The notes under the pieces are model-generated. The model made no database searches. It had not been told where the DNA came from and saw nothing but the letters and a program-made list of their open reading frames with translations. Below, piece by piece: positions 1 to 64,000 of a DNA stretch of 64,000 nt. Position 1 is the first letter of the stretch, and the number at the start of each line of letters is the position of its first letter. The stretch is taken from the NCBI RefSeq assembly GCF_002929535.1, contig NZ_PJJO01000054.1, forward strand, positions 1 to 64,000. The letters are read 5' to 3'. This stretch comes from Cryobacterium sp. Y11 (GTDB lineage Bacteria; Actinomycetota; Actinomycetes; Actinomycetales; Microbacteriaceae). A program made the translations under genes and the position numbers.

Positions 1-173
1 TCGTCATCGACCTCTCGGCCTCGCACATCTGGGACGCATCGACCGTCGCCACCCTCGACGCCATCAGCTACAAATATCAGCGGCACGACAAGTACGTCGT
101 CATCGAGGGCCTAAACGAAGCGAGCCACGAGCTGCACAGCCGCCTCGCCGGAAACCTCGGCGGCGGGCACTAG
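1..173 (+). CDS. SulP-family anion transporter, C-terminal STAS end (partial)
   Basis: Reading from base 3, 56 codons and a TAG stop encode the end of a STAS domain. The core VIDLSASHIWDAST followed by a helix and a final KYVVIEGLNEAS strand is typical of the cytoplasmic regulatory domain at the C-terminus of SulP sulfate/bicarbonate transporters. Only this tail is in the window, so substrate and membrane part cannot be judged. A second, complete SulP gene lies at 31452-33197 and is not closely similar in its STAS end. Antisigma-antagonist STAS proteins are an alternative, but the way the tail ends after the last helix favours SulP. Confidence 0.7.
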   Translation, partial: VIDLSASHIWDASTVATLDAISYKYQRHDKYVVIEGLNEASHELHSRLAGNLGGGH

Positions 174-198
174 CGCTCAGATTCGCCCGATTTTGAAG

Positions 199-238
199 AG
201 TGCGACTTTGTCACACCCCAGTTATGGGGGTTCGCACT
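199..238. terminator. Hairpin after the SulP gene, candidate terminator
   Basis: AGTGCGA (199-205) pairs with TCGCACT (232-238), and inside it CCCCA (216-220) pairs with TGGGG (225-229) around a GTTA loop. It lies 26 bases after the SulP stop. There is no T-run, so termination strength is uncertain. The rest of 174-469 holds no gene that I can support. Confidence 0.35.
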
Positions 239-383
239 GGATGCGCGGTAAATCTTCACGATTCTCGGATCGAATGGGGCCGCGATTGAACCGAGAAAAA
301 CCCCGCGGAGTGCCGCCTTGCGGTACCAACGTCGCTCTGACAGGTGTTCCGACGGACCAGCGAGTCCAGCCGTTGACCCCTCT

Positions 384-399
384 TGGGGAATTCTCCCCA
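384..399. promoter_or_regulatory. Short palindrome upstream of the large surface-protein locus
   Basis: TGGGGA-ATTC-TCCCCA is a perfect 6+6 inverted repeat about 70 bases before the ATG at 470. TTGACC at 373-378 could be a -35 element, but no good -10 is seen at the right distance. The site is a possible operator or leader hairpin for the long operon. This is positional inference only. Confidence 0.2.
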
Positions 400-469
400 T
401 CGCCCGTTCCCCGTGTTTGCCGCAGTATTGCCCCCAGTAGGGTTGCGATCGTAACGGGGAGGTCCGGGG

Positions 470-3400
470 ATGTTTCGACGCATTGCGCGCCACCATCGCT
501 CGCTCATGAGCATGGGCATTGTCACGTCCGCGACGGTGGCCCTGTCGCTGTTAGCTGTCCTCTACCCGGGCATCACTACCGCCGATGTGCAGCTGAACGA
601 TGGCGGCGTCTGGGTCACCAAACCCACCGCTCTGCTCGTTGGTCATCTCAACTACCAGGCCCAGGTTCTCGATGCCGGGCTGCGCGCCAAAGCCAACGAC
701 TTCGAGATACTGCAGTCCGGCAACATCGTGCTCACCCATGATCGGGCCAACGCGACGCTGAACGTGATCGACCCGGCCAATAAGGTCTTCGGTGCCGATA
801 TTGCTCTGCCACCGGATGCCGCGGTCACCCTCGGAGCCGACACTGTCGCCATATTGGGCCGGTCGACCGGCGCCCTGTTCGCCCTCACCGTGGCAGAGCT
901 CGAGTCTTTCAGCGTCGAAAGCACGGACCCGGCTATCGAACTCGGGGCCGGCGCCGCCGTGACCGTCGGGTCCACCGGCACGGTGCACGCCGTTTCCGCC
1001 GCGGACCGGCAACTCGTCACCGTGGCGCGCAGCACCGGTCCGATGGGTTTCGAGGCCCCCACCCTCACCGAGCTGCCCGCTCTCAACGATTTGGGTGACC
1101 AGCCGGAGCTTTCGATCGCAGCGGTAGGGGACGCATCCGTCGTGCTCGAGAGCACCTCGGGAACGCTGTTCCTGCCGGAAGACCGCACGGTCAAGACCGC
1201 CGCCGGTGCTGCCCTGCAGCAGAGCAGCACCGGCACCGCGACCACCGCCGTGCTCGTAGCCACCCCCGATTCCCTACTGATCCAGCCCCTCGACGGAGGC
1301 GAAGCGACCCGCATTGAGACGGGCGGCGCGGGCAGTCCCATCGCCCCGGTCTTTCTCAACGGATGCGCCTATGCGGCCTGGTCAACGAGCGCGCGCTACC
1401 TGCGGGACTGCCCAGGCAGCATCGACGACGTAGCCCGCGACCTCGAAATCGACACGGCCACACCCCTCACCTTTCGGGTCAACCGCAACGTGGTGGTGCT
1501 CAACGACCTCACCACCGGCCTGGTCTGGCTGGTCGACCAGGACATGGTCGTGATCGACAATTGGAACGACATCACGCCCCCGCCCGACGAGAGCGACGAG
1601 GAGGACGACCAGGACGCGGTCACCGAGTCGGTCGAGAACGTGCTTCCGCAACGCACCGAGGAGAACACCGAACCGGTCGCCGTCGATGACAGCTTTGGCG
1701 TGCGGGCTGGCCGCAGCGTCATCTTGCCGGTGCTCGATAACGACACGGATGCCGACGGCGATATTCTCACGGCGACCATCGTCGGCGACGCCCCGTCCCT
1801 CGGCAGTGTGCAGCCCATCTTCGGTGGTACAGCATTGCAGATTGCCGTGGCCGACGATGCCACCGCGACCACGAGTTTTCGCTACACCGTGAGCGACGGG
1901 CGCGGCGGAACAGCCGAGGCGACGGTCACTCTCACGGTGAGCGAGGTCGGCACGAACAGTCCCCCGGTACAGAAACGCACCAGCAGCTTCGTGGTGGAGC
2001 AGGGCGCCTCGATCACTCACAACGTGCGGCCCGACTGGATCGACCCCGACGGTGACGACCTGTTCCTCCAGGCCGCTACGCCCGCGGACGACGATGCCGT
2101 GCAGTTCACCGCTGATGGCGTGCTCAGCTACGCTGCGGTCGGCCAGCACCTCGGCCGCAAAGACGTTGCGCTCGTCGTGTCTGACGGGGTCGACCCGGCC
2201 GAGGGCAGTGTGCGGGTCGACGTGCGGGCGTCCGGCAGCACCACACCGGTCACCAACCCCGATCATGTGTCGACGACCGTCGGTCAGACCGTGACCGTGT
2301 CGCCGCTGCTGAACGATGCGAGCCCCGGCGGGGTTCCCCTGCGGCTGGCCAAGATCGACGAGGTGCCCGGCGCCACCATCGTGCCCGACTTTGCCACCGG
2401 AACCTTCACCTTCAGCGCCGCCGAGCCGCGCACCTATTACCTGCAGTACCTGGCCACCGACGGCCCGAACACTGTGCTCGGCCTCGTGCGCATCGACGTG
2501 ACGGATGCAGCGGCAAGCGACCTTCCGCCCGTCGCGGTTCGCGACGTTGCCCTGTTGCCGGTCGGGCGCGATGTGCTCGTTGACGTACTCGCCAACGACA
2601 CCGACCCGGCCGGTGGAATTCTCGTGGTGCAGTCGCTGACCATTCCCGACAACCTTGGCATCACGGTGGCGGTGCTGGAACACCAGGTATTACACGTGAT
2701 CGATCAGAGCGGCCTGAATGCACCCGTCACGATCGGATACACCGTCTCGAACGGGTCGCTGAGCGCCGAGGGCGAGGTTTTGGTCGTTCCAGTGCCCGCG
2801 CCGGCGAAGCTGCTGCCGCCGGTCGCGGTGGACGACACCGTGACCGTGCGCGCCGGCGACATCGTGTCAATCCCGGTCTTGGCCAATGATTCTCACCCCA
2901 ACGGCGACACGATGACGCTCGCGCCCGCCCTCGTCGAACCGCTCGTGGACGCGGCCGACGGCGAACTTTTCGTGTCGGAAAACATGCTGCGATTTCAAGC
3001 GGGACCGACCGCGAAGACGGTCTACGCCACCTACGAGGTCGTCGACAGTCTCGGTCAGAAGGACTCCGGCTACGTCACCATTCAGATTCTCGCCCTCGAT
3101 GCCGCGACGAACTCCCCGCCGCGCCCGCAGGACCTCACCGCCCGGGTGCTCTCGGGCAACACCGTGCGCATTCCCATTCCGCTAGGCCAGATCGACCCGG
3201 ACGGCGACTCCGTGCACCTCGTGGGGCAGGGCAGCGCACCCACCAAGGGCCGCATCGTGGAGGTCGGCGACTCCTGGCTAGGCTACGAAGCCTTCGCCGA
3301 CTCTGTCGGTACCGACTCGTTCAGCTACGTGGTGCGTGACCGACTCGGGGCTGAAGCTCAGGCCAGCATTCTCGTCGGCATCGCCCGTCCTGGCTCCACC

Positions 3401-6400
3401 AACCAAAAACCCTACGCCGTGAAAGACGCCGTCAGTGCCCGCCCCGACCGCCAGCTGGCCGTTCCCGTGCTCGTCAATGACACCGATCCCGACGGAGACG
3501 CGCTCACCCTGGTCGCCGACGGCCTGACCGTGCCCGGCGGCCTGACCGCCACGGTGAACGGCGAACGGATCGTGCTGCAGACGCCCACCCAGCCGGGCGA
3601 GTACAGCATTGCGTACACCGTCGCCGACCCGTGGGGTGCGACCGCGATCGGCACCCTGCAGCTGAGTATCACAGCGGATGCCCCGCTCCTGACCCCCATC
3701 GCCCGCGACGATCGTGTGGCCGCTGCCGACGTTGCCGACCAGACCAGCGTCGACGTGCCCGTGCTCACCAACGACGAAGATCCAGACGGATCGGCCATGA
3801 ACCTGCGCGTCACGACCGACAACCCCGCAGCGACGGTCACGAGCGACGGCTCGGTGCGGGTGGCTCTCACTGCGACCGCCCAAATCGTTCGCTACACGGT
3901 CACCGACCCTGACGATCTACAGGCCAGTGCGTTCGTGCTCGTACCCGGACTCGAAGACCAGCGCCCCACGCTCACAACCGGGGTACCGGCCATCGAGGTG
4001 AAAAGCGGTGAGACGGTGAGCCTGGCCCTCGACGATTTCGTGACGGTGGCCGCTGGAAAGAGCCCCCGCATCACCGTGGCTGACAAGGTCTCGGCGACGC
4101 ACGGCAACGGCGATTCACTTATTCAGAACGAAACCACCCTCGTGTATACCTCGTCGGCCGACTATTTCGGCCCGGAGGCACTGAGCTTCGAGGTGACCGA
4201 CGGCACCGGTCCTGACGACCCGGCCGGTCACACGGCGACCCTGGCGATCCCGATCACCGTGCTCGCGCCCGACAACCAGCAGCCCACCTTTGTCGGCGGC
4301 ACCGTCGAGGTCGCGCCCGGTGAAGACGCGGTCACCGTCGACCTGGCTGCCATGGCAATGGATGCCGACCCGGGCGACCTCGAGAAGCTCGTTTTTCGCA
4401 TCGACGGGGCGGTGCCCGCCGGCTTCGAAGCCATAATCAAGGGCCAGACCCTGTCGGCGAGCGCGCCATCCGGCACGGCCAAGGGCCAGTCCGGTGCGCT
4501 GGCGTTACTCATCGACGACGGCACGACCGCCCCCGTCTCGGCGACCCTGCAGTTGAGCGTCATCGCCTCGACTCGGCCCCTGGCCACGACGACCGATGAC
4601 GCGGTACCGGAGGCCGATCAGGGCGAGAGCGTGACGGTGTCGGTGCTCGACAACGATACGAATCCGTTCCCGGAGGAACCACTGCGGGTGGTATCGGCGA
4701 GCGTGGAGACCGGCGCGGGGTCGGCATCCGTTGTGGGAAGTGAGGTGGAGGTGACCCCGTCGGGTGATTTCATCGGCACGATGGTGGTGCGGTATCGGGT
4801 GGCCGACGCGACGAACGACACCGAGCGTGAGGTCGAGGGCCGCATTCGCCTGACCGTGCAGGGCCGGCCCGACGCACCGTCAACGCCGAGCGTCACCTCG
4901 ATTCAGGACCGCACGGTCGTGCTGTCGTGGACGCCGCCGAGCAATAACGGCGCCGAAATCACCGGTTATACCGTGTCGGCATCCGGCTTTTCCCAGGAGT
5001 GCGCGTCGACAACCTGCACCCTCACGAACCTCACCAACGACACCGAGTACAGCTTCACGGTGACGGCCACGAACACGGTCGGCGAGTCCGACCCCTCCGG
5101 GGCGTCGGCTGTGGCCCGCCCGGATGCCCGTCCCGACGTTCCGCAGCCGCCCACCCTGGCCTTTAGCGATGGCGCCCTCGACGTGAGCTGGGTCACGCCC
5201 ACCAGCACGGGCAGTGCGGTGTCGTCGTACCTGCTTGAAATTTCACCGCTGCCACAGTTTGGCGGCCTACAGCGCACCGCGACGGGCAATTCGCTCACCT
5301 GGGATGGCCTGGAGAACGGGGTCGCCTATACGGTGCGAGTGCAGGCGGCCAACCGCGCCCCGGAGCCGAGCGACTGGAGCTCGTTCTCGAGCGCGATGGT
5401 ACCGGCCGGCGTTCCCGACGCTCCGGCAGCGCCGACCACGACCCGCCTCGATCCTGTCGGCTCGCAGGCCCAGATGCAGGTGTCCTGGACCGCTCCCGTC
5501 AACAACGGTGACGCCATCGCGGGCTACGTGCTGACGGTGCAGAGCGGTGGAACGTCACGCACGATTCCGGTATCCGGCGGCACAACCTCACAGGCCGTCG
5601 TCGTCGATACCTCGACCAACGACTACACGTTTACGGTGGTGGCCAGCAATAAGGCCGGAGACTCCGCGTCAAGTGCGGCATCGGCCGCGCGCCGCGCATT
5701 CGTTGCGCCGGGGGCTCCGACAAACGTGGTGGCGACCGAGGGCGACAATACGGTCACGGTGACGTACAACCCGGCAGCGGGAAACGGCGCAACGTCCAGC
5801 GAGCTGAGCTACGAGTACAACGTCAGCGGGACGGGGTGGCGCACGGACTGGGCTGCCACCGGCGGAAACGGTTCTGGAACAATTGGCAATGGCCAGGTCA
5901 ACAACAACGGCAGCTACACGATTGCCGTACGGGCCGTCACCCAGCTAGACGGCCAGCGCTACGACGGAGCCGGCAGCACGTCGTCCAACTCCGTCGCTCC
6001 GTTCGGCGCACCGAACCAACCGGGAGCCGGTGCCACCGGTGGCGGCGCTCAGGTCAACGTGCAGTGGAGCGCCCCCGGCCGTAATGGTCGGGACATCACT
6101 TTGCTGGAGATCTCGATCGACGGTGGTGGCTGGGAAAACGTTGGGGTCAGCAGCGGAAACCGAAACGTCGGTTCTTACAGCCAGACGCACTCGATTAACG
6201 TGCGTGCCACAGACGCGGCCGGTCAGACCAGCACCAAGTCCGCCTCCGCCACCTCCGGGGCGGCACCGCCAACTACGTGGACCGTCACGGTCGACAACGC
6301 CAGATCGTGTGCACAAGACAATTTGACGAATGCGAGATTCGATGGCACAAACTGTAACGCTCCGGGCTATTGGCTGGAGGCAAATAGTGACCAGACCGTC

Positions 6401-6541
6401 ACGTGCTGGACGGACGTTTCGAGCCTTCAGGTTAAGGGTGACTACGTGTGGCTTCGAATGACCAACACCTTCTACGTCTCCCGCTACACGCTCAAGGCCG
6501 GACAGGACACCACCATCCCTGCGGGAATGCCCAAATGCTGA
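470..6541 (+). CDS. Giant exported surface protein with Ig/cadherin-like and fibronectin III repeats
   Basis: A 2023-residue protein. A hydrophobic signal/anchor (about residues 13-37) is followed by a region of about 350 residues with regular beta-rich repeats, perhaps a propeller, then an acidic linker near residue 385. From about 400 to 1460 it has tandem Ig/cadherin-like (tandem-95 type) repeats, each marked by a loop such as LDNDTDADGD, LANDTDPAG, VNDTDPDGD or LTNDEDPDGS, which fits calcium binding. From about 1466 to 1935 there are fibronectin III repeats, the first opening RPDAPSTPSV. The last 90 residues form a small Cys-containing module ending GMPKC. The start is supported by GGGGAGG just upstream. 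As first gene of the FHA/kinase/WXG100 locus it is likely the structural surface component or substrate of that machine. Adhesion is an inference. Confidence 0.8.
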   Translation: MFRRIARHHRSLMSMGIVTSATVALSLLAVLYPGITTADVQLNDGGVWVTKPTALLVGHLNYQAQVLDAGLRAKANDFEILQSGNIVLTHDRANATLNVIDPANKVFGADIALPPDAAVTLGADTVAILGRSTGALFALTVAELESFSVESTDPAIELGAGAAVTVGSTGTVHAVSAADRQLVTVARSTGPMGFEAPTLTELPALNDLGDQPELSIAAVGDASVVLESTSGTLFLPEDRTVKTAAGAALQQSSTGTATTAVLVATPDSLLIQPLDGGEATRIETGGAGSPIAPVFLNGCAYAAWSTSARYLRDCPGSIDDVARDLEIDTATPLTFRVNRNVVVLNDLTTGLVWLVDQDMVVIDNWNDITPPPDESDEEDDQDAVTESVENVLPQRTEENTEPVAVDDSFGVRAGRSVILPVLDNDTDADGDILTATIVGDAPSLGSVQPIFGGTALQIAVADDATATTSFRYTVSDGRGGTAEATVTLTVSEVGTNSPPVQKRTSSFVVEQGASITHNVRPDWIDPDGDDLFLQAATPADDDAVQFTADGVLSYAAVGQHLGRKDVALVVSDGVDPAEGSVRVDVRASGSTTPVTNPDHVSTTVGQTVTVSPLLNDASPGGVPLRLAKIDEVPGATIVPDFATGTFTFSAAEPRTYYLQYLATDGPNTVLGLVRIDVTDAAASDLPPVAVRDVALLPVGRDVLVDVLANDTDPAGGILVVQSLTIPDNLGITVAVLEHQVLHVIDQSGLNAPVTIGYTVSNGSLSAEGEVLVVPVPAPAKLLPPVAVDDTVTVRAGDIVSIPVLANDSHPNGDTMTLAPALVEPLVDAADGELFVSENMLRFQAGPTAKTVYATYEVVDSLGQKDSGYVTIQILALDAATNSPPRPQDLTARVLSGNTVRIPIPLGQIDPDGDSVHLVGQGSAPTKGRIVEVGDSWLGYEAFADSVGTDSFSYVVRDRLGAEAQASILVGIARPGSTNQKPYAVKDAVSARPDRQLAVPVLVNDTDPDGDALTLVADGLTVPGGLTATVNGERIVLQTPTQPGEYSIAYTVADPWGATAIGTLQLSITADAPLLTPIARDDRVAAADVADQTSVDVPVLTNDEDPDGSAMNLRVTTDNPAATVTSDGSVRVALTATAQIVRYTVTDPDDLQASAFVLVPGLEDQRPTLTTGVPAIEVKSGETVSLALDDFVTVAAGKSPRITVADKVSATHGNGDSLIQNETTLVYTSSADYFGPEALSFEVTDGTGPDDPAGHTATLAIPITVLAPDNQQPTFVGGTVEVAPGEDAVTVDLAAMAMDADPGDLEKLVFRIDGAVPAGFEAIIKGQTLSASAPSGTAKGQSGALALLIDDGTTAPVSATLQLSVIASTRPLATTTDDAVPEADQGESVTVSVLDNDTNPFPEEPLRVVSASVETGAGSASVVGSEVEVTPSGDFIGTMVVRYRVADATNDTEREVEGRIRLTVQGRPDAPSTPSVTSIQDRTVVLSWTPPSNNGAEITGYTVSASGFSQECASTTCTLTNLTNDTEYSFTVTATNTVGESDPSGASAVARPDARPDVPQPPTLAFSDGALDVSWVTPTSTGSAVSSYLLEISPLPQFGGLQRTATGNSLTWDGLENGVAYTVRVQAANRAPEPSDWSSFSSAMVPAGVPDAPAAPTTTRLDPVGSQAQMQVSWTAPVNNGDAIAGYVLTVQSGGTSRTIPVSGGTTSQAVVVDTSTNDYTFTVVASNKAGDSASSAASAARRAFVAPGAPTNVVATEGDNTVTVTYNPAAGNGATSSELSYEYNVSGTGWRTDWAATGGNGSGTIGNGQVNNNGSYTIAVRAVTQLDGQRYDGAGSTSSNSVAPFGAPNQPGAGATGGGAQVNVQWSAPGRNGRDITLLEISIDGGGWENVGVSSGNRNVGSYSQTHSINVRATDAAGQTSTKSASATSGAAPPTTWTVTVDNARSCAQDNLTNARFDGTNCNAPGYWLEANSDQTVTCWTDVSSLQVKGDYVWLRMTNTFYVSRYTLKAGQDTTIPAGMPKC

Positions 6542-6557
6542 AACTGGAGAGCAAACA

Positions 6558-7532
6558 ATGACCATGACATCAGAACAAGCAACCTGGTTTGCCGGCACGT
6601 TCGGACGCCTCGTCGACAATGTGGGCCTCGCCGTGCTCGGCAAGAGCCAGGTGATTCGTCTCGTCCTCACGGCGATGCTCGCCGAGGGTCACGTGCTGCT
6701 CGAAGATGCCCCCGGGACCGGTAAGACCTCCCTGGCCAAGGCGCTCGCGGCGACGGTGCAGGGCACGAACAATCGAATCCAGTTCACGCCAGACCTGTTG
6801 CCGAGCGACGTGACCGGCGTCACCATCTACGACCAGCAGAGTCATAAGTTTGAGTTTCACCGTGGCCCCATCTTTGCGTCGATCGTGCTCGCCGACGAGA
6901 TCAACCGGGCCAGCCCGAAAACCCAATCAGCACTGCTCGAGGTGATGGAGGAGAGCCGCATCACGGTCGACGGTATCGGCCACGAGGTGGGCCGACCCTT
7001 CATGGTGATTGCCACGCAGAACCCGATCGAGCAGGCCGGCACCTACCGGCTGCCAGAAGCCCAGCTGGACCGGTTTCTCATCAAGACGTCGATCGGTTAC
7101 CCCGATCTCGCGTCGACCGAGCTGATTCTGGCCGGCGCGGCCAACCGCAATCCGGCCGCCGGTCTCACCGCGATGATCACCACTAGCGCGGTGGCCGACA
7201 TGGCCGACCTCGCGTCGAGCGTGCACACCGACGCGGCCATTTTGCGGTACGTCGCCGAGCTCACCCAGGAGACCCGGCTCGCCGCTGAGACCCGGGTCGG
7301 TGTGTCGGTGCGCGGGGCGCTCTCGATGATTCGAGCGGCGAAGGTCTGGGCGGCCGCCCAGGGCCGCAACTTCGTGCTGCCCGACGACGTGAAAGACCTC
7401 GCAGCGGCGGTCTGGACCCACCGGATCGTGCTTGACCCGGAGGCGGAGTTCTCGGGCATGACCGCGGAAAAAATCATCGGCCGAGTTCTCGCCGACGTGG
7501 CCGCGCCACAATCCAGACAGCCGGCGGCATGA
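6558..7532 (+). CDS. MoxR-family AAA+ ATPase
   Basis: A 324-residue AAA+ chaperone-type ATPase. Walker A is DAPGTGKTSLAKAL (about residues 51-64), Walker B with the sensor region is LADEINRASPKTQSALLEVM (about 110-129), and IATQNPIEQAGTYRLPEAQL carries sensor 1 and the arginine-finger region. Length and motifs are standard for MoxR. Families of this kind act with VWA and DUF58 proteins to assemble or activate complexes. The next gene is DUF58 and overlaps by 4 bases, which is the classic MoxR-DUF58-transglutaminase arrangement. It probably remodels a component of this locus in the cytoplasm. Confidence 0.92.
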   Translation: MTMTSEQATWFAGTFGRLVDNVGLAVLGKSQVIRLVLTAMLAEGHVLLEDAPGTGKTSLAKALAATVQGTNNRIQFTPDLLPSDVTGVTIYDQQSHKFEFHRGPIFASIVLADEINRASPKTQSALLEVMEESRITVDGIGHEVGRPFMVIATQNPIEQAGTYRLPEAQLDRFLIKTSIGYPDLASTELILAGAANRNPAAGLTAMITTSAVADMADLASSVHTDAAILRYVAELTQETRLAAETRVGVSVRGALSMIRAAKVWAAAQGRNFVLPDDVKDLAAAVWTHRIVLDPEAEFSGMTAEKIIGRVLADVAAPQSRQPAA

Positions 7533-8827
7533 GCGCGGCGGCGGGTCAGCAGACACTGGACCGGCTGCATCCGCTTCGCATGGTCTGGCGGGGCGCGGTC
7601 TGGCCGGTCTTGAAACCGCTGTGGCAACGTCTGAGACGCATGCTCGCGGTTGTGACCGGGTTCGGCTGGGCCGTGCTCGGGGCATCCGTTCTGGCTTGGC
7701 TGCTCGGCGAACGATTCGGCTGGCAGGAATTCACGGCGCTCGCGCTCGTGGGCGTCGTGCTGCTCGTGCTGGCGGCGCCGTTCCTGCTCGGGCGCAGCGC
7801 TTACGCGATCACCCTGGGGCTCGCCAATACCCACGTGGTGGTCGGCGAGCGTGCGGTTGGCAGTGTGATCGTGGCCAACCCGTCCACCCGCACCATGCTG
7901 CCGGCGCGCATCGAGCTGCCCGTCGGCGCCGGACTCGCCACGTTCCACCTGCCGCGGCTCGCTCCCGGCGCCGAGCACGACGATCTCTTTACGATTCCCA
8001 CTCAACGCCGTACGGTGCTGGCGGTAGGGCCGGTGCGCTCGGTGCGCGGCGACGCGCTCGGCCTGTTTCGCCGGGTCATCGGGTGGACTCCGGCCGAGGA
8101 TCTCTTCGTGCATCCGCGCACGGTGCACCTCGACGGCTCCAGCTCCGGGTTTCTGCGCGACCTTGAGGGCCTGCCAACGAGCGACCTCAGCAATGACGAC
8201 GTGTCGTTTCACGCCCTGCGCGAGTATGTGCCGGGCGACGACCTGCGCAACGTGCACTGGCGCTCCTCGGCGCGCACCGGAACCATCATGGTGCGCCAGT
8301 TCGACGAAACCAGGCGCTCGCACCTGGCCATTGCGCTCAGCCGCAACCCGCTCGACTATGCGCCCACAACAATGACAGCGGATGCCGCGGCCGTTCCGGT
8401 CGGGATCGACGAGTTCGAACTCGCCGTCTCGGTCTGCGGGTCCCTCGGACTGCAGGCCCTCACCGAGGAGAGGCAGCTGACCGTGCTCGCGCAGGACCAG
8501 ATTCTGCCCACCCGAACCGGCAAGCGGCTACTCGACGGGCTGTCGGCGATTGAACCCGGTGGTTCCCGGGCGGACATCGTGCAGTTGGCGCGGCAGACCG
8601 GGGTCAAGGTGCCGAATGCATCCGTTGTGGTGCTGGTATTTGGCAGCACGGTGGAGCCGGCGCGCATTCGCTCGGCGGCCAGCCACCTGCCCAGCGGGGT
8701 GCGCGTGATCGCGGTGCGCTGCTCGCGTGGGGCGGCCCTGTCGCGGCGAGCAATCGCCGACACGACCGTGCTGACGGTTGGCGCGCTGAGCGATCTGCCC
8801 TTCGGAATGCGTCGGGTGAACGAATGA
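7529..8827 (+). CDS. DUF58 membrane protein (MoxR partner)
   Basis: A 432-residue protein with two hydrophobic segments (about residues 38-85), then a soluble region. The DUF58 signature is clear: FHALREYVPGDDLRNVHWRS near residues 229-248, followed by ARTGTIMVRQFDE. DUF58 proteins have a VWA-like fold and act with MoxR ATPases. The ATG overlaps the moxR stop (ATGA), and its own stop overlaps the next start, so the three genes are translationally coupled. The exact client is unknown. Confidence 0.9.
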   Translation: MSAAAGQQTLDRLHPLRMVWRGAVWPVLKPLWQRLRRMLAVVTGFGWAVLGASVLAWLLGERFGWQEFTALALVGVVLLVLAAPFLLGRSAYAITLGLANTHVVVGERAVGSVIVANPSTRTMLPARIELPVGAGLATFHLPRLAPGAEHDDLFTIPTQRRTVLAVGPVRSVRGDALGLFRRVIGWTPAEDLFVHPRTVHLDGSSSGFLRDLEGLPTSDLSNDDVSFHALREYVPGDDLRNVHWRSSARTGTIMVRQFDETRRSHLAIALSRNPLDYAPTTMTADAAAVPVGIDEFELAVSVCGSLGLQALTEERQLTVLAQDQILPTRTGKRLLDGLSAIEPGGSRADIVQLARQTGVKVPNASVVVLVFGSTVEPARIRSAASHLPSGVRVIAVRCSRGAALSRRAIADTTVLTVGALSDLPFGMRRVNE

Positions 8828-11256
8828 GCGCCGCCGGCCAGCCCGCCATTCGGCCCGCCATTCGCCCGCGGCGCCGCCTGCCCGCCCAGCTCGGCGACGT
8901 GCTCGCGATGGTGCTGCTGCTCGGTCTCGGCGTGCTCGGCTTCGGTCCGGTCTTCGGCGGTACCGACTACCTGCTGGCCGGGTTCGGGGGGCTGCTCCTT
9001 GGCCTGGGAGTTGCCGTGCTCGGTGCCCGTCTGCGTTGGGGCACGCTCCTGGTCGCGGCGACGACCGCACTCACCTATTTCGCCTTCGGCGGTGCGCTCG
9101 CCCTGCTCCCGAGCACGATCGCCGGCGTCGTACCCACCCTCGATACCCTGCGCGAACTGGCCATTGGCGTCGTCTTCTCCTGGAAGCAGCTGCTCACCGC
9201 CCCGGCACCGGTCGCCGGGTTCGAAGCCCTGCTGATCGTTCCCTACCTCGCCACGCTGCTCGCCGCCGTGCTGGCCGGCAGTTTCGCGCTGCGCCTGCGT
9301 CGGCCGGCTTTCGCGCTGCTGCCGGTGGCTGCCCTGTTTGCCGTGTCGATCGGCTTCGGCACGCACGAGACCGTGCTGCCGCTGCTGCGTGGCCTGCTGC
9401 TCGCCGTTGTCGCCATCGCGTGGAGCGCGTGGCGCCTTGCTGAAACCCGAAACGGAACGGACACCAGCGCGGTCAACGCCGCCGCCGCATCCGCTGGCGA
9501 AACCGCCGATCCGGCGAGCGCGCGCCGGCTGCGCAGCCGTCGGGTGGCCACCGGATCCGCTCTGCTGGTCGGTGCGCTGTTGCTCGGGGTCGGAATCGGC
9601 AGCGTCGCCGAGCCCGCTACCGCCCGGCAGGTGCTGCGCGACACCGTGGTGCCGCCGCTCGACCTGCACGCCTATGCCAGCCCGCTCGTTGGCTTTCGCA
9701 AATACGTGCGCGATTTCAAGGACACGACGCTGTTCACAGTCAGCGGGCTGCCCGCCGGAGCCCGCTTGCGTCTAGCCACCCTGGACCGGTTCGACGGCGT
9801 CGTTTACAACGTTTCCGGTGACGGCAGCACCGGCTCCGGCACCTTCGCGCGGGTCGGCACGAGCATCGCCGACCCGCGCGCCGGAACCTCGGCGAACCTC
9901 ACGATCACGATCGAAGCGCTGACCGGCGTGTGGGTGCCCGACGCTGGCTATCTCACCGCGCTCACCGCGACCAGCGCCCGGGCCGCCCAGCTCGCCCCGA
10001 GTCTGCACTACAACCGCACCACCGGGGCGGCCGTTTCGACCCTCGGGTTGCAGTCGGGCGACAGCTACACGGCCACGGTCGTTCTGCCGCCGAGCTATAC
10101 CGACGAGCAGCTGGCTGCCCGACAGGTTGCCACCCTCGCCATGCCAGAGTCAGCGCCGGTTCCCGACATTGTGACGACCGCAGCGGATGCCGCCATCACC
10201 GACGCCGTCACTCCGATCGAACAGGTGCGCGCCATTGAAACGGCCCTGCACACCGGTGGATTCTTCAGCCACGGCCTCGAGGGCGAAACCGTCTCCCGAG
10301 CCGGTCACGGCGCCGAGCGCATCGGCGTGCTGCTCAGCGACGACCAGATGATCGGCGACGACGAGCAGTACGCCGTGGCCATGGCCCTGCAGGTCTCGCA
10401 ACTGGGCATTCCGGCCCGCGTGGTGATGGGCTTTTACCCCGCAGAAACGGATGCCGTAGCCACCGGCGCCCTCGCGATCACCGGCGCCGACCTGCATGCC
10501 TGGGTCGAGGTTGCCTTCGACGGGGTCGGCTGGGTGAGCTTTGACCCGACACCGCCCACCGACCAGGTTCCGCAAGCCGAGCAGCCCAAACCCAAGAGCG
10601 AGCCGCAAGCGCAAGTCTTGCAACCGCCGCTGCCGCCGCTGGCCCCGGTCGAGTTGCCGGCGGACGTGCTCGCCGATGACTCGGCCACCGACCCGGTCAC
10701 CGACCTGTGGTCGACGGTCTGGCTGGTCGCGGGCATCGCTGGCGGGGTATTCGCGCTGCTTCTGGTTCTACTCGGGCCGGGGCTGCTCCTGGCCGTGCTG
10801 CGAAAGCGTCGTCGTCGAGGCCGGGCGCGTGCGCCCAGGCCGGTCGACCGGCTGAGCGGCGGCTGGAGCGAGGTCGTCGACACGGCGACCGACCTGGGGC
10901 TGAACCTGGCGCCCGGCGCGACCCGCCGGGAGGGCTCCCTGGCCTTGGCCGAACGCTACCCGGCCGCTGGCCTGATGCTGCTCGCCGCCCGCGTCGATTC
11001 GGGGGTGTTCGGCCCGGTCGACCCGACCGAGCAGCAGCTCACCGAGTTCTGGACCGAGGTCGACGGCATCGTCGTCAGCCTTAACAACTCGGTGCACGGC
11101 TGGGCCCGGCTGCGCGCCCGGCACTCCGTGCGGTCATTTCTGGCCGGTTCGAGTGGCCGAACACAGAACCGCGCGGGGCCGCTCCAACCGACCTCGCGAA
11201 GTCCCCGATCGCCCCGCCTGACCACCCTCGCCAAAAAGTGGAGACGAACATCATGA
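8824..11256 (+). CDS. Membrane transglutaminase-like protein lacking the catalytic Cys
   Basis: An 810-residue protein. The N-terminal 260 residues hold about six hydrophobic segments. An extracytoplasmic part follows with a transglutaminase-like core at about residues 505-580, then a single membrane segment (about 628-658), a basic stretch KRRRRGRARAP and a cytoplasmic tail. In the core, the segment before LGIPARVVMGFYP reads MIGDDEQYAVAM. The position where transglutaminase-like enzymes carry the nucleophilic Cys is Asp. The His (DLHAWVEV) and Asp (VSFDPTPP) positions are retained. It may therefore be a binding or scaffolding pseudoenzyme. Gene order MoxR-DUF58-transglutaminase supports the family call. 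Confidence 0.85.
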   Translation: MSAAGQPAIRPAIRPRRRLPAQLGDVLAMVLLLGLGVLGFGPVFGGTDYLLAGFGGLLLGLGVAVLGARLRWGTLLVAATTALTYFAFGGALALLPSTIAGVVPTLDTLRELAIGVVFSWKQLLTAPAPVAGFEALLIVPYLATLLAAVLAGSFALRLRRPAFALLPVAALFAVSIGFGTHETVLPLLRGLLLAVVAIAWSAWRLAETRNGTDTSAVNAAAASAGETADPASARRLRSRRVATGSALLVGALLLGVGIGSVAEPATARQVLRDTVVPPLDLHAYASPLVGFRKYVRDFKDTTLFTVSGLPAGARLRLATLDRFDGVVYNVSGDGSTGSGTFARVGTSIADPRAGTSANLTITIEALTGVWVPDAGYLTALTATSARAAQLAPSLHYNRTTGAAVSTLGLQSGDSYTATVVLPPSYTDEQLAARQVATLAMPESAPVPDIVTTAADAAITDAVTPIEQVRAIETALHTGGFFSHGLEGETVSRAGHGAERIGVLLSDDQMIGDDEQYAVAMALQVSQLGIPARVVMGFYPAETDAVATGALAITGADLHAWVEVAFDGVGWVSFDPTPPTDQVPQAEQPKPKSEPQAQVLQPPLPPLAPVELPADVLADDSATDPVTDLWSTVWLVAGIAGGVFALLLVLLGPGLLLAVLRKRRRRGRARAPRPVDRLSGGWSEVVDTATDLGLNLAPGATRREGSLALAERYPAAGLMLLAARVDSGVFGPVDPTEQQLTEFWTEVDGIVVSLNNSVHGWARLRARHSVRSFLAGSSGRTQNRAGPLQPTSRSPRSPRLTTLAKKWRRTS

Positions 11257-12512
11257 CTCAGCAACTCCCGGCCTACGGCGGCTCCATGTCTTACACCGGC
11301 CACGAGAACGCGAGCATCGGCGCACGAATCGGCGCTTACCTGCTCGACGGCCTTATCTTCGGCGGCCCGGGTGTTCTCTTGGCCCTCATTTACTACGGGC
11401 TCGGCGGCGACCTCATCGGCCTCGTAATTTATCTGCTGGGATCGATCGCGCTGGCGATCTACTACTGGGTGCGCTTGAGTCGTGGCCAGACCCCGGGAAT
11501 GAAGGCCAGCGGCGTGCGCCTGGTTCGGGTGCAGCCGGGAATGGATATCGACGCGAACGGTCCCGGCTTCGGCGTTGTGCTCGGCCGCAGCATCGTCTTC
11601 ACACTCAGTACCTACATCGTCGTCGGTCCGCTCTCGCCGCTGTTCGACGGCACCGGCGCCAACCGCGGCTGGCACGACAAGGCTTCCGGCACCTGGATGA
11701 TCAATGCGCGAACGGATGCCGCGGAGCGCGTCTTCGGCCAGGTCGCGACGAGCAGTCTGCCGCCAGCACCGAGCGCTGAGCGGCTACTGCCGCCGCCACC
11801 CCCGCCAGCTGCGCTGCCAGCAACTCGTTCGGTCGACTACCTGCCTCTGCCTGCCCCCGGGTCACCGCTACTGGCCGAGTCGGAGTCACAACTCGAGACG
11901 GTCATTGCGCCAGTGCGTCACCGCGACGATCTGGTACCGCCACCGCCCACCCCGCCCGCTCCACTGCGAGCCCCGGCGACACCACCAGTACCGCCGGCCG
12001 ACGGCGTCATTTCTGCCGTTCCCGGATTCGCCGTGCACCCGCCCCAGCCACCGGTTGCTGCTCCTCCGGCTGGGGGCTACTTCGCCGCCCCGCCGGTCAG
12101 CTCCCCCGCTGTTCTCCACCTGAGCGAGGCCGATAATCTCGACGAAGACCTCGACGAAACCCGCGCAGCTGCCCCCGCTGCCGCTTCCCTGTGGACCCTG
12201 CGCCTGGACACCGGTGAACCCGTCGATGTGGCGCGCAGCGGTTTTATCGGCCGCAATCCCGCCGCGCCGGACGACCGTCCGGCCCAGCTCGTGGTGTACC
12301 CGGACAACACCAAATCCATCTCCAAGACGCACCTGAGCTTCGGCCTCGACGGCACCCGACTGTGGGTGATGGATCGCCGATCAACCAACGGGACCAAGCT
12401 CATCCGTTCGGGACAACCGGAAGCTGTCGTGGACGTCGATCGCCCAACATTCCTGGAGGCCGGCGACACTCTGGCGCTCGGCGACCGACGCATCACCGTG
12501 GAGACCCGATGA
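11253..12512 (+). CDS. RDD-family membrane protein with C-terminal FHA domain
   Basis: A start at ATG 11253 is chosen because it overlaps the upstream stop (ATGA) and has GGAG 10 bases upstream; a GTG at 11238 is in frame but less likely. The 419-residue protein has an N-terminal RDD domain (ASIGARIGAYLLDGLIFGG, later SRGQTPGMKASGVRLVRV) with about three membrane segments. A Pro/Ala-rich linker of about 150 residues follows, then a C-terminal FHA domain with FIGRNPAAP, KSISKTHLSF and DRRSTNGTKLI. FHA domains bind phosphothreonine, so it is probably a membrane-bound reader of the kinase encoded at 14874. Confidence 0.88.
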   Translation: MTQQLPAYGGSMSYTGHENASIGARIGAYLLDGLIFGGPGVLLALIYYGLGGDLIGLVIYLLGSIALAIYYWVRLSRGQTPGMKASGVRLVRVQPGMDIDANGPGFGVVLGRSIVFTLSTYIVVGPLSPLFDGTGANRGWHDKASGTWMINARTDAAERVFGQVATSSLPPAPSAERLLPPPPPPAALPATRSVDYLPLPAPGSPLLAESESQLETVIAPVRHRDDLVPPPPTPPAPLRAPATPPVPPADGVISAVPGFAVHPPQPPVAAPPAGGYFAAPPVSSPAVLHLSEADNLDEDLDETRAAAPAAASLWTLRLDTGEPVDVARSGFIGRNPAAPDDRPAQLVVYPDNTKSISKTHLSFGLDGTRLWVMDRRSTNGTKLIRSGQPEAVVDVDRPTFLEAGDTLALGDRRITVETR

Positions 12513-13441
12513 CGCCCCAAAACCCGACCGCAGAATCGGGCACGGCCGCACCTATTCAAGTGCGCGCAGGCGCAGCAACGGATGCCGGGCGACGACGGCC
12601 AAACAACGAAGACGCCTTTCTCGCCCAGGGATCGCTCTACCTCGTGGCCGATGGCATGGGCGGGCACGCCGCAGGCGAAATTGCCAGCGCCACGGTCATC
12701 GAGGCATTCACCGCACTCGCCGCTCAACCGAGCGTGACCCTCGATGAGTTGCGGGCCGGCGTGGCACGAGCGATCGTCCGCGTGCTGGCGCTACCAGAGG
12801 GCGCCGGGGCCGGAGCCGGCACGACCCTCAGCGGGGTCGCCCTTGCCGCGCTGGATGGCAACGCCTACTGGCTGCTGCTGAACCTGGGCGATTCCCGCAC
12901 CTATCGCATGGCGGGCGGGGTGCTCGAGCAGATCAGCGTCGACCATTCCATCGTTCAGGAATTGCTGGAGACCGGCGACCTCACTCCCGCCCAGGCCGCC
13001 CTGCACCGGCAGCGCAATGTGATCACCCGCGCCATCGGGGCCGGAAGCGAGGGCGAACCGGACTACTGGTTTCTCCCGGCCGCCCCCGGAGACCGCATTC
13101 TCATCTGCTCCGACGGACTCACCGGGGAGCTCGACGACGAACAGATCCGCCAGATTCTCGCCACCGAGACCGAGCCGCAGGCCGCCGCGACTCGCCTCGT
13201 GCACGAGGCCCTGCTGCACGGCGGGCGTGACAACGTGACAACCGTCATCGTCGACGCGCTCAGCACCATCGATGCGACCGGCGATGAGACCACGCCGAGC
13301 GGCGCCACGGATGCCGAGGGCCTGGTCGCCGACTTCGACGATACGATCCCGCGCGGCGAGCTGCCCGCGTTCGTTGCTCCCGGACCGGTTGCTGCCGCGC
13401 TTATTCCGCGCGCGCTGGTTCCCCGCTCCGAGGCCCGCTGA
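12509..13441 (+). CDS. PP2C-type Ser/Thr protein phosphatase
   Basis: A 310-residue protein; the start at 12509 is set by an ATGA overlap with the RDD-FHA gene. PP2C metal-binding motifs are in order: RRPNNEDAF (first Asp), VADGMGGHAAGEIAS, LGDSRTYR, ICSDGLTGELDD and GRDNVTTVIVD. These place the Mn/Mg-coordinating acidic residues as in bacterial PstP/Stp enzymes. The C-terminal 45 residues are a low-complexity tail without an obvious membrane anchor, unlike PstP. It should oppose the kinase at 14874 and tune phosphorylation of the FHA-containing partners of the operon. Confidence 0.93.
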   Translation: MTPQNPTAESGTAAPIQVRAGAATDAGRRRPNNEDAFLAQGSLYLVADGMGGHAAGEIASATVIEAFTALAAQPSVTLDELRAGVARAIVRVLALPEGAGAGAGTTLSGVALAALDGNAYWLLLNLGDSRTYRMAGGVLEQISVDHSIVQELLETGDLTPAQAALHRQRNVITRAIGAGSEGEPDYWFLPAAPGDRILICSDGLTGELDDEQIRQILATETEPQAAATRLVHEALLHGGRDNVTTVIVDALSTIDATGDETTPSGATDAEGLVADFDDTIPRGELPAFVAPGPVAAALIPRALVPRSEAR

Positions 13442-14877
13442 TGCGCCACTACGTTCCCGGCAGCTGGTTCGGCGTCGTCACCGATGCCGGAATCGCCGTA
13501 CTGCCCGGCGATATCGCCCCCACCCTGCTCGAGCGCATTTTCACCGATCTGACGGCCGGCCACGGCCTCAGTGCCCTGCTCGACGCCCTCACCGCCGAAT
13601 TTGGCACCGGTCTGGCCAGCTTGCCCGCCTTCGCCATCGTCACGTTCGTCGGCGACGAGGCCCGACTCGCGGTGCGTGGTCCACTCGCGGTCACGGCCGA
13701 GGGCGACGCCGAGCAGGGCCACCTGCGCGTTTCCGGCGCCCGCGTCACCACCTGGAGCGAAAGCGTTTCGGTCACCCCCGGCAGCATTACCGTCGAAACG
13801 GATGCCGCGGCCCCCCGCGCCGATTTCGCGCCATCCGCAAGCCCCGCGTCGACATCCCCGGGAGTGAACTTGCCGATCGTCGCGGGAATCGTGCTGTGCA
13901 GCTCACTCGTGATAACCCTGCGCGCGGGTGTTCAAGCGCAGTCGGGCGAGCGCGCCGCGAGCGCGCGCGGCGCTGAGACGCGCGACCCTGAGTCTGAGTC
14001 TGACGATGTTAATTCAAACGGCGCTGATTCAAGCAACCTCGTGGCTGCAGCCGGCCCAGGCGTCACGCCGCCGCCGGCGGTTCTGGGCGTGCCGGAGCGG
14101 ATGGTTTCGGCGACGACGACCGATCTGCCACCCGTTTTGCAGCCGGTTCCGATCTTCCTCCCGCCGCTGCCCGAGGCCGCCCTGGACCACGCGGAACACA
14201 CGGCTCAGACGGAGGCCGCTTCGACCAGCGAGACGCTAGCGGTGCCGGAATTTACGCAGGGCCGGGACTACGACGGTCTGTGGGGTTCGGGCGCCGCCGT
14301 GCCGGAGAAGCCGGTCGCTGGCGCCCCAGCCGCCGCCGCGCAAACCACCGCCGAAACCGGCGCGGAAACGCGCACCCAGATCGACTCCGAAATCGATCCC
14401 GATCACTACACCGCGATCGACTCCGACCACGACGGGGAGACCCTGTCGCTCGAGCAACTGCGGGCGCTCGAATTGGCCGCGCCGGCAGCATCCGTTCTAG
14501 CGGGCGTCCCGGCGTGGACAGGCGCACCGACACCGCGGTACGGCCGACTGCTGGTCTCGGGCGGCACCGAGGTAGTGCTCGATCGCAGCGCGGTGATCGG
14601 GCGCAAGCCGAGCGCTGCGCGATTCACTGCGGACCGCATGCCGCACCTCGTGACGGTGCCGAGTCCCCAGCAAGATATCTCGCGCAGCCACCTCGAGGTG
14701 CGCTGCGAGGGCGAAAACGTGCTCGCCGTTGACCTCGGCACCACCAACGGCACCAAGCTACTGCGACCCGGGGCTGATCCGGTGCGATTACACCCGCACG
14801 AACCCACCATGCTCGTGCACGGTGACGTGCTCGATCTGGGCGATGCCGTCACTGTGACCTTTCGAGAGCCCGCATGA
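13441..14877 (+). CDS. Single-pass membrane protein with C-terminal FHA domain
   Basis: A 478-residue protein whose ATG overlaps the PP2C stop by one base (TGATG). The N-terminal 130 residues are soluble and unassigned (starts MRHYVPGSWFGVVTDAG). One hydrophobic segment (PIVAGIVLCSSLVITLRAG) lies near 144-163, followed by a long Ala/Pro/Glu-rich linker. A C-terminal FHA domain (about 380-478) shows VIGRKPSA, DISRSHLEVRCEG and DLGTTNGTKLL, so the phosphothreonine-binding Arg, Ser and His positions are retained. It is a probable phosphorylation-dependent scaffold. The N-terminal domain function is unknown. Confidence 0.85.
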   Translation: MRHYVPGSWFGVVTDAGIAVLPGDIAPTLLERIFTDLTAGHGLSALLDALTAEFGTGLASLPAFAIVTFVGDEARLAVRGPLAVTAEGDAEQGHLRVSGARVTTWSESVSVTPGSITVETDAAAPRADFAPSASPASTSPGVNLPIVAGIVLCSSLVITLRAGVQAQSGERAASARGAETRDPESESDDVNSNGADSSNLVAAAGPGVTPPPAVLGVPERMVSATTTDLPPVLQPVPIFLPPLPEAALDHAEHTAQTEAASTSETLAVPEFTQGRDYDGLWGSGAAVPEKPVAGAPAAAAQTTAETGAETRTQIDSEIDPDHYTAIDSDHDGETLSLEQLRALELAAPAASVLAGVPAWTGAPTPRYGRLLVSGGTEVVLDRSAVIGRKPSAARFTADRMPHLVTVPSPQQDISRSHLEVRCEGENVLAVDLGTTNGTKLLRPGADPVRLHPHEPTMLVHGDVLDLGDAVTVTFREPA

Positions 14878-16475
14878 GTGCCGCACGCGCGCCGAGCACC
14901 CCGCCAACCCTGCCCGGGTTCGACTTTGTCGAACTGCTCGGTTCCGGCGGCTTCGCCGACGTGTTTCTGTACCAGCAGCACCTGCCTCGGCGCCGCGTTG
15001 CCGTGAAGGTGCTGCTGGCCGAGCAGCTGCGCACCGGATCGGCCGATGAGTTCACGGCCGAGGCCAACGTGATGGCGATGCTGTCAACGCATCCGTCGAT
15101 CGTCACGATCTACCAGGCCGGTGTGAGTGGCGACGGCCGTCCCTATCTCGCCATGGAGTATTGCCCCAAGCCGAACCTGCAGGTGCGCTACCGCCGTGAA
15201 CGCTTCGATGTGGGCGAGGCGCTGCGCATCGCGATCCAGGTCGCCGGAGCCGTGGAGACCTCGCACCGGGCCGGTATTTTGCACCGCGACATCAAGCCCG
15301 CGAACATTTTGGTGACCGAATACAACCGGCCAGCCCTGACCGACTTCGGCATCTCGGCGACCACCGGCGCCGACGAGACGGCCCCAGTGGGCATGTCGAT
15401 TCCCTGGTCGCCGCCAGAATCGTTTGCGAACCCACCGTCGAGCGGGCCGGCCAGCGACGTCTACGCACTGGCCGCAACGATCTACACCCTGCTCGCTGGA
15501 CGGTCCCCGTTCCAGCTGCCGGGTGCCTCAAACACGAGCGCCGACGTGATTAGCCGCATTGGCTCCTACGCGCTGCCGGCCCTCGGCCGCGCGGACGTGC
15601 CGGCCTCCGTCGACGCGGTGTTCGCGCGGGCCATGAGCAAGAATCCGGGTGACCGGTACGCCTCCGCGCTCGACTTCGCGCGGGCGCTGCAGAAGGTGCA
15701 GATCGAGCTCTCGATGTCGGTCACCACCATCGATGTACTCGACGACGCCGTCGACGGCCTCGACGACCGGGATGACGATGACGGCCTCACCCGGGTGCGC
15801 AACATTGTCAGCATCGATCCGGAGTCTCAGCCCGCCGCGGTCGATACCCCCAAGCTCACCGCGACCACCCCCTGGCCGACGGCGCCCCTGAACGCACCGG
15901 TCGAAGCTCGCAATTTCGACGCCACAATCCCGCCCAACGCCCTCGACTTCACCCGTGGCCCGGCCGCCCAGCGGGCCGCACTCGACGAGACCTACCGCCG
16001 CCCGGTGTCGCCGGCGGCGGAATCGGGCGAGCCGATGAGCATCCGTCGCCGCCGCTGGCTCGCGCCGGTGATCGTGGGAGCTCTGCTGCTGATCGGTGGA
16101 GGTGGAGTCGCTGCCGCGCTCGCTCTGGGGGGAACCGATTCCGGGGGCACCACTCCCGGTTCGACCGAACCCACAACCGGTCCGGCGGCGCCCGTCGACG
16201 CCGTAGTGGAGGCCTCGGTGCCCGCCGTGACCGATCTGGTGGGAACGGTCACGGGCAGCGACGCGGCATTCACCTGGACGAACCCGGCACCCGAAGCTGG
16301 CGACCTGTACCTGTGGCGGGTTGTCGAAACCGGGCAGGACAACGTGGTCACCAGCGCCGACGAACCGACAGTGACCGTGCCGATAAGCCCGGCTGGCCCA
16401 ACCTGCATCGAGGTGTCGCTGCGCCGCGATGACGGCCGTTCCGGGGCAGAGGCCGTACTCGGGTGTACCCCGTGA
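14874..16475 (+). CDS. Transmembrane Ser/Thr protein kinase
   Basis: A 533-residue Hanks-type kinase; the start overlaps the previous stop (ATGA). The Gly loop is LLGSGGFADV (21-30), the catalytic Lys is K45 in VAVKVL, the catalytic loop is HRDIKPAN (137-144) and DFG is at 157-159. The activation segment ends at PWSPPESF. A linker is followed by one membrane segment (APVIVGALLLIGGGGVAAAL, about 395-415) and an external domain of about 110 residues that resembles a fibronectin III fold and carries no PASTA repeat. It is likely the sensor kinase that phosphorylates the FHA/FtsK components of this locus. Confidence 0.94.
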   Translation: MSAARAPSTPPTLPGFDFVELLGSGGFADVFLYQQHLPRRRVAVKVLLAEQLRTGSADEFTAEANVMAMLSTHPSIVTIYQAGVSGDGRPYLAMEYCPKPNLQVRYRRERFDVGEALRIAIQVAGAVETSHRAGILHRDIKPANILVTEYNRPALTDFGISATTGADETAPVGMSIPWSPPESFANPPSSGPASDVYALAATIYTLLAGRSPFQLPGASNTSADVISRIGSYALPALGRADVPASVDAVFARAMSKNPGDRYASALDFARALQKVQIELSMSVTTIDVLDDAVDGLDDRDDDDGLTRVRNIVSIDPESQPAAVDTPKLTATTPWPTAPLNAPVEARNFDATIPPNALDFTRGPAAQRAALDETYRRPVSPAAESGEPMSIRRRRWLAPVIVGALLLIGGGGVAAALALGGTDSGGTTPGSTEPTTGPAAPVDAVVEASVPAVTDLVGTVTGSDAAFTWTNPAPEAGDLYLWRVVETGQDNVVTSADEPTVTVPISPAGPTCIEVSLRRDDGRSGAEAVLGCTP

Positions 16476-17263
16476 CCGGCACCGACGCGATGTTCCCCGT
16501 AGAGAGCGACCGACCGCTGACCACGGCGATCGACGGCGTGAGCGTTGAGTACTGCGGTGAGTGGTTTCGCGCCGACCCACAGGCGGTGTTCGGCATCGGT
16601 CGGGAGGCCGAACTGAGCGTCGATGACAACCCGTTTCTGCACCGCCGATTTCTGGAGATCAGCCGGTTCGATGGCCTGTGGTGGCTCGCGAACGTGGGGT
16701 CGCGGCTCGCTGCAACCGTTACCGATGGCAATGGCCGGGTGCAGGCCTGGCTCGCACCGGGGGCTCGCCTGCCGATCGTCTTCGGCCTGCTCACCGTGAT
16801 CTTCACGGCTGGGCCGACCACCTACGAAATCACCGTGCATTCCAGCCAGCCAGCGTTTCGGGGCAATGATCCAGTGGACAGCCGCAACGGGATCACCACC
16901 GTTGGCACCATCTCGTTCACCCCCACCCAAAAACTGCTCATCCTGGCTCTCGCCGAACCGATGCTGGCGCGCGAGGGCAGCGGTCGCAGCGATATCCCCA
17001 CCTCAAGCACGGCGGCGAAGCGGCTGGGCTGGGCCACCACCCGCTTCAATCGCAAACTCGACAACGTCTGCGACAAGCTCGACCGGGCTGGCGTGCAGGG
17101 GTTACGCGGCGGCGTCAGCACCTATGCCACCAACCGGCGGGCCCGCCTGGTGGAGTACGCCATCGCGTCACGCATCGTCACCCGCGTCGACCTGTTGCTA
17201 CTCGACGAGCCGCACCCGGAGCATCCGTTAAACGCGGCCGGCGCACCCGGCCAGGAGGACTGA
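16472..17263 (+). CDS. FHA-like protein with C-terminal winged-helix-like region
   Basis: GTG 16472 is chosen because GTGA overlaps the kinase stop; 263 residues. Residues about 25-115 look like a divergent FHA sandwich (FGIGREAELSVDDNPFLHRR, then LWWLANVGSR). The C-terminal third (LLILALAEPMLAREG through AAKRLGWATTRFNRKLDNVC) looks like a winged helix of the type found after FHA domains in actinobacterial T7SS-like loci. It may read the kinase signal and bind DNA or another protein. The winged-helix call is a pattern judgement. An aggagg ribosome-binding site for the next gene sits at its 3' end. Confidence 0.7.
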   Translation: MTGTDAMFPVESDRPLTTAIDGVSVEYCGEWFRADPQAVFGIGREAELSVDDNPFLHRRFLEISRFDGLWWLANVGSRLAATVTDGNGRVQAWLAPGARLPIVFGLLTVIFTAGPTTYEITVHSSQPAFRGNDPVDSRNGITTVGTISFTPTQKLLILALAEPMLAREGSGRSDIPTSSTAAKRLGWATTRFNRKLDNVCDKLDRAGVQGLRGGVSTYATNRRARLVEYAIASRIVTRVDLLLLDEPHPEHPLNAAGAPGQED

Positions 17264-17264
17264 C

Positions 17265-20200
17265 ATGCGCGTCAAAGTCACGTTGCAGCGTGCCGGTCTG
17301 GCCCCGGTCAACATCGCCATTACAGCGGATGCCACGGCTCTGCTCGGCGATATCGCCTCCGCCCTCTACGCGGCCGACCCGGCCAGGGCCGGGGCTGTGC
17401 TGCCGGAACGACTTACCCTGCAGGTGAGCGGCGAGACCGTCGATGGCTCGGCGCTCACGCTGCGGGTACTCAACCCCGCCGTCGACCTGACCGAGTCTGG
17501 GCTTCGCTCTGGCGCGGTCGTCGAGCTCGTGCAGGCAAGCGACGAATTCGCCCGCCCCGGTGAAAACCGTGGACCGGCAGCTGCGCGCATCACCATTTTG
17601 GCCGGTCCGGATGCCGGCCTGGAGTTCGACGTTCCGTTCGGGGCAAGCACCATCGGCCGAGACTACGGCGCCGAGGTACGCCTCGGCGACCCGCTCGTGT
17701 CGAAACGACACGCTCGCCTCAACGTGGCCGACGCCGTGGAGATTCTCGATCTCGGGTCGGCGAATGGCCTGCTCATGGGCGGCCTCCTCGTCTCCCGCAC
17801 GGTGCTGACCCCCGCCGACGTGGTGTCGCTCGGTGACACCGAGCTGAGCGTTGCGCCGCTGCAGCAGCTCGGTGCCGTACCCACGAGCACACCGGTCGTC
17901 GAGTTCGTGCGCCCTCCGCGGGTGGTCGCGCGGTTCCCCGGCCTCGAGCTGCTCGCGCCGACACCGCCGAAGGCACCGCAGCCGATGCGGTTTCCCTACC
18001 TGTCGATCGTGGCGCCGATCATCATGGGCGTCGTGCTCTACCTGGTGACCAGGAACATCCTGAGCCTGGCTTTTATCGCGCTCAGCCCGCTGCTGGTGAT
18101 CGGCGCCTTCGTTGACGGCAAGGTCACCGCCAAGCGGGTACTCAAACAGCAGATCAAACAGTTCGACGCCGGAATGCGGGCTTCGGAGACCGCCCGCGCG
18201 GCGGCACATTCCGCGGAACGGCTGGTGCGCGCCGCTGAGGCCCCCTCTCTCGCCGAGGTGGTCGATGCGGTGCGGCGCCACGGCGCCCTGCTCTGGACCC
18301 ACCGTCCAGAACACGAGGCCTTTCTCACCGCCCGGCTCGGGCTCGGGCGGGTGCCGTCGCGCTCGACGCTGGCCCTGCCAGGCACGAACGATTCCCTGCC
18401 CGAGTATTGGGAGCGACTTGAGAGCGCGGCCGCGGAGTTCAGCATGATCGACGAGGTACCCGTGCTCGTGGACTGGCGTTCGAGCGGAGCGCTCGGCCTG
18501 GCCGGACCGAGTGCGACCCGTGACGGAATCGCACGCGGCCTCGTCCTGCAGGCCGTCGGCTTACACTCCCCCGCTGAGCTGGTGATTACCGCCTTCACCA
18601 GCCCGGCTTCACGCCTCGGCTGGGATTGGCTGGAGTGGCTGCCGCACACCATGTCAGCGCACAGCCCGCTGACCGGTGAGCACCTCGCCGACAACCCGGG
18701 CAGCGCCCAGGCACTGCTCGCCCGGCTGGAGGCGCTCGTGGAGGCACGCGTGGAGGCATCCGTTTTATTGCGTGGTGCACTGACCGACAAGAATCAGACG
18801 GATGCCCGCCAGCCCGCGCTAATTCCGGCGGTGCTGGTGTTGATCGAAAACGATGCTCCGTTAGACCGAGGCCGAGCCACCCGGCTGGCCGAGCGCGGCG
18901 CCGACGCCAACGTGCACGTGATCTGGTGTGCCGGATCACTCGATCGGCTGCCAGCGGTCTGCCGCACGTTCCTGGTCGTTGCGGCCGAGTCCGTGCCGGG
19001 GGCGTCGAGCGGCCAGGTGCGCTGGGGCGAACAGACCATCCCGGTGCAGACCGAGACCCTCGACCTAGCGACGGCCCAGCGGCTCGCCAGGGCGCTGGCC
19101 CCGGTCGTCGATGTGGGCACGCCAATCAGTGACGATTCCGACCTGCCGAGGGCCGTCTCCTATGCCGTTCTGAGCCGGGTCGACCTGATCGATGAGCCGA
19201 GCGCGGTCATCGACCGGTGGCGGGAGAACAACTCACTCACCGTTCGAGACGGGTCGCCGCCAGTTCGCCGCAAGAAGGAGGGCACCCTGCGGGCGCTCGT
19301 GGGGCACACCGGCACCGAACCGTTTCACCTCGATTTGCGCGCCCAGGGACCGCACGCGCTGGTCGGCGGCACGACCGGGGCCGGCAAGAGCGAGTTCTTG
19401 CAGTCCTGGGTACTCGGCATGGCGGCCGCGCACAGCCCCGACCGGGTTGCCTTTCTGTTCGTTGACTACAAGGGAGGCGCGGCCTTCGCCGACTGCGTCG
19501 GCCTGCCACACACGGTCGGACTCGTCACCGACCTGTCGCCTCACCTGGTGCGGCGAGCGCTCACCTCGCTGCGCGCCGAGCTGCGCTACCGGGAGCACCT
19601 GCTCAATCGCAAGAGCGCAAAAGACCTCGTCTCGCTTGAGAAGACGGGTGACCCCGAGACACCGCCGAGCCTGCTCATCATCGTGGACGAGTTCGCGGCG
19701 CTCGCGACCGAAGTGCCCGAGTTCGTCGACGGCGTCGTGGATGTGGCCCAGCGCGGCCGGTCGCTCGGTCTCCACCTCATTTTGGCAACGCAACGACCAG
19801 CCGGCGTCATCAAGGACAACCTGCGAGCAAACACGAATCTGCGCATTGCCCTGCGCATGGCCGACGCCGAGGATTCCAACGACATTCTCGGCACACCACA
19901 AGCGGCGCACTTCGACCCGTCCATCCCCGGCCGCGGCGCAGCGAAGACCGGGCCGGGGCGCATCGCTGCGTTCCAGACCGGGTATGCCGGCGGCTGGACC
20001 ACGAAAACCCCCACCCGACCACGCATCGACCTGCAGCAGCTGAACTTCGGATCGGGTCTGGCCTGGGAGGTACCGGAGGTCGACGTCGCGGAGGTACGTG
20101 ACCCGGGGCCGACCGATATCGCGCGCATGGTGACGACCATCACGGCCGCCGCCAGCCAGGCCGCCGTGCCGCCGCCGCGCAAGCCGTGGCTCGATGAGCT

Positions 20201-21752
20201 TGCCGCCGTGTATGACTTCATGGAGCAGCCGCATCCACGAACCGATGAGCGACTGCTGCTTGGAGTGATCGACGATCCCGCGACCCAGTCGCAGCCCGCG
20301 ATGTTCTACGAGCCCGATCGCGACGGCAACATGGCCGTCTTCGGCGCCGGGGGCTCCGGCAAAAGCGCCGCCCTGCGCCTGCTCGCCATCGCCGCCGCGG
20401 TCACCTCGAACGGCGGGCCGATTCAGGTCTATGGTCTTGATTTCGGTGCGGGCGGCCTGCGCATGCTCGAGGACCTGCCCCACGTCGGCGCGATCATCAG
20501 CGGTGACGACGGCGAGCGCGTCGTTCGCCTGCTGCGCACCCTGCGCGATCTGGTCGATGACCGCGCCGTGCGGTATGCGGAGGTTCGAGCGGGCACAATC
20601 GGTGAGTACCGCAAGCTGGCGAACCGGCCAGCCGAGCCGCGCATCCTCTTGCTCGTCGACGGGATAGGGGCATTTCGAGAAGCCTACGAATTCGCCTCCA
20701 CGTCGCAGTGGTTCACCGTGTTTGCCCAGATCGCCGCGGATGGCCGCCAGCTCGGCGTGCACGTCGTGATGACCGGGGACCGGCCGAACGCCATCCCCAG
20801 TTCGATCAGCTCCACCGTGCAGAAGCGACTCGTACTGCGGCAAGCCACCGAAGATGACTACATGCTTCTGGGAGCGCCGAAAGACGTGCTGAGCGTCACG
20901 AGCCCTCCCGGTCGGGGCATCATCGACGGCAACGAGGTGCAGCTCGCTGTGCTCGGGGCGAGCTCGAACCTCGCGGTGCAGTCGCGGGAGGTTCAGCGCC
21001 TGGCTGCGAGCATGCGTCGCCAGTCTCCGCTGGAGGCGCCACGCATTGGGCGGCTCCCCGAACACGTTTCGCTGCTCTTACTGCCCGAAACGGATGCTCA
21101 GGGCCGGGCCGCCATCGGACTGGCCGACGATACCCTGGCCGCGATCGGGGTCGAGCAGCGGGGAACGTTCATCATCTCGGGGCCGCCCGGCAGCGGTCGC
21201 ACCACGGCGCTCGCGACGCTCGTGGCAGCTCTCGGGCGGTCACCGCAGCACCCGCAGATTGCCCTGTTTGCGCCACGACGAACAGCGTTGAGCGGTGCGG
21301 CTGCAGGGCGGCTCGGCACCGACGGCTCCGACGGTTTCGTTCTCGTCGCGGACACCATCGACGCGGTCGTGACCGCAGCGTCCCGGCTCACGGAACGCAT
21401 TGAGGCCGGTTCGTTCACGGTGGGGCAACTCGCGGTGGTACTCGAAGGGGTGACCGATTTCACGGGGACCGACGCGGAGCATCCGCTCGCCCAGCTGGTG
21501 AAGGCGGCGGCGCGGGCCGAGCTGTTTGTCGTCGGGGAAGCCGAGAGCTCCACCTGGTCCCAGGCCTACACGCTCGCTGGTCCGTTCAAATCGGGCCGGA
21601 GGGGCTTGCTGCTCGTGCCCGGTGAGATGGACGGCGACATGCTGCTCGGCACCCCGCTCGGGCGCCTGAAGCGCAGCGAATTTCCTCCTGGCCGGGGCTT
21701 TCTCATCGTCAACGGCCACGCAATGCGCCTGCAGGCTGCGATGGTGAATTGA
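17265..21752 (+). CDS. FtsK/SpoIIIE-type T7SS ATPase (EccC/EssC-like) with N-terminal FHA domain
   Basis: A 1495-residue protein with AGGAGG 7 bases before ATG. Domains: a small beta-grasp/ubiquitin-like segment (1-92; ends DLTESGLRSGAVVELV); FHA (about 106-200; STIGRDYGAEVRL, SKRHARL, DLGSANGLLMGG); two membrane helices (about 244-283); then three tandem P-loop ATPase domains. Walker A of domain 1 is GTTGAGKS (702-709) with Walker B LLIIVDEFAAL; domain 2 has GAGGSGKS (1027-1034); domain 3 has GPPGSGRTT (1306-1314), where the P-loop Lys is Arg. FHA plus two helices plus three ATPases is the layout of firmicute EssC. It should be the motor for the WXG100 proteins encoded downstream. Confidence 0.93.
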   Translation: MRVKVTLQRAGLAPVNIAITADATALLGDIASALYAADPARAGAVLPERLTLQVSGETVDGSALTLRVLNPAVDLTESGLRSGAVVELVQASDEFARPGENRGPAAARITILAGPDAGLEFDVPFGASTIGRDYGAEVRLGDPLVSKRHARLNVADAVEILDLGSANGLLMGGLLVSRTVLTPADVVSLGDTELSVAPLQQLGAVPTSTPVVEFVRPPRVVARFPGLELLAPTPPKAPQPMRFPYLSIVAPIIMGVVLYLVTRNILSLAFIALSPLLVIGAFVDGKVTAKRVLKQQIKQFDAGMRASETARAAAHSAERLVRAAEAPSLAEVVDAVRRHGALLWTHRPEHEAFLTARLGLGRVPSRSTLALPGTNDSLPEYWERLESAAAEFSMIDEVPVLVDWRSSGALGLAGPSATRDGIARGLVLQAVGLHSPAELVITAFTSPASRLGWDWLEWLPHTMSAHSPLTGEHLADNPGSAQALLARLEALVEARVEASVLLRGALTDKNQTDARQPALIPAVLVLIENDAPLDRGRATRLAERGADANVHVIWCAGSLDRLPAVCRTFLVVAAESVPGASSGQVRWGEQTIPVQTETLDLATAQRLARALAPVVDVGTPISDDSDLPRAVSYAVLSRVDLIDEPSAVIDRWRENNSLTVRDGSPPVRRKKEGTLRALVGHTGTEPFHLDLRAQGPHALVGGTTGAGKSEFLQSWVLGMAAAHSPDRVAFLFVDYKGGAAFADCVGLPHTVGLVTDLSPHLVRRALTSLRAELRYREHLLNRKSAKDLVSLEKTGDPETPPSLLIIVDEFAALATEVPEFVDGVVDVAQRGRSLGLHLILATQRPAGVIKDNLRANTNLRIALRMADAEDSNDILGTPQAAHFDPSIPGRGAAKTGPGRIAAFQTGYAGGWTTKTPTRPRIDLQQLNFGSGLAWEVPEVDVAEVRDPGPTDIARMVTTITAAASQAAVPPPRKPWLDELAAVYDFMEQPHPRTDERLLLGVIDDPATQSQPAMFYEPDRDGNMAVFGAGGSGKSAALRLLAIAAAVTSNGGPIQVYGLDFGAGGLRMLEDLPHVGAIISGDDGERVVRLLRTLRDLVDDRAVRYAEVRAGTIGEYRKLANRPAEPRILLLVDGIGAFREAYEFASTSQWFTVFAQIAADGRQLGVHVVMTGDRPNAIPSSISSTVQKRLVLRQATEDDYMLLGAPKDVLSVTSPPGRGIIDGNEVQLAVLGASSNLAVQSREVQRLAASMRRQSPLEAPRIGRLPEHVSLLLLPETDAQGRAAIGLADDTLAAIGVEQRGTFIISGPPGSGRTTALATLVAALGRSPQHPQIALFAPRRTALSGAAAGRLGTDGSDGFVLVADTIDAVVTAASRLTERIEAGSFTVGQLAVVLEGVTDFTGTDAEHPLAQLVKAAARAELFVVGEAESSTWSQAYTLAGPFKSGRRGLLLVPGEMDGDMLLGTPLGRLKRSEFPPGRGFLIVNGHAMRLQAAMVN

Positions 21753-21817
21753 CACCATCGACAGCTGTTGACCGCCGCCATAGATTTGCCCTGTTGCACC
21801 GCACCGGGGCAAAAACA

Positions 21818-21841
21818 CCGAGATCGAACCGTCGATCTCGG
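21818..21841 (+). promoter_or_regulatory. Perfect hairpin between the EccC-like and WXG100 genes
   Basis: CCGAGATCGA (21818-21827) and TCGATCTCGG (21832-21841) form a 10-bp perfect stem with an ACCG loop in the 131-bp gap. No T-run follows. It could be a processing or stabilising stem, or an attenuator, that lets the small WXG100 mRNA accumulate above the level of the ATPase mRNA. That role is inference. Confidence 0.5.
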
Positions 21842-21883
21842 CCAGCACCACCCTCACGAACTACCGAAACGAAGGAATAAATC

Positions 21884-22150
21884 ATGGCCGTATGGGGTCT
21901 CGATGTAGAACAGGTTCGTACACTCAGCAGCCAGCTTTCGCAGAAAGCCAGCGATATTGAAGGGGTGCTGAGCACCCTCACCAACACCTTGGGCAACACG
22001 GAATGGACCGGCCCGGATGCTTCAGGATTCCGCAGTGACTGGAATGGCCAGCATTCTGCTGCTCTGCGCCAGGTCATCAATGCTCTGAACGAGGCCTCGC
22101 AGAAGGCCTCGCAGAATGCTCAGGCGCAGGAACAGACCTCGAACGCCTAA
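21884..22150 (+). CDS. WXG100-family secreted protein (ESAT-6-like)
   Basis: An 88-residue, helix-rich protein with the WXG100 hairpin motif as EWTGPDASGFRSDW near residues 39-53. It fits the usual 80-100 residue size, has no Cys and no signal peptide. GAAGGA upstream supports the ATG. WXG100 proteins form helical-hairpin dimers and are exported by EccC/EssC motors. Placement directly after the ATPase gene makes it the probable core substrate. I see no YxxxD/E export signal at the C-terminus (tail AQAQEQTSNA). Confidence 0.92.
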   Translation: MAVWGLDVEQVRTLSSQLSQKASDIEGVLSTLTNTLGNTEWTGPDASGFRSDWNGQHSAALRQVINALNEASQKASQNAQAQEQTSNA

Positions 22151-22235
22151 CCGGCCGAGTTTGTGTAGGTCGCCGGTTCGCCCGGCGGCCCTCACAAACC
22201 ACACCACTTCCGATCGACAATAGAAGGGTCCTGCC

Positions 22236-23159
22236 ATGGCGGGTAAGTATGGCGCCGACGTCGAGCAACTTCGACAGTTGGCACACAGCATGAGCACGGC
22301 GAGCGACCGGCTCGAACGAGACCGGCTCACCGTCGGACACCAGATCAAAATCAGCGCGTGGGTCGGCCCCTTCGCAGCAACCTTCAAGGCCCAGTGGGAG
22401 TCCGAGCACAGCCTGCACGTCGCATCCGTTGCGCGGGTGCTGGAGGAGAACGCGACTCAGCTTCGCAAGAACGCCGACGCGCAGGAGGCCGCCAGCGCCG
22501 CCGACGGCTCAACTTTTGGCCGGATCGTCGAGAGCGCCGAGAGCGCCGATGTCGGAAGGATCATCGCGGACCTCATAGGCGGCGGCAGACCCGACGAGGC
22601 TATCAAGAAGCTCCTGGATCTCCTCGGTGGATCGTTGACTCTGCTTGATATAGCGACCATCGCACGCGAGATGTCGAACCTACCCACCACAACGCTCTTG
22701 CAAAAGTTCTTGGGCCCGATCGCTCTTGTGCTGGAGGGCAACGAAATTGTTGGCCTCGTCAAGTCCGGCGATGTCGGAGGAGCCCTCGGTCACCTGGGCT
22801 CCGGAGTCGCCTCCCTGACCAGTTATGTTATGGCTTTCACGCCTGGCGCGGCCCATGCTGCGGGAACTGCCGGGCTCACGGCCGGGCTGCAGAGACTGTC
22901 TCCCCTTGTCTTGGGCATCTCAGCTCTGGTGACATTCGTGGACATGACGATTCCCAGAACGCAAGCGGAGCAGAACGAAACGTACGAGATGGGAGCGCGA
23001 CACCTCTTCGGGAGAAACGTCGACGTTGACAACCTGTCTCAAGAGCAGGCGTCTCAAATGAGTCGACGATATGAAGGCGTGTGGGGAGCGATGACAATGA
23101 TCAGCGACAAGATGGACACTACTGCCGAGGAACTTTTCTCGTCGAACCGGGGTAAGTGA
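22236..23159 (+). CDS. WXG100-like protein with long hydrophobic C-terminal extension
   Basis: A 307-residue protein. Residues 1-95 form a WXG100-like helical hairpin with the turn SAWVGPFAATFKAQW and a second helix ending near NADAQEAASAADG. The remainder is largely hydrophobic or amphipathic (LLDLLGGSLTLLDIATIA; LGPIALVLEGNEIVGLV; GLQRLSPLVLGISALVTFVD) and ends in a polar tail. AGAAGGG precedes the ATG. The long-WXG plan is reminiscent of T7SS effectors, but I recognise no toxin catalytic motif. Its stop overlaps the next gene (TGATG), suggesting an effector/partner pair. Confidence 0.75.
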   Translation: MAGKYGADVEQLRQLAHSMSTASDRLERDRLTVGHQIKISAWVGPFAATFKAQWESEHSLHVASVARVLEENATQLRKNADAQEAASAADGSTFGRIVESAESADVGRIIADLIGGGRPDEAIKKLLDLLGGSLTLLDIATIAREMSNLPTTTLLQKFLGPIALVLEGNEIVGLVKSGDVGGALGHLGSGVASLTSYVMAFTPGAAHAAGTAGLTAGLQRLSPLVLGISALVTFVDMTIPRTQAEQNETYEMGARHLFGRNVDVDNLSQEQASQMSRRYEGVWGAMTMISDKMDTTAEELFSSNRGK

Positions 23160-23755
23160 TGACTGCACAACTCGCCGACGATGAGAACTACTTACTGGTT
23201 TCCATTGCCGAAATAGCTGGGTATCTGTCGCTAAGCGGCACAGGTGGGCAATTCAGCGCAGAACAGCTCGAGCTTGCTCCGTTTTTGGCCGCGCCTGAAT
23301 ACGTCGACCTTGGCTGGTCGCTTCTGCTCTCTCGCGCCAGGCTCCTGAGCGAAACCGAGCGCGTCGTTTTCCTGCAACGGATCCTTGAAATCCTCGCGTC
23401 CCTCAAGACCGCAACAACGTGCATCTCACTCAACCCCGTAGGCGGTGAAAAATCTCTCCTCTTTCTAGGACCGGAGACCAGCATCGAACTGATAATCGCA
23501 CCCGAGGGTTGGTTTGCAAGCCAGATGTGGGGCTGCATCGAACCAACCGCACTCGAGCTAGCCGAGCATTTCGCTGGTCGGCTGGACGGCGAATTCGTTA
23601 TCAAGATGCACAACGTCTCTGGTGATTATTCCGGCGCGGCGTGGGATAGGGGACTCCTCTATAGTCAGTCGGGCGAATCTGATCGTTGGGTTGAAAAAGG
23701 ACCTGTGCCCCGGTCTGACGCTCCGCTCGCGGCCTTTGCGCACGTGAATTCCTAG
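23159..23755 (+). CDS. Uncharacterised partner of the long WXG100-like protein
   Basis: 198 residues from the ATG that overlaps the previous stop. I do not recognise a family. The sequence is soluble, mixed alpha/beta and acidic (starts MTAQLADDENYLLVSIAEIAG, contains KSLLFLGPETSIELIIAPEGWF). Tight coupling to the long WXG100-like gene suggests a chaperone, adaptor or immunity-like partner; that is inference. Base composition here is somewhat less GC-biased than in the upstream operon. Confidence 0.7.
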   Translation: MTAQLADDENYLLVSIAEIAGYLSLSGTGGQFSAEQLELAPFLAAPEYVDLGWSLLLSRARLLSETERVVFLQRILEILASLKTATTCISLNPVGGEKSLLFLGPETSIELIIAPEGWFASQMWGCIEPTALELAEHFAGRLDGEFVIKMHNVSGDYSGAAWDRGLLYSQSGESDRWVEKGPVPRSDAPLAAFAHVNS

Positions 23756-23832
23756 CAAGGCTTGCGCTTCGAGCCGTAACGAAAGCTCGCAGCGCAGATG
23801 GTCGGATTCAATGAGCGGTGTGACAGAAATGA

Positions 23833-26223
23833 GTGGGCATGCATTGGAGCATCTACGACACGATGTTGATGGTGACCGGCATCAGCTCGGCCGCGATCGC
23901 GTTCGTGCCGGGAATCACGAACAAAGCCCGCGCCATCTCTGTTGCCGTGGGAACGCTGCTGGTGATCGCTGCTCTGATCACCGGCAGTCTGAGCAGTTTC
24001 ACCTATCCGCAGCAGGTTCTGCTCGGGCCGCTTCTCCCTGCCGTGGTCGCGATCCGGCTGTGGTGGGCCGCCCGTAAGCCGCCAGCGGCCGGGCTCGACC
24101 CGAATGCCACCTCCGAGCAATTGTTCCAGCTGGCGCAACAGCAGCCGGCCCTGCGGCCGGCGATTGCGGCGCACGCCAACGCCTACCCCGCACTGATCGA
24201 TTGGCTTGGGGCGCAGGGCGAACCTGCAACGGATGCCGCACTCGCCGCGCGCGGGTCAACCCCCGACGATGTCCCAGTCACGCTCGCCACCGAGGCACCC
24301 GAGGCACCCGACAATCGGCTCGACACGCCGACCGACCCCAGCGACCCGCACGCCCTCGCGACGGACCCGGCCACCACGGCGGCGACCCTCGCCGACCTGG
24401 CCTATCGCTACCCCGCACTGCGGGGTGTCATCGCCGCCAACCCGGCCGCCTACCCGGAATTGCGAGACTGGATCGCGGCCGCGGGCGAGAGGGCACCGGA
24501 TTCACAACCCGGGGAGCCACAACTCGACCACTCGCCAGGTTTGCTCCCTTCCCTGGCCGTTCTCGTCGTTTGTCTGGTGCTGGCAGCCGTCGGAATCGTC
24601 GGCACGATCGCTGAGGCGAACGATGGCGGGACCTCTGACTCGAGTGCGGCCGACACCAGCGGCACGGCATACGACGAGGAAATCCTGAGTGAGACCGAGG
24701 CGAGCGGTGTGGGCTCGCCGCTCGCGGCATCCGCTCAACCGGTAATAGCCACGCCGCGCAACGTACCCACCGTGCTGGTACTCGATGCCTCCGGGTCGAT
24801 GGTGCGCGATGTTTCCACCGGCGGCACCCGAATGGAGGCCGCGCGTGCCGCCACGACGACGTTCGTGAACGGGCTCAGTGACGGATCCAGGCTCGGGCTC
24901 ACCGTGTTCGGCACCTCGACCGGCAACGCGGTCGAAGACCAAGCGGCCGGATGCCGGGACGTCACGACGATCCTGCCCGTCGGCCCGGTCGATAAAACCG
25001 AACTCAGTGCTGCCGTGGCCGCGATCGTCGAGAGCGGCTACACGCCCATCGGCCTCGCATTGCAGCACGCTGCCGATCAGTTGCCGGCTGCGGAGGAAGC
25101 CACGATCGTTCTGGTCTCGGACGGCATTGACACCTGCACCCCGCCGCCATCGTGCGAGATCGCTGCGACGCTCAAGCAGGCCCATCCCGACTTGACGATC
25201 CACACCATCGGCTTTCTCGTTGATGCCGACGAGGAGGCCCAAGCCCAGCTGGCCTGCATCGCGGCGGCGAGTGGCGGGGAGTTCGTCGAGGCGGGCAATG
25301 CCGCGCAACTGGCGGCCCGGCTGCGCATTGCCAGCGACCCGGACTCTCTCGGCGACACCGTCACCCCCTCGGGCTTCAACGCCCTGCGCATCGGCATGAC
25401 GTTCGATCAGGCGCGCGCCGCCGAGCCGAGCCTCACCGTGACGCGCACCGCCATCGACTTCGTATATGTGGAGTGTTTCTACGCCACCATGCGCTTTCGG
25501 GACGGTGTTCTCTACGACATCTCCCCCACCGCGTCGGCACCCACGGCCGAAGGGCTGTCTATCGGCGACGACCTGACCCGCGCCGTGGAACTCTACGGCG
25601 AACCGACCACTGCAGAGACCGGTGAGCTCGGTACCTTCCAGGTCTTCCCGGCCACGCCCGGCGGAGCCAACGGATACCAGGTGTATTACGACGGCTACGA
25701 CCGCGTGGTGCAGATTGTGCTTTGCAGCTGTGGTCCGGGTGCCAATATAACAACGGATGCTTCCAGCTGGCAGATCGACTTCGATGGCATCGGTCCGATC
25801 AAACTCGGCGACTCGTTCGAGGAGGCCTTCGCTGTGGCGCCACAGAAGGCCAGCCAGGATCCCGAGTACTGCACCTGGCACGCCGAATTGGATGTCGCTG
25901 TCCCTAACGGCTCCTTGGAAATTGTGAGCGGCTATGCCGACCGGAGGCAATCGATCCTCGCCGTGTCAGTGTCCGACTGGAACGCCAACCCGGCCGGGTT
26001 CCCGCGAACGTGGGCGGGGGCCGGGATCGGTGCGACGTACGACGAGGTGCGAGCGGCCCACCCCGATGTCCGAGTGACGCCAGGCCCAGCACTGGACTAC
26101 GACTTATGGGTCATCACCGGGCAGAACGGAAACTCGATTATTTTCGAAGCGGACCAGACCGACCGCGTGGTGGCGATCACGGTCAACACGGTGCCCTCCA
26201 GCCTGTTCGAGGTCTGCGCGTAA
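23833..26223 (+). CDS. Membrane VWA-domain protein with variant leucine-rich repeats
   Basis: Up to 796 residues; start GTG 23833 or ATG 23839, neither with a good ribosome-binding site. Two N-terminal membrane segments are followed by two similar repeat units (QLAQQQPALRPAIAAHANAY and DLAYRYPALRGVIAANPAAY) of the variant leucine-rich-repeat type, a membrane helix (about 235-257) and a VWA domain with MIDAS motif VLVLDASGSM. The C-terminal 280 residues hold three units with a shared pattern (RIGMTFDQARAAEPSL, KLGDSFEEAFAVAPQ, GIGATYDEVRAAHPDV). VWA proteins often act with MoxR ATPases, so it may belong to the machine upstream. Confidence 0.83.
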   Translation: MGMHWSIYDTMLMVTGISSAAIAFVPGITNKARAISVAVGTLLVIAALITGSLSSFTYPQQVLLGPLLPAVVAIRLWWAARKPPAAGLDPNATSEQLFQLAQQQPALRPAIAAHANAYPALIDWLGAQGEPATDAALAARGSTPDDVPVTLATEAPEAPDNRLDTPTDPSDPHALATDPATTAATLADLAYRYPALRGVIAANPAAYPELRDWIAAAGERAPDSQPGEPQLDHSPGLLPSLAVLVVCLVLAAVGIVGTIAEANDGGTSDSSAADTSGTAYDEEILSETEASGVGSPLAASAQPVIATPRNVPTVLVLDASGSMVRDVSTGGTRMEAARAATTTFVNGLSDGSRLGLTVFGTSTGNAVEDQAAGCRDVTTILPVGPVDKTELSAAVAAIVESGYTPIGLALQHAADQLPAAEEATIVLVSDGIDTCTPPPSCEIAATLKQAHPDLTIHTIGFLVDADEEAQAQLACIAAASGGEFVEAGNAAQLAARLRIASDPDSLGDTVTPSGFNALRIGMTFDQARAAEPSLTVTRTAIDFVYVECFYATMRFRDGVLYDISPTASAPTAEGLSIGDDLTRAVELYGEPTTAETGELGTFQVFPATPGGANGYQVYYDGYDRVVQIVLCSCGPGANITTDASSWQIDFDGIGPIKLGDSFEEAFAVAPQKASQDPEYCTWHAELDVAVPNGSLEIVSGYADRRQSILAVSVSDWNANPAGFPRTWAGAGIGATYDEVRAAHPDVRVTPGPALDYDLWVITGQNGNSIIFEADQTDRVVAITVNTVPSSLFEVCA

Positions 26224-26305
26224 GCCCCGCAGCAGGAGCTGCGGCGCCCCGCTAGTCTGGACCTGAAGCTGCGCCGGGCAGCCGTGAGGGGCGGGTCGGG
26301 GGAAC

Positions 26306-27307
26306 GTGACGTCGGAGTTGGAGCGCACCCAGGCATCCTCGCAACCGCTCGACCGACTCGTCGAGGACCTCCAGCGCCTGCGCAACACGGCGGGCGATAT
26401 CTCATACGCCGAGATCGCCGCGCTGATAGCCCGCACGCGCGAGGCTCACGGAATCACCCCGGCCGCAGCCAGGGTCGCCCGTTCGTCGGTCTTCGATGCC
26501 TTCCGTACGGGCCGTCGACGCATCAACGCGGTGCTGGTCGAGGAGATCGTGCGGGCCCTCGGCGAGGACGACGCCGCTGCCGCACTCTGGCGCGAGCGGT
26601 GCCTCGACGCCCGATTCTCCGCGCGGCGTTCGGCAGGCGCGGTGGGCACGGGCGGACCGGATGCGTCGGGTGGGCCGGCCGAGTTGGCTGCCCTGTATCC
26701 GCCGGTCTTGCCGCTGACCTCCCACCCAGATCGCCGGTCTCTGACCGTCGCGCTCACCGTCGCGCTGCTGGTCGGTTGCGTGGGCGTAAACCTGTTTGGC
26801 GACGGCGTCGTAGATAAATTTCACCTGCCGGTCTGGTTGGACATGATCGGCACCGCGACCGCGGCGATCGCGCTCGGCCCATGGCACGGCGCACTCGTCG
26901 GGGTGCTGACAAACCTGCTCGGCGGGCTGCAAGGCAACCCGGAGACGCTGCCGTTCGCGCCCGTCAATGTCGTGGGGGCACTTGTCTGGGGCTACGGCTA
27001 CCGTCTCGTCTGCCGGAACCGCGGCGCCCTACGTTTCCTGCTCCTCAACGTTGCGGTCGCGGTCGCCTGCACGCTCGTCGCGGTGCCGATCAACGTGCTG
27101 GTTTTCAACGGCGTCGCCGGCCACGCCAGTGACCTTGTGGCATCGACGATGGTCGCCATCGGCGAGGGACTCTGGGTCGCCGTGTTCTCGTCGAACCTGA
27201 TGTTTTCGCTTTTCGACAAGCTCATCGCCGGGTACGTCGCTCTGTTATTCGCCCGCTTTCTGCTGCCCTTGGGCCTGAGCCGCAGCCCCGGGCTCGGCCG
27301 GGAATGA
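26306..27307 (+). CDS. HTH domain fused to an ECF-transporter S-component-like membrane domain
   Basis: 333 residues from GTG 26306 with GGGGGA upstream. Residues 1-105 resemble a helix-turn-helix segment (YAEIAALIARTREAHGIT then VFDAFRTGRRRINAVLVEEI). Residues about 145-325 contain five or six membrane helices with LDMIGTATAAIALGPWHGAL and LLGGLQGNPET, reminiscent of vitamin-type ECF S components. No EcfA or EcfT is nearby. It could be a membrane-tethered ligand-sensing regulator or an S component using shared ECF modules. Function is not established. Confidence 0.65.
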   Translation: MTSELERTQASSQPLDRLVEDLQRLRNTAGDISYAEIAALIARTREAHGITPAAARVARSSVFDAFRTGRRRINAVLVEEIVRALGEDDAAAALWRERCLDARFSARRSAGAVGTGGPDASGGPAELAALYPPVLPLTSHPDRRSLTVALTVALLVGCVGVNLFGDGVVDKFHLPVWLDMIGTATAAIALGPWHGALVGVLTNLLGGLQGNPETLPFAPVNVVGALVWGYGYRLVCRNRGALRFLLLNVAVAVACTLVAVPINVLVFNGVAGHASDLVASTMVAIGEGLWVAVFSSNLMFSLFDKLIAGYVALLFARFLLPLGLSRSPGLGRE

Positions 27308-27388
27308 CGCTGCCCGCGGTGTCCGGGATTGTCCGGGATCTGCATCCGCTAGCCTGACGACCCGAGCAGGGCACACACTCGGCCCACA

Positions 27389-28327
27389 ATGGAACCCATG
27401 GACACCACCCTGGCACCTGACCTGACGTTGACGGAGCAGATCGAGAACGCGGGTCTGCGGTATGCATATGCGCGGGCTTTCCGTATCACGGTGCCCGACG
27501 CGCCCGCCGACGTGGACCCGTCGCTGCTCCTGCTTCTGCGCGAACGAGGCCTCACGGAAGCCGACGCCCTGCGCGTTCTCGCGGCCGACCAGGCGATGGC
27601 TCCACTGCCGAAGGACGATACACGAGCGTGGACGGCGACGGACTACAACATCCCGACCCGGCAGGCGATCGTGCAGGAATTCAGCGCGAACTCCGGAAAG
27701 AGGGTGACCTGGCCCCCTCGCCACAATAAGTTCAGCCAGCAATGGTCGGAGTCGATGACATCCGCCGGGCTGCCCTTTCGGATACCCAGCGCCATCTTGC
27801 CTAGCAAGGCAGAGGCCATCGCCCAGCTCTGGAAATTTCTTAATGCTCCAGAAGGCAGCAGGAGCACGGGTGACTACGTCGTGTGGCGCAGGAACAGGCA
27901 ACAGGACGATACCGTCAAGACGCCGCCGTCCCTCGAAGATTTCAACCGCGTCTTCGGCTCGTGGGGCCAGGCGCTCGACGCTGCGGGAATGCCGGCGCCC
28001 GTGACCTCCACCTCGGCACAACAAGCCGAGGACGCAGTGGCCAAGCTCGCCGCTGATCTGGAGCGGCATCAGGCTGACGCGGAAAAACTGCGCAAGCAGT
28101 TGGGCGCATCCGGCGGGGCAACTCCCGATGTACTCGCGCACCACACCGAGCTTGCATACCTCGTCGCGTTGGAGACGCACGCACTGGAGAGCTCACGTGT
28201 CAACGAATACCTGCTGAAAGAGCGGGAGAAGACCGCGAAGACGCTCAAACGCTGGGCCATTGCCGGAGGCGCGGCGCTGGCGATCGTGCCTCCTCTCATC
28301 GAGTTTCTCCTGGCGAAGTACCTGTAG
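27389..28327 (+). CDS. Uncharacterised protein with a C-terminal membrane tail
   Basis: 312 residues (ATG 27389 or 27398). The middle contains two stretches, WPPRHNKFSQQWSESMTSAG and FNRVFGSWGQALDAAGMPAP, that look like the HNH-associated repeat found near homing endonucleases, but there is no HNH motif. A coiled-coil-like segment (about 205-240) is followed by a terminal hydrophobic helix (ALAIVPPLIEFLLAKYL) suggesting tail anchoring. Function unknown. Confidence 0.6.
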   Translation: MEPMDTTLAPDLTLTEQIENAGLRYAYARAFRITVPDAPADVDPSLLLLLRERGLTEADALRVLAADQAMAPLPKDDTRAWTATDYNIPTRQAIVQEFSANSGKRVTWPPRHNKFSQQWSESMTSAGLPFRIPSAILPSKAEAIAQLWKFLNAPEGSRSTGDYVVWRRNRQQDDTVKTPPSLEDFNRVFGSWGQALDAAGMPAPVTSTSAQQAEDAVAKLAADLERHQADAEKLRKQLGASGGATPDVLAHHTELAYLVALETHALESSRVNEYLLKEREKTAKTLKRWAIAGGAALAIVPPLIEFLLAKYL

Positions 28328-28388
28328 AGCACGTGGCACTGCAGACTCGATAGACCAGGAACAGGGTCACCGAGCAGGCGGTCACACC

Positions 28389-28709
28389 GTGAGCGTCGAT
28401 GCACCCAGGATTTCGGGAAACTGGCTGGATACCGTCGTGGGAGCACTGAAGAGGGCCCCGGAAATCAGTATCTGGGGGCCGCTGCTGGTGTTCACACCAT
28501 GGTTCGCCGCGAGTGCCGCGGTAGCGGTTCTGCTCAGCTTCGCGATCGTCGCGGGTATCGGGGGCAGCCTTCTGCTCACGTCCGGGTGGGGATTTCAGAA
28601 CCAGGGCAACCGCTACGGCAGCGTCGTTACTCCCGGCTTCCGCAATCCTGTGACCTGGCTCCTGATCCCGAGCTTCTTCGTCTCATTTCAGTGGCAATTC
28701 TCCAACTAG
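28389..28709 (+). CDS. Small membrane protein of unknown function
   Basis: 106 residues from GTG 28389; longer in-frame extensions overlap the upstream gene and lack coding character. It has a central hydrophobic pair of segments (LLVFTPWFAASAAVAVLLSF, IVAGIGGSLLLT) and a C-terminal aromatic stretch (WLLIPSFFVSFQW). Its stop TAG shares a CTAG palindrome with the stop of nrdG on the other strand. No family recognised. Confidence 0.5.
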   Translation: MSVDAPRISGNWLDTVVGALKRAPEISIWGPLLVFTPWFAASAAVAVLLSFAIVAGIGGSLLLTSGWGFQNQGNRYGSVVTPGFRNPVTWLLIPSFFVSFQWQFSN

Positions 28710-29311
28710 ATCAGGTTGCGCTTCTCGATCTGTTCGTAGCTGCTGGTCGCATCCTTCAGCTCGCCCCACAGCGTCACCTGGCCGCTGGCCAGGGACTGTT
28801 TGACGTCGATGATCCGCTGCTGGTTGCTGCTGCCCCGAAACTGCAGGCTGAGATCGCGCTTGGCGAGCTCGAACCGACCGTCGACCACAACGTCGATCTT
28901 GCCGAGCATGGCGAGCTTGTCCGCACTCTCCAGCAACAATTCTTCGAACGTGTAGCCGGTCCACGACCAGATATCTTTCGACGTTCCGAGCTCCCGGCGT
29001 ACCCGGTCGATCAGCGCCAGGCACACTCCGGTGTTGAGGAACGGCTCGCCGCCGAGCAGGGTGAGGCCCTGCACGTACTCCTGCCCGAGGTCGGCCAGAA
29101 TCTGATCCTCAAGCCGCTGCGTGTACTTTTCCCCGTAACGAAAATTCCAGGTGGCCTCACTGAAACACTCTGCACAGGCGAAGAGGCAACCGGACAGATA
29201 CAGGCTGCACCGCACCCCCTCGCCGTCGACGAAGACGAAGGGCTTGTAGTCACCGACATAGCGCTGGCTCAGCTTCTCTGACAGCCACTGCCCGGGCTGG
29301 AGATTACGCAT
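28706..29311 (-). CDS. nrdG: Anaerobic ribonucleotide reductase activating protein (radical SAM)
   Basis: 201 residues from the ATG at 29311, which overlaps the nrdD stop by 8 bases. The radical-SAM cluster motif is CLFACAEC (CX3CX2C), followed by LTLLGGEPFLNTG (GGE motif). This enzyme uses a 4Fe-4S cluster and S-adenosylmethionine to create the glycyl radical on NrdD. The ORF could be extended upstream to 29461, but that would run inside nrdD, so the internal ATG is preferred. Confidence 0.93.
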   Translation of the reverse strand: MRNLQPGQWLSEKLSQRYVGDYKPFVFVDGEGVRCSLYLSGCLFACAECFSEATWNFRYGEKYTQRLEDQILADLGQEYVQGLTLLGGEPFLNTGVCLALIDRVRRELGTSKDIWSWTGYTFEELLLESADKLAMLGKIDVVVDGRFELAKRDLSLQFRGSSNQQRIIDVKQSLASGQVTLWGELKDATSSYEQIEKRNLI

Positions 29312-31274
29312 CCTCGGCAACCGGCGCGGCAGCATCCGCTCCTCGAATGCCGGTAGCGCCGGCCATGTGCTTGACCCGGGAGGTGATCTCGCTATGCCGG
29401 CCGTGCACCATCGGACGGGCCTGCGGGTTACCGAGGTAGCCACAGGTGCGCTTGACGACATCGCAGGTCAGCGGGTCGGCATTGCCGCACTCCGGGCACT
29501 CGAACCCGTGCTCGGTGGCGTCGAAGTCGCCCGTGAAACCGCAGGCGTAACAGCGGTCGATCGGCGTGTTGGTGCCGAGATAGCCGACACGGTCGTAGGA
29601 GTAGTCCCAGACGGCCTCGAGCGCTTTGGGGTTCTGTTGCAGGATCGGGTACTCGCAATAGTGGATGAATCCACCTCCGGAATAGGTCGGGTACACCTTC
29701 TCGAAATCCAGCTTCTCAAACGGCGTCGGGCTCTTGCGCACGTCGTAGTGAAAGCTGTTGGTGTAATAGTCCTTGTCGGTGATATTGGGAACCGAGCCGA
29801 ACTTCTCGGTGTCCAGTCGGCAGAACCGGTCGGTCAAGCTCTCGCTCGGCGTCGCGTAAACGCTGAACTGGTAGCCGTACTCGTCGCTCCATTTTTTGGC
29901 CCGCTCCTGAAGCGTGCGCAAGATCTCGACGGTGAAGTCCTTCGCCTCAATGTTGGTTTCCCAGTCGCCGCCGTAGAAGGCCGCTGCCACCTCATAGAGG
30001 CCGATGTAGCCGAGCGACACCGTGGAGCGCTTGTTCTTAAAGAGGATGTCGACCGGCTGGCCGGGCTGCAGACGCTGGCCGAAGGCTCCGTAGATATAGA
30101 GGATCGGAGCGTTCTCCGGGGTTGCCTCCGTACACCGCTCAATTCGAAACAGCAGCGCATCGCCCACCGTGGTCACCCGCGCGGCGAGAATGCTCCAGAA
30201 CTTGTTCTTGGCTCCGCCGGCTTCCAGGGCGATCCGGGGCAGGTTGAGCGTCACGACGCCGAGGTTCATTCGCCCCTCGGACACATCATTGCCATTCTCA
30301 TCGGTCCAGCCCTGCAGAAACGAGCGGCAACCCATCGGCACCTTGAACCTGCCGGTGAGTTCGACGATTTTGTCGTAGTTGAGAATATCTGGGTACATCC
30401 GCTTGGTGGAACACTCCAGCGCCAGCTGCTTAATGTCGTAGTTTGGGTCGGTCGCTGCGAGGTTAAGGCCACGCTTGACGGTGAAGATCAGCTTCGGGAA
30501 GATTGCGGTGCGCTTCTCGCTGCCGAGCCCCTCGATTCGGATGTGCAGGATCGCCTTCTGAATTACGCGTTCCAACCAGCTCGTGCCCAGGCCAAAGCCG
30601 AGCGAGGTGAAGGGGGTCTGCCCGGTAGAGGTGAATAGGGTGTTGATCTCGTATTCGAGGCTCTGCATCGCGTCATAGATGTCTTTGAGGGTCTTCTCCT
30701 GTGCATAGCCCTGATGCTGGGATTCATCCGCGATCCACGTGCGGGCATCCGCCAGGTGCTTCTCCAGGTTTTTCTCGGCGTAGGGAGCCAGTACTTCGTC
30801 GATGCGGTTTCCGGAGCATCCGCCGTACTGACTCGACGACACGTTCGCGATGATCTGCGAGATCTGGGCCGTCGCCGTTTGAATGGAACGCGGCGGGTCG
30901 ACGTCGGCGTTGCCGATGCGGAAGCCCTGGCTCAGCATCCTCTTAAAATCGATGAGGCAGCAGTTCGTCATTGGCGCATACGGGTGGTAGTCGAGGTCGT
31001 GGTAGTGCAGTTCGCCCTTTCGGTGGGCGTTGGCAACGTGCGGCGGCAGCATTTTCAGGCCGATGGCCTTGCCAACAGCACCAGCGGTCAGGTCGCGTTG
31101 GGTGTTGAAGACGTCACTGTCCTTGTTGGCGTTCTCGTTGACGACCGACTCGTCTTTGCTGATCAGCTTGCCGATTGACCGGGCGAGGGCCGCGTAGGTA
31201 CTGGCGTCATCGACGGCGAGCCCGCGGCCGTCTCGTTTGGTCAGCATGAGGGTTTCTGAGCCGAGGTTTTCCAT
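29304..31274 (-). CDS. nrdD: Anaerobic (class III) ribonucleoside-triphosphate reductase
   Basis: 656 residues from ATG 31274, which has AAGGAG about 9 bases upstream. Recognisable class III features: NENANKDSDVFNTQRD, HYHDLDY, TPFTSLGFGLGTSW, NYDIKQLALEC, the zinc-site cysteines CYACGF and CPECGN, and the glycyl-radical loop RTCGYLGNPQARP near the C-terminus. The enzyme makes deoxynucleotides without oxygen. Compared with the E. coli enzyme (712 residues) the N-terminus is short and the usual ATP-cone is missing: only about 40 residues precede the core. Tandem NrdR-like boxes lie upstream. Confidence 0.95.
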   Translation of the reverse strand: MENLGSETLMLTKRDGRGLAVDDASTYAALARSIGKLISKDESVVNENANKDSDVFNTQRDLTAGAVGKAIGLKMLPPHVANAHRKGELHYHDLDYHPYAPMTNCCLIDFKRMLSQGFRIGNADVDPPRSIQTATAQISQIIANVSSSQYGGCSGNRIDEVLAPYAEKNLEKHLADARTWIADESQHQGYAQEKTLKDIYDAMQSLEYEINTLFTSTGQTPFTSLGFGLGTSWLERVIQKAILHIRIEGLGSEKRTAIFPKLIFTVKRGLNLAATDPNYDIKQLALECSTKRMYPDILNYDKIVELTGRFKVPMGCRSFLQGWTDENGNDVSEGRMNLGVVTLNLPRIALEAGGAKNKFWSILAARVTTVGDALLFRIERCTEATPENAPILYIYGAFGQRLQPGQPVDILFKNKRSTVSLGYIGLYEVAAAFYGGDWETNIEAKDFTVEILRTLQERAKKWSDEYGYQFSVYATPSESLTDRFCRLDTEKFGSVPNITDKDYYTNSFHYDVRKSPTPFEKLDFEKVYPTYSGGGFIHYCEYPILQQNPKALEAVWDYSYDRVGYLGTNTPIDRCYACGFTGDFDATEHGFECPECGNADPLTCDVVKRTCGYLGNPQARPMVHGRHSEITSRVKHMAGATGIRGADAAAPVAEDA

Positions 31275-31338
31275 GCGCAATAGTCTCCTTGAGTCGACAG
31301 CGCCCACAACGATCGACCGGGGTATGAGCCGGTCGAAG

Positions 31339-31386
31339 AAACCATATCTAGTGGTCGACGTGTGATTTATACATTGCATGTAGTGG
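31339..31386 (-). promoter_or_regulatory. Tandem NrdR-box-like sites upstream of nrdDG
   Basis: Two 16-bp sites, AAACCATATCTAGTGG (31339-31354) and ACATTGCATGTAGTGG (31371-31386), each fit the NrdR consensus acaCwAtATaTwGtgt (about 13 and 11 of 16). Their starts are 32 bp apart, close to three helical turns, which is the known arrangement for NrdR. The nrdD ATG is 65 bases downstream of the nearer box. NrdR itself is not in the window. Repression of nrdDG by NrdR is inferred. Confidence 0.65.
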
Positions 31387-31451
31387 TTGACTCTCGGTCA
31401 CCATGCGCTGGTGGGAACACAGCTTCCGAGCCAGAGGCCACCAAGAATGCC

Positions 31452-33197
31452 TCAGATTGCCCCGCCGATATCGTCGCGAAGCTCCCCACTGGCAGCATCA
31501 ACCGCGGCGCCCACCGTCGGCGCGAACCGCTCGGGTGGAAACCGGTCACCCAATCCGAACGCCCGCAGCCGGTCCTTGACCGGTCCCTTCACCTCGGCGA
31601 GCACGAGCGTCACCTTCCGAGACGCGAGGTACTCGTCCAGCTCGAGCAGCTCGTCGATGGCGGTCGTGTCGATATCGGTGATCGGTTCGGCGGCAAGGAT
31701 GACGGTGTGAATGGGCCTGCCGCCGACCTCCGATTCCCGCTCCGCCCGCCGCAGCACCGAGCGCACGTAGTCATCAAAGATGCCCCCGTTGGCAAAAAAG
31801 AGCGGGGCGTCAAAACGCACAATAACGATGCCGGGAACGCGATCGGCATCCGGATGCCGTGAGCGGTCATGGTAACCGCGCACACCCGGAATGCGCCCGA
31901 GCTCGGCCCGGTACGGGCGCCACGCTCGAATCACGAACGCGACCAGGGACAGCCCGATCGCCACGAGAATGCCCTGCAAAACGCCCACCAAAAAAACGCT
32001 GAGGAACGCGGCGATCGAGAGCAGGGCATCCGTTTTGTCGATCCGCCACAATCGCCAGGCACTCACAACATCGAGCAGGCTGGCTGCGGCGACGATGACC
32101 ACGGCGCCGAGGGTCGCCGATGGCAGGTAGCCGGTGACGCCGGGGGCCACGAGCATGAAGATGACGATGATCAGTGCGCCAACGACGGGCGTCAGCTGGG
32201 ATCGCGCCCCCGCTTGCTCGGCGACGGGCGTGCGCGAGGTGGAAGCGGAGATCGGAAAGCCGCCGAACAACCCGCCTCCGATATTAGCGAGTCCGAGCCC
32301 GGTCATCTCGTGGCTGCCGTTCACACTGTCACCGCGGCGCGCCGCAAGCGTGCGGGAGAGCACCCCGGTGTCCGCGAAGGCGATCAGCGCTATGCCCAGC
32401 GCCGGTCCGATCAGCGAAACCACGTCGCCCCAGCCGAGGCCGCCGAGCGCCGGGGCGGGGAGCCCTTGTGGCATGGCGCCGACGATCGGCAGCACGTTTT
32501 GCAGCGAGAAGATCGCCGTGACCACAATGGATGCGACGACCGCGACCAGCACGCCAGGGATGCGCCCGCCGAGCAGGAAACGCAACCCCACAATGACGGC
32601 AAGGGAGGCGAGGCCGAGTAACATCGCGGCGACATCGATGCTCCCGGCCGCAGCGCCCTGCACGATGGCGCCCATCCCCTGGATCGGGCCGGGCGCGTCG
32701 CTGGAGAACCCGAGCAGCTTGGGAATCTGCGAAATGATCACGAGCAAGGCGACGGCGTTGAGGTAGCCGACCCGGATCGGCTTGGAGAGCAGGTCGGTGA
32801 CGAAGCCGAGTCGAAGCAGGCCGGCGATGAGCAGGGTGAGACCGACCATGAGCCCGAGGAGTCCGGCGAGGGCAATCGCTCGTTCGGTGTTGCCGCGCGC
32901 CAGCGGCAGGATCGACGCTGCGATGATCGGGGCGAGCGCCGAGTCGGGGCCGAGCACGAGAATGCGTGATGGGCCGAAGACGGCGTAGACCAGCAGCGGC
33001 ACGATCGTCGCGTACAGGCCGGTGTACGCGGGCAGCCCGGATGCCTCCGCGTAGCCCATGCCGGCCGGGATCAGCAGGAAGCTGAGCACGATGCCGGCGC
33101 GCAAATCGGGCACCAGCCACGCGCGCTGGTAATGCAGGGCGGTGTTCAGCCCCGGAATCAGGCTGAAGGCGACGCCGCGGAATCCGCCGGTTGGCAT
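31452..33197 (-). CDS. SulP-family anion transporter with STAS domain
   Basis: 581 residues. The N-terminus carries the SulP signature region (LRAGIVLSFLLIPAGMGYAE, LYATIVPLLVYAVFGPSR, LVLGPDSALAPII) and about 10-12 membrane helices. The C-terminal 130 residues form a STAS domain (IVIVRFDAPLFFANGGIFDD, ITDIDTTAIDELLEL). Members move sulfate, bicarbonate or related anions; the substrate cannot be told from sequence. It is transcribed alone, downstream of the nrdD promoter region on the same strand as nrdDG. Confidence 0.92.
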   Translation of the reverse strand: MPTGGFRGVAFSLIPGLNTALHYQRAWLVPDLRAGIVLSFLLIPAGMGYAEASGLPAYTGLYATIVPLLVYAVFGPSRILVLGPDSALAPIIAASILPLARGNTERAIALAGLLGLMVGLTLLIAGLLRLGFVTDLLSKPIRVGYLNAVALLVIISQIPKLLGFSSDAPGPIQGMGAIVQGAAAGSIDVAAMLLGLASLAVIVGLRFLLGGRIPGVLVAVVASIVVTAIFSLQNVLPIVGAMPQGLPAPALGGLGWGDVVSLIGPALGIALIAFADTGVLSRTLAARRGDSVNGSHEMTGLGLANIGGGLFGGFPISASTSRTPVAEQAGARSQLTPVVGALIIVIFMLVAPGVTGYLPSATLGAVVIVAAASLLDVVSAWRLWRIDKTDALLSIAAFLSVFLVGVLQGILVAIGLSLVAFVIRAWRPYRAELGRIPGVRGYHDRSRHPDADRVPGIVIVRFDAPLFFANGGIFDDYVRSVLRRAERESEVGGRPIHTVILAAEPITDIDTTAIDELLELDEYLASRKVTLVLAEVKGPVKDRLRAFGLGDRFPPERFAPTVGAAVDAASGELRDDIGGAI

Positions 33198-33514
33198 GCC
33201 TTCACGGTAGTCCGATCCTCGACCGCTGGCTCGACGTCAACGAGTGTTCCGCTGCCGTCGCGTCACGCGAATGCTGATGTGAGCGGATGCCTACCCGATC
33301 GGGGCGACCAGGCACAGTCCCGCCAGCAGCAAGGCGGCTACAGGGCTCGTTGGCAACCCACATCGTATGCAAACTCTCGGTGCGCACTCTCTTGACGTGT
33401 AAAAAAAGAAGCCGAGATTTTACCCGTCCGGGTCATATGCAAGAAATCTTTGCATCTGCTCACCGCAGTGCGGTTGCGCTTGAACAGTCGCCTGAAGCTG
33501 CGAGACTTGCAGCT
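33198..33514. other. Intergenic region with ATGCAA repeats and a possible promoter
   Basis: No gene is supported here. ATGCAA-N7-TTGCAT (33437-33455) is an inverted repeat, and another TATGCAA occurs at 33366. TTGACG at 33392-33397 could be a -35 box with an AT-rich stretch about 18 bases later, driving the gene to the right. The ATGs at 33437 and 33515 are both possible starts of that gene. Confidence 0.3.
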
Positions 33515-34816
33515 ATGCTTCCGTCACCGATCGAACCACCCGCGGCCTCGTCCGACGTGCGATCCGGCGCTACGCGCGCCGAGGCATCCGTCGACAACCT
33601 CGCCCAGGCGCGCACGCGCATTCTGGCCATGTTCCGCACGCGGCGAGAGCTGATCCGGTGGGACGCGGTCTCCGAATACGTTGGTGAGGCATTCGCCGGA
33701 GTGGGAGAACTGCGGGCAGCGGTGGAGACCTGGGGTAGTGCCGGCCTCATCCCCACGACAGAGAAGGCACTCGCGAGTGTCGTGAAAGTGGTGTTGCGTG
33801 CCGACGACTCCAACGGCGAGATCGGCGGCTTGGCGTACGAACTTCTTTCGCTGCACGCTGAGCTGTGCAACGACGAGCCACCGAAGCCGGCCGTGCTCGT
33901 CGAGTGGCTGATCGACTTTCGCTTCGGCGGCTCACAGAATTTCTGGGAGCCCGACATCGCCGCCTACACGGATGCCCTCGGCGCACCCGGACTTTTTCTG
34001 CTGGGTGAGCGCCTGAATGCACTCGAAGCTGCGCTTCCCCCGCAGACCGACGCCTGGGACTCACCGCGTCAGCTGATCGGTCGCTACCGGGAACGGGCGG
34101 CAGTCGCGGGCGGCGATCCCGACGAGGTCATCGCCAGCTTTGGCGAGCTGACCCGCTCCTACCGTCTGCACGATCTGGCCAAGGCCCTGGTCGAGGTCGG
34201 CGACATCGACGAGGCGATCGGGTACGCCGAGCGTGCCACCCTGCTCGAGAGTGGTTGGCAGGCAGAGCGCGCCGGCCAGTACTGGTGCGAGCTCCTTCAC
34301 GAGGAATGGCCACACCAAGACGAACTCGCCGCCCGGCAGCTCATCTTCGACCGGTGGCCGTCGTCGCAGAATGCGCTGGCCCTGGCGCAAGCGGCCGACG
34401 ACGAAAACAGCGACGTGACGTGGAGCTCGCTCGCCGAGGCGGTCTACGCCCAGCTCGAGACGCAGCAGCCGCGTGAGCTGATCAATACGCTGCTCGGCTT
34501 GGGACTGGCCGATCGCGCCTGGGAGGCAGCTCAGCGGCTCACGACGGATGCGGGACTGTGGACCATGCTCGTAGCCGCGCGGGAGAAGGCCGATCCGGCA
34601 TCCGTTGTTCCGGTGCTTATTCAGCTGATCGAGTCCGACCTGCGCGTCGCCAAACCACAAAATTACAAGTCCGCGGTCAAGCGCTTAAAGCAGCTGCGCC
34701 GAGCATTGAAGGCGACGGATGCTGCGGCGCTGTTCCCGCCCATCGTCGCGGACATGCGCGAACAGCACCGCCGCCGGCCGACCCTGCTCCAGGCGTTCGA
34801 CCGCGCCGGCTTCTAG
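33515..34816 (+). CDS. DUF6880/SWIM-protein-tail-like protein
   Basis: 433 residues from ATG 33515 (in-frame ATG also at 33437). The segments VVLRADDSNGEIGGLAYELL, LHAELC and YTDALGAPGLFLLGERLNAL resemble the alpha-helical, TPR-like C-terminal part of actinobacterial SWIM zinc-finger and DUF6880 proteins. No zinc-binding CxC/CxH SWIM motif is present, so it is either a stand-alone helical protein or a truncated relative. Function unknown. It is the last apparently intact gene before the decayed island. Confidence 0.65.
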   Translation: MLPSPIEPPAASSDVRSGATRAEASVDNLAQARTRILAMFRTRRELIRWDAVSEYVGEAFAGVGELRAAVETWGSAGLIPTTEKALASVVKVVLRADDSNGEIGGLAYELLSLHAELCNDEPPKPAVLVEWLIDFRFGGSQNFWEPDIAAYTDALGAPGLFLLGERLNALEAALPPQTDAWDSPRQLIGRYRERAAVAGGDPDEVIASFGELTRSYRLHDLAKALVEVGDIDEAIGYAERATLLESGWQAERAGQYWCELLHEEWPHQDELAARQLIFDRWPSSQNALALAQAADDENSDVTWSSLAEAVYAQLETQQPRELINTLLGLGLADRAWEAAQRLTTDAGLWTMLVAAREKADPASVVPVLIQLIESDLRVAKPQNYKSAVKRLKQLRRALKATDAAALFPPIVADMREQHRRRPTLLQAFDRAGF

Positions 34817-35022
34817 CAGCTTGCCACAAGGAGTGTCGGTCCATCGAGAGGTGCGGGAACATCACGGCGCACCTGCCAAATCGACGAAGTCGGTGTCCCG
34901 TGAGTGTGCGGTCGCGTCGTTCGCCGCGCCGTGAGCTTCGGGCCATTTTTGAGCGATTTTCGGGTCACAACTCACGGCTCGGTGGCGCGGGAGTGCGGCT
35001 GGGGCGCGGCGAATGCTTTATA

Positions 35023-35434
35023 TCAGGCCGAGACGAGCTGGAGCGGATGCACACGGCCAAGGTCAACGCGCTGGCGAGCCACCCAGAGGTCGTGAGCATC
35101 CTGCATTGCCAGCCAGCTCTCTGCCCCCGGCCCCGTGCCTTCGACAGCCGCAGTGCCATCTCCGGCGTCACTCGGCTCGCACCGCTGAGCACCCGGCTCA
35201 GGGTCGACGCGGCCACATCGAGCTCCCATTCGCGATGATCGCCCAGCGCCCGGCAAACCCGCTCGTCAGCGGATGCAGCCGAAAACCGGGGATACCCATG
35301 TCGTCGATCGACTGCGCTGACTCGAGCGCCGCGAGTTGCATGCGCAGCCGCTTCGAGTGATTCGGCTGCACACCAGCCGCAATGCCCGTCTCGTACAGTG
35401 CGCGCAAGCCCTTGTGTCGGAACGACTTGATCAC
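35023..35434 (-). pseudogene. Degraded higBA toxin-antitoxin pair fused by a deletion
   Basis: From GTG 35434 the reading starts VIKSFRHKGLRALYETGIAA and continues through FRLHPLTSGFAGRWAI, which is the HigB/RelE-type toxin. It breaks off near 35215, before the usual C-terminal strand. The next bases encode, in another frame, the second half of the HigA antitoxin (ASTLSRVLSGASRVTPEMAL). A further frameshift in a G-run near 35125 is needed to read the end, ESWLAMQDAHDLWVARQ. The toxin tail and antitoxin N-terminus are thus missing and the pair is inactive. Confidence 0.8.
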
Positions 35435-36044
35435 GGCAACAGTGGAGCACGGTGCGCAGCACGCAACACTATTTCTACTTGGCATGTTCGCGGTCGCCAG
35501 ATGTTGCACATCGATTCGAGAATGCTGGGGTCATCTCAAATGCATTCGACCGCTGATTCTGGGACAAAGAAAACCCCTGAGTCCCAATTTTTACATGGCA
35601 TTCAGGGGTTCAAAAGCTGCGGGTACTTCATTGAATTCCTGATGCCCAGTGTTGGCGCGCGATTCCGAGCTCCCGCCAAATCACTTTTCCATCACATCGC
35701 GGAATTAATTCCACGGGCGCGGCCATCCGAAGCGCCTGATGCCGGTTGTGGAGAGTCCGACGACCAGCGGGCTGCATAACCGGAGCCTGCGGCAGGCAAA
35801 CCCCGGCAGCGGCCCGGCAGCGCACTGTCAACGCGGCACTGGCCCTGGTTTCGATCCGCACGAGATCAACCAAGACCCCGAAGCCCGTGACGCCCACCCA
35901 TCCAGCGCCTCACCCAACCCCATGATATTGACCGGCATTTCACGGCAGCAACGTCGAATAGGCGTGACCGACCCACGCTCCTCGTGCACGCAAGGGATAA
36001 TTGTTTTTTGGCGCACAGATTGCCCGCGGAGAAGCGTGGCTCAC
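35435..36044. other. Gene-free stretch in the island
   Basis: About 610 bases without a supported gene. Open frames on both strands give no family resemblance. The only structure I see is the pair of overlapping stems at 35559-35610. The rest may be eroded coding DNA. Confidence 0.4.
35559..35610. promoter_or_regulatory. Two mutually exclusive stems, attenuator-like
   Basis: TGGGAC (about 35560) can pair with GTCCCA (35581-35586) and is followed by ATTTTT, a terminator-like form on the + strand. AACCCCTGA (35572-35580), in the loop of that stem, can instead pair with TCAGGGGTT (35602-35610), followed by TTCTTT when read on the - strand. No adjacent gene explains it. Confidence 0.3.
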
Positions 36045-36795
36045 ATGTCAACTGCGGCTGAAGCGGACCGGGCACGACTGGCTAGTGTGCCTGGTCAGCC
36101 GCTCTGGTTGGGCGTCCATGACGACATTCTCGGCCGGATAGCCTCGGGCGAATGCAAAGACACGTTTCCCGGTAAAATTCAACTGACCGCGGAATATCAG
36201 GTGAGCCGCAGTACCGTTCGACTTGCGCTGAACCCTCTGCGTCGAGAGGGGCTGGTGTCATCAAGTCGGGGTAAACGCCCGGTGGTGCACGTCAATCACG
36301 GCGAAGAACATCGCTTTGGACCGGTTTACATTTTGTTTGCGGCGGTTGAGGCCTCTTGAATGAAGCAACGCAGCGAGCTAATCCGGTGCGAAATCCGTGT
36401 CGACGCGCGGATTGCGCACCGGCTCGACCTACCCGGCGACGCCCCGTTGGTCAATATTGAGCGCCGTCGTTTCGCTAACCATGATGTCTTTGCCGTTGAC
36501 AGTGCCTGGCTGCCTACCGATCGCGCTGCCGGTCTTCTCGACGTCGATTTCAGCAACACTGCTCTCTATCAGGAGTTGACGCTTCGGTGCGGGATCAGGC
36601 TGCACGGCGGACCAGAAACCCTGACAGCGATTGCCGTTAACGCCGAACAGGCGCGAGTTCTTGAATGCCCGGTCGGCACTGCCGCTTTCTTCATTGAACG
36701 GTGTGGTCGCGCGAACGGGGCGTCCGGTGGAATGGCGAGAGACTGTCGTCCGTGGCGACCGTCTCGCGGTAACCACACCATTCTCACCCCGTTGA
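36045..36795 (+). pseudogene. GntR-family regulator (HTH + UTRA), broken
   Basis: From ATG 36045 a GntR winged helix is read (DDILGRIASGECKDTFPGK, TAEYQVSRSTVRLALNPLRR). An in-frame TGA at 36357-36359 falls at EAS-stop-MKQRS, where related proteins would read through, probably from GGA. The UTRA ligand-binding domain continues in the same frame (SELIRCEIRVDARIAHRLDL, ALYQELTLRCGIRLHGG). Near 36715 a frameshift is needed to reach the natural end VEWRETVVRGDRLAVTTPFS with a TGA at 36793. Two lesions make it a pseudogene. Confidence 0.85.
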
Positions 36796-36959
36796 TGTCT
36801 AGTCGTTAACGGTTCTCAGTCTCAAGTCCGTTGAGCTGAGGGTCAGCTGTCGAATTACACGACATCCGTGACCAGGCAGTCACTAGGCAACACGGGCATA
36901 GCGGAAGTTGCAGTGAAATCAGCCAACTTTACGACGTTGAAGACGCGATGAGCGCCGAG

Positions 36960-37040
36960 CTACGAAGAAGGCCCGGAACACGCGGCCAGCAGCACAACGC
37001 TAAGGAGCGTGGCGGCTGCGGCGCTAGCCGCGCGCCTCAT
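36960..37040 (-). pseudogene. Truncated lipoprotein start
   Basis: ATG 37040 overlaps the stop of the upstream membrane remnant (ATGA). The 26 codons encode a textbook lipoprotein signal (MRRAASAAAATLLSVVLLAA, then Cys in the lipobox) and stop after CSGPSS. The mature protein is missing, so this is the 5' stub of a lipoprotein gene cut by a deletion. Confidence 0.5.
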
Positions 37041-37290
37041 TCTTGTTTCTGGAGCATTCGCTGCCGGCGCGTGCGACGGTTCCGGGCCGCGTAGGCCAGC
37101 GCGATGAGGCCCAGCACGACCAGCGCGGCGATCCCGAATCCAAGATTGGTCACGAGTGAGCGCATATCGAGAACCCAGGCCTCGGTGGCGAACGGATCTC
37201 CGATGGTCAAAACTCCGCCGAGGCTCGCGGTACCGTCGGCGAGGAACAGGAAAATTCCCATCAGGATTGACAGGATCCCGAATAGGCATG
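37037..37290 (-). pseudogene. Membrane-protein 3' fragment
   Basis: An open frame with two hydrophobic segments (ILSILMGIFLFLADG and LGFGIAALVVLGLIALAYAA) and a basic tail ending RRQRMLQKQE. Its 5' part is replaced at about 37290 by the Tn3 transposase remnant. Overlap with the following lipoprotein start shows that it was in an operon. Family not recognised. Confidence 0.45.
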
Positions 37291-37860
37291 GCGGGCCTGG
37301 CCGCGGCAATCAGCACGGAATAAAGCCGGTCATTCGCGCCAGCACGAACCTCTGCAACCCGACACGTCACCGTGGATACACCAGGAAGAAGGATTTTCTT
37401 CACGCAGCCAGGGATCCGCCCGTCCGAACAAGCGCACCGGCCCCTCCGACGACGACGCCCGCGCCGACAGGAACAGTCTCAGCTCCTCGTACGTGACCGG
37501 ATCAGCGAGGTCGACGTACCCGTAAACGACAGAAATCTCCGCAGCATGCGCGTAATCGGTCTGGCCCCACTGCGCGTAAAGCTCGAAAGCGGAAGCATCC
37601 GCAATGCCCAGCTACCCGGCCAGAAATTCCACCACTGGCCACGGGACAACCAGCGGATCCGTGCGGAACCGGCCTACGACACGGACCGTGGCCAGTTGAA
37701 CAGCGAATCCAAGACGGTTGTGCATGCCTCGGCGGCAGCCGGCCACCGACAGATCGGCATCGTCCAACCAACGAGAACGCTCCAGGTCCTCCCGCGATAC
37801 CTCATCAGGGAATCGGCCGAACCCGGCGGCCTGCTCATCACTTAGAAAATCAACCGCCAT
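37290..37860 (-). pseudogene. Tn3-family transposase, N-terminal remnant
   Basis: From ATG 37860 the sequence begins MAVDFLSDEQAAGFGRFPDE and runs through NRLGFAVQLATVRVVGRF, the DUF4158 N-terminal domain of Tn3 transposases. An in-frame TAG (37612-37614) stands where EFLAGQLGIADAS is expected. The frame then continues (YAHAAEISVVYGYVDLADPV) until a +1 shift gives KILLPGVSTVTCRVAEVRAG. The alignment ends at about 37290. Only about 190 of roughly 1000 residues remain and no terminal repeat was found. Confidence 0.82.
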
Positions 37861-37965
37861 GCCACTAATTCAACAACCACCGGCCCGCTAGCGTGAATTC
37901 CCCTGCCGATCCTCCTCAGACCCCCAGCTAGGTGGTGTGGGGATGGTCATGATGGAGTCTTCTCG

Positions 37966-38109
37966 TTAGGCGTTACCGTCGGCATAGCGGGTGACAGTGC
38001 ATGTTTCGTCGGGACCGGTGTCAACGCGGCCCCCGCTGCGGCATCCGCCGCACGCGCACCCATCGGCGTACCGATCGCGCGGATAAGTGTTCTCGTAGTC
38101 GTCCGTCAT
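37966..38109 (-). CDS. Small Cys-rich ORF
   Basis: 47 codons from ATG 38109 to TAA, with a purine-rich stretch GAGGAGAAAGAGAG upstream. The product contains CACGGC, a possible metal-binding cluster, in a charged context (MTDDYENTYPRDRYADG). It could be a real small protein or chance in GC-rich debris. Confidence 0.3.
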   Translation of the reverse strand: MTDDYENTYPRDRYADGCACGGCRSGGRVDTGPDETCTVTRYADGNA

Positions 38110-38289
38110 GGCATTTCTCTCTTTCTCCTCGGGCAACTTGTTTTTTCACTTCCGACACGAGAAATCGAAAGCGACCGGAAGCTACGATCACCGGCCGGAA
38201 TGGTCAAGAGAACATCAGAAAAACAGCGCCGCGCAGCAGCTCCGCCCTGGCAGAACTGAGGGCGGCCGCGCCGCCGTTCCATGTCGTGG

Positions 38290-38684
38290 TTGGTGCTGTG
38301 GCTGTTCTGGTGGAGAGCGCGAGGGGACGCCCCACGCCTAACATCACAACCCTGCCCGCGACCTTGCGCAAGGCATCGACCTGGGACTAGGTCGCCGAGA
38401 TGGCACAACACGCCCAGCTGCGCATCCAGACCGGGTTGCCGCTCTACTTCGCCGATCCCCGTTCGCCCCGGCAGCGGCCTAGCAACGAGAACATCAACAG
38501 GCTGCTGCTACGCCAGCACTTCCCCACAGTCACTGACGTCACCCGCTACTCCCGCGTCGACCTCGAAGAGGTTGCCAAAACCTTAAACGAACGTCCCAGC
38601 AAAACCCTCGCATTCAAAATGCCAGCCGAAGCGATGAACGAGCTACTGTTAACCACACGCACCGGCGTTGCAACGACCAGTTGA
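38290..38684 (+). pseudogene. IS30-family transposase, C-terminal remnant
   Basis: The frame runs TLPATLRKASTWD-TAG-VAEMAQHAQLRIQTG, then GLPLYFADPRSPRQRPSNEN and TLNERPSKTLAFKMPAEAMN, the end of the IS30 DDE domain. The TAG at 38388-38390 replaces the Gln expected in WDQ. The 5' part is eroded and the 3' end abuts an IS3 orfA remnant. Confidence 0.85.
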
Positions 38685-38689
38685 ATCCG

Positions 38690-38802
38690 CCCCCGACGAT
38701 ACCGATCTTGGGAGCGACTTGAGCGCTCGGCCGGCCCGACGAAATCACCAGCTCCACGGCCTCGGGCCGGAACTCAGCATTGAACTTACGACGATTAGCC
38801 AT
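38690..38802 (-). pseudogene. IS3-family orfA, N-terminal remnant
   Basis: From ATG 38802 the reading is MANRRKFNAEFRPEAVELVI then SSGRPSAQVAPKIGIV, the helix-turn-helix N-terminus of IS3-type OrfA. It stops matching at about 38697, where the IS30 remnant begins on the other strand. Confidence 0.75.
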
Positions 38803-38934
38803 GAAACATGATTCTCCTTACCTCTGTCGCAATTCACCATATGAGCGCAAGTCTCTGGAGACCGTCACCAGCGTGCTCCACGGCGTCATCATCGACTATT
38901 GCGGAACAAATTCTTTAGGAATAACAGAGGTAAC

Positions 38935-40053
38935 ATGATCGACAATTTCTACTCCAACCCGGCCGCCAGGCGGTGGCGAACGGATTCTGTGGACGACTCG
39001 ATCCTGCAATTCCACCGGAGCCTGCCCGACTACCGGCCGAGCCCACTCACAGAGGTTTCCGCCCTGGCCGACGAGTTAAGTGTCGGCCGTGCGTTCGTGA
39101 AAGACGAATCGTCCCGATTCGGCCTACCGGCATTCAAGATGATGGGCGCGTCGTACGCGGTGTCCCGCGTGCTGTCGGCTCGGGTAGGGTCGCCGGATGC
39201 GGCGCTTCCCCTGGACGAGTTGCGCGACCGGCTGACCGCGCAGTCACCCTTCACCCTGGTCGCCGCGACCGACGGCAACCACGGCCGTGCGGTCGCCCAC
39301 ATGGCGCGGCTGCTCGGCCTGCCCGCGCGCATCTTCGTCTCGGCCTACCTGTCGAAGCCCCCCTGGGCGGCGATCGAATCGGAGGGTGCGGGGGTATTTG
39401 GGGTGGACGCACCATACGACGGCGTGGTGGCTGCCGCCCGCGCCTATGTCGAGTCGGCGGGGGGGAGTGCGCTCCACATCCAGGACACCGCCTGGCCCGG
39501 CTATGAGCAGGTACCGCAGCTCATCGTCGACGGCTACTCGACCATCTTCAGTGAGGCTGACGCGCAGCTGGGGGAATTGGGGCTTCTCGCCGACCTGGTG
39601 ACGGTTCCCGTCGGTGTCGGGTCCCTGGCTGAGGCAGCCATTCGCCACTATCGCTCGCGACCGGATGGAGTCGCCGCGGCTCCGACAGTGCTGAGCGTCG
39701 AACCCGAGAACGCACCGTCCGTCATCGTCTCGCTGCAAGCCGGTACGCGCACTTCAGTGCCGACCTCGTACACGATCATGGCCGGCCTCAACTGCGGCAC
39801 GCCATCGAGCAACTCCTGGCCATATTTGATCGACGGGCTGGATGCCGCGGTCACCGTCTCGGAAGACGACACGCGCCGCGCTGTACACGACCTTGAGCAG
39901 CTCGGGGTGGACGCGGGCCCGTGCGGCGCGTCGTCCCTGGCGGCGATGCGCGCCATCGCAGGCGATCCGGGCAGACGCACCGCAGCGTCGCTGAGTTCCG
40001 ATGCCGTGGTCGTCCTGCTGAGTACAGAAAGCCGCTCGGCAAATCCGATCTGA
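38935..40053 (+). CDS. dpaL: Diaminopropionate ammonia-lyase (PLP-dependent)
   Basis: 372 residues from ATG 38935 (GAGG just upstream); an upstream in-frame start at 38899 is less likely. The PLP lysine lies in FGLPAFKMMGASYAV, and ATDGNHGRAVAHMAR and IMAGLNCGTPSSNSWP are the cofactor-phosphate and active-site loops of the family. The enzyme cleaves 2,3-diaminopropionate to pyruvate and ammonia. A related threonine/serine dehydratase is the alternative. The frame is intact although flanked by transposase remnants, so it may be passenger cargo or a surviving native gene. Confidence 0.85.
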   Translation: MIDNFYSNPAARRWRTDSVDDSILQFHRSLPDYRPSPLTEVSALADELSVGRAFVKDESSRFGLPAFKMMGASYAVSRVLSARVGSPDAALPLDELRDRLTAQSPFTLVAATDGNHGRAVAHMARLLGLPARIFVSAYLSKPPWAAIESEGAGVFGVDAPYDGVVAAARAYVESAGGSALHIQDTAWPGYEQVPQLIVDGYSTIFSEADAQLGELGLLADLVTVPVGVGSLAEAAIRHYRSRPDGVAAAPTVLSVEPENAPSVIVSLQAGTRTSVPTSYTIMAGLNCGTPSSNSWPYLIDGLDAAVTVSEDDTRRAVHDLEQLGVDAGPCGASSLAAMRAIAGDPGRRTAASLSSDAVVVLLSTESRSANPI

Positions 40054-40168
40054 GCCGAGGGGTCCGCGTCAGGCCAGCTTGATATCCGTCACAGATGGCT
40101 CAGCACGTCCAGTCGAAGCTGCGCGACCACGGCGACTACGATGCAGCTGGCGACGGTCGGCACCCAGC

Positions 40169-40219
40169 CGTGGACCGAGTCGTGGACCGAGCCGAGTGTC
40201 CGAGCCGAGTGTCCGAGCC
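40169..40219. repeat. Short tandem repeats
   Basis: A 12-bp unit CGTGGACCGAGT/C occurs twice (40169-40192), followed by a 13-bp unit GAGCCGAGTGTCC twice plus a partial copy (40189-40219). It lies in non-coding debris and looks like slippage. Confidence 0.6.
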
Positions 40220-40284
40220 ATCCGCTCGTCAAAACCGCCCTGGCTAATACTGTGCAGGGTCACAGCCCAGAACAGCGAGACTTT

Positions 40285-40332
40285 CCGATCGTCTTTGAAC
40301 TCCTGGGTGAAACGCCGACGTGCTACGGTCAT
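40285..40332 (-). pseudogene. IS3-family orfA start, tiny remnant
   Basis: From ATG 40332 only MTVARRRFTQEFKD matches an IS3-type OrfA start. The frame then diverges. It marks another insertion-sequence scar downstream of dpaL. Confidence 0.5.
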
Positions 40333-40397
40333 GCTGATCTCTACTTTCAGTAGACCCTCATTTCAAGAGGGCCCACTGTCCGAGATATCCGCAGCAG

Positions 40398-40612
40398 CCC
40401 ACAGACTACCCGGCTTCGACTCCGATGACACCGCAGCCGCAACGTCATCGAGCGAAGCTTTTGCTCACTAAAGCACTGGCGAGGACTGCCACCCGCTACG
40501 ACAAACTCGCCATCACCTACCGCGCGCCGCAGTCCTCCACGTCACAATCACCTGGAGCACCTATTTGTCAGACACGCCCTCGGCGCGTCGCGTGTCATTT
40601 GTCAGGAGTCAC
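40398..40612 (+). pseudogene. IS5-family transposase, C-terminal remnant
   Basis: Read with frameshifts, the + strand gives NVIERSFCSLKHWRGL, then RYDKLAITYRA, then AVLHVTITWSTYLSDTPSAR. This is the C-terminal end of IS5-type transposases. At least three frame changes show advanced decay. Confidence 0.75.
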
Positions 40613-40658
40613 ATGCCGTCCCACCTGTCGACAGGATGCTCCTGACGCACAGTATCGC

Positions 40659-40694
40659 AGGATGCCCACCTCACAGTGTGGAGGTGGGCATCCT
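40659..40694 (-). terminator. Strong hairpin downstream of putP
   Basis: AGGATGCCCACCTC (40659-40672) and GAGGTGGGCATCCT (40681-40694) form a 14-bp perfect stem with an 8-base loop, 41 bases after the putP stop. No clear T-run follows on the - strand. Confidence 0.65.
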
Positions 40695-40735
40695 GAGCGC
40701 TCACATCTTGCTGAGCGCTGGAAACTCTGCAGAAA

Positions 40736-42256
40736 CTAGCTTTTCTCGGGAACGCGGGGCAACTGAACGGTTCCGGTGCGCACACTTTCGACCGTGGTGT
40801 CGAATTCGCGGGTAATTCCCACATTTCTCTTGAAAGTGAACAGGCTGACGACGACCGCAGTAATCAGAGCCAGCGCGAAACCAGGAACGATTTCGTACAT
40901 GGCGCCGGTGAGCGCAGGAACGTTGCCCCAGATTATTACGGTGACTGCCCCGACGACCATTCCGGCGATCGCTCCTATGCTGGTGAGTTTGCGCCAGAAG
41001 AGCGACAGAATAACGATCGGTCCGAATGCTGCACCGAAGCCAGCCCAGGCGTAGGCAACGAGGCTGAGAATCGACGAGTTGGGGTCCCACGCGAGGATGA
41101 TCGCGATGATCGAAACGATCAAAACACCCATGCGGCCGAGGACTACCTGAGCCTTAGGCGTTGCTTCTTTCTTGGCGACGATCTTGAAGAGGTCTTCGAC
41201 GAGCGCCGATGACGACACAATCAGCTGTGAGGAGATCGTGCTCATGACTGCGGCGAGCACTGCCGCTAGTACGAGTCCGGCGATCAGCGGGTGGAAGAAG
41301 ATCTGTGCAAGTTCAAGGAACACACGCTCAGGGTTCTCCAGTGAGAGCTCGGGGTGTTGCTGGAAGTAAGCAACACCAATGAGGGCGGATGCCATGGCCC
41401 CGAGCACGGAGATGAGCATCCAGCTAATTCCGATACGACGACCGGCTACGGCATCTCCTGGCGAACGAAGTGCCATGAAGCGGACCAGGATGTGGGGCTG
41501 GCCGAAGTAGCCCAGTCCCCATGCTGCTGCGGAAATTGCGGCGAGCGCTGTTCCTCCGGTGAAGAGGCTGAGCATGTCGATTTCGGTGTTTGCTGCACGA
41601 ATCGATTCGATCGTGTTGGCAACGCCACCGGTCTGGGTGATTCCAACGATCGGTACGGCGATAAGGGCGAGGAAGATCATGATGCCCTGTACAACGTCGG
41701 TGTAGGTTGCGCCGATGAATCCACCGAACAGGGTGTAGAGAACGGTCACCCCTCCAACAACGAGCATTCCGATCCAGTATTCGGAGCCGAATGCGCTCTG
41801 GAAGAAGACACCACCGGCGACCATTCCGGAGGATACGTAGAAGGTGAAGAACACGAGGATGATGATGCCGGCTGTGATGCGCAGGATGCGGGACTTGTCA
41901 CGGAGACGGTTCTCAAAGAAGCTCGGCAGTGTGATCGAGTTTTTTGACACTTCGGTGTAGGCACGCAGGCGGGGTGCAACAAACTTCCAGTTCAGCCAGG
42001 CACCAATGGTCAAGCCAATGGCAATCCAGCCTTGGAAGAGGCCACCGAGGTAGAACGCTCCGGGGAGTCCGAGGAGCAGCCACCCCGACATGTCGGATGC
42101 TCCAGCGCTGAGCGCTGCAACTCCGGGGCTGAGCTTTCGGCCTGCGAGCATGTAGTCGTCAAGGTTGGTTGTACGCTTGTACGCCCACCAACCGATACCG
42201 AGCATTGCAGCCAAATAAATGACCATCGCGATAATTTGAAAGAACTGATCGTTCAC
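40736..42256 (-). CDS. putP: Sodium/proline symporter
   Basis: 506 residues from GTG 42256, which has AAAGG upstream; an ATG at 42275-42277 would add seven residues. About 13 membrane helices of the SSS family are visible. Diagnostic stretches are DYMLAGRKLSPGVAALSAGA, SDMSGWLLLGLPGAFYLGGL, GGFIGATYTDVVQGIMIFLA and FGQPHILVRFMALRS. It imports proline with sodium. The frame is intact although it sits between IS remnants. The family is very conserved, so the call is firm. Confidence 0.94.
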   Translation of the reverse strand: MNDQFFQIIAMVIYLAAMLGIGWWAYKRTTNLDDYMLAGRKLSPGVAALSAGASDMSGWLLLGLPGAFYLGGLFQGWIAIGLTIGAWLNWKFVAPRLRAYTEVSKNSITLPSFFENRLRDKSRILRITAGIIILVFFTFYVSSGMVAGGVFFQSAFGSEYWIGMLVVGGVTVLYTLFGGFIGATYTDVVQGIMIFLALIAVPIVGITQTGGVANTIESIRAANTEIDMLSLFTGGTALAAISAAAWGLGYFGQPHILVRFMALRSPGDAVAGRRIGISWMLISVLGAMASALIGVAYFQQHPELSLENPERVFLELAQIFFHPLIAGLVLAAVLAAVMSTISSQLIVSSSALVEDLFKIVAKKEATPKAQVVLGRMGVLIVSIIAIILAWDPNSSILSLVAYAWAGFGAAFGPIVILSLFWRKLTSIGAIAGMVVGAVTVIIWGNVPALTGAMYEIVPGFALALITAVVVSLFTFKRNVGITREFDTTVESVRTGTVQLPRVPEKS

Positions 42257-42498
42257 TGTGTCGCCTTTCTCATACACATCCTTGGGCTCAGCCTGACCAC
42301 TCTGACAGACATAAGGATGAGGAGCAATTTCACTGCGAGCGCATAAACCATTACTTCTTGCAAGGTTGCGGCATACTTCTGAAGCTTGTGCACGATCTTT
42401 GCACTGCGGTAGGTAAGTTCACAGCTTAACGGGGTCTGAGTAGTAATGGAACTTCAACGTCCGCTCAGGGTGCGGTCGTTCAGTCTTAGCTATTCGGA

Positions 42499-42785
42499 TC
42501 ACGCACCGGTCAGAGTTGATTGGGCGGCAGCTTGGGCATACTGAATTGGTATCGACCGAGGAAGTAGGCGCGGCCGAGGCGGGGGTCGACTTGCACGATC
42601 CAGCCCAGCTTCACTTGCTGCTTCTCGGTGGGGTTTTCGGGGTTCTTCCAGAGCGCATAACGGGAGTTCTTGATGCCGGCAGCACGAGCGCTGGGGCGTG
42701 CCGGGGCATCCTTGGCGTGCCGGCCACGGGGCCGTATGGCTTCGTTGGTGCGGGCCGCTTTCCGGGCGTCGTTGCGCGGCTATGA
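42499..42785 (-). pseudogene. ISL3-family transposase remnant, copy 1
   Basis: On the - strand, read from about 42785, DARKAARTNEAIRPRGRHAK, AAGIKNSRYALWKNPENPTE and KQQVKLGWIVQVDPRLGRAY match the middle of ISL3-type transposases. Both ends are lost. A related remnant lies at 44865-45175 on the same strand. Confidence 0.75.
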
Positions 42786-42813
42786 CCAAATGAAGATTCT
42801 GCAACGATTAAAA

Positions 42814-43104
42814 TTACGGCTCACCACCACCAACGGTCCACTCTGCGAACGGAAACTTCTGACGCGCACTCTCAACCATGTTCGTGGACACGTCGACGGC
42901 CGGGTAGTCGTGCTCCTGACCGAGAACATCAATAAGACCCTCAAGCACAATGCCGGTGCCCGCGTCGACAATCCTCAATCGGTCTCGAACGGGCGACCGA
43001 GATTTGATCATCTGAAATAGATCGGACGTGCAGCGCGGCCGGTTCCGGTCATAGTCGTCGGCGAGTCCGTCAAATTTCTGCTTGCGGTTCATGTTCTCTG
43101 TCAT
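42814..43104 (-). pseudogene. SAM-dependent methyltransferase, truncated
   Basis: From ATG 43104, about 96 residues include KFDGLADDYDRNRPR and RLRIVDAGTGIVLEGLIDVL, the start and SAM-binding motif I of a class I methyltransferase, then DYPAVDVSTNMVESARQKFP. The frame stops after GGGEP, where about 250 residues would be normal. Compared with the usual VDAGAGTG, the motif seems to have lost two residues. The ISL3 remnant lies just beyond. Confidence 0.75.
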
Positions 43105-43246
43105 TGTCCGACAACCGGTGCTAACTGGTTGGATATGACCCACGGAAGAATCAGGAGAGCCGGAAAAACCGGCAGATGATACGCTCCTGAACTGTGAAGT
43201 CGATCACTTGATTACTCAGCCGCATATTTGAGAGGCGTTATCTCTG

Positions 43247-44761
43247 ATGAATTGGAATGACATCGAATCATTTCTGGGCGACGTCAGCGGCGTTGTCTGG
43301 GGGCCCTTCTTACTGATCCCGCTGCTGCTTGGCACCGGCCTGTACCTGACCATCCGGCTGGGCGGGCTGCAGTTCCTCAAGCTCGGTGCCGCCCTCCGGC
43401 TCGGCCTGCTTAAGCGCAAGGATGTCGGCGCCGAGGGCGACATCTCGCAATTTCAGGCGCTGACCACCGCCTTGGCGGCGACCGTTGGCACCGGCAACAT
43501 CGTCGGCGTGGCGACGGCCATCGGCATTGGCGGCCCCGGCGCACTGTTCTGGATGTGGGTCACCGGCCTGCTCGGCATGGCCTCGAAGTACTCGGAGGCG
43601 TTCCTGGGCGTCCGTTTCCGCGGGACGGACTCCGCCGGCGAGAAATCCGGCGGACCGCAGTATTATCTGGAACGTGGCATCCGGGGCTCGCTGGGCAAAG
43701 TGCTGGGACTCTCGTTCGCGATCTTTGCTGTCATCGCGTGCTTCGGCATCGGCAACATGACCCAGGGCAACGCGATCTCCTCCAACGTTGAGAACAGCTG
43801 GAACGTGCCCGTTTGGGTCACCGGCTTGGTGCTGACTCTCCTATCTATGGTGGTGTTGGTCGGCGGTATTAAGTCGATTGGCCGAGTCACCGCCAGGCTG
43901 GTCCCGGTGATGATCATCTTCTATGTTGCCGGTGCCATCTACATCCTGCTGGCCAACGTCACCCAGATTCCGGCGGCCTTCGGCCAGATATTCTCCGAGG
44001 CCTTCACTGGAACCTCCGCGATCGGTGGATTCGCCGGATCGGCGATCATCATCGCCGTGCAGTTCGGTGTTGCCCGCGGCATCTTCTCCAACGAGTCCGG
44101 CATGGGATCGGCGGCCATCGCCGCGGCAGCCGCGCAGACCACCCACCCGGTCCGCCAGGGCCTGGTCTCCATGACGCAAACATTCATCGACACGATCATC
44201 GTGGTGAGCTGCACGGGTCTGGTCATCGTCACGACGGGCGTCTGGAACCAGATCAACCCGGACACGGGGGAACAGATCTCCGCGGCGCTGATGACGGGGG
44301 AAGCCTTCACCACTGGGCTGCCCGGGGAGTGGGGCCACTGGATCGTGACCATCGGGTTGGTGCTCTTCGCCTTCTCGACCATCCTGAGCTGGTCGTATTA
44401 TGGCGAGCGGAACATTGAGCGCCTGCTCGGACGCCGGGCCGTCATGCCTTTCCGCGTGTTGTTCTCCCTGGTCGTGTTCGTGGGCTGCACCGTCCAGCTC
44501 GGTGTTGTCTGGGCGTTCTCCGACGTCATGAACGGGCTGATGGCGCTGCCGAACCTGATAGGCCTGCTGTTGCTCTCGGGTCTAATCGTCCGCGAGACTC
44601 GACACTACCTCAAACACGATCCGAAGCTGGAAGCAAGCAAGGAGGAGATCGAGGTCTTCATGAAGGACCAACAGGGGTGGGAACAGTGGAAGTCGGGCGA
44701 CGTCATCGGCTCCACGCATAGCTACGGCAGCACAAAGCCCGCCGGGAGGGTCATCGACTGA
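43247..44761 (+). CDS. Alanine/glycine:cation symporter (AGCS)
   Basis: 504 residues. It opens MNWNDIESFLGDVSGVVWGP and has about 11 membrane helices. The family signature is clear in FQALTTALAATVGTGNIVGV, GGPGALFWMWVTGLLGMASK and GIFSNESGMGSAAIAAAAAQ. It imports alanine or glycine with sodium or protons. AGAGG lies upstream of the ATG. It is flanked by ISL3 remnants in the same orientation and has only one of the CGGATGC-type heptamers common elsewhere, which fits transfer into this genome. Confidence 0.93.
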   Translation: MNWNDIESFLGDVSGVVWGPFLLIPLLLGTGLYLTIRLGGLQFLKLGAALRLGLLKRKDVGAEGDISQFQALTTALAATVGTGNIVGVATAIGIGGPGALFWMWVTGLLGMASKYSEAFLGVRFRGTDSAGEKSGGPQYYLERGIRGSLGKVLGLSFAIFAVIACFGIGNMTQGNAISSNVENSWNVPVWVTGLVLTLLSMVVLVGGIKSIGRVTARLVPVMIIFYVAGAIYILLANVTQIPAAFGQIFSEAFTGTSAIGGFAGSAIIIAVQFGVARGIFSNESGMGSAAIAAAAAQTTHPVRQGLVSMTQTFIDTIIVVSCTGLVIVTTGVWNQINPDTGEQISAALMTGEAFTTGLPGEWGHWIVTIGLVLFAFSTILSWSYYGERNIERLLGRRAVMPFRVLFSLVVFVGCTVQLGVVWAFSDVMNGLMALPNLIGLLLLSGLIVRETRHYLKHDPKLEASKEEIEVFMKDQQGWEQWKSGDVIGSTHSYGSTKPAGRVID

Positions 44762-44864
44762 TCCGATGGGCCTTTCTGCGCTTAGATTGGATTCTCGACC
44801 TCTACGATGCTTGTGAAATATCTTTCATCTGCCCATTCTTTGGCTCTCCTGACTATCCCGTGGG

Positions 44865-45175
44865 TTAAATCCGGCCAGGGAGTACCGGTTTGTGGCCACC
44901 AAGGCTGAGCATGGCGAGGGCGATCACTGCGTCGAGTGATGTGAAGCCGAACGCGATCCGGGTCATGAGACGGATCTTCGTCTTCATGGTTATCTGGATG
45001 CGTGCGTTTAGGGGCGTGTGTTTGAGGGCGGTTCTGGTCGGTGACATGTCGCTGACGGGGTCGCGTGTTTTGTCAACTTGAAGCCTGCTGCTTCTCGGTC
45101 AGGTTTTCTGAGTTCTTGCAGAGGGCGTATCGGCAGTTCTTGATGCCGGCAGATCGAGCACTATCCGGGAAGCCC
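44865..45175 (-). pseudogene. ISL3-family transposase remnant, copy 2
   Basis: Upstream part: GIKNCRYALCKNSENLTEKQ then a stop. After an internal deletion, ALKHTPLNARIQITMKTKIR and LDAVIALAMLSLGGHKPVLP match the C-terminal end of ISL3 transposases. Same orientation as copy 1 at 42499, with the AGCS gene between them. Confidence 0.75.
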
Positions 45176-45184
45176 GTGGGCCAT

Positions 45185-45697
45185 TCGCCTTTATTGATCA
45201 CTGAGGTGTCCCTATCGCTTTCAGGAACCGCGAGTGTATACAGCGTGGGATCCCAAGTGCGGCCTTCGGACGAGTTCATGATCGTCACGGACAACGACGC
45301 GTTCGCGTCTGAGTCGCTTCCCTACAGCGCGACGGGTGCTTCGACGGTGATCGTCACGGAAATGTTGCCCTTCGTATAGCGGACCTCCATCGGCGCCGCG
45401 TTGCCAAAGCCGCCGCCGTCTTCGCACCAGAAGGGCATGTCGATCGTGTCCCCGGAGGCCTCAGCGCTCGGTGCTTGCGATGGTGACTCTTCGCTCTCCT
45501 CCGGCTACGAGTGATAGTTCAAGACGACTTTCACGTCGCGCTGCAAGACTTCGCCCTTGTCAAACGACGTCACACCATCAAACTCGACGTCCTAAACGGT
45601 CTCAGGTTTGTTCAGCCATCCGGTGACTAGATCACCCAGCGCATTCGTCTCGATGGCGGTGAAACCTGCTGCAACGAGGGTGTCGACCACGCCGGGG
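45185..45697 (-). pseudogene. PASTA-like surface lipoprotein fragment with three in-frame TAGs
   Basis: One continuous reading frame on the - strand gives CPGVVDTLVAAGFTAIETNA, LGDLVTGWLNKPETV, TAG, DVEFDGVTSFDKGEVLQRDV, KVVLNYHS, TAG, PEESEESPSQAPSAEASGD, then NISVTITVEAPVAL, TAG, GSDSDANASLSVTIMN. The first part resembles the PASTA-like domain of Gram-positive lipoproteins. The TAGs are at 45592-45594, 45505-45507 and 45322-45324, each consistent with CAG. The 5' end is cut by the transposase to the right and the 3' end by ISL3. Confidence 0.7.
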
Positions 45698-45703
45698 CAA
45701 CGC

Positions 45704-46690
45704 GCAATCTTTCCCCTCCTCGCCCAGGGCGTCAGCTTTCACAAACCCGGCATGATTAAGGGCGAGGGCGTCCGATTGGTTAACTCGATTCGCGCCGCCG
45801 GCTTTCCCATCCTGCATTTCATGGCCGACCGCGCATACCTGCCCCGCAGCACAGCCGACACTCTGCAGGCCACTCTGGCCGAAATTGGTGCCAAGCCGGT
45901 CTTCGACTACGACAAAGACGAGCAAGGCCAGACAACCTTCTACGAGGACCTCATCCAAGTCGGCGGCCAGTGGTACGTGAACTACATGCCTCAGGACCTG
46001 ATTCACGCCCTCGACCTGTACCGAAAGGACCGGAAGACAGCCGCCAACGGCGTGCACGTCGACGAAGAGACACCCGAAGACGACGCCATCCTCTCCAGCG
46101 ACTCAACCCCCGTACGTCAGGCCAAAGAACTGCGAGACCAGCGAATCGCCGAGCGTGAAAAGTACCGCGCCAAGCCCAAGGGCAAGCGACGGCCCGATGG
46201 CTCTCGCCAGTACCTATACCCCGACCCTAAGAACTACGACGGTTTGGCCTTCAACCACAAGACCGGCGAACTCATCGAGCCCATCCGTAAAAAGACGGTC
46301 GTGATACCCGCCGGGAAAGACCCCGCCAAGGACAAGGCCCTCAAGTACGGGCAGACCTACCCCCACAAAAGTCCAGTGTGGAAGGGCTACTACGCCCTGC
46401 GCAACACCGTCGAATCCCAGAACGCGTTCATCAAGGACTCCGCGACCGAAGACATCGACTCCCCCATGAAACGGCGTGCACGCGGCAACACGTTCGCGTC
46501 GCTGGCCGTGACACTCGCACTGGTCTCGGCCAACATCCGAAAGATTCTGACGTTCATTCAGAGCGAGCTCGCCCGAGTGCCCCTCACCACAAAGAACAAA
46601 TCCTTCGCGAGCACGTACTATTCGAGCACTGAAATCACTTCGGCGACGGCACCCACCGACACGGCGCCGTCACCACCACCACCGAGCTAA
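45704..46690 (+). pseudogene. Transposase C-terminal fragment
   Basis: About 328 residues with a transposase-like core: GEGVRLVNSIRAAGFPILHF, MADRAYLPRSTADTLQATLA, then RNTVESQNAFIKDSATEDID and a terminal helix. The N-terminal DNA-binding part and first catalytic strand are absent because the frame runs into the lipoprotein remnant. The sequence from 45608 to about 45703 belongs to the other gene. Family not certain (DDE type). Confidence 0.65.
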
Positions 46691-46733
46691 GCCGCCCGGT
46701 CGTCACCAATTCCGTTACCTGCAGTACAAGTCG

Positions 46734-46760
46734 CTTCGCCCTGCCAAAAACAGGGCGAAG
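46734..46760. terminator. Hairpin after the transposase fragment
   Basis: CTTCGCCCTG (46734-46743) and CAGGGCGAAG (46751-46760) form a 10-bp stem with a CCAAAAA loop. Candidate terminator for the + strand; no T-run. Confidence 0.5.
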
Positions 46761-46836
46761 TCGTGTTTAACCGCCGACCACGCCCGGATCACGGCGTTTC
46801 TTGGGGCTGGCACTCTCGGAATCGGCGCTTTAATGC

Positions 46837-46867
46837 AAAAAACCGGCGATCGCATCGCCGGTTTTTT
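46837..46867. terminator. Bidirectional rho-independent terminator
   Basis: AAAAAACCGGCGAT-CGC-ATCGCCGGTTTTTT is a perfect 14-bp stem with A and T tracts on either side, so it can stop transcription from both directions. It separates the island from the tRNA-Ser gene. The remaining bases of 46691-46922 hold no gene. Confidence 0.9.
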
Positions 46868-46922
46868 GTTGCCGCAAGAATTTCATGAACTAATCGCTGG
46901 AATTACGTGAATTCCTCGCTGC

Positions 46923-47010
46923 GGAGACGGAGGGATTTGAACCCTCGGTACCCTTGCGGGTACTCCACCTTAGCAGGGTGGTGCACTAAGCCGAACTATG
47001 CGACGTCTCC
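46923..47010 (-). tRNA. tRNA-Ser (anticodon GCT)
   Basis: The - strand folds as an 88-nt class II tRNA: acceptor GGAGACG/CGTCTCC, anticodon stem CCACC-CTGCTAA-GGTGG with anticodon GCT, a long variable arm (GTACCC...GGGTAC) and T-loop GGTTCAAATCC. It reads AGC/AGU codons. Its 3' end faces the decayed island, a usual attachment position. No CCA is encoded. Confidence 0.96.
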
Positions 47011-47113
47011 TTGGAGTCTGCTTGCGCAAACACACTCGTCCATCTTAGCCGTACTGCGGGCATCCACTTTGACCATGAAAATCACGGCCCGAAAAATGGA
47101 TGCCAGCGTCCGG

Positions 47114-48397
47114 CTACTGGTTCTTGAGCAAGCGACCGGCCGTGCAGGTGTAGTCTCCAGCCGTCTGACCGGTCACCGACTCCGACAAGACAACACCGGG
47201 AGCCTCCGTGGCCACCGGCGCCTCGGTCGCCGCCGGATCGGCAGCTGCGGAAGGATCAGTGGTCGCAGCCGGAACGGGGGCCGCTTCAACGGGCGCATTC
47301 GGGTCGGCAACGGTGCCACGGCCGGTGGTTCCACTCAGGGTCAGCGGCTCATCGGCAGCGACAGCCTCGAATAGATCATCGAAATCTGGTTGGCTGGCCT
47401 TCACCCCGCCCGCCGAGTTGCCGGTGGGCACCTGGGCAAAGACGACCTGGTTGAGATCGATGTCTTTGAGCGCGATGGCGATGGACGCGAGGGTAGTCAC
47501 GCTGTTGAGGCTGTCGGACAGACGCATGTTGGACGTGACCGCCTTGGCCAGACCGTACACCTTGGCCGGGTCGGAGAGCGTGTCAGCGCTTTGGATGGTG
47601 CGCACGAGCGACGACAGGAACAGCTGCTGGTTGTTGATGCGGGTCAGGTCACTGCCATCGCCGAGACCGTGGCGGGTGCGCAGAAATTGCAATGCCGCAT
47701 AGCCCTCGAGCACATGCTCGCCCGCGTCGAGCATTGTTCCGGTGTATTCGTCTTCGATCCGGGTGGCTACACAGACCGGAACGCCGCCGACGGCGGAGGA
47801 CATGGCCATGACGCCACTGAACTGCGCCTCGGCCGCAAACGGAATGGACAGGCCGGTGAGTTTTTCTACGGTCAGCACCGTGCAGGCGAGGCCGCCATAG
47901 GTGAGCGTGGTGTTGATCTTCTGGCTGCTCATCGCGCTGAACGAGCCACCGTCGGGGTCGGGGCAGGAGGGAATGGGCACGTACAGGTCGCGGGGAAAGC
48001 TGATGACCGAGGCGTTGCTGTGGTCTTCAGAGATGTGCAGCAGCATCGTCACATCATTGAGATCGCCGGTCGAGTCCTGCGGGCCAAAGGCAGCATCCTG
48101 GCCGACACGACTGTCACTGCCGACGATGAGCATATTCACGCCGCCATCGATTGCACCGATCGATGGGACAGGGCCATTGCTCTCATTGGCGAGGTGCACG
48201 CTCGGTGGCGCGCTGCGGACAACGTCGTAGGTCGCGATGGCGGCCACGGAGACTCCACTGACCAGAACGACGGCCACACTGGCGGCGATGAATTTCGCAA
48301 CGACGATCACGGCGTTCGACTTCTTCAGTCGACCATGACGGGCGACGGTTTTGAGGTTCTTGGAACCGGCATTGCGGGGGCGAAGCTGGTCGCTCAC
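47114..48397 (-). CDS. LytR-CpsA-Psr (LCP) family cell-wall ligase
   Basis: 427 residues. A cytoplasmic basic N-terminus is followed by a membrane helix (FIAASVAVVLVSGVSVAAIA), then the LCP domain: NMLIVGSDSRVG, DVTMLLHISEDHSNASVISF, PRDLYVPIPSC, GYAALQFLRTRHGLGDGSDL with the conserved Arg residues that bind the polyprenyl phosphate. The C-terminus is a low-complexity Ala/Pro tail ending TAGRLLKNQ. LCP enzymes attach teichoic acids or polysaccharides to peptidoglycan. It lies between the two tRNA-Ser genes. Confidence 0.93.
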   Translation of the reverse strand: MSDQLRPRNAGSKNLKTVARHGRLKKSNAVIVVAKFIAASVAVVLVSGVSVAAIATYDVVRSAPPSVHLANESNGPVPSIGAIDGGVNMLIVGSDSRVGQDAAFGPQDSTGDLNDVTMLLHISEDHSNASVISFPRDLYVPIPSCPDPDGGSFSAMSSQKINTTLTYGGLACTVLTVEKLTGLSIPFAAEAQFSGVMAMSSAVGGVPVCVATRIEDEYTGTMLDAGEHVLEGYAALQFLRTRHGLGDGSDLTRINNQQLFLSSLVRTIQSADTLSDPAKVYGLAKAVTSNMRLSDSLNSVTTLASIAIALKDIDLNQVVFAQVPTGNSAGGVKASQPDFDDLFEAVAADEPLTLSGTTGRGTVADPNAPVEAAPVPAATTDPSAAADPAATEAPVATEAPGVVLSESVTGQTAGDYTCTAGRLLKNQ

Positions 48398-48468
48398 TCA
48401 TGTCCTCTCGTCGTTTTGTTGGCCTGGGCGGCCCTGAGTCGCCGGGGCTTACGTTGCACTAGTTCTGC

Positions 48469-48552
48469 GGAGGGCGTGGGATTCGAACCCACGAGACATT
48501 TCTGCCCACCAGTTTTCAAGACTGGCTCCATCGGCCGCTCGGACAGCCCTCC
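48469..48552 (-). tRNA. tRNA-Ser (anticodon TGA)
   Basis: Acceptor GGAGGGC/GCCCTCC, anticodon stem CCAGT-CTTGAAA-ACTGG with anticodon TGA, long variable arm and T-loop GGTTCGAATCC. It reads UCA and related Ser codons. It lies upstream of the LCP gene on the same strand. Confidence 0.96.
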
Positions 48553-48685
48553 CGGTTTGCCCACTTGCAGCGCAACATGCCACGCAGAAAGAATTGGGCG
48601 AACTGGCCCGATTCTAGCCGATGGCAGACTGCTCATGCTGACAGAGCAGGCTGACAGAGCCACCTGATAAACCGCTGGATGCGCG

Positions 48686-49501
48686 TCAGAGAGTGCGCAA
48701 CACCGTGGCGAGGCCGTCGACAGCCACGTTGCCGGTGACTTCCGACCCGGCAGCGAGCACGTCGTCTGGCGATTCGGCCATGGCAACGCCGCGCCCAAAT
48801 TCGGCAGCCCAGGCCAGCATATCGATGTCGTTGCGCCCGTCGCCGACGGCCATGACGCGTTCCCGCGGAACACCGAGCTCGAGCCGCACCCGCTCCATCG
48901 CGGTGGCCTTATTGACTCCGTCGGGGGCGATATCGATCCAGGCCGTCCACCCGATCGCATAGCTGACCCGGTTCAGCCCCATGCGCTCGACCACTCGAAG
49001 AAAATCCTCCATGTCGTGGTCTGGTGAGATGACGACAACGCGGGTCGCCGGGTACTTCAGCAACTCATCAAAGTCGACCCGCTCGCTGTCCATGCCGATC
49101 GTCGCGTCGGGAATCGGCTCGGTGTAGCGGTAGAAACCGTGCTCGTCTTCAACGGCAAACCGGGCAGCGGCAAGGTGCGCCCGAATCGAGGTGAGCACGT
49201 CGCGCGGATCAAAGGTCTCGACCCATTCGCGGCGATAGCCCAGCGGCGCCGAGGCGTCGCGGTGCATGGTGATGGCGCCGTTGGAGCAGACCACAAACCG
49301 CGGTGTGATGCCCAGTCGGTCGAGCACCGGCAGGGCGGCAGCGGCTGAGCGCCCGGTAGCGAGCATGACCTCGTGCCCGGCCGCAGCGAGGCGGGCAACC
49401 TCGTCGATGACGGACTGGCTGATCGAGCCGTCTTCGTGCATCGTGGTGCCGTCGATGTCGAGGGCAACGAGCCACGGCTGGGTGGTGACCGTCGATGTCA
49501 C
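48686..49501 (-). CDS. HAD-superfamily (Cof-type) hydrolase
   Basis: 271 residues. Motif I is [11 protein letters not shown] (nucleophile Asp and acid/base Asp), motif II lies in MLATGRS, and motif IV is [13 protein letters not shown]. The large cap makes it Cof-type, dephosphorylating small sugar or nucleotide phosphates. Its start overlaps the serS stop by 4 bases, so it is co-translated with serS. Substrate unknown. Confidence 0.92.
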
Positions 49502-50778
49502 TTTGCGCCCTTCACTGCGAGCGGCGTCAACAGCTCAAGTCCGCCCAGGTACGGCCGGAGCGCCTCTGGTACTCGCACCGAACCATCCGCTTGCTGGTGG
49601 GTTTCGAGCATCGCGACGATCCAGCGCGTGGTCGCCAGCGTGCCGTTCAGGGTGGCGACCGGCGCGGTCTTGCCCGATTCGGTGCGATAACGGATGTCCA
49701 GCCGGCGCGCCTGGTAGGTGGTGCAGTTGCTCGTGCTGGTGAGCTCGCGGTAGGCGTTCTGGGTGGGAACCCAGGCCTCAATGTCGAACTTGCGGGCAGC
49801 ACTCGACCCGAGGTCACCGGCGGCGACGTCGATCACCCGGTAGCTCAGGCCCAGCGACTGCAGCATGCCCTCCTGCAACGCAACGAGCCGATCGTGCTCG
49901 GCCTCGGCGTTTTCGGGCAGCACATAGGTGAACATTTCGAGCTTGTTGAACTGGTGCACGCGAATGATGCCGCGAGTGTCTTTTCCGCCAGAGCCAGCCT
50001 CGCGGCGGTAGCAGGTGCTCCAGCCGGCGTAACGCAGCGGCTCGTCGGAGAGATCGAGGATTTCGTCTTTGTGGTACCCGGCGAGCGCGACCTCGCTCGT
50101 GCCGGTGAGGTAGAGGTCGTCGGCCGGCAGGTAGTAGACCTCGTCGTTGTGTTCGCCGAGAAAGCCGGTTCCGTCCATGATCTCGGGGCGCACCAGGGTG
50201 GGGGTGATCAGCGGCACGAAGCCGGCTTCGAGCGCCCGGTCGAGTGCCATGTTCATCAGCGCGATCTCGAGGCGGGCGCCGATGCCCTTCAAAAAGTAGA
50301 ACCGGGTGCCAGAGACCTTGGCGCCGCGGGCCATATCGATGGCGCCGAGCAGTTCGCCGATCTCGAGGTGATCGCGCGGCTCGAAGTCGAACACCGGGGC
50401 CTCGCCGTGCGTGCGCAGGGTGGCGAAGTTCGCCTCGTCTCCGGCTGGAACGCCGTCGATGATGGGGTTCGCGATGGTTTTGACGATCGCGGTGAAGCGG
50501 GCATCGGCGTCGCTGGCGATAACTCCGGCGGCCTTCACCTCGGCGGCGAGGCTTTGTGCTTCGGCGACGAGGGCCTTCTTTTCGGCGCCGGGGGCGGCCG
50601 CCACGCGCTTGCCGAACAGGTTCTGAGCTGCGCGCAGGTCTTCGAAGGCGGTGATCGTCGACCGTCGTTCGGCGTCGGCGGCGAGCGCGGCATCCACCGC
50701 CTCAACAGAGTCGCCACGGGCCCCCTGCGAACGCTTGAAGAGGTCAGGGTTTTCGCGTAACAGCACCGGATCAATCAC
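49498..50778 (-). CDS. serS: Seryl-tRNA synthetase
   Basis: 426 residues, the usual length. The N-terminal coiled-coil arm (about 30-100) is followed by the class II catalytic core: [53 protein letters not shown] (motif 2) and [20 protein letters not shown] (motif 3). It charges tRNA-Ser; two tRNA-Ser genes are within 4 kb. No T-box-like leader is seen in the 63-bp gap to the divergent gene. Confidence 0.97.
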
Positions 50779-50841
50779 CGAGCCAGTCTACAAGCGCACG
50801 CTGACGGGCAATCGCGGGGGCAACCCAGTAACCTAGGCCTC

Positions 50842-51825
50842 GTGAGCGCCTCCGAAAACCTCGCCCAGCACGCAGCCGTCGTGTACAACCCGGTGAAGGT
50901 CGACCTCGACAAGTTGCGGGCGAGCGTGACCGCTGCCGCGCGGGCAGCCGGTTGGGATGAAACGCAGTGGCTGGAGACGAGCGTTGACGATGTCGGTCAG
51001 GCAGCCACGAAGCAGGCGCTCGATGCCGGTGCCTCCATGGTGATCACGGCCGGCGGTGACGGCACGGTGCGGGCTGTAGCCGAAGCGCTGCGCGATTCCG
51101 GCGTGCGCATGGCCATCGTGCCATCGGGTACCGGCAACCTGCTCGCCCGCAACCTTGTGCTGCCGCTTGGCAACATAGACGCCGCGACCGCGATCGCATT
51201 TGGCGGCGTCGACCGAGCGATCGACCTCGGCGTGGCCAGCGTGACGACCGACGCTGGCGATGTCGAAGAACACGTTTTTCTGGTCATGGCCGGGCTGGGC
51301 CTCGACGCGCAAATGATCGCCAACACTCGCGATGATCTGAAGAAGCAGGTGGGCTGGCTGGCCTACGTCGACGGGGTGGCGCGGGCGCTGCCGAAAGCGC
51401 GGCCATTCCGCATCCGCTACAGCGTTGCTGGGCGCGTCGACCGGCCGGCGCAGGTGAGCGCTATTCTCGTGGCCAATTGCGGGCTACTGCCGGGCAACCT
51501 GCAGTTTTTGCCCGATGCTCTCCTCGACGACGGCATTCTCGACATTGCCGTGCTGCAGCCCAAGGGCGTGCTCGGCTGGCTGACCATCTGGCGGCGGGTG
51601 ACCTGGGAGAATGGGGTGCTGCGACGCTCAGCGGTCGGCCGACGCATGATTGCGGCGACGGAATCGTCGAATGAGCGGGTGATGACGACCCTGCGCGGGC
51701 CCGATATTCGCATCGCGCTCGAACACGCGCAAGATTTTGAGCTCGACGGCGATGAATTCGGTCTGGTGCGCCAGGCGCGGCTGCACGCCGACGCCGGCGC
51801 GCTGATCGTGCGGGTGGCTGCCTAA
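50842..51825 (+). CDS. Diacylglycerol kinase-family lipid kinase
   Basis: 327 residues from GTG 50842. The catalytic-domain signature is VITAGGDGTVRAVAEAL followed by AIVPSGTGNLLARNLVLP, and ILVANCGLLPGNLQFLPDAL is the start of the beta-sandwich domain. Members phosphorylate diacylglycerol or related lipids and recycle lipids released by cell-wall ligases. It is divergent from serS. Confidence 0.92.
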   Translation: MSASENLAQHAAVVYNPVKVDLDKLRASVTAAARAAGWDETQWLETSVDDVGQAATKQALDAGASMVITAGGDGTVRAVAEALRDSGVRMAIVPSGTGNLLARNLVLPLGNIDAATAIAFGGVDRAIDLGVASVTTDAGDVEEHVFLVMAGLGLDAQMIANTRDDLKKQVGWLAYVDGVARALPKARPFRIRYSVAGRVDRPAQVSAILVANCGLLPGNLQFLPDALLDDGILDIAVLQPKGVLGWLTIWRRVTWENGVLRRSAVGRRMIAATESSNERVMTTLRGPDIRIALEHAQDFELDGDEFGLVRQARLHADAGALIVRVAA

Positions 51826-51863
51826 TCGCGGTGAGGGAGCGTGGCTCGGTCAGGCTGCGGACG

Positions 51864-51926
51864 CCCCGTCGATGTGCCTACTCAACGGGTTCCCCGTCGA
51901 TGTGCCTACTCAACGGGTTCCCCGTC
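51864..51926. repeat. 28-bp tandem duplication at the 3' end of pheA
   Basis: The 28-bp unit starting GATGTGCCTACTCAACGGGT and ending TCCCCGTC occurs twice in tandem (51871-51898 and 51899-51926), preceded by the last 7 bases of the unit (51864-51870). Both copies contain the TAG stop context of pheA; the functional stop is in the copy nearest the gene. Confidence 0.9.
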
Positions 51927-52862
51927 GATCAAACCGCGCAACCAATCACGTGCCTCGATGAAAATGCCATCGTCGTAGCGCGAGGTGAACTCGATCTGAC
52001 GCTGATCGGCCCGCGGATACGAGCCGAGAAAGATCACCTTCGGGCTGAAACGGCGAAGGCCGAGCAGGGCGTCGGCGACACGCTCATCGAGAACATGGCC
52101 GTCGGCGTCGACTACGAAGCGGTAGCGGCCGAGGGAATCCCCGATCGGCCGGGACTGAATCAGGCTGAGGTTCACGCCGCGGGTGGCGAACTGTTCGAGC
52201 ATATCGAGCAGGGCGCCGGAGCGGTCGCTTGGCAGCTCAATGATGAGGCTCGTCTTGTCCGCGCCGGTCGGCGTCGTGAGCTCGGCCGTGCGGGCGACCA
52301 GCACGAAGCGGGTGACGGCGTTGGGGTTGTCCCCGATATTCGAGGCGAGAACGACGAGGTCGTGGTGTTTGTCGATTCCGGGCGGGGCGATTGCGGCATC
52401 CGCTTGATTGGAATCTAAGAGGGCTGAGGCTGCGGCCACGTTGCTCGACGCGGGAATGTGGCCGTGGCTCGGCAGCATCTTCTCGAGCCAGCTGCGGCAC
52501 TGGCCATAGGCGACCGGATGCGCGTTAACGACCTGCACGTCGGCCAGCGTCGTGCCAGGGCGCGCGACGAGCACAAAGTTCACCGGCACCAGGTATTCGC
52601 CGATGATGCGTAGGTTCGGCACGCTCGCGAGGGCATCTTGGGTGGCCGTGACGCCGCCGTCGACCGAGTTTTCGATGGCAATCATGGCCGCCAGGCTGCG
52701 ACCCGAGACGACGTCGGCGAAGGCCTCGCCCACATTGTTGACCGGGCGCCAGATCTGGCCGCGCGCCTCCGGCACCTGGGCGAGCGCTGCTTCGGTAAAG
52801 GTGCCGGCCGGGCCGAGGTAGCTATAAGTGCGGGTCTGGGGCGGATTCGGCGCGTCGGGCAT
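51906..52862 (-). CDS. pheA: Prephenate dehydratase
   Basis: 318 residues. The N-terminal catalytic domain shows [30 protein letters not shown] and VTRFVLVAR; the C-terminal ACT domain (about 195-280) has [20 protein letters not shown] and [19 protein letters not shown]. It makes phenylpyruvate from prephenate and is usually inhibited by Phe through the ACT domain. The ligand motif is QSRP where ESRP is typical. Confidence 0.95.
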
Positions 52863-52897
52863 GCCTGACAGCCTACCGGGGGTGCCAGACTGTGCTC

Positions 52898-54514
52898 ATG
52901 AGCCAACGAGCAGGAACCCCCGCCCAGGAATCCGATTTGATCGACGTTGATGGGCTGATCAAGGCCTATTACGGCCTGAAGCCGGATGTCGAGGTTTCGG
53001 CCCAGAGGGTCGTCTTCGGCACCTCCGGACATCGCGGCAGCTCGCTGAACACCGCGTTTAATGAGCATCACATCAGTGCAACGACGCAGGCGATCGTGGA
53101 GTACCGCGCCGGGCAAGGCATCACCGGCCCGCTGTTCATCGGCACCGACCCGCACGCCCTCAGCGGCCCGGCCTACACGACCGCCCTCGAGGTGCTGGTC
53201 GCCAACGGCGTGCGCGTGCTCGTGGACGAGTTCGACGACTACGTGCCCACCCCGTCGTTGTCGCACGCAATTTTGGCCTACAACCGCGCGGAACACGGCG
53301 ACCTGGCCGACGGAATCGTCGTCACCCCGAGCCACAACCCGCCGATGGACGGCGGCTTCAAGTACAACCCGCCACACGGCGGGCCGGCCGACAGTGACGC
53401 CACCTCGTGGATCGCGAACCGGGCGAACGAGCTGATCGCTGGTGGCCTGGTCGGCGTACTGATGAGCGAGCCGAGCGCCGTTGAGACCTACGACTTTCGT
53501 GGCACCTACGTGAACGACCTGGAGAACATTATCGACATGCGGGCCATCCGCACCAGTGGAATTCGCATCGGGGCAGATCCGCTCGGCGGCGCGAGCGTCG
53601 GCTACTGGGGGGCCATCCGTGACCGCTACGAAATCGACCTGGTCGTAGTCAATCCAACGGTCGACCCGACTTGGCGATTCATGACCCTGGACTGGGACGA
53701 GAAGATCCGGATGGATCCGTCGAGTGCGTCGGTGATGGCATCCGTTGTCGCCCATAAAGATGAGTACGACATTCTCACCGGTAACGACGCCGACGCTGAC
53801 CGGCACGGCATTGTCACTCCCGACGGCGGCCTGATGAACCCGAACCACTTTCTGGCCGTCGCCATCGACTACCTGTACAGCCACCGCGAAGGCTGGAGGC
53901 CCGACGCTGCGGTCGGTAAGACCCTCGTCTCGTCAACGATGATCGACCGGGTCACCGGCTTTCTCGGCCGCGACTTGTGGGAGGTGCCGGTCGGTTTCAA
54001 GTGGTTTGTGCCCGGACTCATCGACGGTTCCGTGGCGTTCGGCGGCGAGGAGAGCGCCGGAGCGAGCTTCGTGCGCTTCGACGGCACCGTCTGGACCACC
54101 GACAAGGACGGCATTCTGCTCGCCCTGCTAGCCGCGGAGATTCTCGCCGTCACCGGTAAGACTCCCTCGGAGCGCTACGCCGAGTTGGCCGAGCACTTCG
54201 GCGCTCCGTCGTATGCCCGAGTGGATGCCGCGGCAACGCCCGCGCAGAAGGCCGCCCTGGCGAAGCTCGACGGGTCGATGATCACGGCCACCGAGCTCGC
54301 CGGAGAGAAGATCACCGGAGCGTTCAGCGTTGCTCCGGGCAACGGAGCGGCGATCGGCGGCGTGAAGGTGACGACCGAAAACGCCTGGTTCGCTGCCCGG
54401 CCGAGCGGCACTGAAGACGTCTACAAGATCTACGCCGAGTCGTTCCTTGGCGATGAGCACCTGGCTCTGGTGCAGGCCGAAGCCAAGGCGATTGTGGACG
54501 CCGCGATCGCGTAA
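52898..54514 (+). CDS. pgm: Phosphoglucomutase (alpha-D-glucose phosphate-specific)
   Basis: 538 residues from ATG 52898; a GTG at 52892 is in frame. The phosphoserine loop is [20 protein letters not shown], metal binding [12 protein letters not shown], sugar binding [12 protein letters not shown] and phosphate binding [18 protein letters not shown]. The long N-terminus ([12 protein letters not shown]) is typical of the large bacterial Pgm. It interconverts glucose-1- and glucose-6-phosphate, feeding glycogen and cell-wall sugars. Confidence 0.96.
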
Positions 54515-54646
54515 GGGCGATGGCTGGCTTGCCGAGGCCGCTCTCACCAGTTGATGGCGATCGCGGCGGGCTCGATCAACGCGACGGGCGGGTTATCGAG
54601 ACCGACATCGGAACGACTGTGACGATCTCGAACAGTGAGGGCGCGA

Positions 54647-55348
54647 CTACGGGACGCTCCAGTAGTACGCCGTTGCGCCCGGGTGGTCGACCGTGATCGC
54701 GGTATCGACCGAGCGGTAGTCGGAATCCAGGGTGTGCCCGGCGAACGAGATCGAGGTGGTGTCGCCGACCCGCTCGACCTTGGTGACAATCCCGGTGTGA
54801 TCGCGGTCGCCGGTGTTGTCCCAGTCGAACTGCGCGATGTCGCCAACCTTGACCTGGTCACGTTGTTGATCGGTCAAGGCCACGGCCTTGCCCGTTGACG
54901 CGATGTAGTTCATCAGTGCCGTCGAGCTGCGCCAAGCCGCTGAGGAGTCATAGGCGTTACCGTTTTTCGCGCTCGACCAGGCATCGTCCATGGTCCAGCC
55001 GCGGGCAATCATGGCCTGGCTGGCGAAGTTCACGCAGTCGTTGATGCCGAGCACGCCCCACTCGGCCGAGTTGTAGTTCGGTTCATTCCAATGCGCGAGG
55101 ACGTAATCTATTTGGGCCGACACCTCAGCGCTGAGGGCTGGTTCCCCGTAGACGGCAACTTCGGCGGCCGGGTCGGTGGGGGTGGCGCGAACCGGGTCAT
55201 TCGTTGTGGCGGAAGTGGCGGCATCCGTCTGCACCGGTGTCTCGGCGGGCCCATTGAGAGCCTGCACGACCAGTGCTGTCGCGCCGACGACGAGCACGGC
55301 TCCGACAGCGGTGGTCAGGCCGAGTCGCTGCAACCGGGTCAACTGCAC
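54647..55348 (-). CDS. Exported amidase_6-type (CHAP/NlpC-like) protein
   Basis: 233 residues from GTG 55348. It starts with a signal/anchor (TTAVGAVLVVGATALVVQAL), a linker, then the amidase domain with Cys in INDCVNFASQAMIARGW and His in DRDHTGIVTKVERV, ending ATAYYWSVP. Such domains are found in cell-wall or spore-associated amidases. The substrate is not known. A 45-codon membrane ORF precedes it by 20 bases. Confidence 0.88.
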   Translation of the reverse strand: MQLTRLQRLGLTTAVGAVLVVGATALVVQALNGPAETPVQTDAATSATTNDPVRATPTDPAAEVAVYGEPALSAEVSAQIDYVLAHWNEPNYNSAEWGVLGINDCVNFASQAMIARGWTMDDAWSSAKNGNAYDSSAAWRSSTALMNYIASTGKAVALTDQQRDQVKVGDIAQFDWDNTGDRDHTGIVTKVERVGDTTSISFAGHTLDSDYRSVDTAITVDHPGATAYYWSVP

Positions 55349-55368
55349 AATCTACTCACTTCGTTTGG

Positions 55369-55506
55369 TTATGCGCTCAAGGCGGCACTCAGATACAGCG
55401 CGACCGCCGCGAGGGCGACGACCACGCCGCCGATCAGGACGCCGATCAGGAACCGGCGTCGGGTGCGCCGCTGGTCGGCGTCCGTTGGTTCGTTGTTCTG
55501 CAGCAT
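55369..55506 (-). CDS. Small single-pass membrane protein
   Basis: 45 codons from ATG 55506 to TAA. A polar N-terminus (MLQNNEPTDADQRRTRRR) is followed by one hydrophobic helix (FLIGVLIGGVVVALAAVALY). The positive-inside pattern and tight spacing to the amidase gene support a real gene. No known family. Confidence 0.6.
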   Translation of the reverse strand: MLQNNEPTDADQRRTRRRFLIGVLIGGVVVALAAVALYLSAALSA

Positions 55507-55557
55507 GATTCGAGCTTAGCTGCGAGGGCTTTCAGAGTCCTGAATGCCGCCCACCGA

Positions 55558-55627
55558 CTCGCGGCACGTGTTTGAGAGGGTGGCACGGGTTTGAACACGT
55601 GCGCGCTTCTCAAACGAGTGCCGCGAG
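55558..55627. repeat. Palindromic repeat element, copy 1
   Basis: CTCGCGGCAC-GT-GTTTGAGAG (55558-55578) is a near inverted repeat of CTTCTCAAACGAGTGCCGCGAG (55606-55627), with a second palindrome GCACGGGTTTGAACACGTGC inside. The last 27 bases (55604-55630) are identical to copy 2 at 56681-56707, in the same orientation. It lies just after the LLM gene stop. Confidence 0.8.
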
Positions 55628-55673
55628 CGAGGCGAGCCTGCGCTGCCGCGCGACTGGCGGCATCCGCTTCGAA

Positions 55674-56597
55674 TCAGCGCAGCTGCGGCACCACCTCGGC
55701 GGCCAGCCAGTCGAGGTGTTCGAGGTCGTAGAGGTCCATGATCTGCAGGTAGACGCACTCAACACCGGCGTCGGCGAGGGCTCCGAGCCGGTCGACGATT
55801 TCGGAGGCGGTACCGGCCAGGCCGTGCTCGCGCAGTTCGGCCGGAGCGCGGCCCACCGCGGCGGCCCGACGGGCAAACTCCGCCTCGTTCTGCCCGCCGA
55901 CGGCGATCAGCGCGGCCGAGTAGGTCAGCTCGGCCGGGTCACGGTCGATGACCTCACAGGCTACCCGAACACCGTCGAACTTGGCCGCGATGTCGGAGAA
56001 CTCGGGAAACGGCAGGTTGAACTCGGTCGCAAAGCGGGCAGCGAGCTTGGGCGTGCGCTTGGCGCCGCCACCACCGACGATCACGGGGACACGCGCCTGC
56101 ACGGGCTTGGGCAGCGCGGGCGAATCGACCAGGGTGTAATGCTCGCCGGCAAAGTCGTAACGCTGCCCGACCGGCGTGTTCCACAGCCCGGTGATCACCT
56201 CGAGCTGCTCCTCCAGCAGGCCGAAACGCTTGGCCGGAAAGGGAATGCCGTAGGCGAGGTGTTCCTTGTCAAACCAGCCGGTGCCGAGTCCGAGCTCCAC
56301 ACGCCCGCCAGACATCTGGTCGACCTGCGCGACCTGAATGGCCAGGATGCCCGGAGGTCGGTAGGTCACCGATGAGACAAGGGTGCCCAAGCGGATGCGT
56401 GTCGTCTCGCGCGCCAACCCAGCCAGGGTGGTCCAGGCATCCGTTGGGCCGGGCAGGCCGTCGCCGTCGCCCATGACCTGGTAGTGGTCACTGCGAAAGA
56501 ATGCGTCGAAGCCGAGTCGCTCGGCGGCCTGCGCGACGGCCAGAACGTCGTCGTAAGTTGCGCCCTGCTGGGGCTCGGTGAAAATACGAAATCTCAT
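55674..56597 (-). CDS. LLM-class F420-dependent oxidoreductase
   Basis: 307 residues from ATG 56597 with AAGGA upstream. The N-terminus MRFRIFTEPQQGATYDDVLA and FFRSDHYQVMGDG, GTLVSSVTYRPPG, QVDQMSGGRVELGLGTGWFD mark the luciferase-like TIM barrel; IVGGGGAKRTPKLAARFATE is the cofactor-phosphate loop. F420 is the likely cofactor for this actinobacterial type. Substrate unknown. The gene is bracketed by the two palindromic elements. Confidence 0.9.
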   Translation of the reverse strand: MRFRIFTEPQQGATYDDVLAVAQAAERLGFDAFFRSDHYQVMGDGDGLPGPTDAWTTLAGLARETTRIRLGTLVSSVTYRPPGILAIQVAQVDQMSGGRVELGLGTGWFDKEHLAYGIPFPAKRFGLLEEQLEVITGLWNTPVGQRYDFAGEHYTLVDSPALPKPVQARVPVIVGGGGAKRTPKLAARFATEFNLPFPEFSDIAAKFDGVRVACEVIDRDPAELTYSAALIAVGGQNEAEFARRAAAVGRAPAELREHGLAGTASEIVDRLGALADAGVECVYLQIMDLYDLEHLDWLAAEVVPQLR

Positions 56598-56740
56598 TGT
56601 GACGAGTTTTCCTTTGCTAAGCGGCTGACTGGGCCTCGCTGCACTCGTAAGGGAAGCGGGCACTCGTTGGAACAAGTGCCCGCTTCTCAAACGAGTGCCG
56701 CGAGCGATTGCGGGAACCCGTGAAAATGCGAAATCTCATT
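56578..56740. repeat. 21-bp direct repeats flanking the second palindromic element
   Basis: GTGAAAATACGAAATCTCATT (56578-56598; 20/21 identical to 56720-56740, one A/G difference) contains the ATG and first codons (MRFRIFT) of the LLM gene. The other copy contains an ATG overlapping the methyltransferase TGA (ATGA). Between them lies the palindromic element. The arrangement looks like an insertion with target duplication. Confidence 0.8.
56635..56704. repeat. Palindromic repeat element, copy 2
   Basis: CTCGCTGCACTCGT (56635-56648) pairs with ACGAGTGCCGCGAG (56691-56704); inside, GCGGGCACTCGTT (56656-56668) pairs with AACAAGTGCCCGC (56671-56683). It shares 27 identical bases with copy 1. It lies between the methyltransferase stop and the working LLM start. 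Confidence 0.8.
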
Positions 56741-57638
56741 CGTTCTGCGCGGTTGGTGCAGCGTGCAGAAATTCGATGGCGGGCACCGACTCGAAGCGGG
56801 CGTGCATCACGGCGAGCGCCTCGGGGTTCTGATCAATCAGCACGAAGCGTCGACCGAGAGCGGCCGCGACCGCGCCGGTGGTGCCGCTGCCGGCAAAGAA
56901 GTCGAGCACCCAGTCGTTTTCGCGGCTCGACGCCTGAATGATGCGGCGCAGAATTCCGACCGGTTTCTGGGTGGGATAGCCCGTTTTCTCCTTGCCGGTG
57001 GGCGAGACGATGGTGTGCCACCAGACATCCGTTGGCAGTTTGCCCTTGGCCACCTTTTCGGGCGTGACCAAGCCGGGAGCCATATACGGCTCCCGGTCGA
57101 CTGTGCTCGAGTCGAAGTAATACCGGGCCGGATTCTTCACGTAGACCAAAATGGTGTCGTGCTTGGTCGGCCATTTGTTCTTGGATTTTGCGCCGTAATC
57201 GTAGGCCCAGATGAGCTCGTTGAGAAAGCATTCCCGGCCGAACAGGGCGTCGAGCAGCACCTTGGCGTAGTGCGCTTCGCGGTAATCGAGGTGCAGGTAC
57301 AGCGTGCCATCGTCGGCGAGCAGCCGCCAGGCCTCGATCAGGCGCGGCTCCAGAAAGGCCCAATAATCTTCAAACTGATCGTCGTAGCCGAGCAGGTCAC
57401 CCTTGATGCGCTCGTAACGCTGGCCCTTGAACCCGGTGATCGTGCCGACCGCGTGCGATCCGTCGGTGGCGACCGAACGCACCGAGGTGGTGCTCTGGCG
57501 TTTCTGCGACCGACCGGTGTTGAACGGCGGGTCGAGATAGATCAGGGTGAAGCCGCCGTCCGGCAGGTTCGGCAACACCTCGAGGTTATTGGCGTGGATG
57601 ACACGACTTGGGCTGTCTGGTGTCCACGGGTTTGGCAT
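56736..57638 (-). CDS. Orphan beta-class DNA methyltransferase (N6-A or N4-C)
   Basis: 300 residues. Motif IV is IYLDPPFNTGRSQKR (DPPF at 36-39) near the N-terminus and motif I is WVLDFFAGSGTTGAVAAALG near residue 250, the beta-class order. The central variable part (DDQFEDYWAFLEPRLIEAWR onward) is typical of site-specific adenine methyltransferases. No restriction or specificity subunit is nearby, so it is probably a solitary regulatory or protective methylase. It shared an ATGA overlap with an LLM-gene start before the palindromic element separated them. Confidence 0.92.
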   Translation of the reverse strand: MPNPWTPDSPSRVIHANNLEVLPNLPDGGFTLIYLDPPFNTGRSQKRQSTTSVRSVATDGSHAVGTITGFKGQRYERIKGDLLGYDDQFEDYWAFLEPRLIEAWRLLADDGTLYLHLDYREAHYAKVLLDALFGRECFLNELIWAYDYGAKSKNKWPTKHDTILVYVKNPARYYFDSSTVDREPYMAPGLVTPEKVAKGKLPTDVWWHTIVSPTGKEKTGYPTQKPVGILRRIIQASSRENDWVLDFFAGSGTTGAVAAALGRRFVLIDQNPEALAVMHARFESVPAIEFLHAAPTAQNE

Positions 57639-57688
57639 TTGTCCATTCTTTCAGCCCAGACTGCGTGTCATCGGCATAGTCTGGCGAG

Positions 57689-58027
57689 ATGGCTGCAGAA
57701 TCAACGATCATCCACTCCGAGAATCTTCCCGAGGTTGGGCTTCTGGAGGTGCGCCATGAACCGGGGCAGAGCCGCTACACGGTGTGGCTCGGCGACGACA
57801 GCGTTGGCCTGGCCGACTATGTCACGACGAAGACCGCGGTGCATTTCACCCATACCGAGGTCGATCCGGTCCGACGCGCCCGCGGTTTGGCAAGCATTTT
57901 GGTCGAGCAGGCGCTTGATGATGTGCGGGTGCGCAGCGACCTGCCCGTCGTTGCCGACTGCTCCTACGCGGCGCACTGGATCGACACGCACGCCGAATAT
58001 CAAGACCTGTTGACGCGCGGACGGTAA
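57689..58027 (+). CDS. GNAT/NATD1-type N-acetyltransferase
   Basis: 112 residues. The acetyl-CoA loop region is TEVDPVRRARGLASILVEQA, preceded by strand TKTAVHFTH; the end VVADCSYAAHWIDTHAEYQD is typical of the short YjdJ/NATD1 family. It acetylates an unknown small molecule or protein. It is divergent from the methyltransferase. Confidence 0.88.
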   Translation: MAAESTIIHSENLPEVGLLEVRHEPGQSRYTVWLGDDSVGLADYVTTKTAVHFTHTEVDPVRRARGLASILVEQALDDVRVRSDLPVVADCSYAAHWIDTHAEYQDLLTRGR

Positions 58028-58041
58028 ACACCCTTCGAAAG

Positions 58042-58097
58042 CGGATGCCGGCGGCCGCTTACCGGGGCCTGCGGTAGCCGGCCGCGGCATCCGTTTT
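58042..58097. terminator. Terminator between two convergent genes
   Basis: CGGATGCCGGCGGCCG (58042-58057) pairs with CGGCCGCGGCATCCG (58079-58093) with a one-base bulge, followed by TTTT (58094-58097). A good rho-independent terminator for the GNAT gene, overlapping the lplA stop region. Confidence 0.75.
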
Positions 58098-59148
58098 AGG
58101 GAACTCGCGTCAGCCAGGCTTCTGTGCTGAACTTGTTCGCCACGAGCTCGGTGGCCTTGGCGTATTCTTCGGCGGTGACGTCACCCGCGGTGGCGCCGTA
58201 GAGGCCGGTGAAGGTCTCTTTCATGCGGTCGATGATCGCGGCCCTGGTGAGGCCGCTCTGACTGCGCAGCGGATCAACGCGCTTGGCGGCGCTCGTGATT
58301 CCCTTGTCGCTGAGCTTCTCGCGGCCGATGCGCAGCACCTGCACCATCTTTTCGCCGTCCATGTCGTAGCTCATCGTGACGTGGTGCAGCACGGCGCCGC
58401 TGCCGAGACGCTTCTGGGCAGCCCCGCCAATCTTGCCGGTCGGGCTCGTGATGTCGTTGAGCGGCTGGTAGTGCGCGTCGATGCCAAGTGATTTGAGCGC
58501 GGTGATGACCCACTCGTCAAGATAGGCATAGGAGTCGACAAAGCTCATGCCCTGCACGAGGTCGGTCGGCGCGTAGATGGAATAGGTGATGACCGAGCCG
58601 GCCTCCATGAACATGGCGCCGCCGCCGCTGATGCGCCGCACCACGGTGAAGCCGTACTTCGCCGCGTTCTCCGGGTCGACCTCATTCTTGAGTGACTGAA
58701 AACTGCCGATGACGACGGCGGGCTCGTTCCACTCCCAGATGCGCAAGGTGGGTTGACGGCGTCCCTCGCCAACCTCGGTGGCGAGCACTTCATCGAGGGC
58801 CATCTGCAGAACGGGCGCGACGGGCGTCTGCGAGTGAATAATCTTCCAGTCGTAGTCCCGCCAGGTGCTGGCCTCGGCGAGGGAACGACGGATGGCCACC
58901 GCGACGGCCTCCGGCGAGAAGCCGAGCAGAATCGCGCCGCTTGGCAGTGCTCCACGCACGGCGGCGGCGATAGTGGCGGTCGAGCTGCCCGCGGGCAGGC
59001 CGTTCACCGCGGCGTTGATGTCTTCGAGGGCATCGTCTGGTTCGAGAAAAAAATCCCCGGCCAGACGAAAGTCGGCGATGACGTCGTTGACGACATCGAG
59101 ATCGACGACGACCAGTTTGCCGCCCGGAACCTTATATTCACCATGCAT
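58096..59148 (-). CDS. Lipoate-protein ligase A-type protein with accessory domain first
   Basis: 350 residues. The N-terminal 85 residues (KVPGGKLVVVDLDVVNDVIA) match the small accessory domain normally found at the C-terminus of LplA. The catalytic part follows: QMALDEVLATEVGEGRRQPT, RIWEWNEPAVVIGSFQSLKN, VVRRISGGGAMFMEAGSVIT (lipoyl-AMP loop) and PTGKIGGAAQKRLG. It ligates lipoate (or octanoate) to lipoyl domains. Lipoate ligation rather than transfer is inferred from the fused accessory domain. Confidence 0.87.
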   Translation of the reverse strand: MHGEYKVPGGKLVVVDLDVVNDVIADFRLAGDFFLEPDDALEDINAAVNGLPAGSSTATIAAAVRGALPSGAILLGFSPEAVAVAIRRSLAEASTWRDYDWKIIHSQTPVAPVLQMALDEVLATEVGEGRRQPTLRIWEWNEPAVVIGSFQSLKNEVDPENAAKYGFTVVRRISGGGAMFMEAGSVITYSIYAPTDLVQGMSFVDSYAYLDEWVITALKSLGIDAHYQPLNDITSPTGKIGGAAQKRLGSGAVLHHVTMSYDMDGEKMVQVLRIGREKLSDKGITSAAKRVDPLRSQSGLTRAAIIDRMKETFTGLYGATAGDVTAEEYAKATELVANKFSTEAWLTRVP

Positions 59149-59157
59149 GGCTTTAGC

Positions 59158-60000
59158 CTACGGCTTGAAGTGTTCGTCGAGCCAAACGACAAGGTCGCCG
59201 ACGACCTCGTCGCGGTTGGTCTCGTTAAAGACCTCATGCCGCGCGCCCGGATACACGATCAGTCGCACGTCGCGCAGCCCAGACCTCCTGATATAAGAGT
59301 TGACTAGTTTGAGGGCGCTGCGTTCGCCACCAACCGTGTCGTCACTGCCGACCAGCACGAGCATCGGCAGGTCGCTGGGTAGGCTTTTAGCCGGACGGCC
59401 AAACAAGCGGGCGGCCTCGCGCAGGCCGAACAGCTTGGCGAGCGGCGTCGCCGTGGTCAGCGGGTCGGCTACGAATGCCGCGGCAACGGCCGGGTCACGG
59501 CTGAGCCATTCGACCCCGGTCGTACCCAGCGTGTGGTGCTTGCGATTGAGGTCGCCGCCGTCGAGATAGCCGGGCCAGCGGTAGGCACTGCCAGACAGCA
59601 CGATCGCGTCATACTCGGTGGCGTACTCGTTCACGATCATTTGCGTCATGAATGATCCCCAGCTGTGTCCGAGCAGCACGAGGGGCAGTTTTTCATTCTG
59701 CGAACGGATGATTCCACTCAGCTGATGCACGCCGGCCACGGCCGCGCGCAACCCGCCGGCTCCAAGCCGGCCGAGCCTGGTGTGATCGCCCCCGTATTGG
59801 GCGAGCCCGGTCTGGCCGTGACCGAGGTGATCGTCGGCGTAGACGGAGTAGCCAGCCCGGTTCAAGTCGGCGGCGAGCGCCGCGTAACGCTGCGCGTGTT
59901 CGCCGACGCCGTGGGCGAGCTGAATCACAGCCTTGGGGGCGTCGATCGGCCAGACGTAGTAGGTGAAAACCAGGCCAGAGGCATCCGTATATGTGGGCAC
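59158..60000 (-). CDS. Alpha/beta hydrolase (monoacylglycerol lipase-like)
   Basis: 280 residues from GTG 60000; the frame is open to TTG 60054. Features: QLAHGVGEHAQRYAALAADL (oxyanion His-Gly), YADDHLGHGQTG, nucleophile elbow LLGHSWGSFMTQ, Asp in VLVGSDDTVGG and His in YPGARHEVFNE. This is the Hydrolase_4 lysophospholipase group. Divergent from marR with an operator-like sequence between them. Confidence 0.88.
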   Translation of the reverse strand: MPTYTDASGLVFTYYVWPIDAPKAVIQLAHGVGEHAQRYAALAADLNRAGYSVYADDHLGHGQTGLAQYGGDHTRLGRLGAGGLRAAVAGVHQLSGIIRSQNEKLPLVLLGHSWGSFMTQMIVNEYATEYDAIVLSGSAYRWPGYLDGGDLNRKHHTLGTTGVEWLSRDPAVAAAFVADPLTTATPLAKLFGLREAARLFGRPAKSLPSDLPMLVLVGSDDTVGGERSALKLVNSYIRRSGLRDVRLIVYPGARHEVFNETNRDEVVGDLVVWLDEHFKP

Positions 60001-60047
60001 GAGGTTAGTCTGCCGTGTTTGCGAGCTGGCTCCGGTAAACAATGTAC

Positions 60048-60073
60048 TTAGCAAGACTAATTTGCTATGCTAA
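60048..60073. promoter_or_regulatory. MarR operator candidate and leaderless marR promoter
   Basis: TTAGCA (60048-60053) pairs with TGCTAA (60068-60073), and TAGCAA (60049-60054) with TTGCTA (60062-60067), giving nested inverted repeats. TATGCT (60066-60071) could be the -10 box, placing the transcript start at or near the ATG at 60080; no ribosome-binding site is seen, so the mRNA may be leaderless. Autoregulation by the adjacent MarR is inferred. Confidence 0.5.
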
Positions 60074-60079
60074 AGATAT

Positions 60080-60565
60080 ATGGAATCACGCCTAGACCCG
60101 ACGAGTTTGACCCACAGCGTCAGCACGGCAGAGCCGCACGCCGCGCACGATGTGAACGAAATCAGCCACGAATTTCGGCTGGCCAATGGCCGCCTCGCTC
60201 GCCGTCTGCGCCAGGAGAAGGCCGAGAATGAATTGGGCAGCGGCCAGTTCTCCGCCCTCGGCGTACTTCACCTGCACGGCCCGCTCACGCTCACCGAACT
60301 CAGCGAGTACGAGCGAGTCACCCCGCCATCGATGACTCGCACGGTGAAATGTCTGGTCGATGCCGGTCTCGTGACCCGCACCGATTCCACGCTCGATGGC
60401 CGCAAGATCGTGCTCAGCACAACGGATGCCGGCGCCGAGATGATGACCGAAACCCGCAAGCGTCGAGACGCCTGGCTGGTGCACCGCGTCGACCAACTCA
60501 GCCCCGCACAACACAAAGTGCTCGCCGACGCGACCATCATCATGAAGGAGCTCACCGACAGTTGA
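60080..60565 (+). CDS. MarR-family transcriptional regulator
   Basis: 161 residues. The winged-helix region is LGVLHLHGPLTLTELSEYER, VTPPSMTRTVKCLVDAGLVT (recognition helix) and the wing RTDSTLDGRKIVLSTTDAG. It forms a unit with the MFS exporter gene, which starts 5 bases after its stop, and lies divergent from the hydrolase. It probably represses both in response to a small ligand. Confidence 0.93.
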   Translation: MESRLDPTSLTHSVSTAEPHAAHDVNEISHEFRLANGRLARRLRQEKAENELGSGQFSALGVLHLHGPLTLTELSEYERVTPPSMTRTVKCLVDAGLVTRTDSTLDGRKIVLSTTDAGAEMMTETRKRRDAWLVHRVDQLSPAQHKVLADATIIMKELTDS

Positions 60566-60570
60566 GTGCC

Positions 60571-62013
60571 ATGTTTCGCTCCCTGAGCGTAGTCAATTAC
60601 CGCATCTGGTTCGCCGGTGCCCTGGTGTCGAACATCGGCACCTGGATGCAGCGCACCGCCCAGGACTGGATTGTACTGACCGAGCTCACCGACTACGACG
60701 CCACGGCGGTCGGATTCACCATGGCCCTCCAGCTCGGGCCTCAGCTACTACTCATGCCCTGGTCTGGCCTCATCGCTGACCGATTCAACCGGCGCAAGTT
60801 GCTCATTCTCACCCAGACACTCATGGGATTGCTGGCGCTCGGCCTCGGCATTCTGACCGTTCTCGACGTGGCCCAGCTGTGGCATGTCTACCTGTTCGCC
60901 TTCGGCCTCGGCGTCGTCGCCGCCATCGACGCGCCAGCCCGCCAGGCCTTCGTGTCCGAACTCGTCGCCGAAGACCAGCTATCAAACGCCGTCGCGCTGA
61001 ACTCGGCGTCATTCCATGGCGCACGTTTGATCGGTCCGGCCGTCGCCGGTCTGCTCACGGTTGCCGTCGGCGCCGGCTGGGTGTTCATGATCAACGCGGT
61101 CACCTTTGCAGCGACCGTGTTCGCAATGATGCTGCTGCGCACACACCAGCTGCGTCGGCAGCCAACAATATCCCGAGAACGCGGGCAGCTGTTAGCCGGC
61201 TTCCGCTACGTGCAAGGGAGGAGCGACATCATCGTCGTCATGATCGCGGTCTTTCTGATCGGAACCTTCGGCCTGAACTTCGCCATCTTCACCTCGACCA
61301 TGGCCACGATTGAGTTCGGCCGGGGTGCTGCGGAGTTCGGCCTGCTCAGCTCGATCATGGCCATTGGCGCCGTCATCGGCGCGCTGCTCGCCGCTCGGCG
61401 CAGCCGCGCACGGCTGCGCCTGATCGTGCTCGGCGCCGGCCTGTTCGGCCTGGCCTGCGCGCTGTCGGCACTCATGCCAACATATGCCACTTTCGCCATA
61501 TCTCTCACGCTGGTCGGATTGTCATCGCTCACCCTCATGACAACGGCGAACGCCTATGTGCAGACCACGACCCGGCCCGAGATGCGCGGCCGCGTGATGG
61601 CGCTCTACATGGCCATCTTCGTCGGCGGTACTCCCCTCGGAGCACCTCTCGTCGGCTGGGTAGCGGATGCCTTCGGCCCGCGCTGGGCGCTCGGCCTCGC
61701 CGCCATCTCGGGAATATTGGCCGCGGCCGTCGTGCTGTTTTGGATGGTGCGCTATCGCCGACTGCGGGTGCAGGTGCATCCGTTCTCGGCGCCGAGGGTG
61801 CGGGTAGTGCACGCCGGTGACGGTCGGGAGGCACCGCCGGCCCGGCCAAGTCGGCGCGGCGGGACCGCCGTGCTTGAGCGGGCGGAAGCGCCGGAAGAGC
61901 CCGACAGTGACGGCGATGGGGACCTTTCTCCGGACCTCGAGCGTGCCGCCGAACGCAACCGCGAGACCGCCACGCGCGAGATCGCGATCGTGGAGGCAAC
62001 GGTGCCGCGGTGA
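60571..62013 (+). CDS. MFS transporter (EntS/MFS_3-like exporter)
   Basis: 480 residues from ATG 60571. It begins MFRSLSVVNYRIWFAGALVS, with the motif A-like LIADRFNRRKLLIL and a second half FVGGTPLGAPLVGWVADAFG; about 12 membrane helices are visible. The C-terminal 85 residues are a charged cytoplasmic tail. Proteins of this type export siderophores or drugs. Coupling to marR suggests inducible efflux. Confidence 0.92.
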   Translation: MFRSLSVVNYRIWFAGALVSNIGTWMQRTAQDWIVLTELTDYDATAVGFTMALQLGPQLLLMPWSGLIADRFNRRKLLILTQTLMGLLALGLGILTVLDVAQLWHVYLFAFGLGVVAAIDAPARQAFVSELVAEDQLSNAVALNSASFHGARLIGPAVAGLLTVAVGAGWVFMINAVTFAATVFAMMLLRTHQLRRQPTISRERGQLLAGFRYVQGRSDIIVVMIAVFLIGTFGLNFAIFTSTMATIEFGRGAAEFGLLSSIMAIGAVIGALLAARRSRARLRLIVLGAGLFGLACALSALMPTYATFAISLTLVGLSSLTLMTTANAYVQTTTRPEMRGRVMALYMAIFVGGTPLGAPLVGWVADAFGPRWALGLAAISGILAAAVVLFWMVRYRRLRVQVHPFSAPRVRVVHAGDGREAPPARPSRRGGTAVLERAEAPEEPDSDGDGDLSPDLERAAERNRETATREIAIVEATVPR

Positions 62014-62076
62014 TCTGTCGTCGGTTTTGTCAGGATAGATTTTTGACCGCGGTCGGAAGCTCAGGTTAACGCCCGT

Positions 62077-63444
62077 TTACGCTTCGCCGCGCCGAAGCAG
62101 CCTACCCGTTGGTACCTGTCCATCGATCTGCACTCCGCGCAGAAAGGTTGTACGCACAACGCCAGAGAGCGTGCGCCCGGCATAGGGAGTAATGGGGTTT
62201 TTGTGATGCAGCTTCGTGACGTCGACCACGTAGCTGGCGTCGGGGGCGAAGACGGCGAAGTCGGCGTCACAGCCGAGGGCAAGCTGCCCCTTTCGAATCA
62301 ACCGCGCCAAGGCAGCGGGGCGGCTCGACATCCACTGAATGACTTGCTCCAACCCGATGCCGCGCTTGCGCGCTTCGGTCCAGACCACGGAGAGTCCAAG
62401 CTGGAGAGAGGACACTCCGCCCCACGCTACGGCAAAGTCCCCGTTCTCCACGTCTTTCAGATCCACGGTACTGGGCGAGTGGTCGGAGACGATGCAGTCG
62501 ATTGTGCCGTCGATGAGTCCCTGCCAGAGGAGCTCGCGGTTCGAGGCCTCGCGGATCGGCGGGCAGCACTTGAACGCGGTGGCGCCGTTAGGAATCTCCT
62601 CGGCGAGCAGGGTGAGGTAATGCGGGCAGGTCTCCACCGTGATCCGCACGCCGTCGCGTTTCGCTGTGGCGATCATGGGCAGGGCGTCTGAGGAGGAGAG
62701 GTGCAGAATGTGGGCTCGGGCCCCGGTGAAGCGAGCACGCTCAATGACCTCGGCGACGGCAATGTTCTCCGCACCTCGTGGACGGGAGGACAGGAATTTT
62801 TTGTACTGGTCGCCGGCGGCAGCTGGCGCGCGATCGATGGCACGGGAATCTTCGGCGTGCACGATCATCAGTGAATCGAAGGACTTGAGCTCGGCAAGAT
62901 CCTCTTCCATTTCGTCTGCATCCAGGTGCGGAAATTCGTCGACTCCGGAGTGGAGCAGAAAGCACTTAAACCCGAAGACGCCTTCGTCATAGAGCGGGCG
63001 TAGGTCGTGTTTGTTGCCGGGGATGGCGCCGCCCCAGAACCCTACGTCGACGAAGATCTGGTCCGCGGCGACGGAGCGCTTCAACGCGAGGGCCTCGACA
63101 TTCACGGTGGCGGGGATGCTGTTCAACGGCATGTCGATGATGGTGGTTACTCCGCCGGCGGCCGCGGCGCGGGTTGCCGACGTGAAGCCTTCCCATTCCG
63201 TACGCCCCGGTTCGTTCACATGCACGTGAGTGTCAACCAGCCCCGGAATCAGCGTCTCATCATCTTTCAGAACCATCAGCTTTTTGCCTGCCAGCCCGGC
63301 ACCGAGTGGCTCAATGGCGACGATGACACCATCTCGCACTCCGACCTCGCAGGCGATGACGCCGGCGGTCGTCATGATGTTCCGGCCACGAAAAACAAGA
63401 TCGAAGCGCTCGACGTGCCGTGAGACGGGTGATCCATCGGTCAT
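62077..63444 (-). CDS. allB: Allantoinase
   Basis: 455 residues. The metal site begins IPGLVDTHVHVNEPGRTEWE, the carboxylated Lys is in FGFKCFLLHSGVDEFPHLD, further ligands are in MIVHAEDS and AHILHLSSSDALP, and the catalytic Asp is in CIVSDHSPSTVDLKDVENGD. The order fits cyclic amidohydrolases of the allantoinase branch. It opens allantoin to allantoate in purine catabolism. The neighbouring allE supports allantoinase over dihydropyrimidinase. Confidence 0.96.
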   Translation of the reverse strand: MTDGSPVSRHVERFDLVFRGRNIMTTAGVIACEVGVRDGVIVAIEPLGAGLAGKKLMVLKDDETLIPGLVDTHVHVNEPGRTEWEGFTSATRAAAAGGVTTIIDMPLNSIPATVNVEALALKRSVAADQIFVDVGFWGGAIPGNKHDLRPLYDEGVFGFKCFLLHSGVDEFPHLDADEMEEDLAELKSFDSLMIVHAEDSRAIDRAPAAAGDQYKKFLSSRPRGAENIAVAEVIERARFTGARAHILHLSSSDALPMIATAKRDGVRITVETCPHYLTLLAEEIPNGATAFKCCPPIREASNRELLWQGLIDGTIDCIVSDHSPSTVDLKDVENGDFAVAWGGVSSLQLGLSVVWTEARKRGIGLEQVIQWMSSRPAALARLIRKGQLALGCDADFAVFAPDASYVVDVTKLHHKNPITPYAGRTLSGVVRTTFLRGVQIDGQVPTGRLLRRGEA

Positions 63445-63539
63445 AGTCGTACTCTTTCATGATTTCTCGGTCGCAGACCCGAAGCTCGCAAGATCACCGA
63501 TGCGCTCCCGGGAAATTCAGGAAGGAGGTGAATGCAGGA

Positions 63540-64000
63540 TCAGGTGAGCTTGATTTGGCGATTCACGTCTTTGTAGAGCAGATAACGAAAGTTGCCGGGG
63601 CCACCGGCGTAGCAGGCCTGCGGGCAGAAGGCGCGAAGTGACATGTAGTCGCCCTCCTGCACCTCGACCCAGTCCTGGTTGAGTCGATAGACGGCCTTGC
63701 CTTCGAGCACGTAGAGGCCGTGCTCCATCACGTGGGTCTCGGCGAACGGAATTGAAGCGCCGGGTTCGAAGGTGACGATGTTGACGTGCATGTCGTAGGC
63801 CATGTCATCCGTTGGCAACATGCGCGTGGTGCGCCATTTGTTATCTGTCCCCGGCATGGCGCCGGGCACGATGTCTTGTTCATTGCCGACGAGCGCCTGC
63901 GGGGTATGGCCGGGTAGCGGCTCGTACTTCTTGCGGATCCACTGAAACTTCGCCAGCTCAGCGCCCGTGTTCGCGACCGCCCACTGTGATCCGGGTGGCA
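63540..64000 (-). CDS. allE: (S)-ureidoglycine aminohydrolase (partial, 5' end outside)
   Basis: The frame is open to the window edge, giving at least 153 residues. It reads QWIRKKYEPLPGHTPQALVG, NEQDIVPGAMPGTDNKWRTT, AYDMHVNIVTFEPGASIPFA, ETHVMEHGLYVLEGKAVYRL and ends RYLLYKDVNRQIKLT. It is a bicupin; His/Glu metal ligands are in ETHVMEH. The enzyme releases ammonia from ureidoglycine in allantoin degradation. It is upstream of allB on the same strand. Confidence 0.95.
   Translation of the reverse strand, partial: PPGSQWAVANTGAELAKFQWIRKKYEPLPGHTPQALVGNEQDIVPGAMPGTDNKWRTTRMLPTDDMAYDMHVNIVTFEPGASIPFAETHVMEHGLYVLEGKAVYRLNQDWVEVQEGDYMSLRAFCPQACYAGGPGNFRYLLYKDVNRQIKLT

What the first reader, a model, noticed from the sequence alone, without database searches (positions are those of the whole stretch)
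470..26223. Non-canonical type VII secretion-like locus without EccB/EccD/EccE/mycosin
An EccC/EssC-like ATPase with FHA, two membrane helices and three P-loop domains is followed by a WXG100 gene and a long WXG100-like gene, yet no gene resembles EccB, EccD, EccE or MycP. Instead the operon supplies MoxR, DUF58, a transglutaminase-like membrane protein, RDD-FHA, FHA, a kinase and a phosphatase. The machine may use different membrane parts from mycobacterial ESX, closer to firmicute EssC, and may serve a giant Ig/Fn3 surface protein.
Basis: partly seen in the sequence, partly recalled or inferred. Interest (0 to 1): 0.75.

Follow-up and report, generated by a model that had tools for sequence, protein, structure and literature searches.

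The report
Self-contained actinobacterial type VII secretion ATPase
This actinobacterium carries a likely protein-export operon whose motor protein appears to have a usually separate machine part, a ubiquitin-like piece, built into its own front end, which may explain how it does without the usual partner proteins.

Summary
A tight operon (470-21752) ends in an EssC/EccC-type ATPase, followed by a WXG100 gene and a WXG100-headed gene. EccB, EccD/YukD and EssB were not found anywhere in the 99% complete genome; a mycosin-like protease exists, but elsewhere. Evidence: an AlphaFold model (pLDDT 82-96 over residues 1-90), profile matches to EccD and YukD (scores 31.1 and 30.7; best of 232 controls 17.6), and sub-cut-off hits of Pfam's YukD model at the same place in three other large proteins. 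Such ATPases occur across the Actinomycetota and form one clade in my trees, apart from T7SSa, T7SSb and the Coriobacteriia/Bifidobacterium ATPases that I take for the published T7SSd. Around 16 distant members, only WXG100-like genes are widely kept (14 of 16), so the ATPase may carry most of the machine. In the window's branch it is joined to the kinase/phosphatase/FHA/MoxR/DUF58/Ig-Fn3 set known as the PFNA operon of bifidobacteria. I call it a new variant of type VII secretion. Export itself is unproven.

The parts
470..6541 (+). 2023-aa Ig/Fn3 surface protein with N-terminal signal or anchor helix (residues 12-30); TsdI/FN3-like candidate for a wall-spanning part
   Evidence: Big_9 x10 and fn3 x3 stretches; one hydrophobic helix; matches upstream of MoxR in L042 and L053
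6558..7532 (+). MoxR AAA+ ATPase
   Evidence: AAA_3 2e-62, AAA_lid_2 6.4e-21
7529..8827 (+). DUF58 protein with two N-terminal helices
   Evidence: PF01882 4.9e-13
8824..11256 (+). membrane protein with TgpA_N and transglutaminase fold; catalytic Cys replaced by Asp, a pseudo-transglutaminase
   Evidence: PF01841 1.4e-14, PF11992 5.4e-12; alignment to 6g49; no Cys at this place in any of the 15 aligned sequences that cover it, window included
11253..12512 (+). RDD membrane domain plus C-terminal FHA (start 11238, 11253 or 11286)
   Evidence: PF06271 2.7e-11, PF00498 3.2e-5; start codons
12509..13441 (+). PP2C phosphatase, DGMGG and SDGL motifs present
   Evidence: PF13672 1.6e-10, NF033484 7.6e-56
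13441..14877 (+). FHA protein with one helix
   Evidence: PF00498 6.3e-8
14874..16475 (+). Ser/Thr kinase with one membrane helix (399-417), active-site motifs present; the outer part looks like an Fn3 domain by eye
   Evidence: PF00069 4.6e-37; HRDIKPAN and DFG
16463..17263 (+). conserved gene directly before the ATPase: FHA-like N-terminus and a conserved C-terminal domain (both by eye)
   Evidence: no Pfam match; homologues in 11 loci, 45-61% identity in the alignment
17265..21752 (+). EssC/EccC-type ATPase: ubiquitin-like domain 1-92, FHA about 105-200, two membrane helices, three FtsK/SpoIIIE-type P-loop domains
17265..17540 (+). fused ubiquitin-like (YukD/EccD-type) domain, residues 1-92
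   Evidence: AlphaFold model; hhalign to EccD and YukD with controls; PDB sequence search; PF08817 hits in equivalent proteins
21884..22150 (+). WXG100 protein, 88 aa, W-T-G turn
22236..23159 (+). 307-aa protein with N-terminal WXG100-like module and own C-terminal part; candidate substrate
   Evidence: related N-termini in longer proteins of L045 and L051
23156..23755 (+). 199-aa protein overlapping the former by 4 bases; candidate partner, chaperone or immunity protein
   Evidence: no Pfam match; no match in ORFs of the 80 loci at E up to 1
23833..26223 (+). LRV_2 plus VWA membrane protein; whether it is part of the system is uncertain
   Evidence: PF25591 3.4e-36, PF13519 8.4e-11; match in one of the 80 loci, L054

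Best explanation
The operon encodes an actinobacterial type VII secretion system of its own kind. Its motor carries a built-in ubiquitin-like domain in the place of separate EsaB/YukD or the EccD head, and works without EccB/EccD or EssB. Shown from sequence: the domain order (ubiquitin-like, FHA, two helices, three P-loop domains), its recurrence in relatives, its separate clade, and the linked genes. Inferred: (1) six ATPase copies form the membrane pore, as EccC does; (2) the fused ubiquitin-like domain sits on the first ATPase domain, as the EccD head does in ESX-5; (3) the WXG100 protein (21884) and the WXG100-headed protein (22236) are exported; (4) the membrane kinase phosphorylates threonines on partner proteins that the FHA pocket of the ATPase binds, so assembly or opening is switched by phosphorylation and reset by the PP2C phosphatase; (5) MoxR, DUF58, the pseudo-transglutaminase and the Ig/Fn3 protein build or sense a wall-spanning surface structure that serves, or is served by, the export machine.
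For: Ubiquitin-like domain: AlphaFold with 27 sequences, strands 2-7, 15-20, helix 27-37, strands 50-55, 66-68, 84-90, pLDDT block means 82-96 over residues 1-90, the S1-S2-H-S3-S4-S5 order that PMC1949818 gives for YukD; hhalign score 31.1 to EccD heads and 30.7 to YukD over 72 and 76 columns against at most 17.6 in 232 controls; profile search of PDB sequences: 14 of 21 rows are ubiquitin, ISG15 or ubiquilin, the best a redesigned ubiquitin at 5e-4, the rest at 0.06 or more; PF08817 in a scan of 149 genomes hits the domain in three ORFs of 1491-1686 aa (E 5.5e-5 to 0.0077, all under the cut-off), all three found by my domain profile, two matching the window ATPase over most of its length and the third with FtsK_SpoIIIE and FHA matches. 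Clade: 34 rows one side of a branch (99*), tree built without the N-terminus. No separate partner: YukD/EccD in 0 of 8 and EccB in 0 of the same 8 genomes that hold a close ATPase. Minimal set: in 16 distant loci chosen from the 80, the ATPase is in 16 and a family of WXG100-like proteins in 14; no other family is in more than 7; 4 of 4 members of that family scanned pass the WXG100 cut-off. FHA pocket: R, S, H and N kept in 22 of 27 rows, window included. Kinase and PP2C motifs present; three or more of MoxR, DUF58, transglutaminase, PP2C and kinase beside the ATPase in 12 of 16 close loci; operon genes overlap or lie within 16 bases.
Against: No secretion data exist. The window WXG100 and the long WXG100-like protein score under curated cut-offs. 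Structure search of the model showed only FHA folds in its 50 listed rows, so the ubiquitin-like half was not tested by fold comparison. Only 2 of 27 N-termini match YukD in a single-sequence Pfam scan, best E 0.066, and the window is not one shown to. The top PDB sequence hit of the domain profile by E-value is a repetitive, unrelated protein, EtpA. The FHA pocket is lost in the five Kineosporia and Streptomyces rows, so phospho-control cannot be general. Two rows counted as ubiquitin-FHA in the tree (L086, L179) are not found by the domain profile (E above 0.8). L119, and the short ATPases L009, L107 and L114, sit inside the same side of the first tree without a detected domain. Some genomes with a close ATPase also hold EccB or EccD, and one genome of the window's own genus has an EccD-like protein. 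A mycosin homologue exists in the genome. EccE, EsaA and EssA were not searched.
Confidence: 0.66

Rival explanations
1. It is the published T7SSd (Garrett 2024) in further genera: FHA ATPase, WXG100, membrane kinase and large Ig-like protein, with nothing new beyond host range.
For: Same part list for four of five parts; the paper says T7SSd has no ubiquitin-like gene, which a fused domain would hide.
Against: ATPases of Rubneribacter, of an unnamed phylum member (L146) and of Bifidobacterium genomes, which I take as T7SSd, form another group beside the Bacillota ATPases (6 rows, 100*). Those scanned have one Pfam FHA after about 100 residues that match no Pfam model (L111, L146, L180) and are not found by the ubiquitin-like profile. 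Near two of them lies a clear small YukD-like gene and near a third a weak one. No TsdH-like gene seen in the window. The paper's own accessions were not available, so this identification is mine.
Confidence: 0.2
2. It is an ordinary ESX-4-like T7SSa whose EccB/EccD/mycosin are elsewhere in the genome.
For: A mycosin-like protease at C48:178168 scores 251.6 bits.
Against: No EccB or YukD/EccD in a 99% complete genome; the same searches find both in Nocardioides, Kineosporia and Actinomadura. The protease lies among genes that look like housekeeping genes by eye, and G230 and G246 hold the ATPase with only weak protease matches (66 and 46 bits).
Confidence: 0.04
3. The operon is mainly a PFNA-type envelope-sensing and adhesin operon; the ATPase and WXG100 genes are neighbours with a separate job.
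For: All five core PFNA genes are present, and the PFNA gene list of the paper names no type VII ATPase; no PFNA genes were matched around the ATPases of Streptomyces-type loci, nor around the short ATPases of L117 and L118.
Against: The ATPase follows P0009 after 1 base, and P0009 overlaps the kinase gene; linkage holds in 12 of 16 close loci from at least five families.
Confidence: 0.1

Closest known systems
T7SSd / T7SSe (Garrett, Higginson, Palmer 2024, PMC11217815)
   Same: FHA-bearing ATPase with phosphothreonine pocket, WXG100, membrane kinase, large Ig-like protein; not reported with EccB/D/E
   Different: Ubiquitin-like domain fused to the ATPase here; separate ATPase group in my tree; no TsdH/TsdK seen; extra MoxR, DUF58, pseudo-transglutaminase, RDD-FHA
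PFNA operon of bifidobacteria (PMC8430577)
   Same: Kinase, Fn3 protein, MoxR, DUF58, transglutaminase-like membrane protein, plus PP2C and FHA
   Different: Kinase at the far end and followed by a type VII ATPase and WXG100 genes; the transglutaminase-like protein here has no catalytic cysteine
T7SSb (EssC of Bacillota)
   Same: EssC is the best single full-length HMM match; FHA before the membrane helices; WXG100 gene beside the ATPase
   Different: Ubiquitin-like domain plus one FHA, where EssC is described with two FHA; no EssB, no separate YukD
T7SSa / ESX
   Same: Same ATPase superfamily; ESX also has a ubiquitin-like domain fused to a core part (EccD)
   Different: Fusion is to the ATPase, not to a multi-helix membrane protein; no EccB/EccD

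Membership tests
Type VII secretion (broad: EccC/EssC ATPase plus WXG100) | Membrane FtsK-type ATPase with several P-loop domains | tested here: met
Type VII secretion (broad: EccC/EssC ATPase plus WXG100) | WXG100 gene beside the ATPase | tested here: met
   21884-22150, W-x-G present, scores just under the cut-offs
Type VII secretion (broad: EccC/EssC ATPase plus WXG100) | ATPase-dependent export of WXG100 protein | not testable with these tools
   needs culture supernatant of wild type and mutant
T7SSa (ESX) | EccB | tested here: not met
   none in G000; 4 of 14 genomes positive in the same search
T7SSa (ESX) | EccD with YukD-like head | tested here: not met
   PF08817 none in G000
T7SSa (ESX) | Mycosin in the locus | tested here: not met
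   the best match in G000 is a sub-cut-off S8 protease on another contig, C48
T7SSa (ESX) | EccE | not tested
   not searched
T7SSb | EssB/YukC | tested here: not met
   none in G000; found in 4 of 9 genomes of the same search, all four Bacillota
T7SSb | EssC with two N-terminal FHA domains | tested here: not met
   the first domain is ubiquitin-like; one FHA found
T7SSb | EsaA and EssA | not tested
   not searched
T7SSd (Garrett 2024) | Kinase with membrane helix (TsdD) | tested here: met
T7SSd (Garrett 2024) | Large Ig-like protein with signal peptide and C-terminal helix (TsdI) | tested here: inconclusive
   Ig/Fn3 repeats and N-terminal helix present; the C-terminal helix is not seen
T7SSd (Garrett 2024) | ATPase in the TsdC clade | tested here: inconclusive
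T7SSd (Garrett 2024) | No ubiquitin-like part | tested here: not met
   fused domain
T7SSd (Garrett 2024) | TsdH, short single-helix protein | tested here: inconclusive
   none among the 14 operon genes read; no TsdH profile was used
PFNA operon | kinase, Fn3, MoxR, DUF58, transglutaminase-like genes together | tested here: met

The most novel reading that the evidence does not exclude
A previously unnamed type VII subtype spread over the Actinomycetota in which one polypeptide (ubiquitin-like domain, FHA, membrane helices, ATPases) plus a WXG100-like protein is the whole core machine, with the ubiquitin-like part that other systems keep on EsaB or EccD built into the motor; in one branch this motor has been placed under a kinase/phosphatase switch and joined to the PFNA surface module.
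Probability: 0.5. Interest if true: 0.78.

Novelty: new variant of a known kind. Interest (0 to 1): 0.62.

Why it matters
Nearly all type VII systems described so far have a ubiquitin-like part, its precise role is unclear, and T7SSd was reported to lack one (PMC11217815). A motor with the part built in allows a direct test: delete or swap one domain of one protein. It would also give the PFNA operon of bifidobacteria, studied so far as a host-sensing operon, a possible tie to protein export.

Tried and rejected
Single-sequence AlphaFold of the N-terminus gave pLDDT 33.8 and was not used as evidence. Foldseek and VIA-align against PDB with the good model listed only FHA folds in the 50 rows shown each, so they neither support nor oppose the ubiquitin-like half. 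Pfam scan of 10 downstream ORFs from relatives found one LpqN-like protein, weak WXG100 matches and some coiled-coil noise, but no toxin domain. P0013 as an EspG-like chaperone was considered by eye and dropped: no Pfam match and no homologue among the loci. P0009 as EspM was considered and dropped: no match to that model in the NCBIfam scan. A second set at C59 was considered as the true secretion partner: its ATPase is in two frames and no N-terminal part was seen. I first described the Coriobacteriia/Bifidobacterium ATPases as FHA-FHA; the check found only one FHA in each of the three scanned, so I withdrew that.

Rows dropped or labelled by hand before counts: 16 rows were left out of the second tree for size, among them L119, L009, L107 and L114, which lie on the actinobacterial side without a detected ubiquitin-like domain; L086 and L179 were counted as ubiquitin-like by eye; L108 and L195 were labelled T7SSa by their place in the tree, and the six T7SSd rows by me (L183 among them, whose reading frame starts late). 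In one search the 12 of 16 counts loci with at least three of MoxR, DUF58, transglutaminase, PP2C and kinase; L041, L046 and L050 fail and L042 has two plus the Ig/Fn3 gene; L047, L055 and L058 were left out because their contigs end close by, and the other 61 of the 80 loci are more distant. In one search I gave 16 of the 80 loci; its 14-locus WXG100-like family was joined by single linkage and holds both short and long proteins, of which four were scanned. Gene names such as TadE, CpaB, type IV pilin, HisS, enolase and DUF501 for neighbours are recalled by eye, from no call; that L146 is from Coriobacteriia is a guess.

Papers: PMC11217815 outline, parts 1-4 and the Discussion; PMC8430577, PMC1779556, PMC3482391 and PMC1949818 by passages; all others only as search listings. 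That a ubiquitin-like domain fused to the ATPase is not in print rests in an open-licence library only; [quoted passage not shown]

Full report
The observation. The window starts at the end of contig C55 of a 4.03-Mb, 61-contig, 99% complete genome. From 470 to 21752 there are ten genes on one strand, each overlapping the next or within 16 bases of it: Ig/Fn3 protein, MoxR, DUF58, TgpA/transglutaminase-like membrane protein, RDD-FHA, PP2C, FHA, Ser/Thr kinase, an unnamed protein (P0009), and the ATPase. After 131 bases come a WXG100 gene, a 307-aa WXG100-headed gene, a 199-aa gene and a VWA gene. Pfam and NCBIfam support these names. The ATPase scores 519 bits with the full-length EssC model and 342 and 315 with the two half-length EccC models, all under cut-off, so HMM scores alone do not say which it is closer to.

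Absent parts. EccB was not found in the genome, nor YukD/EccD, nor EssB. The same searches found EccB in 4 of 14 genomes, YukD/EccD in 14 of 24 and EssB in 4 of 9. Eight genomes that hold a close ATPase (G000, G148, G117, G230, G002 by kinship; Cellulosimicrobium, Pseudarthrobacter and Salinibacterium by title) have neither EccB nor YukD/EccD in those searches. Three others with a close ATPase (G045, G092, G248) have EccD-like proteins, and two of these have EccB, so there a T7SSa lives beside it. One genome of the window's own genus (G195) has an EccD-like protein; in the order, 32 of 149 genomes have a PF08817 match at E up to 0.01. A mycosin-like protease at C48:178168 (251.6 bits, cut-off 278.75) lies among genes that look like housekeeping genes by eye; G230 and G246 have only weak matches. 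EccE, EsaA and EssA were not searched.

The built-in ubiquitin-like domain. Residues 1-92 lie before the FHA domain and match no Pfam model in the window protein. AlphaFold on 27 N-termini (window plus named relatives) gave a confident beta-beta-alpha-beta-beta-beta order. Profile comparison of 26 such domains with nine EccD heads gave score 31.1, P 1.2e-5, and with eight YukD-like sequences 30.7, P 1.1e-5, each at about 81% probability; EccD against YukD gave 43.7. Controls: 200 column shuffles, at most 16.1; 32 windows from the rest of the ATPase, at most 17.6; two reversed profiles, at most 9.9. A profile search of PDB sequences gave 21 rows, 14 of them ubiquitin, ISG15 or ubiquilin; only a redesigned ubiquitin (5e-4) is significant among these, and the top row is a repetitive protein, EtpA. 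In the scan of 149 genomes of the order, Pfam's YukD model hit three ORFs of 1491-1686 aa at E 5.5e-5, 0.0077 and 0.0077, all under its cut-off. My domain profile finds all three (1.9e-9 or better); two match the window ATPase over most of its length and the third has FtsK_SpoIIIE and FHA matches. The domain profile finds 32 of 55 ATPases at E below 1e-3, eight of them not used to build it, and none of the EccC, Bacillota or Rubneribacter rows. From a phylum search it finds 13 of 30 ATPases, the window itself among them, nine of them from outside the window's class.

Clade. A tree of the ATPase core without the N-terminus put all 34 ubiquitin-FHA rows on one side of a branch (99*), with T7SSa, T7SSb and a Rubneribacter/Bifidobacterium group on the other. 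Nearest to the window are Cellulosimicrobium and Pseudarthrobacter. I take that last group as the published T7SSd; this is my identification, since the paper's accessions were not at hand. Its members that I scanned have one Pfam FHA and no ubiquitin-like match. Small YukD-like genes lie near three of these ATPases: L145 (3.4e-25, but used to build the profile), L176 (2.3e-13) and L203 (weak, 0.006 by my profile and 0.062 by Pfam), although the paper reports none for T7SSd.

What stays together. I took 16 of the 80 loci as distant members (Streptomyces, Actinomadura, Nonomuraea, Kineosporia, some Microbacterium and others). The only family kept in most of them besides the ATPase is one of WXG100-like proteins, in 14 of 16; the next is in 7. 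Four of four members scanned pass the WXG100 cut-off. This supports a machine whose core is the ATPase itself. In the window's own branch the MoxR/DUF58/transglutaminase/PP2C/kinase set is kept (three or more of five) in 12 of 16 close loci, and P0009 homologues lie in 11 loci, in nine of them just before the ATPase.

Control by phosphorylation. The FHA pocket residues (R, S, H, N) are kept in 22 of 27 rows, including the window, and lost in the five Kineosporia and Streptomyces rows. Kinase and phosphatase motifs are present. A phospho-switch is therefore likely in this branch but cannot be general.

The pseudo-transglutaminase. Aligned to a solved protein-glutamine gamma-glutamyltransferase (6g49), the place of its cysteine holds Asp; none of the 15 aligned sequences covering the place, the window included, has Cys there. 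That this cysteine is the catalytic one is recalled knowledge. The protein is thus unlikely to be an active transglutaminase or cysteine protease, as the bifidobacterial one has been called.

Cargo. The 307-aa protein shares its first ~90 residues with longer proteins in L045 and L051 without a match beyond that stretch, as in polymorphic secreted toxins; no toxin domain was recognised.

Verdict. A real, conserved, non-canonical type VII locus; the new point is the ubiquitin-like domain fused to the ATPase. Export is unproven.

Noticed in passing
G000:C59, L008:4686-10635 and L138: A second type VII-like set in the same genome: a WXG100 gene that passes the Pfam cut-off (45.3 bits), a 441-aa protein, a kinase like P0008, and an ATPase in two frames with no N-terminal part seen; genes that look like a type IV pilus operon (by eye) lie next to it.
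   Followed up: partly
G000:C49, L009:9316-12321: A short EccC-like ATPase (1001 aa) without detected ubiquitin-like domain; relatives in Cryobacterium (L107) and a Microbacteriaceae MAG (L114, where it follows MoxR, DUF58, TGase and RDD-FHA matches).
   Followed up: partly
window 8824-11256: The transglutaminase-like protein lacks the catalytic cysteine, as do all 15 aligned sequences (window included) that cover the site.
   Followed up: yes
L145:4485-4802, L176:14902-15153, L203:1062-1358: YukD-like small genes near the Rubneribacter, unnamed and Bifidobacterium ATPases that I take for T7SSd, where the literature reports none; the Bifidobacterium one is weak.
   Followed up: partly
genus of G262 (Bifidobacterium): 82 of 91 genomes have a match to the window ATPase; most of the matches listed are in ORFs of about 600-740 aa and cover a single ATPase domain, of unknown job.
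   Followed up: no
L067, L070, L071, L075, L077, L081, L085: Genes that look like Tad pilus parts (by eye) lie near the ubiquitin-FHA ATPase, recalling the T7SSg/h link to Tad pili.
   Followed up: no
window 16463-17263: Conserved protein with FHA-like start and an unnamed C-terminal domain, no Pfam match; homologues in 11 loci, just before the ATPase in nine.
   Followed up: partly
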